DNA of 64,000 nucleotides, from NCBI GenBank assembly GCA_963969345.1, contig OZ017767.1:3562739-3626738 (forward strand). Reading direction: 5' to 3'. The notes under the pieces were generated by a model that made no database searches, was not told where the DNA came from, and saw only the letters and a list, made by a program, of their open reading frames with translations. Made by a program: the position numbers and the translations under genes. Source of the stretch: Turbatrix aceti. Lineage: Eukaryota; Nematoda; Chromadorea; Rhabditida; Panagrolaimidae. This document shows, piece after piece, positions 1 to 64,000 of the stretch (position 1 is the first letter of the stretch; each line of letters starts with the position of its first letter).

Positions 1-299
1 CACTGCGTCCGAAGTTGGAAATTCTGAATTTCCGTCTACCGTGACCAGGAGATGCTTCCAATCGTCCTCGAGACATTCGCCGGATCAAGGGTGACATCAT
101 GGACCTCCGCGTCTCTTGGCTACCTTTCCCGCGTCTCTCGAGCGCCCGGTCAACGATTCAGACCTGATTGCGCTCTACGTCGAAGGAACTTCATTTCCGA
201 TTTCAAATTTCTGCCCACTCAGATTACCTGATTCCCCAGACGTTCAAATTTCCACCATTGTTCGTGAACGACCTGCCTCCAGACAAGGACATTTTCTAC

Positions 300-1900
300 C
301 GTCGTTTTTCCCAACAGAAGCTCATACCGTCCGAGCGCTTCAAGCGGCTCCAAGCTGTCGTCCGCTCGTTTCCACACCAATGAGGTAAAATTTTTCATTC
401 CCAAAATCATTAAAAAATGTGAATTTTAAGACACACATTTTCCGTACGTACGAAACTGAAGTCAGTCACTGGACACATCTTTGGCTGCCCAGAACTGCCG
501 TACCTGCACGTGGCCATTTTCGCTCTTGTTCCATGGCTGCCATTCTGCCATGATCACTCTGCCGTATTCCGTCGAGTTTTCAAACATCGACTGATTCGTC
601 AACGATGCTACCGCCTCTGACTGTGTTGTCCCGGTGACAAACTCGGCCACTCCTCTGACTGCGTGCCGTGCAACTATGTTTTTTTTCATGATTTTATTTT
701 CGGTAAGCTGTTAGCCAAAAATTCGTTTTATTACAATTTTTGTTTTTCAGGTACCTTTTTTTATCCCGAGCTGAGCACTTTGAATGCACGTTTGGCAACG
801 ATGGCTCAATCGTCTTCGCGTCTTCTCAAGGTCATGAATCCGACGACGGATGCCAACTCACCGTAATCTGACTTTGACGCATCTGACCTGCAATGACCTG
901 ACTTTTTGCTCACTTTCGAGATCATCGAAGACGCCGCAGACGGGAAATGCCCAATTTTCCTCAAAATCCCTTCAGCTTCCATCATGGTGGTTGTCAAGGC
1001 GCCGAAGACGCTCCAAACTGAAATCGGCTATTGGACACATCCTTGGCTACCCAGAACTGCCGTACATGCGAGTGACCATGTTCGCTCTCGTTCCCTGGCT
1101 GCCTTTCTGCCAAGAACACTCTGCCGTGTTCCGTCCAGTTTACAACCATCCGAAAGTCGACTGATTCGTCAACGGCGCTACCGCTTCTGACTGCGTCGTT
1201 CCGGTAACAAAATCCGCCATGAAAACCGTGTAATTTTACTTTTCAATTTTTGTCATGATTTTATTTTCGGTAAGCTGTTAGCCAAAAATTCGTTTTATTA
1301 CAATTTTTGTTTTTCAGGTACTTTTTATTATCCCACGTTGAGGGCTTTGAATGCACGTTTGGCAACGATGGCTCAATCGTTTTCGCGTCTTCTCAAGGTC
1401 ACGAATCCGACGACGGATGCCAACTCACCCTAGTCTGACTTTGACGCATCTGATTGACAATTACCTGATTTTTCGCCACCTCACATTGTATCATTGTTGA
1501 GTGCTTCAAACAGCTCCAAGATGTCATTGGCCCGTTTGAACGTTAATAAGGTAATATTTTTAATCCCCAGGATTATAAAAAACGTGAATTTTTAGTCGTA
1601 TTTTGGGCATGTTACGATTCCGCCGCCCGGCGCCTACGCATGCAAGGAATCGCTTGCTCGCTCTTCTTCCGTTACTAGAAACGCTGTCCAGGGATACTTC
1701 AACGTGTTTCGCTGCTCTCGACTGCGCTACAGCCTGTAAAAGCGTTGTTCCGGAAACAAAAATCGTCACAAAATTTGAACTCTGCTGAAAGCTCAAAGAC
1801 GGATGCCAACACTTTTGACCGGCGAAGACCAAACTTTTTGCTACTTTTCCTTTGAGGTAGCATCGCAGAAGACGCCGGTGACAGAAAATTGGCAGAATCA
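300..1900. repeat. Tandem, intron-containing segmental duplication
   Basis: A block at about 462-870 is repeated at about 1,025-1,435 with an offset near 565 bases. Both copies contain the same 48-base GT..AG intron-like segment, identical at about 702-751 and 1,269-1,318. Segments near 345-430 and 860-965 recur in diverged form near 1,510-1,600 and 1,790-1,895. Because the intron is copied too, duplication was at DNA level and not through a processed transcript. The flanking open frames are not conserved between copies, so I see no protein gene. It may be the 5' part of the left-arm RNA locus. Confidence 0.65.
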
Positions 1901-2099
1901 ACACGAATGATTCCTGGCTACCGATGTTTTCTCGCTCGTATTCAAAAACAAGGCTTAGAAAATCGTAAAGAATTTTTCTGTCGCCTGAATGAGCCTGCAT
2001 TGAAACTTCAAAATCTCGAAGTCAATCGAATTTGTCAAAGAAGTAAGCACCGTCCAATCTGACACAAAGTGAGTTCACTTTGAATTTTTTGATCATTTT

Positions 2100-2620
2100 T
2101 ACCATTTTTATTTTCAGAATTGCCCTTCAAGCCGACCCCAATACGCAGCAGCCGTTAAGCAGATTTTCTGCAGAACAAGCTGACTTTGTTCACTCATGTC
2201 TACCAAACAGTTTGGCTACGCCGCAATAGAAGCCGCTGCCAAGGTGAGACTTTCACCACTCTCCATGTGAAAGTCGACCGCAGGAGCATCAAATGAACGA
2301 TCGCCACCAAAGCAGCCTCAACGGCAGCAGACGCCATGAACGGCCTTGCAAAGGCAAACCGCTGCTGCCTATGCCTCCGGTCAAACGAAACAAGCGCTCC
2401 ACCGTCAACGGAGCCACCGTAGAGGTAATTTTTTTTAATTTTATAAAAAAATGTATAATAAAATTTTTATGATGCACAATTTTTTTCACATGAAATTTTT
2501 TGACTAACAAAATCGGTAATACGATAATTTTTTTTATGAAAAAACTAAAATTTTTCACACCGCACCTTTTTTCTATAGAACGCTATTTTGAAAAAAACAA
2601 CATTTTCTGTTTTCCAGGCG
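2100..2620 (+). other. Exon-like block of the left arm, low complexity
   Basis: An exon-like block (about 2,120-2,425) is followed by a GTAATT donor and an acceptor TTTTCCAG near 2,617. No open frame continues across it. Short complementary pieces are present, but the strong hairpins of this arm begin in the next block. The 2,430-2,610 stretch is AT-rich and intron-like. Confidence 0.35.
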
Positions 2621-3060
2621 ATTGTACTCATGCCCGATCCGCCTACTCTGGCGAAGGCCCCGGCGGCCATCTGAGGCATCAAACGGCGACAACCGTCGCC
2701 CGCCGCCGGGGCAACAATGGCGTCTTGGCGGCTGCCGAATAGAGCGCCGCCAAGAACAGCAGAGGGCCTCGCCAGCCCCATAATTAGAAATGATTAAGCC
2801 GAATAAGGCTATAAGGTTGGTTTCTGTTTTTTGATGGCACTTTTTTTATTTTCCATGTTTTGCAGGTGCATAGATGCCCGATAAAAGTCCCCGACGGCCA
2901 CTCAAACTCGCCCGCCGTCGGGGCATTAATGGCATGAGGGCCTCGCCAGCCCCGCCGGCTACGAACGGGGCGACGACTACTGCACCGTCGCCCCGTACGA
3001 CGGATCCACCGTAGCCGGCAGCCGCTACTGCCGAAGAAAATCGGCGACGGCAACTCAGAA
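2618..3060 (+). ncRNA. Left-arm module A: nested hairpins, structured RNA candidate
   Basis: Stem I pairs GCCCCGGCGGC (2657-2667) with its exact complement at 2702-2712 and encloses GGCGAC/GTCGCC (2685-2690 / 2695-2700). Stem II pairs TCTTGGCGGC (2723-2732) with 2746-2755. A second copy after an intron-like break (GTTGGT..TTTTGCAG, about 2,815-2,866) has CCCCGACGGC (2889-2898) paired with 2914-2923, an A-U pair replacing the G-C pair of the first copy. Next come an outer stem, GCCGGCTACG (2954-2963 / 3010-3019), and an inner 11-bp stem (2965-2975 / 2986-2996). Related modules lie on the - strand at 55,960-57,230. No frame is conserved, so a non-coding structured RNA is inferred; transcription is not shown. 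Confidence 0.6.
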
Positions 3061-3400
3061 GGCAGTCATCGGCGACGCATGGGCTGAGGCACTGTGCCGG
3101 CCCGGAGGTAGGTTCCGACAAGAGGGGGCACCTGGTTTTTTTGGATTTAAATGTGGGATATTTATTTATGGACAAACCGTTAGTGATGGGCCATTGGCTC
3201 AGAACCGGAATAGGTGCGCGCAGACCGGCACGCACTTGGTTGCGGACCGGTCAGCCCCTGCGACGTCGGGCACTTTTACTATTGTTTCAATTCTTTGTGT
3301 TGTTATTAATTATTGTAAAACAGAAAAAAAAGTGCCTAAAAATGCCACCAGAAAAAAAAGTGCAAAAATGCCCAAAAAAAAGAGCCATAACAAGGGCCAA
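3061..3400 (+). other. Linker of left arm, partner of 58,500-58,730
   Basis: About 3,195-3,400 matches the reverse complement of 58,500-58,730, including the phrase ending CCCCTGCGACGTCGGGC and an adjoining A-rich tract (poly-T on the + strand of the right arm). No supported protein gene. The open frames here are low complexity. Confidence 0.45.
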
Positions 3401-4150
3401 CTTTCTGTCTAGCAAATAGACAAAGAACGGCGGTGGATGGGGGGTCAGCCATGGTCGAAAGACCGACCACCGAAGCATACTTTTACCGGCAGCTTCGGTG
3501 GTTCCACCGGGCCCCCATGGAGGGGCCCCAGGCGACTTTTTATGAAAGTTGCCAGCCGTTAGATGATCGCTGTCCCGGGTGACGAAGTCTGTCCCACCCG
3601 GACGACAATGGCGGGCTGCTCGTGGCCCGCTGCCCTCGGTGACGTCCAAGACCAGGGCACCTGCACAGCGACATCCTTTAATGGTGAGTTACCTGGGAAA
3701 CTTTGGAGACGAATAATCAAGATTTTGTATTTTTCAGACATCCGCCTGACCAGCGAAGAGGCTCACAGGCTGCCGGCCTTCATGCCTGCCCGCCGCGGTT
3801 TTAACCGCCCAGGGCCGCCACCACGAGGCATTCGGACCTGAAGAGAATCGGTTCGAATGCGTGGCATGGATTATCATCTATTTTTGAAGGTATGTTTTTT
3901 TGAATTTTTCAAAATCCGAAACAAAGTCTTTTTTTCAGACGCAAGGTCTCTACGTGAAAATCTTTATTCATCTTTATCATGGACTCAATCGTCCACCATC
4001 AACAAGAATCACAGTGACTTTGTCACCGTGATTCGCGGGCCCAGTCATCCCGGACTGTCCTCGCCGATGCGCCAGCGTCTTCATTCCATCAACAGCAAGG
4101 TATAAAACTTGCAGCGCATCTCAAAAATCGAAGCGCCATCCAAAATGGGT
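3401..4150 (+). ncRNA. Left-arm module B: spliced chain of covarying hairpins
   Basis: Hairpins in order: GGTC-GAAA-GACC (3453-3464); an 11-bp stem (3466-3476 / 3492-3502); GGGCCCC/GGGGCCC (3509-3515 / 3522-3528); a 9-bp stem (3531-3539 / 3545-3553); GCGGGC/GCCCGC (3611-3616 / 3625-3630); GCGGTT/AACCGC (3795-3808); a 10-bp stem with loop TGAAGAGAATC (3829-3838 / 3850-3859); a triloop hairpin (4007-4033); GATGCGC/GCGCATC (4066-4072 / 4114-4120) enclosing GCAAG/CTTGC. GT..AG introns lie near 3,684-3,737, 3,891-3,938 and 4,147-4,204. The module at 57,690-58,460 on - has the same hairpins and intron positions, with compensatory changes. Function unknown. Confidence 0.7.
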
Positions 4151-4204
4151 AAGTTAAAACAAAAATGGGTTTCTGGGATTTCTAATCGGAATTTTCGTTT
4201 TCAG

Positions 4205-5000
4205 ATCTAAGCCGCTTCCTCTCCATGTCCATTCCACCCCTGGTTTGCGACCCTTCAAATCTTCCACTATTTTGTTAGCCGTACGCAGAAATTGGTATGT
4301 TTTTTTTCCTCCCAAATGTCTATCAATCAATTTTTTTCCTTTGCAGATGTCCACTAAACTAAACTCAACACAAGCATCAAACGGCCAATTGCACTGCCAA
4401 CGCCGATGAATTCATGGTTAGTTGTCCTCTGAATCCCTGCTCATTCTGACCCCCTATTTTTTCAGATTTGCAATCATGATTGGGGCCGCGTGTCTCACCA
4501 TCCAGAGGCACGCGATCCGGCGTTGACATCGCAGACCATGGAAGTGTCTGCATCCCTTATGTATCCCGTATCAACTCTTTTATCTCTTTTATTCGTCATG
4601 AAACATTCTGCCGTGCCTGCTTCCCGATTTATGCAGGCACGCCCGACGTTGTCTACTTTGCGCGCATACTATCCGGGGCTTGAGTAACAGGATAAGCTAT
4701 TATAGATGTTTGTCCGGGGGTGGAAATATGAAAGTAGTAACATAGCCTGACTTGACCGAATTGGTCTTGTCGCGGCTGCCGGCTTCGGCTGGCCCAGGTG
4801 CCCTTCTTGCGTTGGCCCCTTCGGTTCAGCCGCCAATGATGCCCTGCCGATGACACGGCCTAAGATCTGAGAGCGGCTGCAACTTAATGAAACACTAAAA
4901 CGGCAACAATATCGGGCGCTAATGGATACAACAACCGGCATCAGCATCAGACAGTGAGTAATATTTTTTTGTTTTGTTTAAATTAATTAATTTTCAGAAA
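4205..5000 (+). ncRNA. Left-arm continuation: exon-like blocks with hairpins
   Basis: Short blocks separated by GT..TTTGCAG/TTTTCAG signals (introns near 4,293-4,346, 4,419-4,466 and 4,951-4,997). Hairpins include CAATC/GATTG (about 4,470), CGCGTG/CACGCG (about 4,488-4,515), GCAGAC/GTCTGC (about 4,530), CGTGCCTGC/GCAGGCACG (about 4,612-4,641) and a CCGGC-TTCG-GCTGG tetraloop hairpin near 4,780. I see no conserved reading frame. It is treated as the continuation of the transcript above on the basis of splice signals and hairpin density. Confidence 0.45.
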
Positions 5001-7180
5001 AATGATTATTTTTTCCGTCTTCATCATCCACATCATCTACGATGTTCCAGTTCTACAACTCTGGATTCGCAATCAACTACACCAAATCAACGTTATCGTC
5101 ATCAACATCATCTTCACGCAGTTCTTCAACTACAGCATGGCATCATCGTAATCCCGCTCGTATTACATTTCTCCACAGCAGTTCACAGCTGCCCCTGGTT
5201 GGTTTAATATACGCGTTTTATCTAAAAAATCAATTCAAAAACATTTTCGAGAAATAATTTTTTAAAACCAAGAAAACCAAATTCAAAAATGTTTCTTCAA
5301 ATTTTTATTACCACGAACACAAAATCCGGAACTTTCCCGGTCTGGCACCGCCAGTTTATAGAGGTTCAAGATAGTCGATGGCTCATCTCTCGACTACGAA
5401 CACACCTCTTCAACAGTCCGGCACCACCACCATCCGGCGTGTGGACTGTCATCGAATCCGCGCCATCATTCAACAAATCTTTCAATCAATTCAGAAGAAA
5501 CTGACAATCTTCCAACCCCCACACAGGCTATTCGACAACGACTGCAACGTCAACAACAAAAACTACTATTATTTATCTTCCGAATCGCCCACTTTCTACG
5601 TTTGTACTAATTTTCGGCGACACAATAGGAAATTCAAAAATGGTATTTGTTCGGTGGTCTGTCTGATTCTTCTACCACCGGTAATTTTCCTGACAAGTGA
5701 TATCGTCTGGACTTTCATCGTAATCACTGCTTCAACGCTCCGCACGAAACCCGACAACTAACTAAATTTTTAATGCTGCCGCAAGATATCTATTTTTACT
5801 CTTTCGGTTGGTTTTTAGTGCAAAAAATTTCTTCAAAAAAACAAAAAAACTTTAGCATGCAAACAAGCCATCCACAAATGCCATCCATAGAATATCACGA
5901 CTACGATGGCCCTCACCCAGCCTACCGCGCCTTGCTCAACCAATTCTAAAGTTCACTTCCGCGTGAACCTTTGGTCAGTCCAACCCCGTTAACTTCAAAT
6001 TCAACACTCTCGAATTCGGCACCACCGCTGGCACAAGACCCCGATCGAACTCTTCCTCTGCATAGCAGGTAACATCTGGTTGGTTGCATTTGCGTACGAA
6101 TAATAAGTAAGATTCAAAACATTTTTGGAAAAAATATTTTTTGAAACCAAGGAAAATCAAATTCAATGTCCAAAACTTTTTTATTCAAAAAATTTGTTTC
6201 CACGCAAACACAAAATCCGGGATATCTCCGGTCTGGCACTGCCAGTCTTTTGAGATTAAACACAGACGTCCACTGTTTCAAATAGTGGCCGGAAAACTGA
6301 ATCGTCGACGATGAACGTCTTTTTGCCGTTTTTTACATCTGCGGTTGGTTTTCGTTTTCAAAATTGTTTCAAAAGACAAAATTAAAATTTCAGACAACAA
6401 CAAATATTCGATCTCACTTCCGCGTGTTCCTGAAGCCCGTCCAAAGCCAGCATGGACCTCGAGCTCGTCACCACCGGTTGCACAAGTGACACCCACATCA
6501 ACTTCATCCCCCAACGAAGCCAACATGCATGGTAACCGTGGCTGTCATTGCAATTCTGACACGTGACTGCAGAATCCTAGCCCCCTTTTTCGCAGTGCTC
6601 AGCATCAGAATTCTGATCAAAATATCCAACTTCATCGACCAAGTCTACAACTTCCGATCAACACACGGTTAGTTTGAAGTCTACGTAACAAATTTAATCT
6701 GATAACTAATTCTAAAAAAACAACTATTTTTGTCAATATCCAAATTTATTTGTTGCTTTTTTACTATTTTTTTCAAAGTTTAGTATTTTTTACTTTTTTT
6801 TACAAAATTGCTAAATTTCTGACATCATCCAACTCTGTTTTTCAGAAATGATCACATCAATGATTTTGTCGTCTTGCCGTTCCGCTGCACCTGGCTGATC
6901 GTGACCCTTCTTAACGATCTTCAACGATGGAAGTAACACATTCATCAATGATCGTCGCCATCAGTCAATACAAAAAACGACCCGTGATATCACCTAAAAC
7001 CCCATTCAAATGATTCATCCGACAACACCAACTTCAAATATTCGGTCTAATTTTAAATGTTATTATTTGCATTTTTTAACAACTTGGATGTCGGCGCCCA
7101 GGCCTGCAAAGGCCAGGCTGCCATTTCCCAAAACTTGTTCGAAATAAAATGAAAAAGGGGGGGGGAGGACAAAGAAGCAT
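5001..7180 (+). repeat. Left-arm 3' region with two twin-hairpin units
   Basis: Two copies of a 29-base twin hairpin lie at 5,326-5,354 and 6,217-6,245. Each has a CCGG..CCGG stem followed by a CTGGC-NNN-GCCAG stem. They are reverse complements of the nine copies at 52-54.7 kb and, like those, are preceded by an AT-rich segment containing a GGTTGG motif. The rest is AT-rich, with no supported gene. Several open frames of 60-130 codons are low complexity. Confidence 0.5.
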
Positions 7181-7187
7181 ATTCATG

Positions 7188-8640
7188 TCAGTACCGGGCC
7201 TGAATCTTGCAGACATACGGCCTCGGTTGAACTGTTCCTCCAAGAACTTGTGTCACATCCGGGGGATTAATCTCGTCAATGCTGACTCTGAACTGATTGA
7301 AGACGTTTGCGGTGATCAGAAACAGCTCCAAGGCAGCCAGTGGTTCTCCCGCGCATCTTCGCTTTCCCAGACTGAAAAGAATGACGTTCGGATTTGGTAC
7401 AAATTTTTTCTGCTTGTCTAGGAATCTGGAGGGATCGAAGTTTGAACCATCCGGAAAAAAGCTTTCGTTTTGAAGAACACTTGAAATCTGAGGGAAGACA
7501 ATGGTGTCTGCTGGGATTGTATGGCACCCAATTTGTATATCCCGGGTTGTGCGATGAGGGACGTTGAGAGGGATGAGATTGCAAACCCTCTGGCTCTCGT
7601 GGATGATCGCCTGAAGATAGTGCAGCTGCGGTTTGTTTTCAACGGTGATAAACCTGTCTGAGGCAATTTCCCGGTCTAATTCTTGGTGGAGTTTGTCTTG
7701 AATTTGTGAGTGAGTCATCAGGTAAAGCACAATCCAGCCCAGCGTCGTAGATGTCGTTTCCTGACCTGCCATCCAGAGATCGAGGATCATGCCACCAAGT
7801 TGGGCATCCGAAAAGGTGTCTTCTGATTTGCTCTGAGAGTTAAGTCTGTGACGATGACGCAGAAACGCTTCAATATAGTCTTCGGGCTCTTCGTCGCTGG
7901 AAAAATCAATTTTGGCTGCGTGTTCTTTTACTTCGGCACCAAAGTAGTCATAGAGATTTTTGTGCAGATCAAGGACCTCCTGAATGACCTTGTTGGTGTA
8001 CGGAATTTTTTGGAACCATCGAATGGAGCTGAAGTTTGATAACATGAGTACTGGGTGAGAAAAACGATGAGTAAGAGTCGTGATTGTGTCTTTGAAGAAG
8101 CAGAATTGTTTTTTCTGAAAGCAGATACGATGGATTTTAAAATCATTTTCAAGGATAACAAACGTCGTCAAACCGGTGTCCAAACAGAAAACCACCAATG
8201 ATATTGCCAACGGCGTAGTCCATCAGATCGTGCAAGTCTATGACTTTAGCACCTGTATTCAGGTGATTCTTCACGTCATCGATCAAAAGCTCCACTTCGT
8301 CAAGGATGTGTTGTTGCATCCGATGCCTGCCGAGCCCGTATTCGTGGAGAACCTTGAGCACAAACCGTCGCTGCTCCTTCCACAACGGACCATCTGTAAA
8401 GACAATGCCGTGGTTGCCGCCTCTGGCTATCGCGTTAATCTCATTTGCAATAGGTCTTCCTGCGAGAGCGTCGGCAGTTTTCCCGGTCAGCAACTCGCGG
8501 ACAGTGTCAACGTCATTGACGAGGACTACCGGCGTCGGACCGAGCCAGAGAGTGAAAATGTCGCCGTAGCGAGTGTGTAGACTTTGCCACAGGTCTGGTC
8601 CGTAGTGCCATGCAATTTGAAGGATGTTACCCAGAAGTGG
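7188..8640 (-). CDS. Cytochrome P450, CYP2 clan (CYP33-like), N-terminus missing
   Basis: Haem-thiolate monooxygenase of the nematode CYP33-like group, presumably acting on xenobiotic or lipid substrates at the ER membrane. Two exons (8640-8164 and 8114-7188) are joined by a 49-base intron and give about 467 residues. Hallmarks seen: an I-helix AGQETTS, the ExxR motif ESQR, DPSRF, and the haem loop FSLGKRRCAGEPLA. The N-terminal part resembles CYP33 (PLLGN, YGDIFTLW, WKEQRRF). The reading frame upstream of PLLGN is closed by stops; a possible proline-rich hinge (GPPA) lies about 45 bases upstream in another frame, and no membrane anchor exon is visible before the AT-rich DNA at 8,700-8,980. 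It is therefore either 5'-truncated, frameshifted, or has a distant first exon. The catalytic body looks intact. Confidence 0.8.
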
Positions 8641-8983
8641 TCAACGTGGCTTCGTTCACCGCCTACGCAAGCTGGAGGCCCTAGCGATGTTTCCGTTCAG
8701 TTTTTTCAAACAATCCAAAAAAAGTGTGTAAAACACGATTTCCAAATTTAAAAAAATTAAAACTACAAAATACATTCAATGAAAGTGTTTTTTATAATAG
8801 TTTATTTTTCAAAAAGGTCAGCAATAATAGTACAAATCCTAATAAATACACCAATAAAATTTTCTTATTTAGGTCACCAATTTTCTTATTTAGGTCACCA
8901 ATAAAATAAGAAAAATTGTTGTAAAGCTTTCTTTTTAGTCGGCACTGTGGAGAAGTGTATCTATTGCTTCGATGACCGTCAGC
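8641..8983. other. Gene-poor AT-rich spacer
   Basis: No gene is seen. It contains two head-to-tail copies of a 20-base unit (TTTTCTTATTTAGGTCACCA, about 8,860-8,899). It separates the P450 5' end from the M1-like gene 3' end. Confidence 0.5.
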
Positions 8984-11056
8984 TTAATGTTGATACGTAT
9001 GATTCGAAGCAAAAGCAAATAGCGGGATTTCAACGTTATCAGGAGGATTGACATTCCGCAGAACCATTTTTTTGCTGCACAGCAGCAAGAGTTTGCCATG
9101 GTGCCGGAGAGGGATCGTCCAGGGCGGGTAAGATACCTCAGTTTTTACCGCAGGCTCTTGCATAATCTAAAAATTTGTATATTCACTGAAAATTAAAAAA
9201 GAGGTAACCAACGTGCAAATCCTTTCCAACGCGGTTAACCTTGATAATTGGGAAGGTCGGATTGGCGAGATAGGCATGCAGGTAGTCGTACACGTTGAGA
9301 GCACCGCTTCCATCGCTGCAGTTTATCTTAACCGCGCCAATTCCGTTAGCAGTGGGTTGCAACTGGATCGCGAGATCGAGCATGCCAAGGTCGTTTGGAA
9401 TTTGATTAATCGTGATACGGCGGATGGCATTGTCTAAGTGACCGGGGGTAACGATTTCAGCGAGTCCGTTGATGACAAATGCCGACTTCCAGGAGATCCA
9501 GTCCACCGCTCCGTGATGCAGGGCATTATATTCTTCCAACTTGCTCGCGTACTTGACTCCGCCTTCTAGGATCTGATCCTTGTAGTAGCCGAGGTAACTG
9601 GTCACCGTGTGCTCGGAAAGCGGGGCCACGGCAGCAAAGTAGTAGTAATCAGCGAGGGCCTCGACGAAGGCAACGTCTTCGATGTTTCGGGGCGAGAGCA
9701 TGCTGCCAAAGAGCACCCGGGTCGTCGCGAAAGGCAACGTGACCTTGGATTGCGTCGTCGTGACGATCATGTTGTCGGTAGCGTAGAAACCATTACTGAA
9801 GAGCTCCGATGAATTTCTGATCAGGTCGCTTCGAAGGATAACGTAGGCTGTAAACGGTAGCAATGACAGTAAACGCAAAAAAAAACAGTAACTTACGGAG
9901 TCCAGGATGAAAACTAGAAGGCACAATACTCCTCAATTTATCCCTCACAGCGTCCAGTTCTGACATACTAAAGTTGTTCGGGAGTCCAAACACTGCGTAG
10001 AGACTGGTAGCAAGCGGATACTGGGGGTATAGGGACGGAACATTGGGATCGTGGAACAAGACGACGTCTTTTGCGTGGCAATACTGCTCCAGCGGAAATA
10101 CGCCCGCCTTGCCCCCCGGATTGATGTCGACTTGAAGCTGCACTTGATTGGTGAAGCGAACAAAGAAGCTGGCACGCGTGTCGTCGAGATCGAAGACAGG
10201 CATGACCGCTGAGATGCGCGTCAGGCCCTTGATCGACAGGTATCCGGGCTTGAACTTTTTGTTATGGTAATGGTACATGAGCAATCCGTGGCCAGCCTCT
10301 TCGTACGCGAGTGCTTTGAACGTGACCTAAACAACCATTTAAATTTTTTTTCAAAAAAAAACCGTTTGAAAAGCTTACCGTAACTTTATAAACGATATCC
10401 GGATACAAGGATTCGGGAAAATGTAGCATGGTCGAACGCGAATCGCGAACAGCCTCCGTTGCTACAATCATCTTCTTAATGAACAAGCCATAGGTGATGA
10501 TAGCAGTCGTAATTTCAAGATTCCGATCGGTCAAAATTTTTATCTTTTTGGTGATGGCAGATATAGAAAACGTGATCGATGACGTGCCATTGAAGTGACG
10601 GCTTTCAGGCCCATTCTCAGATGCACGCTGGTGAAGCCGTCCAAGGCTAATTAAGACGTCGTAGCTAAGGGGCAACAGTTTAACCCTAAAAAAACAAAAA
10701 AAAATAAATGAAAAAATAAATTTTGACGAAAATGGTGTTACGATAAAATTTTCGCTTCAGAACCCCAAATCCAAAACTTACTTTGAGCTCTGTTGTGCGA
10801 AAAAGTCACCGACCGCTATGATGCCAACTGAATTCAGGATTATGATCGCGAAGGGAGGCAGAACGACGAACATGACCAAGAAGAAGCCAAGGATCTTACA
10901 TGATATCCGATCGGTGACAGTTGCAGAAGCGTTGAGATCAGCCGTCCTTCGGTCAAAGGCGTGCCGGCGACGTCGATCATCACGGGAATGTGAGCGGCTA
11001 CTATAACGCTCGGCTTCACTGTAAGCCGTCGATGTTTCAGTCATCGCCGAAGACAA
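8984..11056 (-). CDS. M1 aminopeptidase-like type II membrane protein, zinc site lost
   Basis: Five exons (11056-10782, 10685-10379, 10326-9897, 9847-9213, 9166-8984) give about 609 residues. A basic cytoplasmic head (residues 1-55) precedes one hydrophobic segment (about 56-80), as in type II anchored M1 enzymes. An M1 N-terminal beta domain follows (LLPLSYDVLI; VFDLDDTRASF in place of PCFDEP). The stretch RVLFGSMLSPRNIEDVAFVEALADYY aligns with [25 protein letters not shown], but HEXXH is replaced by a run without His or Glu; only the later Glu persists. The protein ends soon after the domain carrying PPWTIPL and lacks the long C-terminal helical domain. I infer a non-catalytic, perhaps ligand-binding, relative. 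The last donor (GTTGGT) is weak, so the final exon is less certain. Confidence 0.7.
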
Positions 11057-11428
11057 AGAGCGCTACGAAAACACCTGATCACAGCTTGAGGCAAGACTCA
11101 AACTATCAGGAAAAGTGAACGGCACTCAAAAGAAGGCAAAAATGAATTTTGCATATACAAAAAAAACGTGACATAGTAGAATTTACGGTAATCAGAGCTG
11201 ATACGAATGTAACCTCCCCAGAAATAACGTCAGAACTACAGTAGACTCGTAACGCGTGATCAGGTTGAATATGATATCAGATAAACCCTTGTTGGATCCA
11301 GGAAAGAATTCCGAACAAGGGGAACTTTCATGCGCGCAAAGTGTTCTCCGTTTGGTTGCACAAGAAAACGCGTATTTATGTTTTTCGCTTTCGTTGTTTT
11401 GTCGCTTGCATAGCAGGCTACTTTCGTC
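11057..11428. promoter_or_regulatory. Bidirectional intergenic region
   Basis: About 370 bases separate the starts of the M1-like gene (-) and the DHX8 gene (+), which are divergent. It should hold both promoters. No clear TATA element or named site was recognised. Confidence 0.4.
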
Positions 11429-14400
11429 ATGGACGACATCGAAAAGCTGCAACACCTCGAGCTGGTCTCCAGAGTCTGCACCGAGCTCGACAACCATCTG
11501 GGTATCAGTGACAAGTCAGTGGCGGAGTTCATTATCGATTTAGCCAAGCAGAATTCGACTTTTGGCAAATTCAAGGATGCGCTTGCAGAACGCGGACTTT
11601 CAGACGGCGTATGTTATTTTTGTTTCCATTATTTGCTATTAATAGATGGATTTACAGCTTGAGGATTCGTTGCTGGCGACGCTGCTGCGGATGGTGCACA
11701 ACGCAATGCCGAGGCCCGCAGACAAACCCGTCCACACGATCAGGGAAGACAAGGACGAACTCAAGGCTTTGTTTCCGGGATTGGCACGGGCCAACGAGAA
11801 GAACAGTACCGTCGACGAGCTTGCCAATCTGATGGGCAAATGGGAAGACGAGCAGGTAGCTTTTTTTGGTCCTTATTGAATCTTTTTTTTCAAATGAATT
11901 TTTTTAGAAAACACACGGCAGTAAATCTTCGCAGGATAAACGCCGCAGTCGAAGGTCGAGAAGTTCTTCACCTGATCGTCGACGTGACCGTGACCGAGAC
12001 CGCGATCGTGAACGACGCCGCAGAAGGAGCAGCGACTCTGATGACGACCGCCGGCGGCGACGGGATTCAAGTCGGGATCGAGATCGTCATCGCGACCGGA
12101 GCCGAGATCGTGACAGAAAAAAACGACGACAATCGAGGTCGCCATCTCCTAGAAGAGTGCTTGAGAAGTTACCGGACGCACCTGAGCTCGGAAAAATTTA
12201 CGATGGCGTTGTCCAGTCTTGCACCAAATTTGGCGCTTTTGCAAGGGTGAGTTTTTCTATTATTTTTTGGATCATTCTGACTTTTGTATTTCCAGATCAT
12301 GGGCGTACGCCAGCGATGCGAAGGCCTCATCCACATCTCTCAGCTGGCCAACACGCGTGTCAACGACGTCTCCGAAGTCGTCCAGCGCAACCAAGCGGTC
12401 AAGGTGAAGGTCATCAAGGTCGATGATTCCGGCCCTCAACGCAAGTTCAGCCTGTCGATGAAGGAAGTCGATCAACGGAATGGGGCTGATCTGTGTCCAC
12501 CGGAAGCCCCGCTGGCGGAGGACGCTGTTCTTGGTCTCGACGACCTCCGGCCCCTGCCTGGCACCAGTGGACTTCCCGGCCGATCCGAGGACACGTCAAA
12601 TGGCAAGCGCAAGCGACAGAGACTCTCGACGCCCGAGCGATGGGAGCTCAAGCAGATGATGGGCGCCGGCGCAATCAGCTACACCGAGATGCCTGACTTC
12701 GACGAGGACCTCGGCATCCTCCGCAACCACGAAGACGAATCCGACGGCGAAGACGTCGAGATTGAACTCGTCGAGGATGAGCCTGCCTTTCTCAAGGGCT
12801 ACGGAAAAATTGCCATGGATCTGGAGCCTGTCAAGGTCGTCAAGAATCCGGACGGTTCCCTGGCGCAGGCTGCACTCATGCAATCTGCGCTCGCCAAAGA
12901 ACGCCGCGAGACGAAGATTCAGGCTGCCCGCGAGAAGGACGGCCAGCGTCAGCGAGGCGGGCCCATCGGAAGCCGGATTTATGATCCGATGGCCCAGCAG
13001 AACAATCCTGAGGCTGAGGAAGAAGAAAGTCCAGCGGCGGCCAGGAAAAAGGTGAGTAAATTTAACCTGACCAAATATTTATTTCATCGAACGCAGAGTC
13101 GCTAGCCTGGCTTTTGTGCCTTGCTAGTGCTAAGTGTTGTTCGAAAACCAAAATTTCCCGGATTGTTTGTGAAGTTCAAAAAAGCCCAATCTTTTTTGGA
13201 GTTCATCCGTCGGGAACAAAAAAAAATTCTGACAATAAAATATTTTTACGTGCGCTTGTTTCAGGACGAACCGGAGTGGCGAAGACACCTCTCGTCCATC
13301 TCAACCAGCGGCCGACGAGTCAACCTCTCCATCAAGGAACAACGCGAGTCGCTGCCCATTTTCCAGTTCAAGGAGCCCCTCATCGAAGCCATCCGACAAA
13401 ACCAAGTTCTGGTCGTCATCGGTGAAACAGGATCCGGCAAGACGACCCAGATGACGCAGTACCTCGTCGAAGCCGGACTCGCTAAGAAGGGCAAGGTCGG
13501 ATGCACGCAGCCCCGTCGTGTCGCTGCCACCTCCGTCGCAAAGCGTGTCGCGGAAGAATTTGGCTGCTCTCTGGGCCAGGAAGTCGGGTATACGATTCGT
13601 TTCGAGGACTGCACGGGTCCTGACACGATTATCAAGTACATGACTGACGGCATGATGCTCCGCGAGTCGCTGCTGGATCCCGAACTCAAGGGCTACTCAT
13701 GTATCATGCTCGACGAGGCCCACGAGCGCACCGTCAGCACCGACGTCCTCTTCGGTCTCCTGAAGCAGGCCATTCGCAAGCGACCGGAGCTCAAAGTCGT
13801 CGTGACTTCTGCTACACTCAACGCAGTCCAGTTTTCCGAGTATTGGTTCAACGCTCCGATCTTCAAAATTCCGGGTCGGACTTTTCCAGTCGAAATTTTG
13901 TACACTCGGGAGCCGGAGACGGACTACGTCGACGCCGCGCTAATGACCGTCATGCAGATCCACCTCACCGAGCCCCCAGGTGATATCCTGGTTTTTCTCA
14001 CTGGTCAGGAGGAGATCGACACCGCCTGTGAGGTCCTGCACGAGAGAATGAAGAAGCTGGGCCCCGACGTCCCTGAACTCCAGCCGTGGCCCGTCTACGG
14101 CGCTCTGCCCAGCGAAATGCAGTCTCGCATCTTCGAGCCCGCTCCCCCGGGCACCCGGAAGGTCGTCATCGCCACGAACATTGCGGAGACGTCGCTGACC
14201 ATCGACGGCATCTATTACGTCGTCGACCCTGGCTTTGTCAAACAGAAGATCTACAATCCCAAATCCTGCATGGACAGCCTCGTCGTTACGCCTATCTCGC
14301 AGGCTGCTGCCCAGCAGAGGTCAGGTCGTGCCGGGCGTACCGGGCCTGGCAAATGCTACCGACTCTACACGGAACGCGCTTTTCGCGACGAGATGCTGCC

Positions 14401-15563
14401 GACGCCGATTCCGGAAATTCAGCGGACGAACCTCGCCAGCACGCTGCTCCAACTCAAGGCGATGGGCATCAACAACCTCCTAGACTTTGATTTCATGGAT
14501 GCACCCCCGCTGGAGGCGATGATCACGGCCCTCAACCAGCTGCATCAGCTTTCCGCACTCGATGACGATGGTCTGCTGACCCGTCTGGGCAGGAGGATGG
14601 CTGAATTCCCACTGGAGCCTGCTCTCGCGAAGTTCCTGATCATGTCCGTCGATCTGGGCTGCGCAGAAGAGGTTCTCACGATTGTGGCCATGATTTCGGT
14701 CCAGAACGTTTTCTACCGACCCAAGGACAAGCAGGAGCTAGCAGATGAACGCAAATCCAAGTTCCACCAACCCGAAGGCGACCCGCTGACGCTGCTAGCT
14801 GTCTACAATTCGTGGAAGCAGAATAACTACTCTCCGACGTGGTGCTTTTCAAACTTTGTCCAGTTTCGGCAGCTGAAGAGGGCCCAGGACGTGCGCAAGC
14901 AGCTGCTCAGCATCATGGACCGACACAAGCTGCAGGTGAGGTCGTGTGGAAGGGATGTCCAGCGCGTGCAGAAGGCGCTCTGCTCTGGCTACTTCCGCAA
15001 CGCCGCCAAACGCGACCCGCAGGAGGGATACCGGACCCTCGTCGACGGCCAGAACGTCTACATCCATCCGACGAGCTCGCTCTTCCAGCAGCAGCCGGAG
15101 TGGGTCGTCTACTACGAGCTCGTCATGACCACCAAGGAATACATGCGAGAAGTAAGTTTTGACGGCTTCGGGGGGATTTCGAACGCAGAGTCGCTAGCCT
15201 GGCTTTCGTGCCTTGCTAGTGCTAAGTGTTGTTCGGAAAGAAAAATTTCCCGGATAGTTTGTGATGTTCGAAAATGGTTTTATCTTTTTTGGAGTTCATC
15301 CGTCGGGAACAAAAAAATTTTGTGGATGTATACTGCGGTGAAAATTTTGGAAACCAACTAAAAATTCCTATTTTCAGGTAACAGCAGTCGATCCAAAGTG
15401 GCTCATCGAATACGCACCGTCTTTTTTCAAGCTCGGCGACAACACGAAACTCTCCGCGGTCAAACGCAACCAGAAGATCGACCCGCTCTTCAACAAGTAC
15501 GAAGATGCAAATGCGTGGCGTATCTCGCGTGTCAAGAAGAAGATTTACAACCCGAATCGCTAA
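11429..15563 (+). CDS. DHX8: Pre-mRNA splicing DEAH helicase DHX8/PRP22 (nematode mog-5)
   Basis: ATP-dependent RNA helicase that releases spliced mRNA from the spliceosome. Exons: 11429-11608, 11646 (or 11658)-11855, 11908-12246, 12296-13051, 13265-15151 and 15378-15563, about 1,185 residues (human DHX8 about 1,220). In order: a conserved N-terminal segment ([14 protein letters not shown]), an RS/RD-rich stretch, an S1 RNA-binding domain (GKIYDGVV .. FSLSMKEV), an acidic linker, then the DEAH core with [25 protein letters not shown] and [12 protein letters not shown], followed by HA2 and OB-fold regions. The S1 domain distinguishes it from PRP2, PRP16 and PRP43. Two introns (13052-13264 and 15152-15377) share a repeat described separately. 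In nematodes the orthologue mog-5 is needed for the germline sperm/oocyte switch. Confidence 0.95.
13085..13235 (+). repeat. Intronic repeat, copy 1
   Basis: A segment of about 150 bases inside the DHX8 intron 13052-13264, running from TCGAACGCAGAGTCGCTAGC to GTTCATCCGTCGGGAACAAA. It matches a segment in the later intron of the same gene in the same orientation. It lies wholly between splice sites. Confidence 0.85.
15178..15325 (+). repeat. Intronic repeat, copy 2
   Basis: Second copy of the DHX8 intronic repeat, in the intron 15152-15377. Similarity to copy 1 is high across the element but absent in the flanking intron ends and exons, as expected for an element placed in two introns and not for exon duplication. 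Confidence 0.85.
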
Positions 15564-15942
15564 GTTGTATCTTTGTTGTTTGGTTTACGATAAACCTGGA
15601 TTTGATGACTCGAAGATTTTTTTGGTGTTCACAGAATTTTTTTGGGATGATGCATTTTTGATCCGGGAACAAACTTGGTGCACCTTTTTGTAGTTTGATT
15701 TCTCGAAAGTCTTTTTTTGGCGCTTTCGTCACAGCCTAGCCGGGATTTACGTAGCTAGGGATCATGCTTGACTGGTCGCCGACGTTCCCATGCCGAGCAT
15801 GTGCCGCCCTGCAGGGCGCGGCCACGTTGTCCATGGCCATGGCCGCAGACGACGTATTCAATTGAGCAGAAGGAAAACAGCGAAAAGTGCCGCATTCCCG
15901 ATTTCCGACTTCTCCAGACCATTGCAATCGACTTTTCACGGC

Positions 15943-18900
15943 ATGGCGGCTTACCTCGCGACGTCCACGGTGTCTAACCTCAAGACACGGTACTACAAGT
16001 ACCTAGAGACGCTTTGCGCGGCCAACGGCGTGGACATTTCCTCGCTCAAGACCCGTGGCAGCGAGTATGAAATGCTAGAGATGTTTTTTGGCGGCTTCCC
16101 GGCTCTCATCGGACTCAAGTATTTTGAGCGTCTGCGCGTACTCAAACTCGTCGGACAGGACATTGTCAACCTCAAACCGCTCACCGAAGTTGCCGGCGTG
16201 CTCGAGGAGCTCTGGGTCTGTGAAGGACCGATTAAGGTGAGTCTACGGAACTTTTTTCATTCATTTTTGCTTTGCAGGATGTAACAGGGATCGAGAATTG
16301 CAAGAAACTGCGGAAAGTTTATCTTTATGATAACCAGATCGAAGATGGCACCCCTCTCGGCAAACTGCCTCAACTCGAGACTCTCTGGATAATGAACAAC
16401 AACCTCAAAAGCCTAGAAGTGTGTATTTGACTATTTTTAGCCTTCTGGATAAAAAAAGTAGTTTTTTTCAGTTCTTAGACAGTCTGGAGCAGCTCAGCAT
16501 GCTCTACGTGGGCGGGAGCCAGTTCAACGATACTAGTATGTTTTTTTGTTTTTTTTTGCTGTCATCGAGCAAAGCTAACATAAATTTCTATTTTCAGCCG
16601 CGCTCAACGTTCAGGCTTGGCCGCACAAGCTGCAAGAACTGGATATCAGCGGAAACAACGTCAAATGCTTCCAAGTAAGCGTGTTTATTACAGGAAAAAG
16701 CAGCAAAATGTTAAAGGCCGAATGCACCGGAAAGTGCGCCTTTCACGGCCCCCTGGAAGGCCCCTTCCATCATGCCGCGCTCTTCTTCGGGCGCTCCGTA
16801 GTAGCCAGTCATCCCACCTTGCGGGTAACCGCGATAAGCGTCGTAACCGTACCTGGGGTTGTTGTTCAGGCCGTAGGGGTCGTAGTACGGCATAGCGGAA
16901 TTCCGGGGGTATTGATACTGACGTTCGACGTCATAGACACCCCCACCGGACGTTGTAGCGCCCTGCCTGGTCTGCTGGGCTCTGGCCAGGAGATACGCTT
17001 CCTGGGGACTACGGCGGGCGATTGCAAAGTAACTCAAGTCTGGAGACGTCAAAGGATTCCCGGCGTATCGTTGTGAAGGATACTGGTAGCCAGAAGGGTA
17101 CTGATAATTGGAAGAATACTGGTAGCCGTCCTGGGACGTGTAATAATTCTGCATGCCATAATGGGGGTCGTAGCCGGAGGCGGAGAGCTGCGCGAAGGCC
17201 AAATTGGCAGCGAGAATCAAAAATACAAGGTGCACAAGCATTCTGGGGTTTTTTATACTGAAAAATAAAAACTGATTTTTGATTGGTTCAAAAATTAAAA
17301 GAGAAAATTAATTCAAACCGCGGATCACACGTCTGTGGTGTCTTATTTGAGGAAATGGAAAAAACACGTGAGACATCAAAATAGGTCAACTATCCTCTCG
17401 TCAACTCGACATCCCACTTCACTCATTTTTTTCATTTTTTGTGCTGGACTCTATTCTTGCTCACGTTTTTGTAAAAATTAATAATACCCAAGCGGACTCC
17501 AGACGTCTGCAGCCTGGAATCATGACGACTACTTCCGTTTTGCAGCCCCCTTTCACCAGATTTGTTTTAAAAAAAATAGTAGACAGAACCGACCGGAAAA
17601 GAATTTTCATTACGCAAAAAATGAATCACCGTTTGTCTCAAGTCTTCAAAAATATTGCAGAGCCTTCTACCTATTGCAAATTGCGGCGTGATGCGGTGCC
17701 TGAACGTAGCCGGTGACGAGGCGATAAGTTCGGGTCTTATCCGATCGGAATGCCACTTTTCTTGGCTTGCGTTTCATTTTCCCTTCATCGAGCGCCTCAA
17801 CAGCGACATCGTGTCTGAAAAGTTCCAGCATCACTTTTCCGTGAGTACTCTCAGAGTCAGTGACGACCTGAACTCCAGACAATAAAAACATTTGCAGTAC
17901 ACAGCTGAGAACTGGCTTTTCGATGCCTACGTAAATCTTCTGAATGCAGAGAAGGCGTACAGGCACAAGGCAACCAACATTGACAAAAACCTGCACAAAA
18001 TTCAGGAAAAGTTGAACAGTCTCGTCGTCACGCTCGGCAAGCTGGCGGCCACCGTGCCGAAAAAGGAGGGCAGAAGAGACCTCGTTTACAGAATCCAGGA
18101 GCAAAGCCAGAAAAGTATCAAGAGCTTGAAGAGGCTTAAAAGCATGTTTTTTGATTTCATTGGAAATATAAATTTTTATTTTAAAATTTTTCAGGACAAT
18201 GTCTGGCTCTGGAATACACAGTGCACCGTCTAAACGATTTTTATTTTCCAACCTGGCGGCTAGAAGGCGGCCTGCCTTCAAACTGGCCCCGCCAGTTGAG
18301 CGAATTTGAGTTGCGTCTGCTGCAACACAGTTTCCAGTGGTTCGGCTCCAAGACTACGGAGCACGATATCCGCATCCACGCAGCCTTTGCCTTCGACCAG
18401 CGCTTCGTCGACGAAACCAACCAACTGACGCGCAATGACGTCGAAAAGCTCTTCTTCTTCGACTACTCAAGGCAATCTGTGCTCTGGGATCTGCGATCTG
18501 CCGTCCGCCTTTGTGACAAGCGTTTCACCACGGATTACCGCGACGACACGATTCGCATCTTCAAGGACATTGCTCTTTTTACCAACGAAGCCGGCGACAA
18601 CGTACGTTTGGATTATTTTTGGACACAAAAAACAAAATAAAATTCTCTTTGTCTTCAGGAGTGTTTTTACATCCTGCCAATGGTCAAATGTGAAAAGTTC
18701 GGTCGGCGTTTTCGGTTCGCAACCAAAACCGTCGAGGGCTTTGACGACGAATTGCTAAGCACGGCGAGACTCGACTCCTACCGCCCGGGAGAGATGCCTC
18801 CGGAGCCCATTATCACTTCCAGCCGGGATGCCGGTGGCGAGTTTGGCGTTGCCACCTGTGAGTGTCTTCCGGACCCCTTCTACTTTTACATATTTCATCT

Positions 18901-21900
18901 TTTACAGCCTACGTCGAGCTTGTGCACTGGACCGACGTCGAATTCAGTCTGCTATGCCTTGTGGAAGTTCACACGACTAGCCAGATCACTTTCGAAGACA
19001 TCCGCTCACCTGCAAGCTTCGACGAAAAATTCGCAGCCCAAATTAGGAAATTAAAGTCATTTGGTATCGAGGTGAAATTGGAAAAGCCGCAAAGCCAGAC
19101 TTTATCCGCCGAGCCTCTGGAAAAACAAATCAGCGACCTCACCGAAGCTTCGGGGGATGGTGGCGATGTTATATCAGGAGACGCCCCGAAGAAGACCAAT
19201 GTTCGCAAAGTGGAGGATTTCATCAACGCTGAGCTTGGTTTGGACCGGTGGCGAAGACAGCAGCCGGCGACTTCCGCAAAGAGACTCACTCTCCGAGACC
19301 CCCTGGAGCTGGCGCTGACCTTCTCAAAGCTGCCCGTGTTCGTAGACACCCTCGACCTTACCGTGAGTTCTGGTTTTGACGATAGAACGGGGGGCGTAAC
19401 AATGAATGTCAAAAAGCTAAACTTAAAATGTAATACATGTTTTTGCCAAAGCCGTAAAACTTATTTGCATATTAAAAAAAATTTTAATATTTTTTTGGTT
19501 TTCCCGGTATCAAAAATGAATAACGTGTTTATGTTTTAAGGGTAAACGACTGGGGTTTGAGCGTTTTTTTCTTCCATACTGCCAGAGCCCGTAGGTTGAG
19601 GAGAAAGCTCTGACGAATCTGGCTGCAGAAGGCCAGCAAAAGGTATGGGTTGATGCCAGCAAAAATGTCACTAAAAAAATCGCAACATGCAAAATTAGGA
19701 CTTCAAAGGTAACAATTTGAAAAAATTGAAAGCCGACTTGTGTACCCTGCAGAAAATATTACTCACTTCAAGAGATTACCGTAGTGAAAATTGTAGTCAA
19801 ATCTGGAGAATTCTCTAAGCACTATGTAGAATGCGAAAATTGTTTGTGTGGTACAGATAATAACAGAAACAGCTAAAATACGGTACTCTCGCTCTACTTT
19901 TACCCAGGCCGAGCGCCTCGGCATTTTTCGAATTAGGGCATTTTCTCGACGGATGCTGCAGAACATGATTGAGTAAAGCGTTATGGCAATGATTGACGAC
20001 AGCACGAGCCCTGCGCCACCCACCTTCATGTGAAACCTGATGTATGTGAGGCTGAAATTGCGTCAATGAACAATTCTACCATGTTTTTATACGCACTCCA
20101 CTACTTCTGCAAATAACTGACATTCGCCGCGTGCTTCGTAGTTCACGGGGAAGCGGAGGGTCAGGGCCCCCCACGCGATTGCCGGTATGATCTGTATGGC
20201 ATAGAATATGAAAACAAGCGGTGGTTTCCATAGCTGAACAATTTATTGAAAGTTACAACAAAAAATAAAAATTCAGCATTCAGACCTGCTGCAGGATTTT
20301 GCTATGAACGAGAACGCAGAATCTGTTGATTGCGATGACTGTGACGCTCAGTGTCTGACACATGCCTCCCATCCATATTATGGAGTAGTACAACTTGAGA
20401 ATGACTTTTTCGTGGGTTATGAACCAGTCTCGGAATATACAAGTTTTTGGAGCTACGCTGGCGATATCGTTTATAACCATCACTCCTAAAATGACAATCA
20501 TGGTGACAAATTTATATACAAGCGTCTTACCAATATCGGCGATGCCCACAATAAAACAGCAAACAAAGAACGGTTTGCACAAATTTGGATTCTTCTGAAC
20601 AAATCCTCGAAAAAGGATGATTAGAACAATAGCGTAGATTGGTAAAGTAACGATGCAAAACATGACTTCAAATATCTCTACAAAAAGAACGAGCCATTCG
20701 TGAACGTTGTCTGGCATCGGACCACGAAACTCGTAACAGTTATCGTTCCAGCGCTCAAATTTGAGCAATTTTTATGTTTTCGAGTCGAAATTCTTGCAAA
20801 AATGTTAGAGCGTTTTTCTTGTTGGCAACTTTTTTTTGTAAACCATTCATGAACCTCGTGAACACGTGCTACCACTTTGTTTTTATTATACGTTATAAGC
20901 TACAATTATTATGCTGCCGTACAATGTAAAATACATAGGGCGATCACCTTTGTACATACTATTTACACATGATCGTAGCCTTGCGAGTGCAGGTGCGCGA
21001 CTTCTGCACACATGTGTGCACCCGTCAACGGAAAATAACGGCGGATGTTTTTGCCGAAGCCGAGCAGGAGAAAAGGGATGATACCTCTGCAGATTCGACT
21101 TCAAATCTCTGAGATGTAGGTAAAGAAGATGGCATGCATCCATATTCGCTTTAAATTGTTTTTCTTCTGCGTCGATGTCTTGTTGTGATGAAGAGCAACG
21201 TCAGCGAGGCGAATGAGTTCATCAACATCAACTGCCGTTGACCGTCTCAAACGCCAATGACAGAACCCGTAATTGTAGACACTACATTTGACTGCCATTC
21301 ACCGCGATTCTGGCAAAAGAAAGGCCGCCCGGTGCTGCGATGCCGGTCTTGCTCGGATGCCGGGACGGCTGCGGCGTGCGCGTTTTTTTCTTCCATCTTG
21401 CTAGAGCCCGTAGGTTGAGGGGAAAACTCTGACGAATATGTCTGCTGAAGGCCAACAGCAGGTAAGGGTTGATACCTGCGTAAATGTCACTAAAAAAACG
21501 CGAGGTGAGAAAAATTAGGGTTTCAAAGGTAACAATTTGCAAAAAAAAATTAAAGACTGGTTAGTTGTTTGGCCTCTTCGTCATGCAGAAAACACTCACT
21601 TCAAGAGATTGCCGTAATGAAAATTGTAGTCAAACATGAAGACCTCTCTAAGCACCATGTAAAAAGCGAAAATCGTTTGGGTTGTACAGATGATGACGGA
21701 AACCGTCAGAAGACGATACTCACGCTCTGCCTTGACCCAGAGCGGTCGTTTTGCCATCTTCCGAATTTTGGCATTTTCGCGGTGAATGTTGCAGAACATA
21801 ATTGAGTATAGCGTCATGGCAATGATTGACGACAGTACAAGGCCTGCGCCGCCCACCTTCATGTAGAACCTGATGCCTTCAAGGCTGAAATTGTTTTAGA

Positions 21901-24900
21901 CATCAGTGAACAATTTTAACTTTGTTTTACGCACTCCAACACTTCCGCAAACAGCTGACATTCGCCACGCGCTTCATAGATGGCAGGAAATCGGATAGTC
22001 AGGGTCCCCCACACTACGGCAGGCACGATTTGAATGCCGTAGAAGATGAATACTAGGGGCGGCTTCCACAACTAAAAAAAAATTAAAAATGTCGACAAAA
22101 AAAAACAGCATGCAGACCTTTTCTAGGATGTCGCGTCGAATAAGGATGCAAAATCTGTTGATAGCGATGACCGTGACACTCAGCGTCTGGCACATGCCAC
22201 CGATCCAGATTACGATGTAGTACAACTTGAGAACGGCTTTTTCGTGGGTTATGAACCAGTTTCGGAATAGACAAGCTTTCGGGGCTACGCTGGCGATATC
22301 GTTTATAACCATCACTCCTAAAATGACAATCTTGGTGACATACTATTTATATACAAACGTCCTACCGATATCGGCGATGCCCACAATAAAACAGCAAACA
22401 AAGAACGGTTTGCACAAATTTGGATTCTTCTGAACAAATCCTCGGAATATTATCGTTAGAACAATGACGTAGATTGGCAGTGTGACGATGCAGAACAAGG
22501 CTTCGGAAATCTCTACCACGAGGATGAGCCATTCGTGAACGTCGCCTGGCATGAGACCACGCAACTCGACTGCTGTTACATAGGCGAAGCAATGAGTTCA
22601 TACTGCTCACGGACTTCGTGCGCAACTGCTGCCGTTTTTTTTCTTTTATTATAGGTTACGATTATTGAGTTTACGTCGCCGTGGAAGGTAAAATGCATAC
22701 AGCAAGCCCAATCATCTTTGGACAAGTGTGTGTCAGCGAGAGCAAAGCCATTCAAAGTTGAATCTGTTTACACGTTAGCGTTGCCTTGCTAGCTGAACTC
22801 TGCAGGCAAGGAAAAGAACGGCGTTGAAGCCGGAGGTACATATGTACATAGGGGTTGAAGTCGTTGCAAATCATTTATTTAATAATGTCGGCGTAATGTA
22901 TGTAGTGGGCAGCATACTTTACCCTACTTGAAAATCACTGAGAACGATGACATGCATGTTTGACGGAGGAGATTCCCTTCGCCTTCTCCAAAATCAATGC
23001 CAGAAAGTCTGTCCGTGATTGTACATTTGACTGTGTGTTACCGCGTTTCTGGCAAAAGAAAGGCCGCCCATAGGTATCATGCCGGATCGGGTAGGATACC
23101 GAGTCAGCTGCGTCGTTTGCGCATTTTTTTCCAGTTAAGAGGAAAGCTCAGACGGATGTGTCTGCTGAAGGCCAGCAAAAGGTAGGGATTTATGCCTGCG
23201 TAAATGTCACTAAAAAAGGCGGATGTAATTAGGGTTTCGAAAATGGCACTTTGCTTAAATTAGGGACTGGTTTTTTACTCAGCGCTCACTCACTTCAAGA
23301 AATTGCCATAATGAAATTCAGCATCAAACATGAAGATTTCTCGGAGAACCATGTAAGATGCAAAGATCGTTTGAGTCGTGCAGATGATGACGGAGACCGT
23401 TAGGAGACGGTACTCACGCTCTGCCTTGACCCAGAGCGGCCGTTTTGCCATTTTTCGAATTCTTGCGTTTTCTCGGCGAATGTTGCAGAACATGATAGAA
23501 TAGAGCGTTATGGCAATGATTGACGACAGCACGAGCCCTGCGCCGCCCACTATCATGTGAAACCTGATGCCATTACTGAAACAACAATGTGAACGATTTT
23601 ATCCAGAATCCACGCACCCCAACGCATCTGCAAACAACTGGCACGGACCGCGTGCCGCGTAGCCGGAGGGAAAGCGGATGGTCAGGGCTCCCCATATAAC
23701 GGCCGGTACGATCTGGATGCCGTAGAAGATAAAAACCAGCGGGGGCTTCCACAGCTGAATTAAAAAAAATTATCCCAAAAAAATCTGAATGCAGACCTTC
23801 TGTAGGATGTCGCGTCGAATCAGGATGCAAAATCTATTGATAGCAATGACTACGACACTCAACGTCTGGCACATGCCTCCCATCCAGATTATGACGTAGT
23901 ACAATTGGGGAATAATTTTTTCGTAGGTTATGTAGAAGTCCCGGAAAAGACAAGCCTTTGGAGCTACCCTGGCAATATCGTTTATCATCATTACTCCTAA
24001 AATGTCGATAATTCTGCCAAGTCCATGGGTAAGTATCCTACCGATATCTGCGACGCCGACAATAAAACAGCAAACAAAAAACGGCTTGCACAAATTTGGA
24101 TTCTTCTGAACAAATCCTCGGAATATTATCGTTAGAACAATGACGTAGATTGGCACCGTAATGATGAAAAACACACCTTCGCAGATCTCCACGACAAGGA
24201 TTAGCCATTCGTGAATGTCGCTCGGCATAGGACGCGACACCTGATTGTTTTCTCTAAGGTGAAGCAACCCGGTCATACTGCTTGCAGGCTTGGTACACGA
24301 CTGCTTTCTTTCCTTGTCAGTAGACCCTACCGCGCACGGTACCGTGTACATAGGTTACAATTATTTCGTGCCGACGTGCGAGATAAAGGGCTCAATCTTC
24401 TTGAGTCAGGTAAGCAGAATGAGTCAAGCCATTCAAAACTTGGAACTGTTAACACGTGACCGCTGCAGTGCCACTATGGTCGGCACCATTACACTGGCTG
24501 ATGATCCGTGCACCCATGGAAAAGAGCGGCGTATGTTTTTGCTGAAGCCGAGCAGGAGGTATGGGTTGATGCCGGAGTAGATGTCACTGAAAGTCGTTTT
24601 AAATTGTTCAAAAAACAAAAATTAGTGTCGATTATCTACTTTATGAAATTGTAGCCAAACATATCGTTGTCGTACTTGAAAATCTCCCGAAGAACCACAT
24701 ATGTAGCAAAAATAGCCTGCGTTGTACAAATGCACACTGCGACTATCAAAAGTCTGTACTCTCGGTCGGTTCGAATTCGGAACTTCGATTTAGACTTGTT
24801 TTTCTGCTTTCGGTCACAACGAATGTCTTCTCTCTTGATTTTGTAAAACATAATCGAGTACATGACCAGCGCTAGCACGGTGGACAACACCAGTCCCGCA

Positions 24901-27900
24901 CCCGCAACTTTCATGTACATACGTATTTCCATTTCGCTAAAAAAATTTTCAACTTACGCAGTTTCTTGCAAATAGCAACTTACTTATTGATCTTCGGAAA
25001 TAATCGGCACTCATATCGGGGCGCGTAACTTTGAGAGAAATAAAGAGTGTTGAATCCCCACGCAACACTTGGCACAATTTGTATCCCGTAAAAGATATGG
25101 ACGAATGGGCTCTTCCAAAGCTAAATAAGCTGTTATTGAACCCAGGGTGCACTAGCTAACAACATACCCTCGTTACAAACTGGTTTTTAACCAAGATACA
25201 AAATCTGTTGAAGGCAATGACCGTAACGCTGAGGCATTGGCACATGCCCGTAATCCACACAAGGACGAAATAGGGTTTGAGGAGGGTGTACTCGTTTTCC
25301 AAATAGAAACTTCTGAACATGCATGTCTTCGGAATAACACTGCCAAAGTTGTTTGTAATCAATGCGGCTGAAATCATCGACGGCTAAGATTTTTTTTGCA
25401 TTGGTCATACCGATGTCAGCAACTCCCACAATGAAGCAGCATCCAAAAAACGGCTGTGACAGCTGAATATCTCTGCGAAGAAAACCCTTAAACAGGATGA
25501 TGAGCACGATGACGTATACTGGAGTCGTAACCGTAAAAAATAAAAATTCGGTGACTTGCATCACCAAAACAAGCCATTGGAATTCCATCGAATGTGGTTG
25601 TCGTTCTCTGTAAAACTCGCGTCAATGAATGAACATAAGGCAACACAGCTTCTATTTGTTTTTGTAATCGCCAAAACGGCATCATAGCATGTGAGCAAAT
25701 CAAAACAACACTGTTAAGCTCGGCTCTCTGTCAATCCAGCAGGTTCATTTTCACGTAAACAGTGGGCTTCTCCACCCCCTTGTCTATTCAGTTTAAAAAA
25801 CAGTATGTTACTGTATCTTGATTGCCACTTACTTAGCGCTACATTTTTCCGCAGAAGCACAGTGGTTCCATCAAAAAGCGCATTTCTTGCATGTAATTAT
25901 GTTTTTTACACACCATATAATACACAAAAAAATTACAAGTCTTTGCTTTTCGCTACGTAGTCTCTGGTGTATTGGCCAGGGCTGTTAAATAAATTCTTCA
26001 TGACATTTTTGCTCTCAACGAGCCCAAATTGCAAGAAAACCAAACCAAATCCAGACACAGGTTCTGTGATGCGACTGAGCAATTTATAACAAACACTGAA
26101 CTTTGACGCTCATTTTCAAATTACTTCAGAGAATGCACGCTTTTGTCAGTTTACTCCTGATAGATTGTAGTATCTTTATTTGGCAGCACGATACGTACAC
26201 CACCGGTACTAGAAATTGTTTTCTTCTTTGTCAAGCAAAACAGAGGAGACTTTGTTGCCTCCTAAGTGACCATTATCATTTGGCTTTTTATAGTCGTACA
26301 GCAACAATCCAGAAACAAAGTACAATGATGCTTTGCTTTTGTTGGTACACTGCTTTTTGGATCCCGATTTATTATGACTTTCATAAAAAAACAGATTCAT
26401 GCAGATTTTTGCTAAAATTCGAACCATATGAATTTGAAGGATATCGATCTAACTGCACGCTAGTCGATAAACACCTTTCCAATGGCACGAGTTCAGGCAG
26501 TTTCGCTGAACTATAATTAGCACCCGTAAAGTTGCTCAAAGTTGTTAGTATGGCAAAATTATATTTATTTTTCGCATAGCGTAGACCTCAAGTGCAATAC
26601 TGGCATTTTGTGATCTCTAGAATTTGTGATCCGGTTCTGAACGTAATCCCGCCGATTTTGACTACACTTCATGCGCAGAAAAATAACCTGTACAAGCTAG
26701 GGCTGCTGTCTGTTGCTTCTTTCAGGGTGCGTTTATTGAATTAACCTTGCTCGCGAAGCAAACAACCTACAGGGGACGGTCATAAATAAGATTAGAGCAA
26801 TACACACATTTAATGGCTAATTTTAATGAAACACCTAATTCAAAATTTCGAACTATTTATGCGTGCGCGTTGAAGTGCTACCGAGGTGGGCAGCGTTCTG
26901 GTAGTGTTGCTAAAAGACGCTGGCACCCAAGGAAAAGAATTGCGCACATGTTTACTAAAGCCGAGAAGAAGGTATGGGTTGATGCCAGAGTAGATGTCGC
27001 TGAAAATCATGCAAAGTATGCTTGCGTAAAAAAATTGAAACCTACTTTATTAAATTGAATCCAAACATGCCACGGTCGTACATGAAGATCTCCCGTAGAA
27101 CCACGTAGATAGCAAAAATTGCCTGTGTTGTGCAGATGCACACGGCGACTGTCAAAAGACGGTATTCCCTGTCCGTTCGAATTTTAAATCTGGTTTTTTT
27201 GGTTTTGGGTTTGTTTTTCGGTCTCCGATCTTGACGAGCGTTTTCTCTTTTGATTTTGTAAAACATGATTAAGTACATCGTCAGAGACAGCACGGTAGAC
27301 AGCACCAGCCCCGCACCCGCCACTTTCATGTACATGCGTATTTTGACTTCACTAAACAATTTTGAACATTATCGACTGTCTGGACGGACTCTACCGTACT
27401 CATTGATTTTTGGTAACAGCTGGCATTCATATCTCGGAGCATAGCTTTGGGGGAAGAAGAGCGTGTTGAATCCCCAGAGAACGCTTGGAACAATTTGGAT
27501 CCCGTAGAAGATGCATACGTAGGGCCTTTTCCAGAGCTGAAAAAAATTATTTTCCACAGATACATTAAACGACACAGCCCACCTTTGCGACAAATCGGTT
27601 TTCGACCAAAATGCAAAATCTGTTGAAAGCAATAACCGTAACGCTTATGCATTGGCACATGCTCGTAATCCACACGAGGACAAAATAGGGCTTAAGAATG
27701 ACATACTCATTTTCCAAGTAAAAGCTTCTAAACATGCATGTCTTTGGAATAACACTGCCAAAATTATTTGTGATCAATGCAACTGAAATTATTGGTGGCT
27801 AAGATTTTTTTGCATTGGTCATACCGATGTCAGCAACTCCCACGATGAAGCAACATCCAAAAAACGGCTGCGATAGTTGAATATCTTTGCGAAGAAAACC

Positions 27901-30900
27901 CTTGAACAGGATAATAAGCACAATGATGTAGACTGGTATCGTAATCATAAAAAATAAGAATTCGGTGACTTGCATCACCAAAATGAGCCAGCGAAATTCC
28001 AGATCCATTGGCTTTATTTGTCCGAGTTAGAAACTAAAAACCTACTAAAGATGTCCATGTACACCGGAGAAAAAACAAACAAACAACGCGAGCTTATGCT
28101 GTTATATCAACCAAGGTTGTGAGCTCATGTCAGCCATCCAATATGCTTTTTAAGGTTCTGAAAGGCAACATTACATGGTGACGCGACAAGACACAACTAC
28201 GGACTTTGGGGCGCTGACGGCATGTGCTTTAAGCTGTAGACTTTTTCTTCAATCCAGTTAGCATTTTTTTACTCTGCCTAATTGCTTAGTTATACCCGTG
28301 ATTGCCACCTGTAACGCATGACAATCATCGTTAAAACCACTTCCAACTCGTGCATAGGTTATTTTTGTTAACATAAAAAAACGACATAAATATATATTTT
28401 TTGTTTTCCCAAATGAATTCAGTCTAAAGATTGTATTCGTCCAATTATGTACACCAACATTAAAGGGGTTCAATTAGAACACTGAGCTTGACCGTATGCG
28501 TTGCATTGCGATTGAGTTGTGAAAGAAGCCACTATTTTTTGCAGATCCAATATTCAATCGAAAAAACGATCGCCGGATATTCTTGCTGAAACCGAGGAGA
28601 AGATATGCGTTGATGCCCGAGTAGACGTCACTGCAAGCCTTTTTTTTTACATGCGACCATTTCCCCAGGACATACTTTATAAAATTGTACAGGTACATGT
28701 CGGCATCGTACTTGAAAATCTCTCTGAGGACGACGTAGATGGCGAAGATGGTCTGCGTTGTGCAGATGCACACAGCGACTGCCAGAAGGCGATATTCTCG
28801 GTTTGTTCGGACGCGAACACCAGAAACCGCCTGCTGTTGATCCAAATCATGGCTTTCTCTTCGGATTTTGTAAAACATGGAAGCGTACATGAGCAGCGAC
28901 AGAACCGTAGAAGTGATGAGAGCTGCTCCGGCAACCTGCATGTAGAATCTGATTTTTGACACGCTAAAAATATTTGTAAGCATAAATGAATCAGGAAAAA
29001 AAACCAAACTCACTCAGTTATCTGCGGCAGAAGACACTCGCCATGCGGGTTGAATTTCATGGGATAGAATACCGTATTCAGACCCCACAAAGCCGCAGGA
29101 ATAACTTGAAAGCCGTAAAAAAGGAACACGCAGGGCCCCTGCCAGAGCTGAAATGCCAAGCACTAATTACCAATCAAAATAACGTCAAGCGTACGGATTT
29201 TAGGAAGTGTGACTTTGTTAGGGTACAAAATCTGTTAAACGCGATGACCGTAACGCTGAGGCACTGACAAGTGCTCGAAAACCAAACGATGACAAAGTAG
29301 GGCTTCAGAACGAAATCGCCGCTGTTCAGAAAAAAGTTCTTCCACACGCATGCTTTCGGAGCCACGCTGCCGATGTTGTTGCCTATCAGTGCTGCTAAAA
29401 TAAGAGTAACATGACGGGTAAAACTATACTCAGGATCATACAGATATCGGCGATCCCTACGATGAAGCAGCATCCAAAAAACGGCTGGCATAGTTGGATG
29501 TCTTTTCGGAGGAAAGCCCCGAAGAGTATGACCAACACGACGACGTAGATAGGCACGGTTACGACGAGAAAAGTCAGTTCGGAAATTCGAATTCCCCAAA
29601 CGAGCCAATAAAATTCAGGAGTCATTTGATAAATTTTCTCTAAAAACTGCATTAATGAAGAAAAACAAAAAAGTGCAAATCTAATTTATTTTATTAGATT
29701 TGCAATAACAACAGTCGCCAAAAAACAACGAAACGTTATCGTAGGTGTCGCAGTAAAGAAAATATCAGGAAAAAAACATAAAATAACGTTCCCAATCAGG
29801 ATTATAAACGAGCTTCTTCATACTAGCCGTTTGCCCGGCCGTTTAGTAATGTCTCCGCCCAGTTTTCAGTATGGGAAAAATGATCTTTTGCCTCAATCAT
29901 ATATGTAAAACAGTAGGATATATTTATTTTGCACAAAATGCTACAGTAGTATGGAAACTAAACGTGCAGAATGCTAAGAAGACAAGTTAGATTACAACGA
30001 AAGACATCAATTCGGAGAATCGGATGACCGGTAACCACCACTTTGTGATGCAGTAACGCTGTCATGAGTGTTTTAAACCAACAAAATAATAATTAACCAA
30101 CAAAGTATGCTTTTGTATTGTACATGCAGTTTCCCCGTACCCATTGTATGCACCGCATAATTCCAACTGACGTTGGAGAATAAATGCAGAAAATTTTGTA
30201 GTTGCGTGTGCCTAGATTATGGCAATTGTGCCGCATTTGCTGAACATCGTAGCTCAATTTAGAAAACTGCATACAAAAAATGAGCTTGGTCATTGTGACA
30301 TAATTGTCCATTTCGTGAAACAAATAGAAATTGATCAAGTCTATCACCCGCCAGTGGCTGCCCGCAAGTTGCGGCAATTCGCGCACCTGATCAACTGACA
30401 CAGGCCAAACCATTCTTCACTCGGTCAGGCCAGTCATCAGTCAAAAAGCCGCAAACCATTCTCTTCTTTTTTGGCCAAAAAAACCGCATTTTGTCCAAGT
30501 GGTAGCATTTTTTGCCATTCGCGAAAAATCAACTGAAAAACGATGCATTTTCCACCTGGACCAAGTCGTTTCTTTTTGCTGACCAAGTGAAGGTTTGGTG
30601 GTTGGCTGCGAGTCGCGACTGACTGCACAAAGGAGAGATTTTTTGTCTGCGCAAAAAAAGACATTAACTTTTTTTTCAACGCAACATTTTGAAGCTTGAA
30701 AATTAGATGGCAAAAAATTACATCTATTGAGTATAATTTGTGGTAAATATTTTTTATTTATTTATTTATTTCACCATTACTCAGTGGTTAGTTATCATTA
30801 GACCAGATGTTAGGAGGCACAAATGACGTCCACGTAGGCGTAAATGTCTCGATTCGTTTTGGTCGCGATTTCTTCTTCCCATCGTCGTTGTGGTCTGTTT

Positions 30901-33255
30901 TTCGTCTTGTTGAACACCGAGTTGAGCGAATGTTCAACACGGACTTCTGTCTCGCTAAACGTGACGTCTACTGGTGCAGGGTTCACGCCTAGTGGGCCGC
31001 TGTTTGACCTGTAAAGCTCGCCGAAAAAACCAGAGATAGCTTTGACGGTCTGCTCTATGGCGTCTTCGTTGTTCTGGATGTCAAATCCTGGACGGAGTGG
31101 TGCTGATATTAGGTTATTCGTTTTTAGCAATGCCATTAGCGTTGCTAAAAACAAATAAAATAAAATAAAAATTAGGCACAAGTCCGCAAATTTTCAGACA
31201 ACGGTGACTTGCCTGGATCTCTCGGATCTCAAAATCAACAAATTGCACGGCATCGAAACCATGACCAGTCTCGTCGCGCTCCGGCTGGCACGCAACAAAA
31301 TCGGATCCGTGAAGAAGCTCAAGCAGCTGCGGAATCTGCAGGTTCTCGACCTTTCCTCCAACATCGTAACCCACTTCGACGATCCTCCGGAGATGCTAGT
31401 CGAGCTCAACCTTGCCAACAACCAGCTTACGGGACTCGCTTTTTGCGCACGCCTCCAGCTGCTGGTGTCGCTCAACGTCAGCTTCAACAAAATAAAAGTG
31501 CTCAAGGGCGTCGAGAACTGCAAGCTGCTCGAGACATTCCGCGCACCTGACAACCAGGTCAAGGAAAAAGTCGATCTGGATGCTCTTACTGTAAACAGTA
31601 TTTTTTGCACTTGAACAATAATTTTCAGTTGTAATTTTCAGTTTCTAGTGAAATTGGCCGTTGTCGACCTGTCCAACAATCCCATCGCCGAAACCGATGA
31701 TTTCAGATCTCGTGTACTGCAGAAATGTCCTGTACTGCGTTTACTCAACTCGGAAGTCGTGCCGAAGGAGGAAAAGTCGCTGGCGATGCGGAAGAAGGGG
31801 AAGGCACTGACCCTTGACTTCATCGAGCGGCACGCAGGCGCCATCGATACCCGCACGTCGCTGCAGCTGGCCCGGAACAACTTCCAGACCGTCGCCCTCG
31901 ACCGCACCGCGCTCCTGCGGCTGCAGCACCTGACGGAGCTCGACCTGTCTTACAACCTGCTGGAGGGCCTCAACGAGCTTGTCGAGCTGGAGAACCTGCA
32001 GCGTTTGAACCTGTCGCACAACTCGGTCATCACGCTACTCCCGCCAACTCTTTTGCCTGACAATAACGGACCTCCTAAAGTCAAGGTGCGTTAAAACGCG
32101 GAAAAACAAAAAACAACCAGGCACATGCATATTTTTTTCAGATCCTGCCAAACCTGGTGCAACTGGACTTGTCGTACAACAGCCTCAACAACCAGTCCCT
32201 AACGAGGCTCAAGCTGCAGTATCTGGTCTCGCTGCAGATGCTCGACCTCTCCGGCAACCAGCTTTCCAAATTCGAGATGGCTGCTTTCGACCTAAAAAGC
32301 CTCACACACCTCGATTTGCACGATAACGAGATCAGACAGGTGCGCAAGAAACCTCTCCTCAGCCTCAGCTGGCTGAACTTGGCTGGCAACAAGCTCAAAG
32401 ACATTGACGGCCTCGGGGCGCCCAATCTCGCGTACCTTGACATCCAGAACAACAGGTGACCCAGGTAGCAACCTGTCCAGGTGTCAGACTATCAATTTCC
32501 AGGATCGTGACGTGCTCCGCGCTGAAACCAGTCGTCAACATGCAGAGCCTGCGCGAACTCAAGGTCGCCGGGAACGCGGTGGTCGAGAGAAGAGTCTACT
32601 ACGACTTCATCCTGAACCACGTCAGGAGTCTCGATTTCCTAGACGGTGAACCTCTGCAACGGCTGTCTGCGGGGCAGCAACAGCCCCGACGTGTGTCGCG
32701 GCACATCCTCGATGCCAGCGACGCTCCCAGTCAGTTTATGGAGAACGGACTCATGATTCGGAAAACACCGCAGCCGACAAAGTGGCAGTCGTCGCCGAGC
32801 CTTGCCTCACAGGACGGCAAAGACGATGGAGGCGGTCCCGGTGAAAGAAGAAGACCTCTCTACTGCCCTCCTAGTGGGGACAAACACGGCATCATCGTCG
32901 GCACGCGCATCGCTCCGACCAGCCAGTTTTTGCTCTTTCCACAGGAGTCAGTAAAAATAATTTTTTTTTACACAAATTGTTCCAAAAAATCTGTTTTTCG
33001 AATTTCAGTCACTACATCGCGCCAGAACGCCCCATACCGTCGCTGGAAGAGGTGGTTAGGCATCGAAGAGAGCCATCACCCCTTCCCAGCCTCAGCCTCC
33101 CCCCTGCTCGGCTCCGGGCACCACCCCGAGCACAGCATCGTCCCCCCCTTGTTCCCTCGACCCGGAAAAACATCAGCCCACAACTTTCAAAGAGTCGCTA
33201 CGAAGCCGGTCTGTTTGTCAACGGACAACAACTCCAATGCCGCGCTTTCGAGTGA
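15943..33255 (+). CDS. LRRC9: LRRC9-like leucine-rich repeat protein with 11.8-kb gene-bearing intron
   Basis: Fourteen exons fit in phase: 15943-16236, 16278-16418, 16472-16535, 16598-16674, 17661-17840, 17898-18114, 18195-18601, 18659-18857, 18908-19362, 31198-31590, 31642-32085, 32142-32455, 32503-32946 and 33009-33255, about 1,291 residues (human LRRC9 about 1,450). The N-terminal LRR block (EMFFGGFPALIGL, LEELWVCEGPI, KVYLYDNQI) and the later FHFPFIERLNSDIV resemble LRRC9; a coiled segment and a non-LRR middle domain follow, then a second long LRR block and a SHY-like Pro-rich tail. This identification rests on memory of the family. The introns 16675-17660 and 19363-31197 contain antisense genes. 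If the large intron is not spliced, this would be two genes (15.9-19.4 and 31.2-33.3 kb). Function is poorly known; a link to cilia is only suggested for the family. Confidence 0.7.
16711..17241 (-). CDS. Secreted Tyr/Gly/Pro-rich protein nested in LRRC9-like intron
   Basis: A single exon of 176 residues. Signal peptide at residues 1-17 (LVFLILAANLAFA, cleavage before Q). The mature chain is low complexity, with repeated Y-x-Y-P and YQYPSGYQYPS patterns, and ends in a Gly/Ala stretch (GAFQGAVKGALSGAFGL). Such Tyr-rich secreted proteins can be cuticle or eggshell matrix components, but no family is recognised. It lies antisense and entirely inside the fourth intron of the LRRC9-like gene. A TTTTTCAG acceptor sits 16 bases before the ATG, with no upstream coding exon. 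Confidence 0.75.
   Translation of the reverse strand: MLVHLVFLILAANLAFAQLSASGYDPHYGMQNYYTSQDGYQYSSNYQYPSGYQYPSQRYAGNPLTSPDLSYFAIARRSPQEAYLLARAQQTRQGATTSGGGVYDVERQYQYPRNSAMPYYDPYGLNNNPRYGYDAYRGYPQGGMTGYYGAPEEERGMMEGAFQGAVKGALSGAFGL
17257..17266 (-). promoter_or_regulatory. Candidate spliced-leader acceptor
   Basis: On the - strand TTTTTCAG ends at 17,258, 16 bases before the ATG at 17,241, and is preceded by a T-rich tract. In nematodes such sites commonly accept a trans-spliced leader. An ordinary 5' UTR intron is the alternative. Confidence 0.4.
19529..20717 (-). CDS. Serpentine receptor 1 (subfamily a)
   Basis: Seven-transmembrane nematode serpentine receptor of the chemosensory kind, probably on sensory neuron cilia. 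Five exons (20717-20531, 20485-20286, 20233-20097, 20051-19767, 19670-19529) give 316 residues. Hydrophobic segments: TM1 WLVLFVEIFEVMFCIV, TM2 PFFVCCFIVGIADIG, TM3 ending in AINRFC in the DRY position, TM4 VFIFYAIQIIPAIAWG, TM5 GLVLSSIIAITLYSIMF, TM6 VSVIICTTQTIFAFYIV, and TM7 containing INPYLLLAF. The start is placed at MPDNVHEW because its relatives begin likewise. The C-tail (VWKKKTLKPQSF) differs from its neighbours. Class (Srv/Srg-like) is not certain. Confidence 0.85.
20880..21281 (-). pseudogene. Decayed receptor exon remnant between receptors 1 and 2
   Basis: About 21,000-21,100 resembles the last-exon region of the receptors (compare 24,505-24,590: the phrase around CCGAAGCCGAGCAGGA and the preceding GTGCACCC). 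The reading frame is not preserved and no acceptor remains. It is a leftover of a lost tandem copy. Confidence 0.5.
21282..22552 (-). CDS. Serpentine receptor 2 (subfamily a)
   Basis: Exons 22552-22366, 22317-22118, 22071-21935, 21884-21600 and 21489-21282 give 338 residues. Intron positions and phases equal those of receptor 1. It starts MPGDVHEWLILVVEI; TM3 ends SVTVIAINRFCILI; the third internal loop has the Arg/Lys-rich RKMAKRPLWVKAEREYRLL. The C-tail is about 22 residues longer than in receptor 1, extending over the frame of 21,282-21,350. All splice sites are canonical, so the gene appears functional. Confidence 0.88.
22640..23103 (-). pseudogene. Spacer with decayed receptor fragment
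   Basis: About 22,790-22,880 keeps weak similarity to receptor last exons (AAAAGAACGGCG..GAAGCCGGAG..GGGTTGA). No open frame or splice site survives. The remainder is unremarkable spacer. Confidence 0.35.
23104..24228 (-). CDS. Serpentine receptor 3 (subfamily a)
   Basis: Exons 24228-24042, 23996-23797, 23754-23618, 23575-23294 and 23209-23104 give 303 residues. Same architecture as receptors 1 and 2 (MPSDIHEWLILVVEI; NPNLCKPFFVCC; VVVIAINRFCILI; ICTTQTIFASYMV; INPYLLLAF). The cytoplasmic tail is the shortest of the six, ending RKRRS. The frame is open upstream of the chosen ATG to about 24,351, so a longer N-terminus is possible, but the homologues support this start. Confidence 0.87.
24433..25588 (-). 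CDS. Serpentine receptor 4 (subfamily b)
   Basis: Exons 25588-25411, 25367-25168, 25120-24984, 24936-24640 and 24586-24433 give 321 residues. It begins MEFQWLVLVMQVTEFLFF. Subfamily b differs from a in TM2 (DIQLSQPFFGCC), in an extended basic third cytoplasmic loop (DRKQKNKSKSKFRIRTDREYR), and in a C-tail ending RSRVNSSKF. TM3 ends VIAFNRFCILV; TM7 is INPYLLLGFSKNIRRSF. Its intron positions match subfamily a, so both derive from one ancestral gene. Confidence 0.88.
25704..26839. other. Spacer between receptors 4 and 5, no gene supported
   Basis: About 1.1 kb without recognisable coding content. A 137-codon open frame on + at 26,103-26,516 has no domain, signal peptide or splice support, and I leave it uncalled. 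No repeat was noticed. Confidence 0.4.
26840..28008 (-). CDS. Serpentine receptor 5 (subfamily b)
   Basis: Exons 28008-27825, 27782-27583, 27536-27400, 27351-27046 and 26999-26840 give 328 residues. It is the closest relative of receptor 4 (MDLEFRWLILVMQVTEFLFF; ALITNNFGSVIPKTCMF; C-tail ending RARINSSKF). The third cytoplasmic loop is the most basic of the set (KNKPKTKKTRFKIRTDREYR). All exon junctions are phase-consistent. Together with receptor 4 it looks like a recent tandem duplicate. Confidence 0.88.
28474..29625 (-). CDS. Serpentine receptor 6 (subfamily b, diverged)
   Basis: Exons 29625-29442, 29394-29195, 29147-29014, 28963-28676 and 28630-28474 give 320 residues. Same five-exon plan, but more distant: MTPEFYWLVWGIRISELTF, FLRKDIQLCQPFFGCC, VIAFNRFCTLTK, a third loop ESHDLDQQQAVSGVRVRTNREYR and a tail ending RIRSSSVF. 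An alternative start nine codons upstream (29,652, MQFLEKIYQ) is possible. It is the outermost receptor, nearest the intron acceptor side. Confidence 0.85.
29653..30330. other. Spacer with a dispersed short repeat
   Basis: No gene is seen. About 30,241-30,303 (ATCGTAGCTCAATTT..ATACAAAAAATG..CATTGTGACATAA) recurs after the first two surface-protein genes at about 41,360-41,421 and 44,811-44,867, in the same orientation. It may belong to the mobile element that follows. Confidence 0.5.
30332..30690 (-). mobile_element. Dispersed element, copy 1 (inverted relative to copy 2)
   Basis: About 355 bases that are the reverse complement of 35,740-36,094, with roughly nine in ten bases shared by eye. 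Both copies keep a short open frame whose last 30-odd codons are nearly identical (HRFSVDFSRMAKNATTWTK..., ending WFAAF). No terminal repeats or target duplications could be fixed. It could be a non-autonomous transposon or a SINE-like element. Confidence 0.65.
30810..31181 (-). CDS. Small hypothetical protein in the giant intron
   Basis: An open frame of up to 123 residues. An acceptor-like GTTTTTAG lies just before an internal ATG (MALLKTNNLISAPL), so the first residues may belong to an intron and the coding part may begin at about 31,134. It ends TNRDIYAYVDVICAS. No family is recognised. It is antisense to the LRRC9-like gene, immediately beside the acceptor of exon 10. It may be one exon of an unresolved gene or chance. 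Confidence 0.3.
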   Translation of the reverse strand: MCLIFILFYLFLATLMALLKTNNLISAPLRPGFDIQNNEDAIEQTVKAISGFFGELYRSNSGPLGVNPAPVDVTFSETEVRVEHSLNSVFNKTKNRPQRRWEEEIATKTNRDIYAYVDVICAS

Positions 33256-33345
33256 TACAGTTTACCGATCAAAAATTTCGTGTTATAAAAAAAACAGATC
33301 ACAAAACAAACCCGTCGTGTTAATGAATGCAGGGGCAGGGGATTC

Positions 33346-34746
33346 TTACTTTGCACAGGTATCGAGGTGGCGGTTGATGTCGATGAGGGGCACGCGATTC
33401 CAGCACGCGGGGCACTTGACCGAGTTTGAATCGTTTTTCGGTCTCCTGTCGACGACCTCGATGACTTCCACGTCCACGGACACCGGAATGGGCTTCGGCA
33501 AGGTCAGTCCAGGTCGCGGACCACAGTCGTTGCCGTCCAGGATTATGACATCGTCGTCACCGTCCACGCCAATGACGTCATCGTCGTCCCAGGTGAAATC
33601 GTCGACTTCGCGTTTGATCAGCGGTGGCGCCATAACCGATGACGTTCCGTGGGAAGGAGTTGCCGGAATTTCCATTCGAGAACCAGACCGATCGTTTCCA
33701 GGGCAAATCGGTGGTTCTTTCTTCCAAATTGCAGAAGCGCCGGTATTGGAAGGTTTTCCGAAGAACGAATCGATGGGCCGCTCCACAGGTGGCCTCGAAG
33801 AACGACCAGCCGTTGGTGCCGTTCCAGCGGATGACTTGGCATCCCCCAGTCGGTGACCAGTGCCGGGAAAACGCTTGCTGGGCGAACTTGGAGGATTCTT
33901 CTTCGGCGAAGGAAAACCGAAGGTCGTCGTCGGCTTCGGTACTTCCGGTTTTCCGAAAAATGAGTCGATAGTCGAAATCGTGGGAGGAGGCGCAGGCAGA
34001 GCTGGCGGCTTCTTTTTCGCAGCTGACGTCTGACTTGACGAACCACTAATATCAGCACCACGCTTCTTCTTGCCGTAACCTTCGGGTTCGCTGATTTTGA
34101 CAAATAAGCCTAAAAAGTTCTCTATTTCACATAAATTTGTGTGAAAAATGCCAACAAACCTCCACACGACAAACTGTGTCTCGCCCACCAGGTATCGTTC
34201 TTCGAAGGCGCCCGATTGGTAGCGCGCTTCACATATCCAAAATACGGACCACGGTGACGGCACGGGCCGTTGCAGCGCCAGACGTGTTGCAGGTACTGAG
34301 CGACTTCGGCGTGAAACGAGTGATAAATCGTAATATTCGTGCCTGCGACGTTGTTGATTCGGACCATGTGAGCCTGGAACCGAGGTCCGTGGCCGTCGCG
34401 ATCCTGCATCTTGGACGTAAGAAAGAGGAAAGCATGGATCATCTCGTGGAGCAGGGTTTCGACAAAGTCTTTGCGAGGCCGGAACTTGAGCAGTGGTTCG
34501 GAGAGTCGGATGATGCAGTGCCCGAGTCGCGGACGGAAGGAACAGATCCCAGCGCACCTAAAACACCAAAACACCTGTTAAACAAATTCAAGAGTAAATA
34601 TAAACTGACCTGGTCATCTTCTTGCTCCATCCCACCTCAACGGATGCGAGTCGGCCGTAGAAAAAGCACTCGTTGAACTGAAGAAACGATGCATGCAGGT
34701 CGGGATTGGGATCGATTAATTCGTAGTGTGAGTTTACCAGACTCAT
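33346..34746 (-). CDS. SPRTN: Spartan/DVC-1 DNA-protein crosslink protease
   Basis: Metalloprotease that degrades proteins crosslinked to DNA at replication forks. Exons 34746-34610, 34557-34160 and 34109-33346 give 432 residues. The SprT domain includes HEMIH (residues 83-87; zinc ligands and catalytic Glu) and the conserved WWARH..CGG near residue 175. Two SFFGKP boxes (IDSFFGKP at about 226 and 291) resemble PCNA- or p97-binding short motifs. A C-terminal UBZ4 zinc finger (CPACWNRVPLIDINRHLDTC) binds ubiquitin. It is convergent with the LRRC9-like gene, only about 90 bases from its stop. The nematode orthologue is dvc-1. Confidence 0.93.
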
Positions 34747-35192
34747 GTCATTACACGTCAGCAGGACCTGACGGCATCAAAAACCAGCTTTAGCAAAATC
34801 CAATCAATCGCACGACCGCGGAAAACTGAAGATTCAAGCAAATCGTTGCAAAAATTTAAGTCAAATTTTCCCCTCAGGAGCACTGCAAAGTGAACAAAGA
34901 AACAAACGACATTTGTTGGGGCGAAAAGTAAGTAAAATTACCCTGGTAATCATCAAATTACTCATGTTTGCATATAACAAAAAAAACTAAATCTATAAAC
35001 ATATCTCAATATGCAAGAAATACAGTAAATTAGTATGAATTTTGTGAAAAGAAAGTGGAAATGTCTTGTCACGATTTTGCACTTTCTTGTTTCTACTGTA
35101 CTTATCGAAGCACAATTGTGCGATCGTTTCGAGCGTTTCGTGGCTCTTTGTGATCGATCTTCCGTATTCTTCGTCGTTTGAGGCTCGCTACG
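34747..35192. promoter_or_regulatory. Divergent promoter region of SPRTN and the RING gene
   Basis: About 445 bases between two divergent starts. AT-rich, with no specific motif recognised and no open frame worth calling. Confidence 0.35.
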
Positions 35193-36925
35193 ATGTTTTG
35201 GCTCCACTGCAATCATTGTGGTGTCAAACCTGTACGCAACCAGCCTCTGCGGTTTGTTCTGACGGATTGCCGTCATGTCCTGTGTACGAAGTGTGGCTGG
35301 AACCGCCAGTCGTGTCCTCAATGCAGCCATCGGCCGCTAAGAGCCATCGTCATCAACCAGAACATGCCGGAGAAGTACCAGAAGCTGTTCAAGTCCCCGA
35401 TGGTCGAGATACACAAATGGGAAAAGATAATTGCGAAGGCCAATGATTTCCAGAGGAAGCAGTTCGGTTCGTTGGCCTGCAATCTCCGAAACACGGTTGG
35501 TGTTTTTCATTGTTGTTTTGACTTTTTTAGCTTATAATATTTTCAGCAATCCACGCTTTTCAACTTGCAAAGGCAGTTCGATGACCTGAAGAACCAGCAT
35601 ATAGAAGTCCGCAATGAAATTAAGTAAGTCGTTTGTGATAGGCCTAACAAAAACTTTAATTTTAAAACAATTTTATTGATCTCAATTTTTTTTTTCTTTT
35701 TTTTCGTTTGCACAAAATTTTTCTATAACTTACGAGCCCCAAAATGTTGCGTTGAAAAAAAGTCAATGTCCTTTTTTTGCGCAGACAAAAAATCTCTCGT
35801 GCAGTCAGTCGCAGCCAACCACCAAACCTTCACTTGGTCAGCCAAAAGAAGAAACGGCGCATAAGTTGGTCCAGGTGGAAAATACATCGTTTTTCAGTTG
35901 ATTTTTCGCGAATGGCAAAAAATGCTACCACTTGGACAAAATGCGGTTTTTTTGGCCAAAAAAGAAGAGAATGGTTTGCGGCTTTTTGACTGACTGGCCT
36001 GACCGAGTGAAGAATGGTTTGGCTTGTGTCAGTTGATCAGGTGCGCGCGTTGCCGCAACTTGCGGGCAGCCACTGGCGGCTGATAGACTTGATCAGTTAT
36101 GGCGTATTCCTCGGTATTTATTTTAGGCAAACCGAGGCCACAAAGGAACAGAACAACAACCTGCGGGAACAAGTTCGCCAGCTCGAGAATATGTTGACCA
36201 AAAAAATGTACGTCTTTGGCTTTTGTTTCTTTTGTTTTTTACAAATTGTTTTTTTTACAGGAACAACATCCCGACCGAGGACGTCCACATTTCCGAATCT
36301 TTTCTTCAACTTCCACCCAAAGCCTTGGCGAGGACGGAACCGAGGGCCAAGAAAACTCCCAATGACAGGTCTGCGTACTTTACTGATCCAAACAATCAAT
36401 CGGCTGCTACGGAAAATCAGTCGTTCAGCATCATGCTTAACGACCAGCAAGGCAACAACAATGGAAGGGCTTCTGGTCGACAGACGGATTCGGTTTGCTA
36501 GTAAGTGATTCTTTTTTTATTATTTTTTCGAGCTGCTTTTGAACTGTGTTTTTAGCTCTCGAGGAAAACAGACGCCGAAGCAGATGAACCGGACTATGCC
36601 GCTGCCGGAAAAGAGCGGTTCCGAACGCCAGAAGGCCAACGATGGATCCCGCGATGCGTTTGACGGCCGCAACGACCACCAGCTGCTGAATTTCACCCGT
36701 GAAGACTCCGTCAACCACTTTGTCAACGTCGTCGAACCACCCAACATGATGCGGACCCCGAAATCTGGAGGATTTACGATTTTTCGTGATCAGATGCTGA
36801 ACAAGGAAAAACCGATCGTCATGGCTACCTTCAACACGACCAAGCGCAGCAACGTCGAAGTCAAGAGCCTCGGAGGATCTGTCAAGGGCAAAATCAACCA
36901 GAGAATCACGCAAGCACCTGTTTGA
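35193..36925 (+). CDS. ZHP/RNF212-like meiotic RING protein
   Basis: A probable SUMO or ubiquitin E3 ligase of the ZHP-3/RNF212 family, acting on meiotic chromosomes to select crossovers. Exons 35193-35495, 35547-35623, 36127-36207, 36261-36500 and 36556-36925 give 356 residues. The N-terminal RING has CNHC, CRHVLCTKC and CPQC in the expected order, followed by RAIVINQNMPEKYQKLF as in the family. A coiled coil spans the second and third exons (LFNLQRQFDDLKNQHIEVRNEI; REQVRQLENML). The C-terminal half is polar and Ser/Asn/Gln-rich, as in ZHP proteins. The intron 35624-36126 has been enlarged by a mobile element. Confidence 0.8.
35740..36094 (+). mobile_element. Dispersed element, copy 2, inside the RING-gene intron
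   Basis: Reverse complement of 30,332-30,690. It nearly fills the intron and ends about 32 bases before the acceptor at 36,126. Without it the intron would be about 150 bases, like its neighbours, so it is probably a later insertion. Confidence 0.7.
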
Positions 36926-37028
36926 GTTTTTTTGCTTGTTTTCGCCTTTATTTTGAGTTTTTTTTCACTTATTTATTTGTTCTAAATGGGAATCTAGGTA
37001 AATTTAAAAAAAATGTTTGGAAATGGCA

Positions 37029-37790
37029 TCAATAGTAGTTTTCGTCCAGATTAACCTGAAAATTTTGTTTTTATATTTTTTGGGGGGGGGGGGTTAAAAA
37101 ACTTACGCCACAGCCGCTGTATACGTTTCCGGCGAACTGGTGAATCGCTCCCGTGGTCCATCCGCCGAAGGGCACGAAACGGTCGAAACCCTGAATTTTT
37201 TTGTCGTCTGGTTTTTTTGTTTGTAGACTATTTGTACTCACCAGATCTCCATTAAAGTCACCCCACCACAGGGAATGGCTCGAGACGGCACTCCATTCGA
37301 CGCCTACGATGTCCATCCAATCGAGGGCATTGGTAAAGATACCGGCATGGAATCCGGTCTCGTTGGCAGCCCGCACCATGTCCAGGACAATTTGCTGGTT
37401 GGCCGTGTGGTTGGACGACCAGTAGGATCGTTTGGCGACGTCAATCCAGATCCCGCCGATTTGGGCATTATTCTGCCGAACGTTGTCAATCGCGGCTTTG
37501 ACTTGGTCGTATGCCGGAGCGCATCTTGCAGTCAGACACGGGAAAATGTGCGCGTCGACGTAGATCCAGCCATAGGCACGGGCGGTTTTGATGTTCTGGA
37601 TGCCGACGTTGTCGGCATTGCCGTTTGACTGCCAGACACGGCCGATGAAGAACTGATAGCCGCGGCCACGCAGACAAGTGAACTGGGTCGCTGTGATGGC
37701 CTGGATGGCATCGAAGCCGAACGTCGCGTTGACTGGGTGGAGCACGACTAACGCGAGAATCACGCAGAGCAGCAACGAGCGGGCGAGCAT
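37029..37790 (-). CDS. GH25 lysozyme, nematode lys type
   Basis: A secreted muramidase, probably a gut antibacterial enzyme. Exons 37790-37242, 37190-37107 and 37055-37029, all phase 0, give 219 residues. Signal peptide about 1-22 (LLLCVILALVVLHPVNA). The GH25 barrel starts FGFDAIQ, with the first acidic residue, and carries GGIWIDV in the position of the catalytic strand. It ends SGCGVNLDENYY, typical of the worm family. One N-glycosylation site (NHT) is visible. The last intron contains a C-run of more than ten bases on the coding strand. Confidence 0.93.
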
Positions 37791-37799
37791 TTTGTACGA

Positions 37800-38621
37800 G
37801 GCTGGCTGATAGGTGGGGCAGGTGCTTTATACGGGCTCATGCGTCGAAGCGAGTTTTAAGCCGATCACTGCTATCTATCTGCACTTCCGTTTACAGCAAT
37901 CAACTGCTGCGTCTCGGGGTTGAGTCTGCTCATGGGCGCTGCCCAGAAACTATCCTAAATTTTTTGCAAGCCAAAAAGTCAGTTGTTTATTTCATGCAAT
38001 ACAATGAATTTTTTCAAACATGCACAAATATTTATTATAACAATTTTTAATTTTTTTTGCAAAACAGTCGTCAGTCACGTTTAAATTCTGGTCAGCACCA
38101 ATAAAAGACGCTTCTGAATGGCAGCTTTTAAGCTGAAGGATGTCGGCGTCGTAGCTACATCCAAACTCGGGCGACACGATGGAAGAGTGGAGTAGAGTGT
38201 CTAGGAATTGGGTAGACTGGAGCATACAACCAAGCAACGTCTGGCAGCGTACTTGATTTCACTAAATTCTTATTTATTTAAATACTGGCAAAAATTACTA
38301 CTTGAATGATAATCAAACAAATTAATATTTGACGGTTGCAAAAAACTGCTGCGAAAGCTTGGGCACTGATAACTTTAGCATTTTAAAGATTTTTTTTAAA
38401 GATTAAGCAGCCATCGGCCGCTAAGAGCCATCGTCATCAACCAGAACATGCCGGAAAAGTACCAGATTTTGCACGTTTTTATAATACCGGTAACACAGCA
38501 TTTTGCACGTTTTTATTTTGCATTGTGAACTGATGTTAACTGAAATTTGCATAGTATATAGGCATAACAAGATTCGCAGCAAAGCGAGTAGTACGGTCAT
38601 TAGTTCACTGATTTTCTGACA
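37800..38621. other. Spacer with captured RING-gene fragment
   Basis: No gene is supported. At 38,407-38,466 is a 60-base copy, with one mismatch, of the RING gene's first exon (35,323-35,382), isolated from any coding context. The rest is AT-rich. Confidence 0.6.
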
Positions 38622-41328
38622 ATGCGCGACCTTATTTCCTATTTGCCGGCGATTGTACTCATTATCATTGGAGCGCCGTCCGTCCACTTGATGTACGTAG
38701 ACATGTACGGGAGTGAGTTTCTGATTTGTTCTTTCCCAAGCCTTTTTCAAATGTTTATGTTTCTTTCAGAGTTTTTTCAAGCTGATCTTCTGGAAGACTG
38801 CACTGTTTACTTCTACGATCGAGTCGTGGATATGTACGGAGACTCAGGTTGGTGTCATCGTAATAAGTCTAACATAAATTCTGGTTTTTCTTATATTGGT
38901 GATCAATTGTATCCATCCGTTTATGGTTTGTACGTTGATGATCAGAACATATTGAATCTGTTGAAATACGGTTACCAAGGCATTTCTACTGGTGAGTTGT
39001 ATTTTGTATTTATCGGCAATCACAAATAAACATATTTAGTAAAATTGATTACTCAGGAATACTTTGAAACATTCCCAGGATACTACAAAAATGTGAACAG
39101 AGAAGTACCTGTTAATTACACGCACACCCTCGACGGCAATTACTCAGTCGTAGGGGGCAACTTACGAACTACGTTTCAAATTTCTTATCAAGTATGCACA
39201 CATGTGTCATCAGAGAACTTAATCAACTACGTTTTTTACAACCTTAGAAACCTCAGCGCCAGAGTGACTACAGTAAGTATTATAAAATTTTTGGACTATC
39301 ATGCAACAGCCACCCGTTGGCTTGGGTTTTTTTAGACCACATTTCTCCATAAGAGTTTGATTTTCCATATATGCCCTCACCTCATTTTCTGCACGTAGGC
39401 ATTTGATTATGCGTACAGCCCCTTACAGATTTGCAAAATCTATTGATTCGTCTTGGAAATCGAAAACTAAGATTACGGTAGCATTTTTTTTATCAAAATT
39501 TGTATGAACCAGCCCCCCCCCCGTGTTTCATTGAACTCATTGGACAGTCGTTGTTTTTGTTTCCTCTCATGGAGGAAAAAAATCCGGGCATGGGTGATCA
39601 AAGCTCAATAAGGCGTCGTTGTACAATAGCCACTTTTTTTTATTTTGACTAAAAATAAAATTTTAGCATTTTTCTTCTTGCGATCCATTAATATTCAAAA
39701 GTGCTATCAATGGTATAAATACCTCAGTCCGCGTCGATCCAAATAATACTGGAATACGATACTGTACTGTCGGAAATTTGAATTTCATTACACAATTACT
39801 TCCGTTGACTATTCAGACAGTGGTATACGGATACGACATGTTTCAACCTCTTTCATATGCGTGTAAGTAATATTTACCAGAAACGAACCGTTTTATGAAA
39901 GTGATTTTAGTTTTGGAGTCGTACGTTACTGAACGTGATGACGACACTTGGTTTCAGGGTGTTTATGTCAAACCAAATGGAATGCTGTTTGTGACATTAG
40001 ATGATACTACTGATAGAATTAGGCTCCATAGACCGCCAATAAAAAGGAATTGTAAGATCTTAATTCGCAATTTTTAAGCAAAAACGCTGATTTCATTTTA
40101 GACACTGAGGTGCCAATCTTTGGCCTGCACGAAGAACCATATGGAGGCCCCACGTACACTGCGCTTTTTCTCTACTACAAATACGTCGGTTATGAACTAG
40201 ACTTTGCCGTTCGCATTGTTCACACTCGGAGCTATTATTACCAAATGATGGATCCTATCGACTACGCGAAAAAGTGCAATTTTTACGATGACGAAGTCAC
40301 AGTGGTAGCGGCCCCCCGAATTCTTGAACAAAATGAGACGGCAGTTACCATTGAAAGTACGTTGCCACCTGAACTTTTAATTTCACTTGCTTTTATTTAG
40401 TACATTTCTACCAAAACAAGGTTAACAATACAAACTGTGTCGTAAAAATTTCCTACTACTATGCAACAATGACGTATGACATTTTGTTTAATCCTACCGC
40501 CGAGATCACTGCATACGTTCACGTTGAAACCCGTTCAAATACTGCAGTGAATTGTCAGTTCGATAATCGCACGGTTCACTGGTTGCTGGCTTACACAGAA
40601 AGGAAAGAGGCCGAACTCATCAGTCTCGACGGCGAAGTGAACAGTCCCATTTTCCCCTGCATTTTCTGTGGTCCTGATACCGTAATGTACTGTGCCATGA
40701 ACCCTGACGTTGCAAATACTTACGACTCAGCTGTTTTGCTTATCGACGGTAATAAAATCTATTTCATCGGCGTCAAGCGCAAGGGACACATGAAGCACAT
40801 TGAATACTCCATATCTGTGACCGAAGAGTACTATTATTTTGCACAGAACAAGATGCGTCTCTGTAGGTTGTTTGTTTTTCAAAGTTGATTCAAATTACTA
40901 TTTTAGTTTTGTTTCGGGACGACATCTTCGATCAACTTCATACCACGGAAGCACCCCCGACTACGGAAGCACCCCCGACTACGGAAGCACCCCCGACTAC
41001 GGAATCACCCACGGAACTTCCGACTACGGAATCACCCACGGAACTTCCGACTACGGAATCACCCACGGAACTTCCAACTACAGAATCGCCACCGGAACTT
41101 CAGACAACGGAATCACCGCAGGAACTTTGGACTACGGAATCACCCCAGGAACCTCAGACTACAGAATCACTTTTGCAACTTCAGACTACGGAATCATCGG
41201 GTGGAGTGGATCAAGTCGCAGGAACCCCAGATGCAGGGAACAACGGTGCGTGTAGCCTGCACTACTTGCGGATCACTTTGCTTTCTTTTGTCATTTTCAC
41301 GTATGCATTCCTGAGAGAACTAATGTAA
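38622..41328 (+). CDS. Surface protein A with Thr/Glu/Pro stalk, tandem copy 1
   Basis: Exons 38622-38712, 38770-38991, 39040-39272, 39667-39862, 39911-40051, 40102-40356, 40401-40862 and 40907-41328 give 673 residues. Signal peptide MRDLISYLPAIVLIIIGAPS. The extracellular region has scattered Cys and NxS/T sites and conserved blocks (FYDRVVDM, PGYYKNVN, YKYVGYELDFAVRIVH, AYVHVETRS, TVHWLLAYTE, PCIFCGPDTVMYC). A stalk of repeats of the form TTESPTELP follows, then a hydrophobic end (ITLLSFVIFTYAFLRELM) with no cytoplasmic tail, as in GPI-anchored proteins. No known family is recognised. It is intact, and followed by two tandem relatives. Confidence 0.85.
40945..41200 (+). repeat. 27-base coding minisatellite, copy 1
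   Basis: In-frame repeats of about 27 bases (ACTACGGAATCACCCACGGA plus ACTTCCG) encode the nine-residue stalk unit TTESPTELP. Early units are shorter (TTEAPP) and later ones degenerate (TTESPQELW). Confidence 0.9.
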
Positions 41329-42071
41329 TCTGACATAAACATATTGTACATGTTTATAGAACACCGTAGCTCAATTTTGAAAATGTCATACAAAAAATGC
41401 GCTTGATCATTGTGACATAAGTTTTTAAAAAAGTTTTGATCAATTTTTAAAAAAGTTTTGAATATTGCTACAATCTAAATCGGGTAAAAATAATTTTGAG
41501 CATTTTTGCAGTCTTCCAAAGTCGAGTTTTTGAAAAATGTAAAACAGCAAAACTTTTGGAATGATTTAAAAAAATACCGTAAAAAGTTCTGCCATACGAG
41601 CCGGCTCGGGGACTGGGCGGCTGTTAGGCCATCCATACAACAGTTCCAAGAATTGGCACGATTTCAAGAAGTTATTATTCTAATTAATTGCCGATCAATT
41701 GGTCATTAGTTAGTAGCGGGGACGGGGGTGGGCTCAATGCACTACTGAAAAGGATCGAAATATTATACGAAGCTAAAGAAGATCAACGTTCAACACTTTT
41801 CCGCCCCTACAGAAAATTCATTGTAATGAATTTAGAGCGTTTTACAAAAAAATTGAAAAAAAAGCAAAAGCTAGATAATGTGTATGGCAAAATGTTCAAA
41901 AACAGTAGCTGCATGCAGACATCGAAAAGATAAAAAAACGTGCATATGAAAAAAAAGTATAAGAATATGATATTTTAGTGCCTTTATTTTGCATTGTTAA
42001 CAAAAATTTGCATAATAAAGTAACTCGCAAGGCGAGTAAGACGGTCACTATTGTTCACTGATTTGCTGACA
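41329..42071. other. Spacer between surface-protein genes 1 and 2
   Basis: Contains the dispersed short repeat at about 41,360-41,421 and AT-rich DNA. Two small open frames near 41,506-41,933 have no supporting features. Confidence 0.4.
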
Positions 42072-44774
42072 ATGCGCGTCCTTATTTCACTTTTGCCGGC
42101 GATAATACTCCTTGTCATCGGAGCGCCGTCCGTCCACTTGATGTACGTAAACATGTACGGGAGTGAGTTTCTGATTTGTTCTTTCCCAAGCCTTTTTCAA
42201 ATATTTATGTTTCTTTCAGAGTTTTTTCAAGCTGATCTTCTGGACGACTGCACTGTTTACTTCTACGATCGAGTCGTGGATATGCACGGAGACCGTTCAG
42301 ATTGGTGTCTAACAAATAATGCTAACATAAATTCTGGTTTTTATGTTTTTAATGGTAAATTATATCCCTACGTTTTTGGTATTTACGTAGATCATCAGAA
42401 CATATTGAATCTGTTGATATACGGTCACGATGGCACTCATGTTCATGGTAAGTATTGTAGCATATTTATCAGCGATCACAAAAAAACATGTTTCAGAAAA
42501 ATTGATTTCTCAGGATTATTTTGAAACAGCCCCAGGATACTACAAAAACGTTAACACAACGCTACATGTTCAACACACGTACCGCCTCATCGGCAGTTAT
42601 GCAGTCTTAGGCGGCAACTTAGAAGATACGTTTAAAATTTCTTATGAAGTATGCACAGATGCGAAATTACCGAAAATAATTAACTACGTTTTTTACAACC
42701 GTACAAGTAACACCGCCAATGTGACTACAGTAAGTGTTATAAAATTTTTGGCTACTATGCAACAGTTGATCGCAACAACACCGGCCCTCCATAAGAGTTT
42801 GATTTTCCATATATGCCCTCACCTCATTTTCTGCACGTATGCATTTGATTATGCGTACAGCCCTTCACAGATTTGCAAAATCTAGTGACTCGTCTAGGAA
42901 AACGAAAACTAAGATTACGGTAGCATTTTTTTTATCAAAATTTGTATGAACCAGCCCCCCCCCCCGTGTTTCATTGAACTCATTGGACAGTCGTTGTTTT
43001 TGTTTCTTCTGATGAAGGAAAAAAATTCGGGCATGGGTGATCAAAACTCAATAAGCCACTTTTTTTATTTTGACTAAAAATAAAATTTTAGCATTTTTCT
43101 TCTTGCGATCCATTAATATTCAAAAGTGCTATCAAAGGTACAGATACCACGGTCCGCATCGATCCAAATATTACTGGAATACGAAACTGTACTGTCGGAA
43201 ATTTGAATTTCATTACACAATTACTTCCGTCGTCTATTCAGACATTGGTATACGGATACGACATGTTTCAACCTCTTTCTGAATGTTGTAGGTAATATTT
43301 ACCAGAAACAAACCGTTTTATGAAAGTGATTTCAGTTCGGAAGTCGTATGTTACTGAAATTTCTACTCCAAACGGTTCTTTCGATGGTATTACGATAGAT
43401 GGTGGAATACAGTATACTTCCAAAGGGGAACCATTGAAACCACTGCCAATAGAAAGCAACTGTAAGATCTTAATTCGAAATGTTTAATCGAAAGCGCTGA
43501 TTCCGTTTCAGATACTGAAGTGCCATTCTTCTTCGTCAACAACAATGGGAGTTCGTACTCTCCGCTTTTTCTCTACTACAAATACGTCGGTTATGAACTA
43601 GACTTTGCCGTTCGCATTGTTCACAATAATAACCAGATGTACCAAATCACTGATCTTATCCTCTACTCGAGTAGGTGCCATTTTGGCGACGACCATGTCA
43701 CAGTGGTGGCGGCCCCCAGAATTCTTAAACAAAATGGAACGGGAATTATCTTTGAAGGTACGTCGTCACCTGAACTTCAAATTTCACTTTCGTTAATTTA
43801 GTGCGTTTTTACCAGGACAAGGTACACAGTACAGTAAGTGAGTTCTGCGCCATTGAAATATCCTACTACTATGCAACAATGACGTATGATATTTTGTTTC
43901 ATCTTCCCGCCGAGATCACTGGATACGTTCACGTTGAAACCCGTTCGAAGACTGCAGTGAATTGTCAGTTCGAAAATCGCACGGTTCACTGGTTGCTGGC
44001 CTACACAGAAAAGAAAGATGCCGAACTCATCAGTCTCGACAACGATGTGTCTACTCCTATCTTCCCTTGCCCTCTCTGTGGTCCTGATACCGTAATGTAC
44101 TGCGACGTAAACCCCCAAACTGCAAAGAAGTACGACTCAGCTGTCTTCCTTATCACCGGCAATGAAATCCGTTTCATCGGCGTCAAGAAAAACATGGAAC
44201 ACATGAAACATATTGAATACTACAGCGTAAGGCTGCAACACAATTATTATTTTGCACAGTACATGAATCTCTGTACGTTGTTTGTTTTTTAAAATTGATT
44301 TGAATTACTATTTTAGCGTTGCCTCTGGATGGCATCTACAATAAACTTCATACCACGAAAGCACCTCCGACCACAGAAGCACCCCCGACTACGGAATCAC
44401 CCACGGAACTTCCGACTACGGAATCTCCCACGGAACTTCCGACTACGGAATCACCAACGGAACTTCCGACTACGGAATCTCCCACGGAACTTCCGACTAC
44501 GGAATCACCCACGGAACTTCCGACTACGGAATCACTTCCGGAATTTTGGAGTACGGAATCATCCCAGAAACTTCTTTCTACGGAATCACCCCCGCAACTT
44601 CAGACTACTGAATCATCCCCGCAACTTCAGACTACGGAATCACTGGGTGGAGTGGATCCAGTCGCAGGAACTCCAGATGCAGGGAACAACGGTGCGTGTA
44701 GCCTGCACTACTTGTGGATCACTTTGCTTTCTTTTGTCATTTTCACGTATGCATTCCTGAGAGAACTAATGTAA
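42072..44774 (+). CDS. Surface protein B with Thr/Glu/Pro stalk, tandem copy 2
   Basis: The eight-exon plan is that of copy 1, with the same signal peptide type (MRVLISLLPAIILLVIGAPS), block order and C-terminus (ACSLHYLWITLLSFVIFTYAFLRELM). Coding and flanking DNA, including the enlarged third intron (about 42,731-43,089) and the 3' flank, are very similar to copy 1, so the duplication is recent and covered the whole gene. The stalk has six TESPTELP-type units, then degenerate ones. No breaks in frame were seen. Confidence 0.85.
44350..44655 (+). repeat. 27-base coding minisatellite, copy 2
   Basis: Same stalk-coding unit as at 40,945-41,200, with six near-identical units and then degenerate ones. 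Unit number differs among the three genes. Confidence 0.9.
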
Positions 44775-46073
44775 TCTGACATAAACATATTGTACATGTT
44801 TATAGAACACCGTAGCTCAATTTTGAAAATGTCATACAAAAAATGAGCTTGATCATTGTGACATCAGTTTTTTCAGATATATCAATTAAGTTTTGAATAT
44901 TGCTACAATCTAAATCTGGTAAAATATTAATTTTGAGCATTACTGTTGTGACCGCCACTCGTCTTTACGATTTACTCCCGGTGATAAAAACACCTGTAAC
45001 AAACAATACATAATTACAATACATCAATGAGGGAAATCCTTACCTTCCGACCGTACAAGGTAACGCGTCGGAGGTGTAGCTACAGGAAGGGTTGACAACA
45101 CAATCGATACAACAACAATGAGTAAGGAGAATACAATGGCAAAGGAAAGTAACTATGCTAATCATTAGTACTGCACGCAAGGTGCAGGTACAACAATTAC
45201 TAAACCCAAAAGAGCGCCCCTTCGGGGCGCCAGAGTAAATGGTTTCTGAATTGCCACATAAAAAAACCTAAAAAAAATGTGCCTCAACAAAATACCTGCT
45301 CTGACTATGTTTTATAAACTGTTCTGCATCTGGAAAATTGCAAGCAAATGTTTTGTCAAGTCGCCTAACTTTGCGTGTCCTGTTCCCAAACTTCCTCAAA
45401 GTCACCCTATTGCCACTTTATAATTGTTAAATTGAATTCAATTTTTAAAAATTTAGTCAAATGGATCCAACCTTCTTCTCAAACACAATTCCGATACTTG
45501 ATTTTTGTCTTGAACCATCTCATTCAACCTTCTGGTTCAAACAAAATACTGATTGCTTGATTTTCCTCTATAAAAGAAACAGCTCGCCGAAAAAAGTTTT
45601 GCAGAATGAATCGGCAGAAAAGAAATGATCATTACCCTGTTCCTGATCATTGCTCGAATTAATTTTTTTTGAAAATTTGCTCAAATTAATCCAACCTTCT
45701 AAAACACAATACCGCTATCCCCGCTTGATTTTTGTTCTAAACCTTCTCGTTCAAGTACAATATCGCTATTCCCAACATTCTGGTTCAACCAAAATACGGA
45801 TATTCTTGTTTGATTTTTTAATAGCAATTTGAACAGAATATAATAGTCAAGAAAACGTTTTTCTGTCGATAAAAAAAGCTTTTATCAGCTGCCGAAAAAT
45901 AATGCTTTGCAGAATCAATGGGCAGAATACTGCTTATTGCTTGCTTTTGCTTGTTTATTTTCCTTTGCCATTGAAATTAGCGTTGCTCTGATTGCTTACT
46001 TAGAGGAAAATTTGCATAATGACGTGACTCGTAAAGCGAGTAAGACAATCATTAGTTCACTGATTTGCTGACA
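44775..46073. other. Spacer with tandem duplication and a strong hairpin
   Basis: Contains the dispersed short repeat (44,811-44,867) and a perfect 7-bp hairpin GCGCCCC-TTC-GGGGCGC (45,214-45,230) in a 300-base segment less AT-rich than its surroundings. There is also an imperfect duplication of about 45,430-45,610 at 45,650-45,930 (phrases ATCCAACCTTCT, TTGATTTTTGT and TTTTGCAGAAT). No gene was recognised. Confidence 0.5.
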
Positions 46074-48385
46074 ATGGGCTCCTATTTGCCGGCGATTGTA
46101 CTCTTTTTAATCGGAGCGCCGTCCGTCCATCCGTTATTCATGGACATGTACGGGAGTGAGTTTCTGATTTGTTCTTTTCCAAGCCTTTTTCAAACATATG
46201 TTTCTTTCAGAGATTTTTCAAGCTGAGGTTCTGTACGACTGCAGTATTTACTTCTACGATCGAGTCGTGGATATTCACGCTCCACCACGTTGGTGTAAAC
46301 ACTTCAAGTCTCACATAAGGGCTTGTTATGATGGTAATCCGTGCATATATGCTTTTTACATTGATGATGACAACGTACTGAATCTGTTTACATACAGTTC
46401 CGATGGAACTTATAATAATCGTGAGTTTTATTTTGTATTTATCGGCGATCACGAAAAACATTTTTCAGAAAAATTGATTTCTCAGGATTACTTTGAGACA
46501 GTCCCAGGATACTACAAAAATGTGAACACAACGTTACGTGTTAGTCACATATACTCCGTCATCGGTGTGTATAAAGTCCTAGGCGGCGACTTACAAGATA
46601 CGTTTAAAATTTCTTATGAAGTATGCAAAGATGTGAAATCACCGAAAATGATTAACTACGTTTTTTACAACCGTACAAGTAACACCGCCAATGTGACTAC
46701 AGTAAGTGTTATACATTTTTCTATTATCATTCAACATAAATTGTAGCATTTTTCTTCCTGCAATCCACTTCTATACCAAAATTCAATCAATAGTATAAAA
46801 ACCACAATCCTTCTCGATGAAAAAAATTGGTCTATTAAAAACTGCACTGTTGGAAATTTGGATTTTTTCATGATTTCTGTTCCGCAGTCTGTTCAGACAG
46901 TGGTATATGGATACGACATGTTACGACAAAATCTTTCTGAATCGTGTAAGTAATATTTACGAGAAACGGACGGTTACCTAAAAGTGATTTCAGTTCCAGA
47001 GTTGTACGCTACTGAAATACCACCTGCCAACGTTTCATTCTATGGTATTATCAAAATGCATGGACAACTGTTTGTTCCCGGGTTTGAATTATTGGAACCA
47101 CTGCCAATAGAAATCAACTGTAAGATCTTGATTTGAAATGTTTAATCAAAAACGCTGATTCCGTTTCAGACACTGAGGTGCCATTCTTCTTTTTGAAGAA
47201 CGCGACATCAGCGGACGACCCCCTTATGTACTCTGCGTTTTTTCTCTACTACAAATACGTCGGTCATGAACTAGACTTGGCCATTCGCATTTTACACAAT
47301 AGGAATCTGATGTACCAAACCAATGGTCTTCATGACTACTCAAAGATATGTAGTTTTGACGACGACAATGTCCCAGTGGTGGCGGCCCCCAGATTTGTTG
47401 CTCAAGATGAATTCAGCCTTGAAATCGAAGGTACGTTGCCACCTGAACTTTAAATTTCACTTGCTTTAATTTAGTGCGTTTCTACCAGAACAAACTATGC
47501 GTCGTAAGCGTTCGCTACAGCTTTTTTTCACAGCTGTATTCAGTTTTTGTAGTTCGCTTAAATGGAAATTATATTAACAATTTCACCGCATACGTTCACG
47601 TTGAAACCCGTACGATAACTGCAGTGAATTGTTGGTTCAAAAATCGCACGGTTAACTGGTTGCTGGCTTACACAGAAAAGAAAGAGGCCGAACTCATCAG
47701 TCTCGACGACGATGTGTCTACTCCTATCTTCCCTTGCCCTCTCTGTGGTCCTAATACCACAATGCATTGTGACTGGAGCCCCGAAACTGAAAAGAAGTAT
47801 GACTCAGCTGTACTCCTCATCACCGGTTTTGAAGTCCGTTTCATCGGCGTCAAGAACGAGGACTTTTTGAGGCGGCGTATTGAATACTACGTCATAAATA
47901 CCCCAAACCAATTATATTTTGGACAGACAATGCAACCTGGTAGGTCGCTTGTTTTTTCATAATTGATTTCAATTACTAGTTTAGCCTTGTCTCTGGATAC
48001 CTTCTACTTTACAATTTGTAATTGGACTACGTTAGCACCCCCGAAATTTTGGACTAGGAAAAAACCCACGGAACTTCCGACTACGGAATCACCCACGGAA
48101 CTTCCGACTACGGAATCACCAACGGAACTTCCGACTACGGAATCACCAACGGAACTTCCGACTACGGAATCACCAACGGAACTTTCGACTACGAAATCGT
48201 CACCGGAACTTTGGACTACGGAATCACCCTCGGAACTTTGGACTACGGAATCACCGGGTGGGATGGATCCAGTTGCAGGAACCCCAGATACAGGCAGCAA
48301 CGGTGCGAGGTGTTTACGCGACTTGTGGATCCATTTGCTTCGTTTTGTCATTTTGACCTGTGTATTTCTGATAGAACTAGCGTAA
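46074..48385 (+). CDS. Surface protein C with Thr/Glu/Pro stalk, tandem copy 3
   Basis: The most diverged of the triplet. It starts MGSYLPAIVLFLIGAPS; blocks FYDRVVDI, PGYYKNVN, YKYVGHELDLAIRI, AYVHVETRT, VNWLLAYTE and PCPLCGPNTTMHC are kept. Its third intron is only about 45 bases (46,702-46,746) against about 360-395 in copies 1 and 2. The stalk is preceded by a changed segment (APPKFWTRKKP) and the tail is CLRDLWIHLLRFVILTCVFLIELA, still ending without a cytoplasmic domain. Exons appear intact, although junctions were checked less fully than for copy 1. Confidence 0.8.
48055..48265 (+). repeat. 27-base coding minisatellite, copy 3
   Basis: Stalk-coding repeats as in the two upstream genes; about five regular units and three degenerate ones. 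Confidence 0.88.
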
Positions 48386-48569
48386 ACTGACATAAACATA
48401 TAAATATGTATATAGTGAAAAATCAGTAGTTATAAAAAAATATCCATTAAATTAGTTAAACGGTGAGAACAACGACAACGAGTGTAGGCTTGTTCGATTA
48501 CGCATGAAGAGTTTGATTCCAGAAATATGCAAACTACGACGGGTTGTCCGCCTATCTACGACGGGTTGT

Positions 48570-49830
48570 GACCACTCGCGTTGAGTTCTCTCGTCAATTG
48601 TTCTTCGATTCTGCATGAAGACAACGCACTGCTCAGTCGCACTACCGTATTTCACCAAACTGGACAATCGAAGAAGCAAGCACGTGCGACATGTTCATGT
48701 TCAGCCCGGGTAGCATTCACGAGCAAAAAGCACTGCATGCGCCTTCCCCTTATTTTTTATCAATAGAGCGCGCGCGTGCATTTTCAGAAAGAGTCATGTT
48801 CAAAAAAACGCCCTGAAGCCCGTAATAGAGTTTTTAGCTTACGGTCACTTCGGTAGGCATGGGCATGTCCCAAAGATTGTTTTAAGCCACTCGCGGCTTC
48901 TGTAGGATTTTTTTGGGCAGTGCTGGAGGCATTGAAAGATCATGAAACTTCGAAGTGCCGTAACTCACCAACACCCTTGGCGATTTTGAAAAACTCTCTA
49001 TCACGCTTTTCATTATGCCGAAAAGAATCAGTATGCAAAACAGATGGCACCAAAATATGCGCGTATTCGATTTACATCAAAAATTAGATTACCAGCTTAG
49101 AAATGCGCACGCGGTGAAACATTAGTGAAAAAAAGTTTATTATGATCATCGTAATTAATAAAAACTAAAAAAAGTCAAATAAAAACAAAGAAATCAGAAG
49201 GCGAAAAAGTGGTGCCCCTCCAGATTTGGACTGATCGCCGAGTTTATTCGTTGGCGGAACCCCAAGAGAGTCCGCTATTGCAAAGCGCGTGCGCATTTCT
49301 AAGCTGGTAAACCAGTGGTAATCTAATTTTTGATGTAAATCGAATACGCGCATATTTTGGTGCCACCTGTTTTGCATACTGATTCTTTTCGGCATAATGA
49401 AAAGCGTGATAGAGAGTTTTTCAAAATCGGCAAGGGTTTTGGTGAGTTACGGCACTTCGAAGTTTCATGATCTTTCAATGCCTCCAGCACTGCCCAAAAA
49501 AATCCTACAGAAGCTGCAAGTGGCTTAAAACAATCTTTGGGACATGCCTAAGCTTACCCAAGTGACCGCAGGCAAAAAAATTCAAAAACAGCTTCATGAT
49601 CTTTTTTTGAACATAACTCCCTTCACGCTCGCGCGCGCTTCTTTTTCTCTTGTTTGATAGAAAGGCGCATGCAGTGAAAAAGGTGGTCATAGCAGTGATT
49701 TCGCTGGATTTACGAACCCATGTCTGGACAGCTTTGGTATTCGAAGCCGCAACTGTGGCCTTGGTGCTTTCTCCATCATCTGAACCACTTTTTCTGTCCT
49801 TCTGTAGCGTTTTGAAGACATTGGTCTCGC
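48570..49830. mobile_element. Long imperfect inverted repeat (fold-back element)
   Basis: 48,640-49,115 is complementary to about 49,285-49,760 over most of its length. Landmarks are ATGCGCGTATTCGATTTACA against TGTAAATCGAATACGCGCAT, GTATGCAAAACAG against CTGTTTTGCATAC, and GGCAGTGCTGGAGGCATTGA against its complement. The central loop is about 170 bases. The arms contain small indels. This is typical of a fold-back or MITE-like transposon. No transposase was seen; a 129-codon frame on - at 49,505-49,894 lies in one arm and has no recognised domain. Confidence 0.75.
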
Positions 49831-50860
49831 TGGACCGTTGTTCAAGCAAGTTCGGCCGATCAGTTGCATTGTTTAGGTACCTTCCCACCTTCAATCCAGG
49901 GTGGCGAAACTCCTATGGGAATTAGAAATAGAGAAATTATCTCATGGGAGTCTTATGGGACACCCCGGAAATATTTTTTGGTGCTTTTAACAATGTACAT
50001 GTTCATGCAAAAAAGATAAATGTAATAAAATTAACAATGAAAATAAAATCATTTTCCTAATTGGAAAGAAAATAGCAAAATAGAGGCGTTGCGGGATCGC
50101 GAATTTTCTAAATTCAGGGAAAATTATCCCGTGATAGATGGGAATCCCGGGATAATTCTCGGGATGATTAGCGAGCCCAAAAAGTTTCTTTTTTTGCTAA
50201 ATTCGAGAATGGCAAGTCTTTGCTGATCGCGACGTACAATGGTGCATGAATGACAAATTGTAGCGAATTGCCATGATGATTGTTATGCAGGGGTCATAAA
50301 GCAATCAGGTGTCAAGCCTGAAGGTGAAATAATGCAACAATGACTCCACGAATGCACACACAAAACGAACAGTAACTGTACTGCGAAATAAAAGCTTTGA
50401 AAAAACGATTTTTTGCTAGGTTCCTGCAGCGATTTTGAACGACCGCGTGTTTTGCCAGTTTTGGCGGGTACAGTATTGCACTGTCGTGCATCGCACTTTC
50501 GGCCTGCTTTTTATTTTTTTGTTTTTCTTCCATTTTTGTCTCCTTTTTTTTTAAATTTCTTTTTTTTGCGTCATTTTTTTTAACGTTTGATTGCATTTTT
50601 GTACCGAGAATAAATAAATTAATGAATTAGGCTGCGATTCTGTTGCCAGACGTCTGACACGTTGAGATACTGTTAACCTTGTGCTGTGGGGTATTTTTAT
50701 TTGTGTGGAGGGAGGGGAGGGATGGGGGGATTTAGGCACTTTCAAATGACACTTGGATCGATGTTTCATCGCTGTATCATGTAAATGCTTTTATTTTTAG
50801 GTGAGTTTTTTTCCTGAAAAGCGTTTTTATGTACGTGAATTTATTTTCAGGGATTCAACA
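49831..50860. other. Gene-poor spacer
   Basis: No supported gene. It includes short palindrome-rich text around 50,100-50,170 (ATCCCGGGATAATTCTCGGGAT) and A/T homopolymers. Confidence 0.35.
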
Positions 50861-50863
50861 CGC

Positions 50864-50990
50864 CAGCGATGATGATGACGATGGCGAGGAGGAGGTGGTT
50901 GGTGGAGGTGGAGGAGGTGGTGGTGGAGGAGGAGGTGGTGGTGGAGGTGGAGGAGGTGGTGGTGGTGGAAGATGATTACGATGACGAGCC
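50864..50990 (+). repeat. GGT/GGA/GAT trinucleotide-rich tract
   Basis: A purine/GT-rich low-complexity run of GATGATGATGACGATGGCGA type followed by many GGTGGAGG units. An exon-like frame crosses it (TTTTCAG before, GTGAGT after at about 51,010), but coding is not supported beyond composition. Confidence 0.7.
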
Positions 50991-51328
50991 CAGCAGAACG
51001 ACAGTAAATGTGAGTATTTTTATTAAAAAAAGTGGGAAGTCAAAAAACTACAATTTTCGAGGGACAGTTAAAATTGACAAATAATTACTAAAGTTGTTCC
51101 GGTTTTTTGTTAACAATCAAATCAAGGGCATAATCGGGAAATATTCTGACAACTGCATAAAATCAAGAATTTCGTTCGAGTTATCGATGGAGTAGGCCAA
51201 AAACTTGCGGGAGTGTTTGTGCGGACACTTATTAAAAGAACAATAAATTTACCAAATAATAACAATCAAAGCATCAAAATTCGGGAGAAAAACTGAAAAA
51301 GATAAGTTCGTAGTTGAAAAAAAAGGTT

Positions 51329-51399
51329 GGCTGGACGGGGAATTGAACCGCAGCCTAAAGTTGGGGAAAAAGAAAACGCAACCACTCCGCTATTGGAAC
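51329..51399 (-). tRNA. tRNA-like sequence with A and B boxes, probably tRNA-derived
   Basis: On the - strand an A box TAGCGGAGTGG (51,392-51,382) is followed at the normal spacing by a B box GGTTCAATTCC (51,349-51,339). The T stem pairs in four of five positions. The acceptor arms do not pair (GTTCCAA against TCCAGCC), so this is a tRNA pseudogene or the head of a SINE and not a working tRNA. Confidence 0.4.
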
Positions 51400-51479
51400 A
51401 CAGTTGTTGGGCATCATTTCTGACTTATAACCCAACGAGTGTTTAAAAAAAATCGGCGCGCCTAGTTTTCCTCCTCGTT

Positions 51480-52030
51480 TTTTCAACATAAAAAAACGGA
51501 GCAGGGGGGCTTTTCAGGGCTCCCCTGCTCCTTTGCGCACCCCACCCGACATCTGGAGCACGTGGGGCACCCCAGATGCCAGGTTGCGCCGCTTTTCTCT
51601 CTCGCCCGCGCCCCCAGCCCTACTCGCACCCGTACCCGCGCACCCAACCCTACCCCGCGCACCCAACCCCACCCGCACCCCCCTCCCCCGTACCCGCCCC
51701 CGTCCCCTCTCCCCACCTCCCCCAAAAAATCCCTGTCCCCATCACCGGGAACAGGGAGAGGTTCTCCATCACCGGAGAACCCCTGTTGGGCCCTCCTTCG
51801 GCGGAGGGCCCCCCACACCCCTTCCCCTTGCCCACCCAATCAACCCCGCCGGATGCCACACGTGCAGATGCTTTTTATTTTTCAGCACGTGTGGCAGAGC
51901 CGGATCTTTTTTTATTTTTAAAAAATCATTTTTTTGATGAACGTCGGCTTTGTAGTCGACTCTGCCAATCCCGGGGTGACAAAAATTCGTCAGCTGGGCA
52001 TCTGTTGGTGCCCAGCCAACGCGTTGATAG
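51480..52030. ncRNA. GC-rich chain of perfect hairpins at the inner end of the right arm
   Basis: Stems: GGAGCAGGGG/CCCCTGCTCC (51,498-51,507 / 51,522-51,531), CATCTGG/CCAGATG (about 51,549-51,579), GGTTCTCC/GGAGAACC (about 51,761-51,782), GGGCCCTCC/GGAGGGCCC around TTCGGC (51,788-51,811), GCCACACGTGC/GCACGTGTGGC (51,855-51,865 / 51,885-51,895) and GCTGGGC/GCCCAGC (about 51,992-52,015). Between them lies a C-rich tract whose long open frames on both strands are compositional. It is placed with the structured-RNA arm by resemblance only. Confidence 0.5.
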
Positions 52031-52129
52031 GCAGATTGCTCCTGTAGAGTTGTTGTGAGCCGGGAAGATGATTCTGGAGTGTAGATGTTGTTGGAGATTC
52101 GTAGCGTGACTTGTCAATGACAGTGAGCC

Positions 52130-54760
52130 AAAAAATCTCAAATTACTGGGCGTGCCAGACCGGACAATTCCGGATTTTGCGATTACGTGAAAAATAATTT
52201 TAGTCAAATTTGGAAAGAAATATTTTCGAAAAAAAATGTGTGTTGGTCTTAATTAAAAAAAGTTGTAAATACTTTGAAAAAAAATCTTTTGTAAGTTTGC
52301 CAACCATCAGTAAGTTGCAGTAGGCTGCTAGGAAGAGCAGATGTAGGACGTAGACCATCGGGAACATGCCGGCATCGTGAGCCGTTTTCTGACTGCTGGC
52401 TAGTTGTCGTGCAGGTCACGGTCGATTGGGATGGCACAGTTGCAACTGCAGTTATCGCACCTCAAAAGACTGGCTACGCCAGACCGGGCATTTTCCGGAT
52501 TTTTTTGTTACGTGAAAAATTATTTTAATTCAGGATTAGAAAAACTGTTTCAAAAAAGTTATTGTTTTTGTTTGTCTCAATTAAAAAATAAAATGAAAAA
52601 ACTAGTTTTAAGAAAAAATCTTTTGTAAATTTGCCAACCAGCACGTCCTGAGTTGCAGTAGGCTGCTAGGAAGAGCAGATGTAGGACGTAGACCATCGGG
52701 ACATGCCGGTAGTGTGAGCCTGTATTTGATCTGCCGTTGCTGCTGTTGTTTCGTGCAGGTCACGGTCGTAGCTGAGGATGTCACAGGTGCAGCTGCAGTT
52801 ATCGTATCTCAAAAGACTGGTCATGCCAGACCGGACAATTCCGGATTTTGCGATTACGTGAAAAATAATTTTAATCAAATGTGAGAAAGAAATCATTTCG
52901 AAAAAAATGTGTGTTAGTCTTAATTTAAAAAAAATTGAAATATTTGAAAAAACTAGTTTTGTAAAAAAATGTTTTGTATGCCAACCAGCAGTAAGTTGCA
53001 GTAGGCGGCTAAGAGGAGTAGATGTAGGAAGTAGACCATCGGGAACATGCCGGCAACGTCATCGAGCTGGGTGTTGTCGTGAGGTCGTCACGGTGGATAG
53101 GGATGGCACAGTTATCGTACCTCAAAAGACTGGCTACGCCAGACCGGGATGTTCCGGATTTTGTGATTACGTGAAAAACATTTTTAATAAAATATATAGA
53201 TGATCAAAAGTAGGCCAGCTTGTAGTTGTAATTGTAGATCAGGCAATTGTCCTACCTCAAAAGACTGGCAGTGCCAGACCGGATATTTTCCGGATTTTTG
53301 TAATATGCGAAAAAAAAATACGAAAACACTTGTTTAAAAAAATTTCAATCATAAAAACGAAAAATAAAAATTCAACGAAAAATAATTGTTTTTAAAGTTG
53401 CAATAAAAAGTGGGGAAAAAAAAGTTGTTTTTTTGCTCTGTGGTAAACCAACCAGTAATTAATTGCAGTGAATGATAAGTGGAAGCTTTCCGGGATGAGA
53501 ATGAATAAGGAAGAGTCTGTGGCACCAGGGTCGTCGAACTATTATAAATACAAACAAGCTGGAGTTGCAGGTAATTGTCAGGTTCCGAGTAGTGTCGTAA
53601 GGTATCTAAAAAGACTGGCTACGCCAGACCGGGCATTTTCCGGATTTTTTGGTTACGTGAAAAATTATTTTAATTCAGGATTAGAAAAACTGTTTCAAAA
53701 AAATTATTGTTTTTGTTTGTCGCAATTAAAAAATAAAATGAAAAAAGTAGTTTTAATAAAAAATCTTTTATAATTATGTGTACCAACCAACACGCCTCCT
53801 GAATTGCAGTGGCAGAGGAAGTAGTGGCCGTGAGTGAGTAGTGAAAATAATGCCAACGGCATCCGTAGTCGCAGCAGCCTGATCTGATCGGCTCGTGGCG
53901 CCGGTGTGTGTCAAATGTCATGTTTGGATTCAGGAAAATAAGACAATGAGTTAAAAGTGCCTAAAAAGACTGGCCATGCCAGACCGGGCATTTTCCGGAT
54001 TTTTTGTTACATAAAAAATATAAAAAGTGCTTTCAAAATTCTAATAAAAAAATTTTCGTACACACGTGTTTTCTGTGTGCCGAGGTGAGTGAATACAAAA
54101 AAAGTAAAAAACGAAGTGAGTAGGGAAAATAAATAAAAACCATCCTGATAGCAGCCTGAGGCATAAGGGTCGTCGCCGTGATTAGGATACGTCCTATTTA
54201 ACGGACATTGTAGACGTTTGATGGTTGTACCCGTTTCGGTAGGCTCGCAGTGGTTTCGCATAGATACCTCAAAAGACTGGTCATCCCAGACCGGACAATT
54301 CCGGATTTGGTGATTACGTGAAACATAATTTTCTTCCAGAATTTAGAAAAACATTTTGAAAAAAAGTATTGTTTTTGGTAGTCGCACTTAAAATTGTTTG
54401 AAAATCGTAATAAAAAAATTTCGTACACACGTGTTTTATGTGTGCCGAGGTGAGTAAATACAAAAAGAAGTAAAAACTGATGTGAGTGAAAAAAATATAA
54501 AAACCATCCTGAGAGCGGTGAGTCGTCGCCGAGGACTGGGATGAGTACGTCCTATTCAACGGATAGCGCGGACGTGTTTTGTTGTAGTCGGTTTGGTTGA
54601 GGACCAGGAATAGGTAGCCGCCGTGGTAGTCTCGCAGCGGTGTCGCACAGGTATCTTCAAAAAACTGGCCGCGCCAGACCGGGTATTTTTCCGGATTTTT
54701 CGTTATTTTATAAAATAATTTTAAAAAATAGTTTTTGACGCTGGCAGGCAGCTTTGATAA
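52130..54760 (-). repeat. Nine-copy twin-hairpin array, about 310-390 bp period
   Basis: Units each carry, read on +, AAAGACTGGC-NNN-GCCAGACCGG....CCGGATTTT. Cores: 52,145-52,173, 52,470-52,498, 52,817-52,844, 53,130-53,157, 53,265-53,293, 53,615-53,643, 53,970-53,998, 54,277-54,304 and 54,665-54,694. The unit also has an AT-rich segment and a CCAACC motif. In the cores the loops vary while the CTGG/CCAG and CCGG/CCGG arms are kept. Spacing is 307-388 apart from one gap of 135. Two inverted copies are in the left arm. It does not look like CRISPR: the spacers are themselves repeated. Confidence 0.8.
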
Positions 54761-55490
54761 AAAGTTTTGGTTTTTTAAGTTTTTAAAACTTTCTTAAACA
54801 CAAAATGTAAAGTTGAAACCAACTATCCGGGAACTGCAGCGTGCCAGAGAGCGAGAGATGTCGGTTGAGCGGTACAAGTGCCGTACCGTGCGGTGCTGTT
54901 CGGCGTGAGGTGCAGGAGCGAGTACAGGTGTCGCTGAGGTAGATGGATGGTATGGGATGCGAGCAATGTTACAATTTGCTTTTCGGTGATACGCTGGATA
55001 AACTTGTTGCCAATGTAGAGAAAAGTTGAAGGAAGCGAGTTGATGAAGATCTTCATTGGATACGGGTGTGTTCAGTTTTTCGGGAATTTGGAAGAAAGAA
55101 GTCGGATTTTCAGACCTGCAAAATTTAAAATTGAAAAAGGTGAAAATTTTTGGTGGTTTTGTTTTGTGAACAAAAAACGAACGGACCATGTAGGCATAGT
55201 AAAAAAAGCACTTGAAAAAGATTTTGTTTTTCAGTTTTATTTTTTTTTTCAAAAGAAAGATAAATTTTTTTATACAAAAACCAACCTTCAAGTTTGGAAA
55301 AAAGGCAGTCGCATGAAGAGGAACTGCATCTGCGGATGATGCAGATCGAGTCCATGGAAAGTAGTGCTTGAGTGAATGGGAGTCCAGTCCAGTATTGTTC
55401 GGAAGGACTGGACTGGAAGCACTTGACGATGATAATAGTGTAGTCGTCTGGGTTTCAAAAAAACCGTGATGTGGACGCCGTGTTGTAGCT
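54761..55490. other. AT-rich stretch next to the twin-hairpin array
   Basis: No supported gene. Open frames near 54,800-55,340 are rich in Phe/Lys and follow A/T runs. A local inverted pair, AGTCCAGTCC / GGACTGGACT, lies at about 55,382-55,414. Confidence 0.35.
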
Positions 55491-55527
55491 GTAGTAAAGT
55501 GCGGTGTCGAAGAAGGGGTGGCCTGTA

Positions 55528-55686
55528 TGGCTCTTTTTTTTTACTTTTTTTTTTTTTTTATCTTTTAAATTTTTTTATCTTTTTTTTTTTTTTTAGGCAT
55601 TTTTTTTTTAGGTTTTTTATTTTTTTTTTTTGTTTTGGTTTTCTTTTTTTTTTTGGGTTTTTTTTTTTTGGTTTTTTTTTTGGTTT

Positions 55687-55734
<48 letters not shown>

Positions 55735-55750
55735 CGGTTTTTTTTTTTTG
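55528..55750. repeat. Poly-T tract of about 220 bases
   Basis: Almost pure T on + (A on -), interrupted by GG, C and AGG. A second tract lies at 58,560-58,650. On the inferred transcript strand both are poly-A. Length may be an assembly estimate. Confidence 0.85.
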
Positions 55751-55959
55751 AAGTTGAAGTTGACCGCTGCAGTGAGGTACGTTCGTTTCCTGAAAAAATG
55801 GCAGTGATTAGTTTGCGGTCAGAATGATAAATGCAACCGAAATTGGAACAGATAAATTTGTAGATCTTTTTTGAAAATAAGTAAAGAAATCCACGAACTA
55901 ATTAAACTCGATTTTTGCTCAAAACTCACTAAACTGATAAAAAAAATTACCTCAGTGCA

Positions 55960-57240
55960 TTTACAGGTCATCCTGAGTTCGTTTGTAGTCGATTGGGCTG
56001 GCGAGGCCCATAAATGGTTTCTTGGTGGCAAAGTTGAAGCCACCAAGACGCCGTTGCTGCCCCGGCATAGGAGGCCATCGTTCGAGCGGCAGCATAGCGT
56101 TCTGCACTTTAATTCCGCTCGAAGCTGATGGCCGCCGGGGTCTTTTCATCGGTCGGCGCTTGAACAGGGACGTTGCGTAGCCTACAAAAAATAAGAGGGG
56201 TCAGTTTGTGTGGAAATAAAAAAATTGACCAACCTGTTATCCTTCTAAGGTGTTATGGGCGAGTTGAGAGCAATTGATGGCAAAAGTGCCTGCTCGTCGC
56301 CTAGAAGGGGCCGCCGGAATCGTCGCCTACGGGGGCGTTGGATGACTTGGTCATCAGGCACCTACAAAAAATTACAAAAGTCAGAATTTTTTTTAGTAAG
56401 ATTTTTTTAGGATTTGAGAAATACATAAGAAAATCAAAATAATATTTTTAAATTAAAAATAGGAAAACTTTTTATTAGAAAAATATAGTTTTTGTAAAAA
56501 CTCGATTTTGGCACCGATAAAAAAATAAAAAAAATTACCTTAGTGCGCTTTACTGGTCACCGCGTGTTCTACATGAGGCGATGGACTTATTCAGATGATT
56601 GTGCCATCGCCTCGTTTGTAGTTTCTCGGGCTGGCGAGGCCCATGGATTCTTGGTGGCTGAGCAGTGTTGAAGCCACCAAGACGCCGTTGCTGCCCCGGC
56701 GGTGTGCCATTTGAGCGGCAGCATGGATTGCCGCCGGGGTCTTTTCATCGGTCGGCACGGGGTGCAGGTATGTTTCGTTTCCTGGAAAAGAATGGCAACG
56801 ATTAGTTTGTGGACGGAATGAAACATTTGAATAAAAATTTATTAAAAAATTGATTTTCGTAGATAAAAATGTTTTCAACAAAATTAGTAGAAAAATGGAT
56901 TTTTTACCGAAAAATGAAATGTCAATTTTTTACTTTGTATTTGAAATAAAAAATATTTTACCTACCTGTAAGCCTTCTACGGTGCAGCTGGCGACTTTGG
57001 AGCGATTGACGGCAAAAAGTGCCTGCTCGTCGCCTAGAAGGTGCCGACCGGAATCGTCTACGTGAGGTGATGGACTTATTTCTGGAGTTGGTGCCATCAC
57101 CTCGTTCGTAGTTGGTTGGGCTGGCGAGGCCCATAGATTGCTCGGTGGCTGCAGAGAAGGTTGCAACCACCGAGACGCCACTACTGCTGCTCCGGAGGCA
57201 GGATTGCCAATGGTCGACGGAGGCGTAGATCGGCGCATAT
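55960..57240 (-). ncRNA. Right-arm module A, three copies of covarying hairpins
   Basis: Stem II: TCTTGGTGGC / GCCACCAAGA (56,020-56,029 / 56,039-56,048); TCTTGGTGGCT / AGCCACCAAGA (56,649-56,659 / 56,672-56,682); CTCGGTGG / CCACCGAG plus TGCA/TGCA (57,141-57,148 / 57,167-57,174). The left-arm copy has GGCGG/CCGCC in the same place, so pairs change together. Stem I: CCCCGGC/GCCGGGG with a nested 9-bp TTCGAGCGG stem (56,060-56,140), and CCCCGGCGG/CCGCCGGGG (56,694-56,702 / 56,731-56,739); it is eroded in the third copy. Blocks alternate with AT-rich introns on the - strand. Confidence 0.65.
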
Positions 57241-57680
57241 CGCTGATATCAATCTAATTAGTGTTTCCACATTTTTCCTCTCCTCTCATAATTTTGGGGA
57301 CTCAGCTCGTATCGGGTGTGTTTGGGTCATGCTCAGGAGGGAGGTAATGCTAGGTGCTCTAAGTGGTGCCCAGGAAAGCGCGCGACGCCGGGAGTGCCTG
57401 ATTGTTAGCAGACACAAAAGGGTAATAATATACAGATAGGGGGAAACAAAGGGAAATTGCCACCATAGACGGACAGCCAGCGCCGGCCGACGTGCCATTT
57501 GTGGGACACTCGGTGGCCCCTGTATGATCCGAAGATCATCGGCGCTGGCTGCGGTGGGTTTTGCGACGATGTTGAGTTGAAGAAAGTTGAAGGATCCCAA
57601 ACCAGACGTGGAAGGGAGAAGCGACTTACATCTGAAAGTACAATTTCTGATTAGAAGCTCTGGACACCGACCCCAATTTT
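57241..57680 (-). other. Right-arm segment without a clear left-arm partner
   Basis: It lies between modules A and B, with no conserved hairpin or gene recognised. A - strand splice pair ending at about 57,630-57,690 (GTAAGTAAAAAATTGGGG..TTTCAG) joins it to module B. Confidence 0.35.
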
Positions 57681-57689
57681 TTACTTACC

Positions 57690-58460
57690 CATTTTGGATG
57701 GCACTTCGTTTCCGAGATGCGCTGCAAGTTTGGATTCTTGCTGTTTTGAAGTGAAGACGCTGGCGCATCGGCGGGGGCAGTCTGGGATGACTGGGCCCGC
57801 TAATTGGAGCGACTATGTCGCTCCGATGATGATGATGGATGATTGAGGGTTTATTGTTGAAGATTATGATGGTTAAGTGAAGAATGATCAAGCGGATGCT
57901 GATCTAGTGACCTTGCGTCTGAAAAAAAACAACTTTTATTTTCTGATTTTGAAAAATTCAAAGAAACATACCTTCAAAAAAGATAGAAAAATACTACCAC
58001 GCATTGGACCGATTCTCTTCAGGTCCAATGCCTCGTGTGGTGGCGGCCCTGTGCGGCAGTTGAAACCGCGTCGGGCAGGCAGGAAGGCTGACTAGCAGCC
58101 TAAGCCTCTTCGCTGGTCAGGCGGTTGTCTGCAAAAGACAAAATGCGGATTAGTCGTTCCAAAATGTTCCCAGATAACTTACCATTAGTCGATGTCGCTG
58201 CACGGTTTGCCCTCGGAGGCGGCCAAAATTATTGGACGTCTCCGAGAGCAGCGGGCCACGAGGCAGCCCGCTAGTCGACCGGGCGGGAATGGCGACGCCG
58301 CCCGGGAAGGACAGCGATCATCTAACGGCTGGCAACTTCCGAAGAAATTGCCTGGGCCCCCGTCATCCATGGGGGCCCGGTGGAACCACCGGAGCGTCCG
58401 TTAACAATGCACGGCTAATATGCTCCGATGGTCGGTCTTTCGACCATGGCTGACTACCAT
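57690..58460 (-). ncRNA. Right-arm module B: spliced chain of covarying hairpins
   Basis: Counterpart of 3,401-4,150. Same elements on the - strand: GGTC-GAAA-GACC (58,434-58,445); an 11-bp stem (58,422-58,432 / 58,385-58,395); GGGCCCCC/GGGGGCCC (58,354-58,361 / 58,371-58,378); a 9-bp stem closed by a TTCG loop (58,331-58,352); GCGGGC/GCCCGC (58,251-58,256 / 58,266-58,271); GCGGTT/AACTGC (58,056-58,069); CATTGGACC/GGTCCAATG with loop TGAAGAGAATC (58,002-58,030); a triloop hairpin (57,803-57,827); GATGCGC/GCGCATC (57,716-57,722 / 57,763-57,769). Introns near 58,131-58,185 and 57,917-57,972 match those of the left copy. Reading frames are not kept. Confidence 0.7.
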
Positions 58461-58574
58461 CCACCGCCGTTCTTTGTCTATTTGCTAGACAGAAAGTTGG
58501 CCCTTGTTATGGCTCTTTTTTTTTGGCATTTTTGCTCTTTTTTTTCTGGTGGCATTATAGGCTCTTTTTTTTCT

Positions 58575-58629
<55 letters not shown>

Positions 58630-59000
58630 TTTTTTTTTTTTGGGTTTTTTTTACAAATAATTATAACATAAAAATAAATGCATTCAATAAATAATAAAAG
58701 CCCGACGTCGCAGGGGCGGTGACTGACCCAGGGTTGAGCCAGTCACAAATGCGCATCCGGGCACCTATATAAGCTGTTAGCAAGAACCCCCTCCTATATG
58801 AGCACGACCCTCCCACTTTGAGAAAAACCGATACGAGCCTACCTCGGGGCTGGCTTAGGTGCCTCGGCCCGTGCGTCGCGGATCAGAGTCACTTGATCGC
58901 TGCTGACGGCTTGGATGGATCGGCTGACGTGGACTCCCGTCCAGTGCTTGCCTGGCGGACGGGAATGGGATGTCCATGAACGGACAGCCGATCTGAAAAA
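58461..59000 (-). other. Right-arm outer part of module B with poly-T
   Basis: Holds the poly-T tract (58,560-58,650), a hairpin GTGACTG/CAGTCAC (about 58,719-58,746) and a near-palindromic TATATAAG at about 58,767. On - this lies upstream of module B, so TATA-box activity is conceivable but untested. Confidence 0.4.
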
Positions 59001-59279
59001 AAATATTCAATTAAAATGGATGAAAAAAATTTTTGTTCAACAATCAATTTTTATTTAACAAATTTAAACTATAAAAAAGATATCAAAATAATTTTGTTTA
59101 AAAAAAGCATTTTATAGTATATGAAATATTTTTTTAATAAAATAATTTAGTTTTCCAAAAATTTTTTTTTAAATAAAGAATTTAGTTTTCCAAATTTTTT
59201 TTTAAATAAAGAATTTAGTTTTCCAAAAAAACAGTTTAGTTTTCCAATAAATTATATTATTGAAATTTTTTTATAAAAA

Positions 59280-62200
59280 AAATACGAACCTCGAGGAAAA
59301 ATCGTGGAAATATCTGCGACGCCTGGTCCGAGGCAACAACCTGTGAAGGGGATGTTGTTGCCTCTGGTGACGAACTGGATTGTTCGGTGTCACCGTAGTC
59401 ATGGTAGTGCGATGACTGGACGCAGGCGTGTTCGCTTGAGTATCGGGCAGGCCACTCACGATGCCATCGTGGTTTCGGTCATCTGCTTCCTTGATACTCT
59501 GACTACGGTAGTTGTCGTCGTAGCTAGCAGGGCGTTCTTACGTGATGGGTCATGTCGGACTCGCGATCACTGCACCTGGCTGCTTTGATTTGCGATGTTC
59601 TGGAGCTCAGCGGACTCCAAGTCGAACTTGTATCGCGTGAGAGGAAATTCTTGGCATGGGCAGCGATTTTGACGGTCTGGGTATGGAATGCCGTGCGTGG
59701 GGTTGCCTCAGAGTTGACAGGATTCGGCGATGCCCCAAATCAGGTGCCCATGCATTTCTTTGTTTTTGCGCTGCCACGGATGTGCTTGTGCCGGTTGCTC
59801 GATATGGCAATGTTGCTCGCGAGGGTTTGATCCACATTGCCTTTGCGATTTCTGGAGTTGACGGGGCTCCAAGTCGGGTGTAAATCGCGTAAAAGGTAAT
59901 TTGTCCGGGCAGCGTTGTGTGGCTTGACTGCAGTGTTCAGCGTAGGTGGTAGTTTGGCCATAGAATTGTCTTCACCTCGTCGGTATTCACTAAAAAAGCT
60001 TATTTTGAAAAAAATCTGTGAGAATAATTTTAGTAAAATGTTTTTATCCGAAATTAGTTTTTATGTCTATTGATATTTTTATAAAAACGATAAATAAATT
60101 TATAAAAAATAAAAAATACTTCCATGAACATTTTGTGAGAAATTTTTTGTTCTGCATTTTGAAAAAAATTATAAAAATTTGAAGAAAAACCTTTTTCCCA
60201 AAAAAACGGTTCAACTTTTTTTTATAAATTTTTTTTTGCTAAAAACGTACCTCATATGCCCCAATTCTTTTCAAATTTGCTGTCGCTAGCTGCTGACAGG
60301 TTTCGGCGATGATAAAATCAGGTGTCAATCGCGGTGCTCGTTTTTGGTATCGGCTATGTTGAAAAGGATTTCTGCCGTTGTTCCAAAACGCCATCTTGGC
60401 TTGAAACGATAAAACGTCGTAACTTGGGTGATGGATGAGCATCCGCATTTTAAGCCTTGGAGTGTGAACTTGGAGTGATTCGGCTATCGGTTGCCGTGCG
60501 TGGGTTTGCTTTGGAGCAGTCAAGGTCTCCTTTCGTATCTGCTAAAAAAGGATTACTTTGAAAAAAAAATGAATGTGTTTTTTGAAAAATAATTTTTGTA
60601 TAATTAAAAATGTGTGTTTTGTTTACGTCCATTTTTTAAATAAAAACTCATTGCTGTTTGAGATTTTTTGCGAATCAAAATAAAAAAATAATTACGTAGT
60701 TTTACAATTTCTTTTTCCAAAAAAAAAATTTCCAAAATTTTTTTTCAATTTTTTTAATTTTTTTGGTGTGAAAAAATTTTATAAAATGAAAAAAAATTCT
60801 TGAAAACCAACCTAATGCCTGTGAATTTTCGTATTAGTTGTCAGTCTGCATGGTGCTGACAAAATTCGGTGACGCCATTCAACTCAGGTGTTCGAGTGAT
60901 TGGAATGGTCGTCGCGACGACGCCCACCAGAAATTGGGCATTCAAAGTCGTCGTCATGAACGTGTCGTTGCACGGGGTGACACCAGTAGTTGCTAGCTTT
61001 CTGCCGGGTTAGAAAATGTTGCCGGTGTGGACAGCTGCATGGCTCCCAATATCCGATTCTGAAAAATACAGGTATAATAGAAAAAATATAGGTTTTAAAA
61101 AAATAATTTTTTATAAAAAAAATTTTCTTTGATTGCTAAATTAAATTTTTTTTTCCAAGAATTGTGTCCAAAAAAAACTCACATGAAAAATTCACCAACA
61201 ACGCCTGGCCGGATATGTTATGGATTTCGAGGCCGCAATGGGCGCAGTATGGTAGTGTAAACTGCTTCGACAGGGTTTGTAATCCAGGCTCGACAGGTGG
61301 CGTCAGGAAATGGCCAAAATTTGATTGAACCGACTTCATGTCGGACTGTGAGGCAGTGTGGGGAGCGAAATTCTTGCACGGAGACGAAACATGTCAAATC
61401 CGATGTCCTCCGGAATCGCCGGCGTCGTCGGCATCAAATGCAACTCGACATGAGCGGAGCAATGTTCTCGTTGTTCAGGGGCTTGATTGAGGGTGAGCAG
61501 ACCTTCCTTCCTTCCCGAACGTCCAATGGCATGAGAAATCTGTGGATCACGGGGACTGCAGTGTGAGCTTCTCGAGCGAGTGCTTGCTGGACTAGCCACG
61601 TGCATCTGGCGGCTGCTTGTCTGTTTCATTCGAAAGTAATGAGGTGCAATCGGGGTGTCATTCAGGCGAGTTTTCTGGCGTGCTGATGTCCTGGTAGAAG
61701 CGCTGGGTAACAATTTGCGCTCTTGATACCGTATCGTCTGCTGACAGAGTGCTGGATTTTCAAATCGGCACATGGAATGCAGGTTGGTCGCCACAATTAC
61801 CCTAAAACAAAATTCACTTAAAAAAAAACAATGAAAAAATTTTGAAAACCATTTGTTTTGATAGGAAACCAAATAAAACCGTTTTTTTCACATAACAATT
61901 TTTTTCTACCATTTTTTTGAAATATCGAATTTTGGTTTCCAAAAAAAATTTTATAAAAAAATTCAAATATGTGTGCAACAGTTTAAATTTTGTGGTATGT
62001 ACAACTTTTTTTGTATTGGACGTAAAAAAAATTTAACGTGCGAAAAAAATTCCAAAAACTTTTTTTTTAAGAAGTGTGTCCGAAAAAAAACTCACACAAA
62101 AAAATACACCAACAACTCCTGGCCGAGTATGCCTGGATTTCGAGGCTGCAATTGTTGCAGTATCGCAGTGTGAACTGCTTCGGCAGGCGTTGTAATATAA

Positions 62201-64000
62201 AATCGGCAGGTGGCGTCAGAATATGGCCAAAAATTGATTAAATCGACTTCACGTCGTGCTGTTGAGCGAGGCAGTGCGAGCCATGTCAAATCTGATATCT
62301 TGCCGGAATCGCTGAGCGTCGTCGGCATCGAAATAAGCGAGCAATGTTCTCGTTGTTCAGGGGCTTGAGGTGGAGCAGACCTTTCTTCCCGAACGTCAAA
62401 TGGCCTGAGAAATGAGCGGCAGCGAGCTTCTCGAGCGAGTGGTTGCTGGGGTGCTTCGGGCGGCTGCTTGTCAGTTTTTCGCGATGGTGGAGCGGAATAA
62501 TCGGGGTGACATCATGGCATGCTGACGTCGTGGTGGGATTTGCGCTCGTGACACCGTATCGTCTGACAGAGTGCTGGATTTTCAAATCGGACACATGGAA
62601 TGCAGGTTGGTCGCCACAAATACCCTAAAACAAAATCCACTTTTAAAAAAAACAACAATTAAAATTTTGAAAACCATTTGTTTTGATAGGAAACCAAATA
62701 AAAACGTTTTTTTTCACATAAATTTTTTTTACCATTTTTTTGCAACATCGAATTTTGGTTTCCAAGAAAATTTTTTATAAAACAATTCTAATTTGTGTGC
62801 AAAAAAACTCACTTTTGATTCCTGGCAGCACAACGACCGCGCCATGGGCACATTTCATCGGTTTCAATGGCGTGAAACGATTGCTTGGATGATGTGCTTG
62901 TTCATGGGTAACTGGGGTGGCGTGCAAACTTCTCGAGTCGGTGCGGCTTCAAAAAAACCCAGATTCGGTATCGTAGGCTGCGAGGCTTGCTTCTGGTCTC
63001 TTGAATGGATCGGCCACAGAATTTCTGGCAAAACCGCAGATCAGGTGTTTGGAAGGAAGCGGAGCGTGTCGTTGTCATCGATCGGGGCTCCATCGGTACC
63101 TGGCGGCTTCCAGTCGGGGTAGACAGCTTTGGCTTGGTTCGCTTCTGAAAAGAAATCATAAAAATGAAAAAAAAATGAAACAGCGCATTATTTTGTATAA
63201 AACACTTTTACACTCGGTTTCACAATTTTTTAGTACGAAAAATAAAAATTTTTTAGCATGAAAAAAATGTTGCAACAAAATTAGTTTTTTTTGCGGAACT
63301 AATTTAACGATTTTTATAAAAAAATAATTTTTTTAATTGGAAAAAAAATTGGAAAAAAATTATATTGATGAATAAAATACAAAATGAGAAAAAAACTAAC
63401 CAGAAAAATTTTTCGTGTCCTCCTTGGCATCTGGGCATCCGGAAACGAGCTTGAGGATGAGCCTCTGTCCAAAATCGCTGACACCGGTACAAATCTTGGC
63501 TAGGTGGTATGCGAGACTGTCGTTGGCGTGTGGAATTCCTCAGCGAATTTCGAGCGGTTGCATTTGTGTTCAAAAAACCCAGTGGCTTCCTGGAGGCCTC
63601 AAATCGCGTCAAATCGATCTTGTTTGAGGAGCTTTTTCTGGACAGGCTTGATCCGGTATCACTGTTTCCCATCTTGAGGCGAGAATATCGGGATTGTAGC
63701 ACGGAATTGGGTTGTCACGGAAAAATCAAGAATTGCCTTCTGGCTTCGTTCGTTTCAGCTCCTAAAACATAAAAAACGTTTTTTTTCGCGTAATAATTTT
63801 TTTACAGATTTTTGAAAACATGTAAAATTGTATTTTAGCTCCCAAAAAAGTTTTTATAAAAAAAATCTGAAAAAAACTCACTTTTGAGGGAAAAAATGAA
63901 ATCTGGCAGCACAACGACCGCGCCATGGTACACATTTCATCTGCATTTGGCTTCATTGGCGTGAAACGATTGCTTGGATGTGCTTGTTCATGGTTGACTG
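59280..64000 (-). repeat. Right-arm exon-like repeat blocks separated by AT-rich introns
   Basis: Blocks on - bounded by TTTTAG/TTTTCAG and GTGAGT/GTACGT-type signals: about 59,288-59,985, 60,250-60,541, 60,811-61,060, 61,183-61,803, 62,093-62,625, 62,811-63,146, 63,400-63,763 and 63,880 to the window end. The 61.2-61.8 and 62.1-62.6 kb blocks are duplicates (shared phrase GACAGAGTGCTGGATTTTCA), and 62,829-62,920 recurs at 63,910-64,000. The duplicates do not keep a common reading frame, so I read them as non-coding or decayed. The locus continues beyond the window. Confidence 0.55.

Follow-up and report, generated by a model that had tools for sequence, protein, structure and literature searches.

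Setting and copies of module B

The window, i.e. the whole stretch of DNA analysed, spans 64 kb within the 12.3-Mb contig C2 of a genome of 59.9 Mb in 28 contigs. Two inverted copies of a conserved module, termed module B, lie at 3404-4204 on the plus strand and at 57632-58493 on the minus strand, where a first inspection of the letters alone (the sequence-only reading) had placed them. The genome holds at least 15 copies, 14 on C2 (2.15-5.08 Mb) and one on contig C5, and a search with the 35-nt module start, which allowed up to 3 mismatches, returned the same 15 places with 0 mismatches at each. The copies form two subfamilies, type I (n = 6, including the plus-strand copy of the window) and type II (n = 9, including the minus-strand copy). 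Between the types ~ 1 kb aligns by BLAST at 75-79%, together with short pieces; within one type, similarity between close copies spans 15-18 kb at 97-99% and more diverged copies are similar in patches. L001/L002 and L007/L008 are near-identical pairs, a P450 gene has been duplicated along with the unit in L002 and L003, and L014 and the type I copy L006 share 92% identity in their 5' regions, parts having been exchanged between types. Given this duplication of whole units, the 15 copies do not represent independent events.

The sequence-only reading named no RNA family with such a layout, and the window and seven loci gave 0 matches at the gathering cut-off of Rfam 15, while permissive Rfam searches of two stretches returned only matches far below the family cut-offs. 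A description of the family is likewise absent from the literature matches listed, as far as the openings of their abstracts tell, and viral contigs contained 0 exact matches to a 26-nt core.

Several other features surround the units. A piece of a cytochrome P450 gene (7188-8210, minus strand) adjoins the type I unit, and a 1-kb block on the other side of that unit is 65% similar to the P450 region of a sister copy. The window also carries a DHX8/Prp22-type splicing helicase (12284-15361, plus strand), just before which a separate frame holds an S1 domain; mog-5, the C. elegans homologue of DHX8, is autosomal. Two tandem-repeat arrays with 1.3-4 kb spacing occupy 19594-29618 and 38603-48376, the second with 27-nt inner repeats, and a fold-back repeat at 48791-49619 has 304-nt arms that are 92% complementary and 221 nt apart. 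Elsewhere in the genome, a satellite array whose period appears from BLAST offsets to be ~ 328 nt (L033 7433-10000, L030 1-2570) adjoins the inverted type II pair L007/L008, and SL1-like RNAs scoring below the family cut-off lie on contig C6 (3376694-3418638), mostly at 1644-nt spacing.

Layout of the type I and type II units

The type I unit is read on the plus strand. Its upstream hairpin exons (2626-3075), with motifs such as GGGCCTCGCCAGCCC, gave folding z < -2.5 in four folding windows starting at 2626, 2701, 2851 and 2926; short pieces related to them are found downstream of the module in type II. They are followed by a GCCCCTGCGACGTCGGGC hairpin recognised by eye (3254-3271), which type II shares with its last two bases differing in some type II rows, and by the A-rich leader of module B (3317-3403), largely invariant in 15/15 copies. 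The conserved part of exon 1 (3404-3683) has a hairpin at its 5' side and, at 3426-3560 and 3562-3675, two multihelix domains. After a putative intron of 54 nt (3684-3737), exon 2 (3738-3889) carries the hairpin GCATTCGGACC-TGAAGAGAATC-GGTTCGAATGC, which in type II is one pair shorter, the base being absent on both sides of the stem as judged by eye from the alignment. The sequence-only reading had called this loop identical: TGAAGAGAATC is indeed the same in 14 of the 15 copies, but L013 has one change. A second putative intron (3890-3938, 49 nt), exon 3 (3939-4148) with a covarying triloop stem at 4007-4033, and a third putative intron (4149-4204, 56 nt) complete the module.

On the minus strand, the type II unit has an exon upstream of module B (58700-58992) in which a ATCGGCTG..CAGCCGAT closing stem is followed by a long A tract; this exon is highly conserved in the 6 aligned copies and preceded by TTTTTTTCAG in 6/6. 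Exons 1 (conserved part), 2 and 3 lie at 58183-58493, 57972-58128 and 57689-57918, and the putative introns at 58129-58182, 57919-57971 and 57632-57688. Farther downstream, hairpin exons of the CCCCGGCGG / GGCCTCGCCAGCCC class (55300-57250) gave z < -2.5 in 10 folding windows with starts from 55300 to 57100, and a 56600-57300 block was found at 9/9 type II units. Upstream of the module both types have, by eye, a closing stem with an inner hairpin as well as a GCCCCTGCGACGTCGG hairpin, so that the fold architecture seems to continue there despite the divergence in sequence between the types.

Folding windows with z < -2.5 numbered 28/182 in the type II unit and 10/94 in the type I unit, compared to 4/80 in one control stretch. 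In type II most of them fall within 59.4-55.3 kb and 52.1-51.4 kb of the minus strand, and two further ones, at 50.7-50.95 kb, cover a simple repeat. A tracts encoded in the genome were seen on the RNA strand at 55534-55749 and 58565-58652, the second in 6/6 aligned type II copies. The downstream region of type II also contains a stop-to-stop frame of 248 residues (54794-55540, minus strand), and L014 has no such frame at the matching place. Finally, a repeated double hairpin, CCGG..CCGG-TCTGG..CCAG-TCTTTTGAG, is found at 52125-54340 on the minus strand and at 6189-6256 on the plus strand; the 7 minus-strand copies, spaced by 135-705 nt, each stand apparently just before an exon start, with a recurrent GGTTGGTTTTT nearby.

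Splice signals and reading frames

Conserved intron positions had been proposed for the two copies of the window, and the signals are in place throughout the family: GT..AG is intact in 45/45 putative introns (15 copies x 3), which are ~ 50 nt long and have TTTTCAG ends. Introns of this style, along with the weak SL1-like matches, suggest a nematode genome. One of the two introns originally delimited, 3,684-3,737, was borne out exactly, but the other, given as 58,131-58,185, was off by 2-3 bases and is 58129-58182. These signals suggest that the transcript is spliced.

Reading frames, in agreement with the sequence-only reading, are not conserved. Differences in exon length between copies are not multiples of 3 (exon 1, counted from its first hairpin, 274-311; exon 2, 152, 157 or 158; exon 3, 183-230), and in the 6 copies checked every frame of spliced exons 1-3 contains 3-13 stops. 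Stop-to-stop frames are at most 248 aa long within 49-64 kb and 160 aa within 1-7.1 kb. Identity between the types, over three comparisons, was 64-83% in introns and 77-86% in exons. Introns almost as conserved as exons would mean that the introns are constrained as well or that the module has been partly homogenised, which calls for caution and adds no support.

The 3' domain of the type II units

A further structured domain (51415-51904, minus strand) was found at 15 places: 9/9 type II units, two additional copies that are close and four that have diverged (71-76%). It lies downstream of 9/9 type II modules and of 0/6 type I modules, and 6 of its places are without module B. Its core (51441-51500) comprises a near-invariant CGTTTTTTTATGTTGAAAAAACG hairpin (U7/A6), AGGAGG, GGCGCGCC and a U run, the latter present in 8 aligned rows. 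A 29-nt core pattern with 3 free positions matched 14 places, 13 of them perfectly and one with a change in the A tract, compared to 1 match for the reversed control pattern; in the C1 copy the closing bases of the U7/A6 stem are altered.

About 50 nt beyond the core lies an element that we call tRNA-like (51317-51392, minus strand). It contains two motifs which we take to be A-box-like (TAGCGGAGTGG, 51382-51392) and B-box-like (GGTTCAATTCC, 51339-51349), the latter identical in 9/9 aligned rows, and a conserved T run (51317-51324); by our own count the spacing between the two boxes is that of a tRNA. No tRNA and no Rfam gene was recognised at the type II 3' side, and no acceptor stem could be paired by eye.

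Conservation of base pairing

The pairing of exon 1 was examined over 83 consensus pairs in 12 helices, 2 of the 85 consensus pairs being left out. Of 1162 pair cells 1161 are formed, compared to 30-46% in slid controls, while 18 pairs vary and 3 of these show double changes. When the 3' letters were shuffled, the observed pairing, the number of double-changed cells and the covariation score were never reached (0/500). The number of double-changed pairs, however, is not distinctive (3 vs 2.3 in shuffles, with 198/500 shuffles reaching 3), and there are fewer pair types than in shuffles, all 500 of which reach the observed number. With shuffles giving as many double-changed pairs, a test that accounts for phylogeny may be of little power here.

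For the 3' domain, 85 pairs were tested in 7 rows, with 99.5% of 567 cells paired and slid controls at 39-53%; this left out 29 of 114 pairs (long-range or G-rich) as well as the second hairpin, whose loop length differs, and the consensus fold was made without L043, which is a partial copy, and without L007, which nearly duplicates L008. Here 6 pairs are double-changed vs 3.4 in shuffles, and 9/500 shuffles reach 6. When substitutions were redrawn from unpaired columns, 251/252 cells were kept in exon 1 vs 216 +/- 8 and 147/150 in the 3' domain vs 120 +/- 5, with 0/2000 redraws reaching the observed value in either case.

The exon 1 structure had been fitted to the same alignment on which it was tested, and the redraw test, for exon 1 and the 3' domain alike, still uses a structure so fitted; for this reason, tests free of such fitting were added. 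Pairs with a probability > 0.7 (or 0.9) were taken from one sequence and checked elsewhere, for the module in the opposite type and for the 3' domain in the diverged copies. At 0.7, the changed pairs that still paired were 21/40, 13/23, 21/33 and 16/23 for the module and 18/27, 14/24, 24/38 and 11/17 for the 3' domain, i.e. 52-70%, with P from < 0.001 to 0.018 in the eight tests; at 0.9, P was <= 0.030. Where both sides of a pair had changed, pairing was retained in 22/24 cases for the module and 16/20 for the 3' domain, each summed over four overlapping tests, compared to 8/16 and 18/42 in two ORF controls. The ORF A control showed no excess in this test (P = 0.44 at 0.7 and 0.50 at 0.9), but the ORF B control exceeded the null (P = 0.024 and 0.009), as did the antisense of the module (P = 0.043 and 0.019, with double changes kept in 12/15). 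Hence, the null is somewhat lenient. With plain MFE structures, 23/49 changed pairs were kept from L001 to L012 vs 15.8 expected; for single exons P ranged from 0.019 to 0.72, the excess being smaller than with confident pairs, and exon 2 was not significant in any of six directions. Exon 2 also gave 0 double-changed pairs in the automatic alignment, which is partly misaligned there.

In terms of stability, the consensus fold of spliced exons 1-3 reaches -210.8 kcal/mol vs -129.0 +/- 10.0 for 20 column shuffles (lowest -150.3), thus 8 s.d. below, and 152 of its 160 pairs lie within single exons. The antisense of the same exons, at -195.2 kcal/mol, is only 7% less stable. Nevertheless, 14 of the 18 varying exon 1 pairs include a G-U state, which favours an RNA on the strand of the splice signals because G-U states pair only on that strand; the GAAA and TTCG loops are both on this strand too, as the sequence-only reading had it.

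The triloop stem in exon 3 (AATCAC-A-GTGAC-TTT-GTCAC-C-GTGATT, 4007-4033) had been singled out as a stem kept through nearly complete sequence change. Over 7 distinct rows, 72/84 cells of its 12 pairs form (85.7%; slid controls 23-46%), and 4 pairs have double-sided changes vs 2.7 in shuffles, 115/500 of which reach that number. The description is accurate for the inner 8 pairs, where 2/56 cells are broken, but not for the outer 4, where 10/28 are. In the same way the strong covariation announced for the family holds in kind, but it rests mostly on one deep split, between types I and II, plus shallow branches. This evidence comes from one genome with a small number of independent lineages; taken by itself, the number of double-changed pairs beats shuffles only in the 3' domain. 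Together, the pairing tests, the fold energy, the exon lengths and the stops support a family of structured RNAs in which no frame is conserved: the base pairs of module B have been kept through sequence change, as they would be in a structured RNA.

ORFs upstream of module B

The nearest ORF upstream on the same strand is ORF A at 6/6 type I modules and ORF B at 9/9 type II modules. The sequence-only reading had noted neither this conserved ORF nor the 3' domain of type II. The matched part of ORF A ends 5.2-7.0 kb upstream of type I modules and that of ORF B 5.6-7.3 kb upstream of type II modules; because the search used just the first 189 residues of A, ORF A itself reaches closer to the module. 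At least 5 type II units have an ORF A as well, at a greater distance upstream. An additional ORF B locus (C2:4192023) lacks a module B on its strand, and in L013 ORF B is broken into frames of 191 and 438 aa.

The tested ORFs are under purifying selection, with dN/dS of 0.42-0.51 for ORF B (3 copies) and 0.05-0.49 for exon 1 of ORF A (5 copies, two of them identical). Their proteins are of low complexity and partly arginine-rich. No Pfam domain was detected at E <= 1 in four ORF pieces, no relatives of ORF A or B were detected in the protein database at E <= 0.001, and the fold model of ORF A exon 1 is poor (pLDDT 64). A paralogous relationship between ORFs A and B was considered and rejected, the best BLASTP match having an E of 2.3 (one A piece vs B). 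By eye, a similar-looking R-Y-x-L-R-x-R is seen at the C-terminus of both.

Discussion

Fixed helices, splice signals, the lack of a frame and a constant protein neighbour together point to a family of structured RNAs that act as RNP scaffolds. Module B would belong to a transcript of several kilobases, read from the strand of the conserved upstream ORF and folded into hairpin domains in a fixed order; splicing would join exons that each hold a folded domain of their own, and the mature RNA may then be the scaffold of an RNP for which the proteins encoded upstream are the obvious candidate partners. We regard this reading, a structured RNA within a spliced multi-kilobase transcript on the strand of the ORF that serves as RNP scaffold, as probable. 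The RNA could be either a separate lncRNA or the 3' part, giant and structured, of the transcript that also carries the ORF, and we lean slightly towards one transcription unit with the ORF.

A neighbouring possibility, which we consider a serious one even though the balance is against it, is that there is no independent RNA gene and that the hairpins belong to a long structured 3' UTR of the ORF A and B mRNAs, acting in cis on stability, localisation or translation. Indeed, ORF A or B stands upstream on the same strand in 15/15 units, its matched part ending 5.2-7.3 kb away, and the tested ORFs are under purifying selection. Against this, several kilobases with many introns past the stop codon are unusual, such an intron-containing stretch being normally a target of NMD, and the 3' domain occurs at 6 places without module B, where upstream ORFs were considered only through the ORF A/B match lists. 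Compared to structured 3' UTRs in general, module B is alike in lying downstream of a same-strand ORF and differs in the size of its region, many kilobases, and in having several putative introns as well as folded domains that are separate from one another.

Incidental hairpins in a decayed multi-copy sequence homogenised by gene conversion would account for introns nearly as conserved as exons, for the near-identical copies L001/L002 and L007/L008 and for exon 1 double-changed pairs that do not exceed shuffles. However, conversion spreads paired changes and does not create them, whereas changed pairs stay paired above the null; moreover, folding is far below that of column shuffles and structured folding windows are enriched compared to the control stretch. 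We therefore hold this to be very unlikely. There is a somewhat better, still small, chance that ORF A/B and the structured RNA are parts of a large mobile or selfish repeat whose hairpins serve its own RNA: close copies are similar over 15-18 kb (97-99%) and diverged ones in patches, the proteins are of low complexity without recognised relatives, and parts have been swapped between types, as with the 5' region of L014 and type I L006. On the other hand, 14/15 copies sit on one contig within 3 Mb, some as inverted pairs, no Pfam domain was found in the four ORF pieces tested and no sharp shared ends were seen among the copies compared. Segmental duplication is in keeping with the clustering, the inverted orientation of some pairs and the P450 copies that accompany L002 and L003.

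Among known systems, lncRNAs of the roX / Xist type are long RNAs with repeated hairpins thought to bind proteins. The putative long RNA of module B likewise has repeated hairpins, and differs in being multi-copy and beside coding ORFs. In MALAT1 and NEAT1 (MEN beta), a U-rich/A-rich/U-rich element near the 3' side is followed by a tRNA-like element; in this class the tRNA-like 3' element is cut by RNase P, the U-rich and A-rich parts form a bipartite triple helix and the RNA is retained in the nucleus. The putative long RNA of type II similarly has a conserved U/A-rich element near its 3' side and then a tRNA-like element. It departs from the MALAT1/NEAT1 arrangement in its order (U7 hairpin A6, then the U run), in a tRNA-like element with A- and B-box-like motifs and no acceptor stem by eye that lies ~ 50 nt further on, and in that the RNA would be multi-exon, multi-copy and linked to an ORF. 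This likeness, drawn from sequence motifs, is to be taken as a lead only. In a bolder form of the scaffold reading, to which we give only an outside chance, each gene would encode a nuclear-type protein and also give rise, within one unit, to a spliced RNA of several kilobases whose domains are fixed; the type II RNA would end in a U/A/U element and a tRNA-like element as a separately arisen equivalent of the 3' end of MALAT1/NEAT1, and the protein would pair with the RNA in an RNP whose two parts diverge together, the nearest ORF being A with type I RNA and B with type II.

Conserved secondary structure in lncRNAs is disputed, in large part because few homologues exist and these have diverged. 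With 15 paralogues in two subfamilies, a single genome here offers paired changes together with a constant protein neighbour, which opens structure, splicing and the pairing of protein with RNA to direct tests in an animal whose genome is small.
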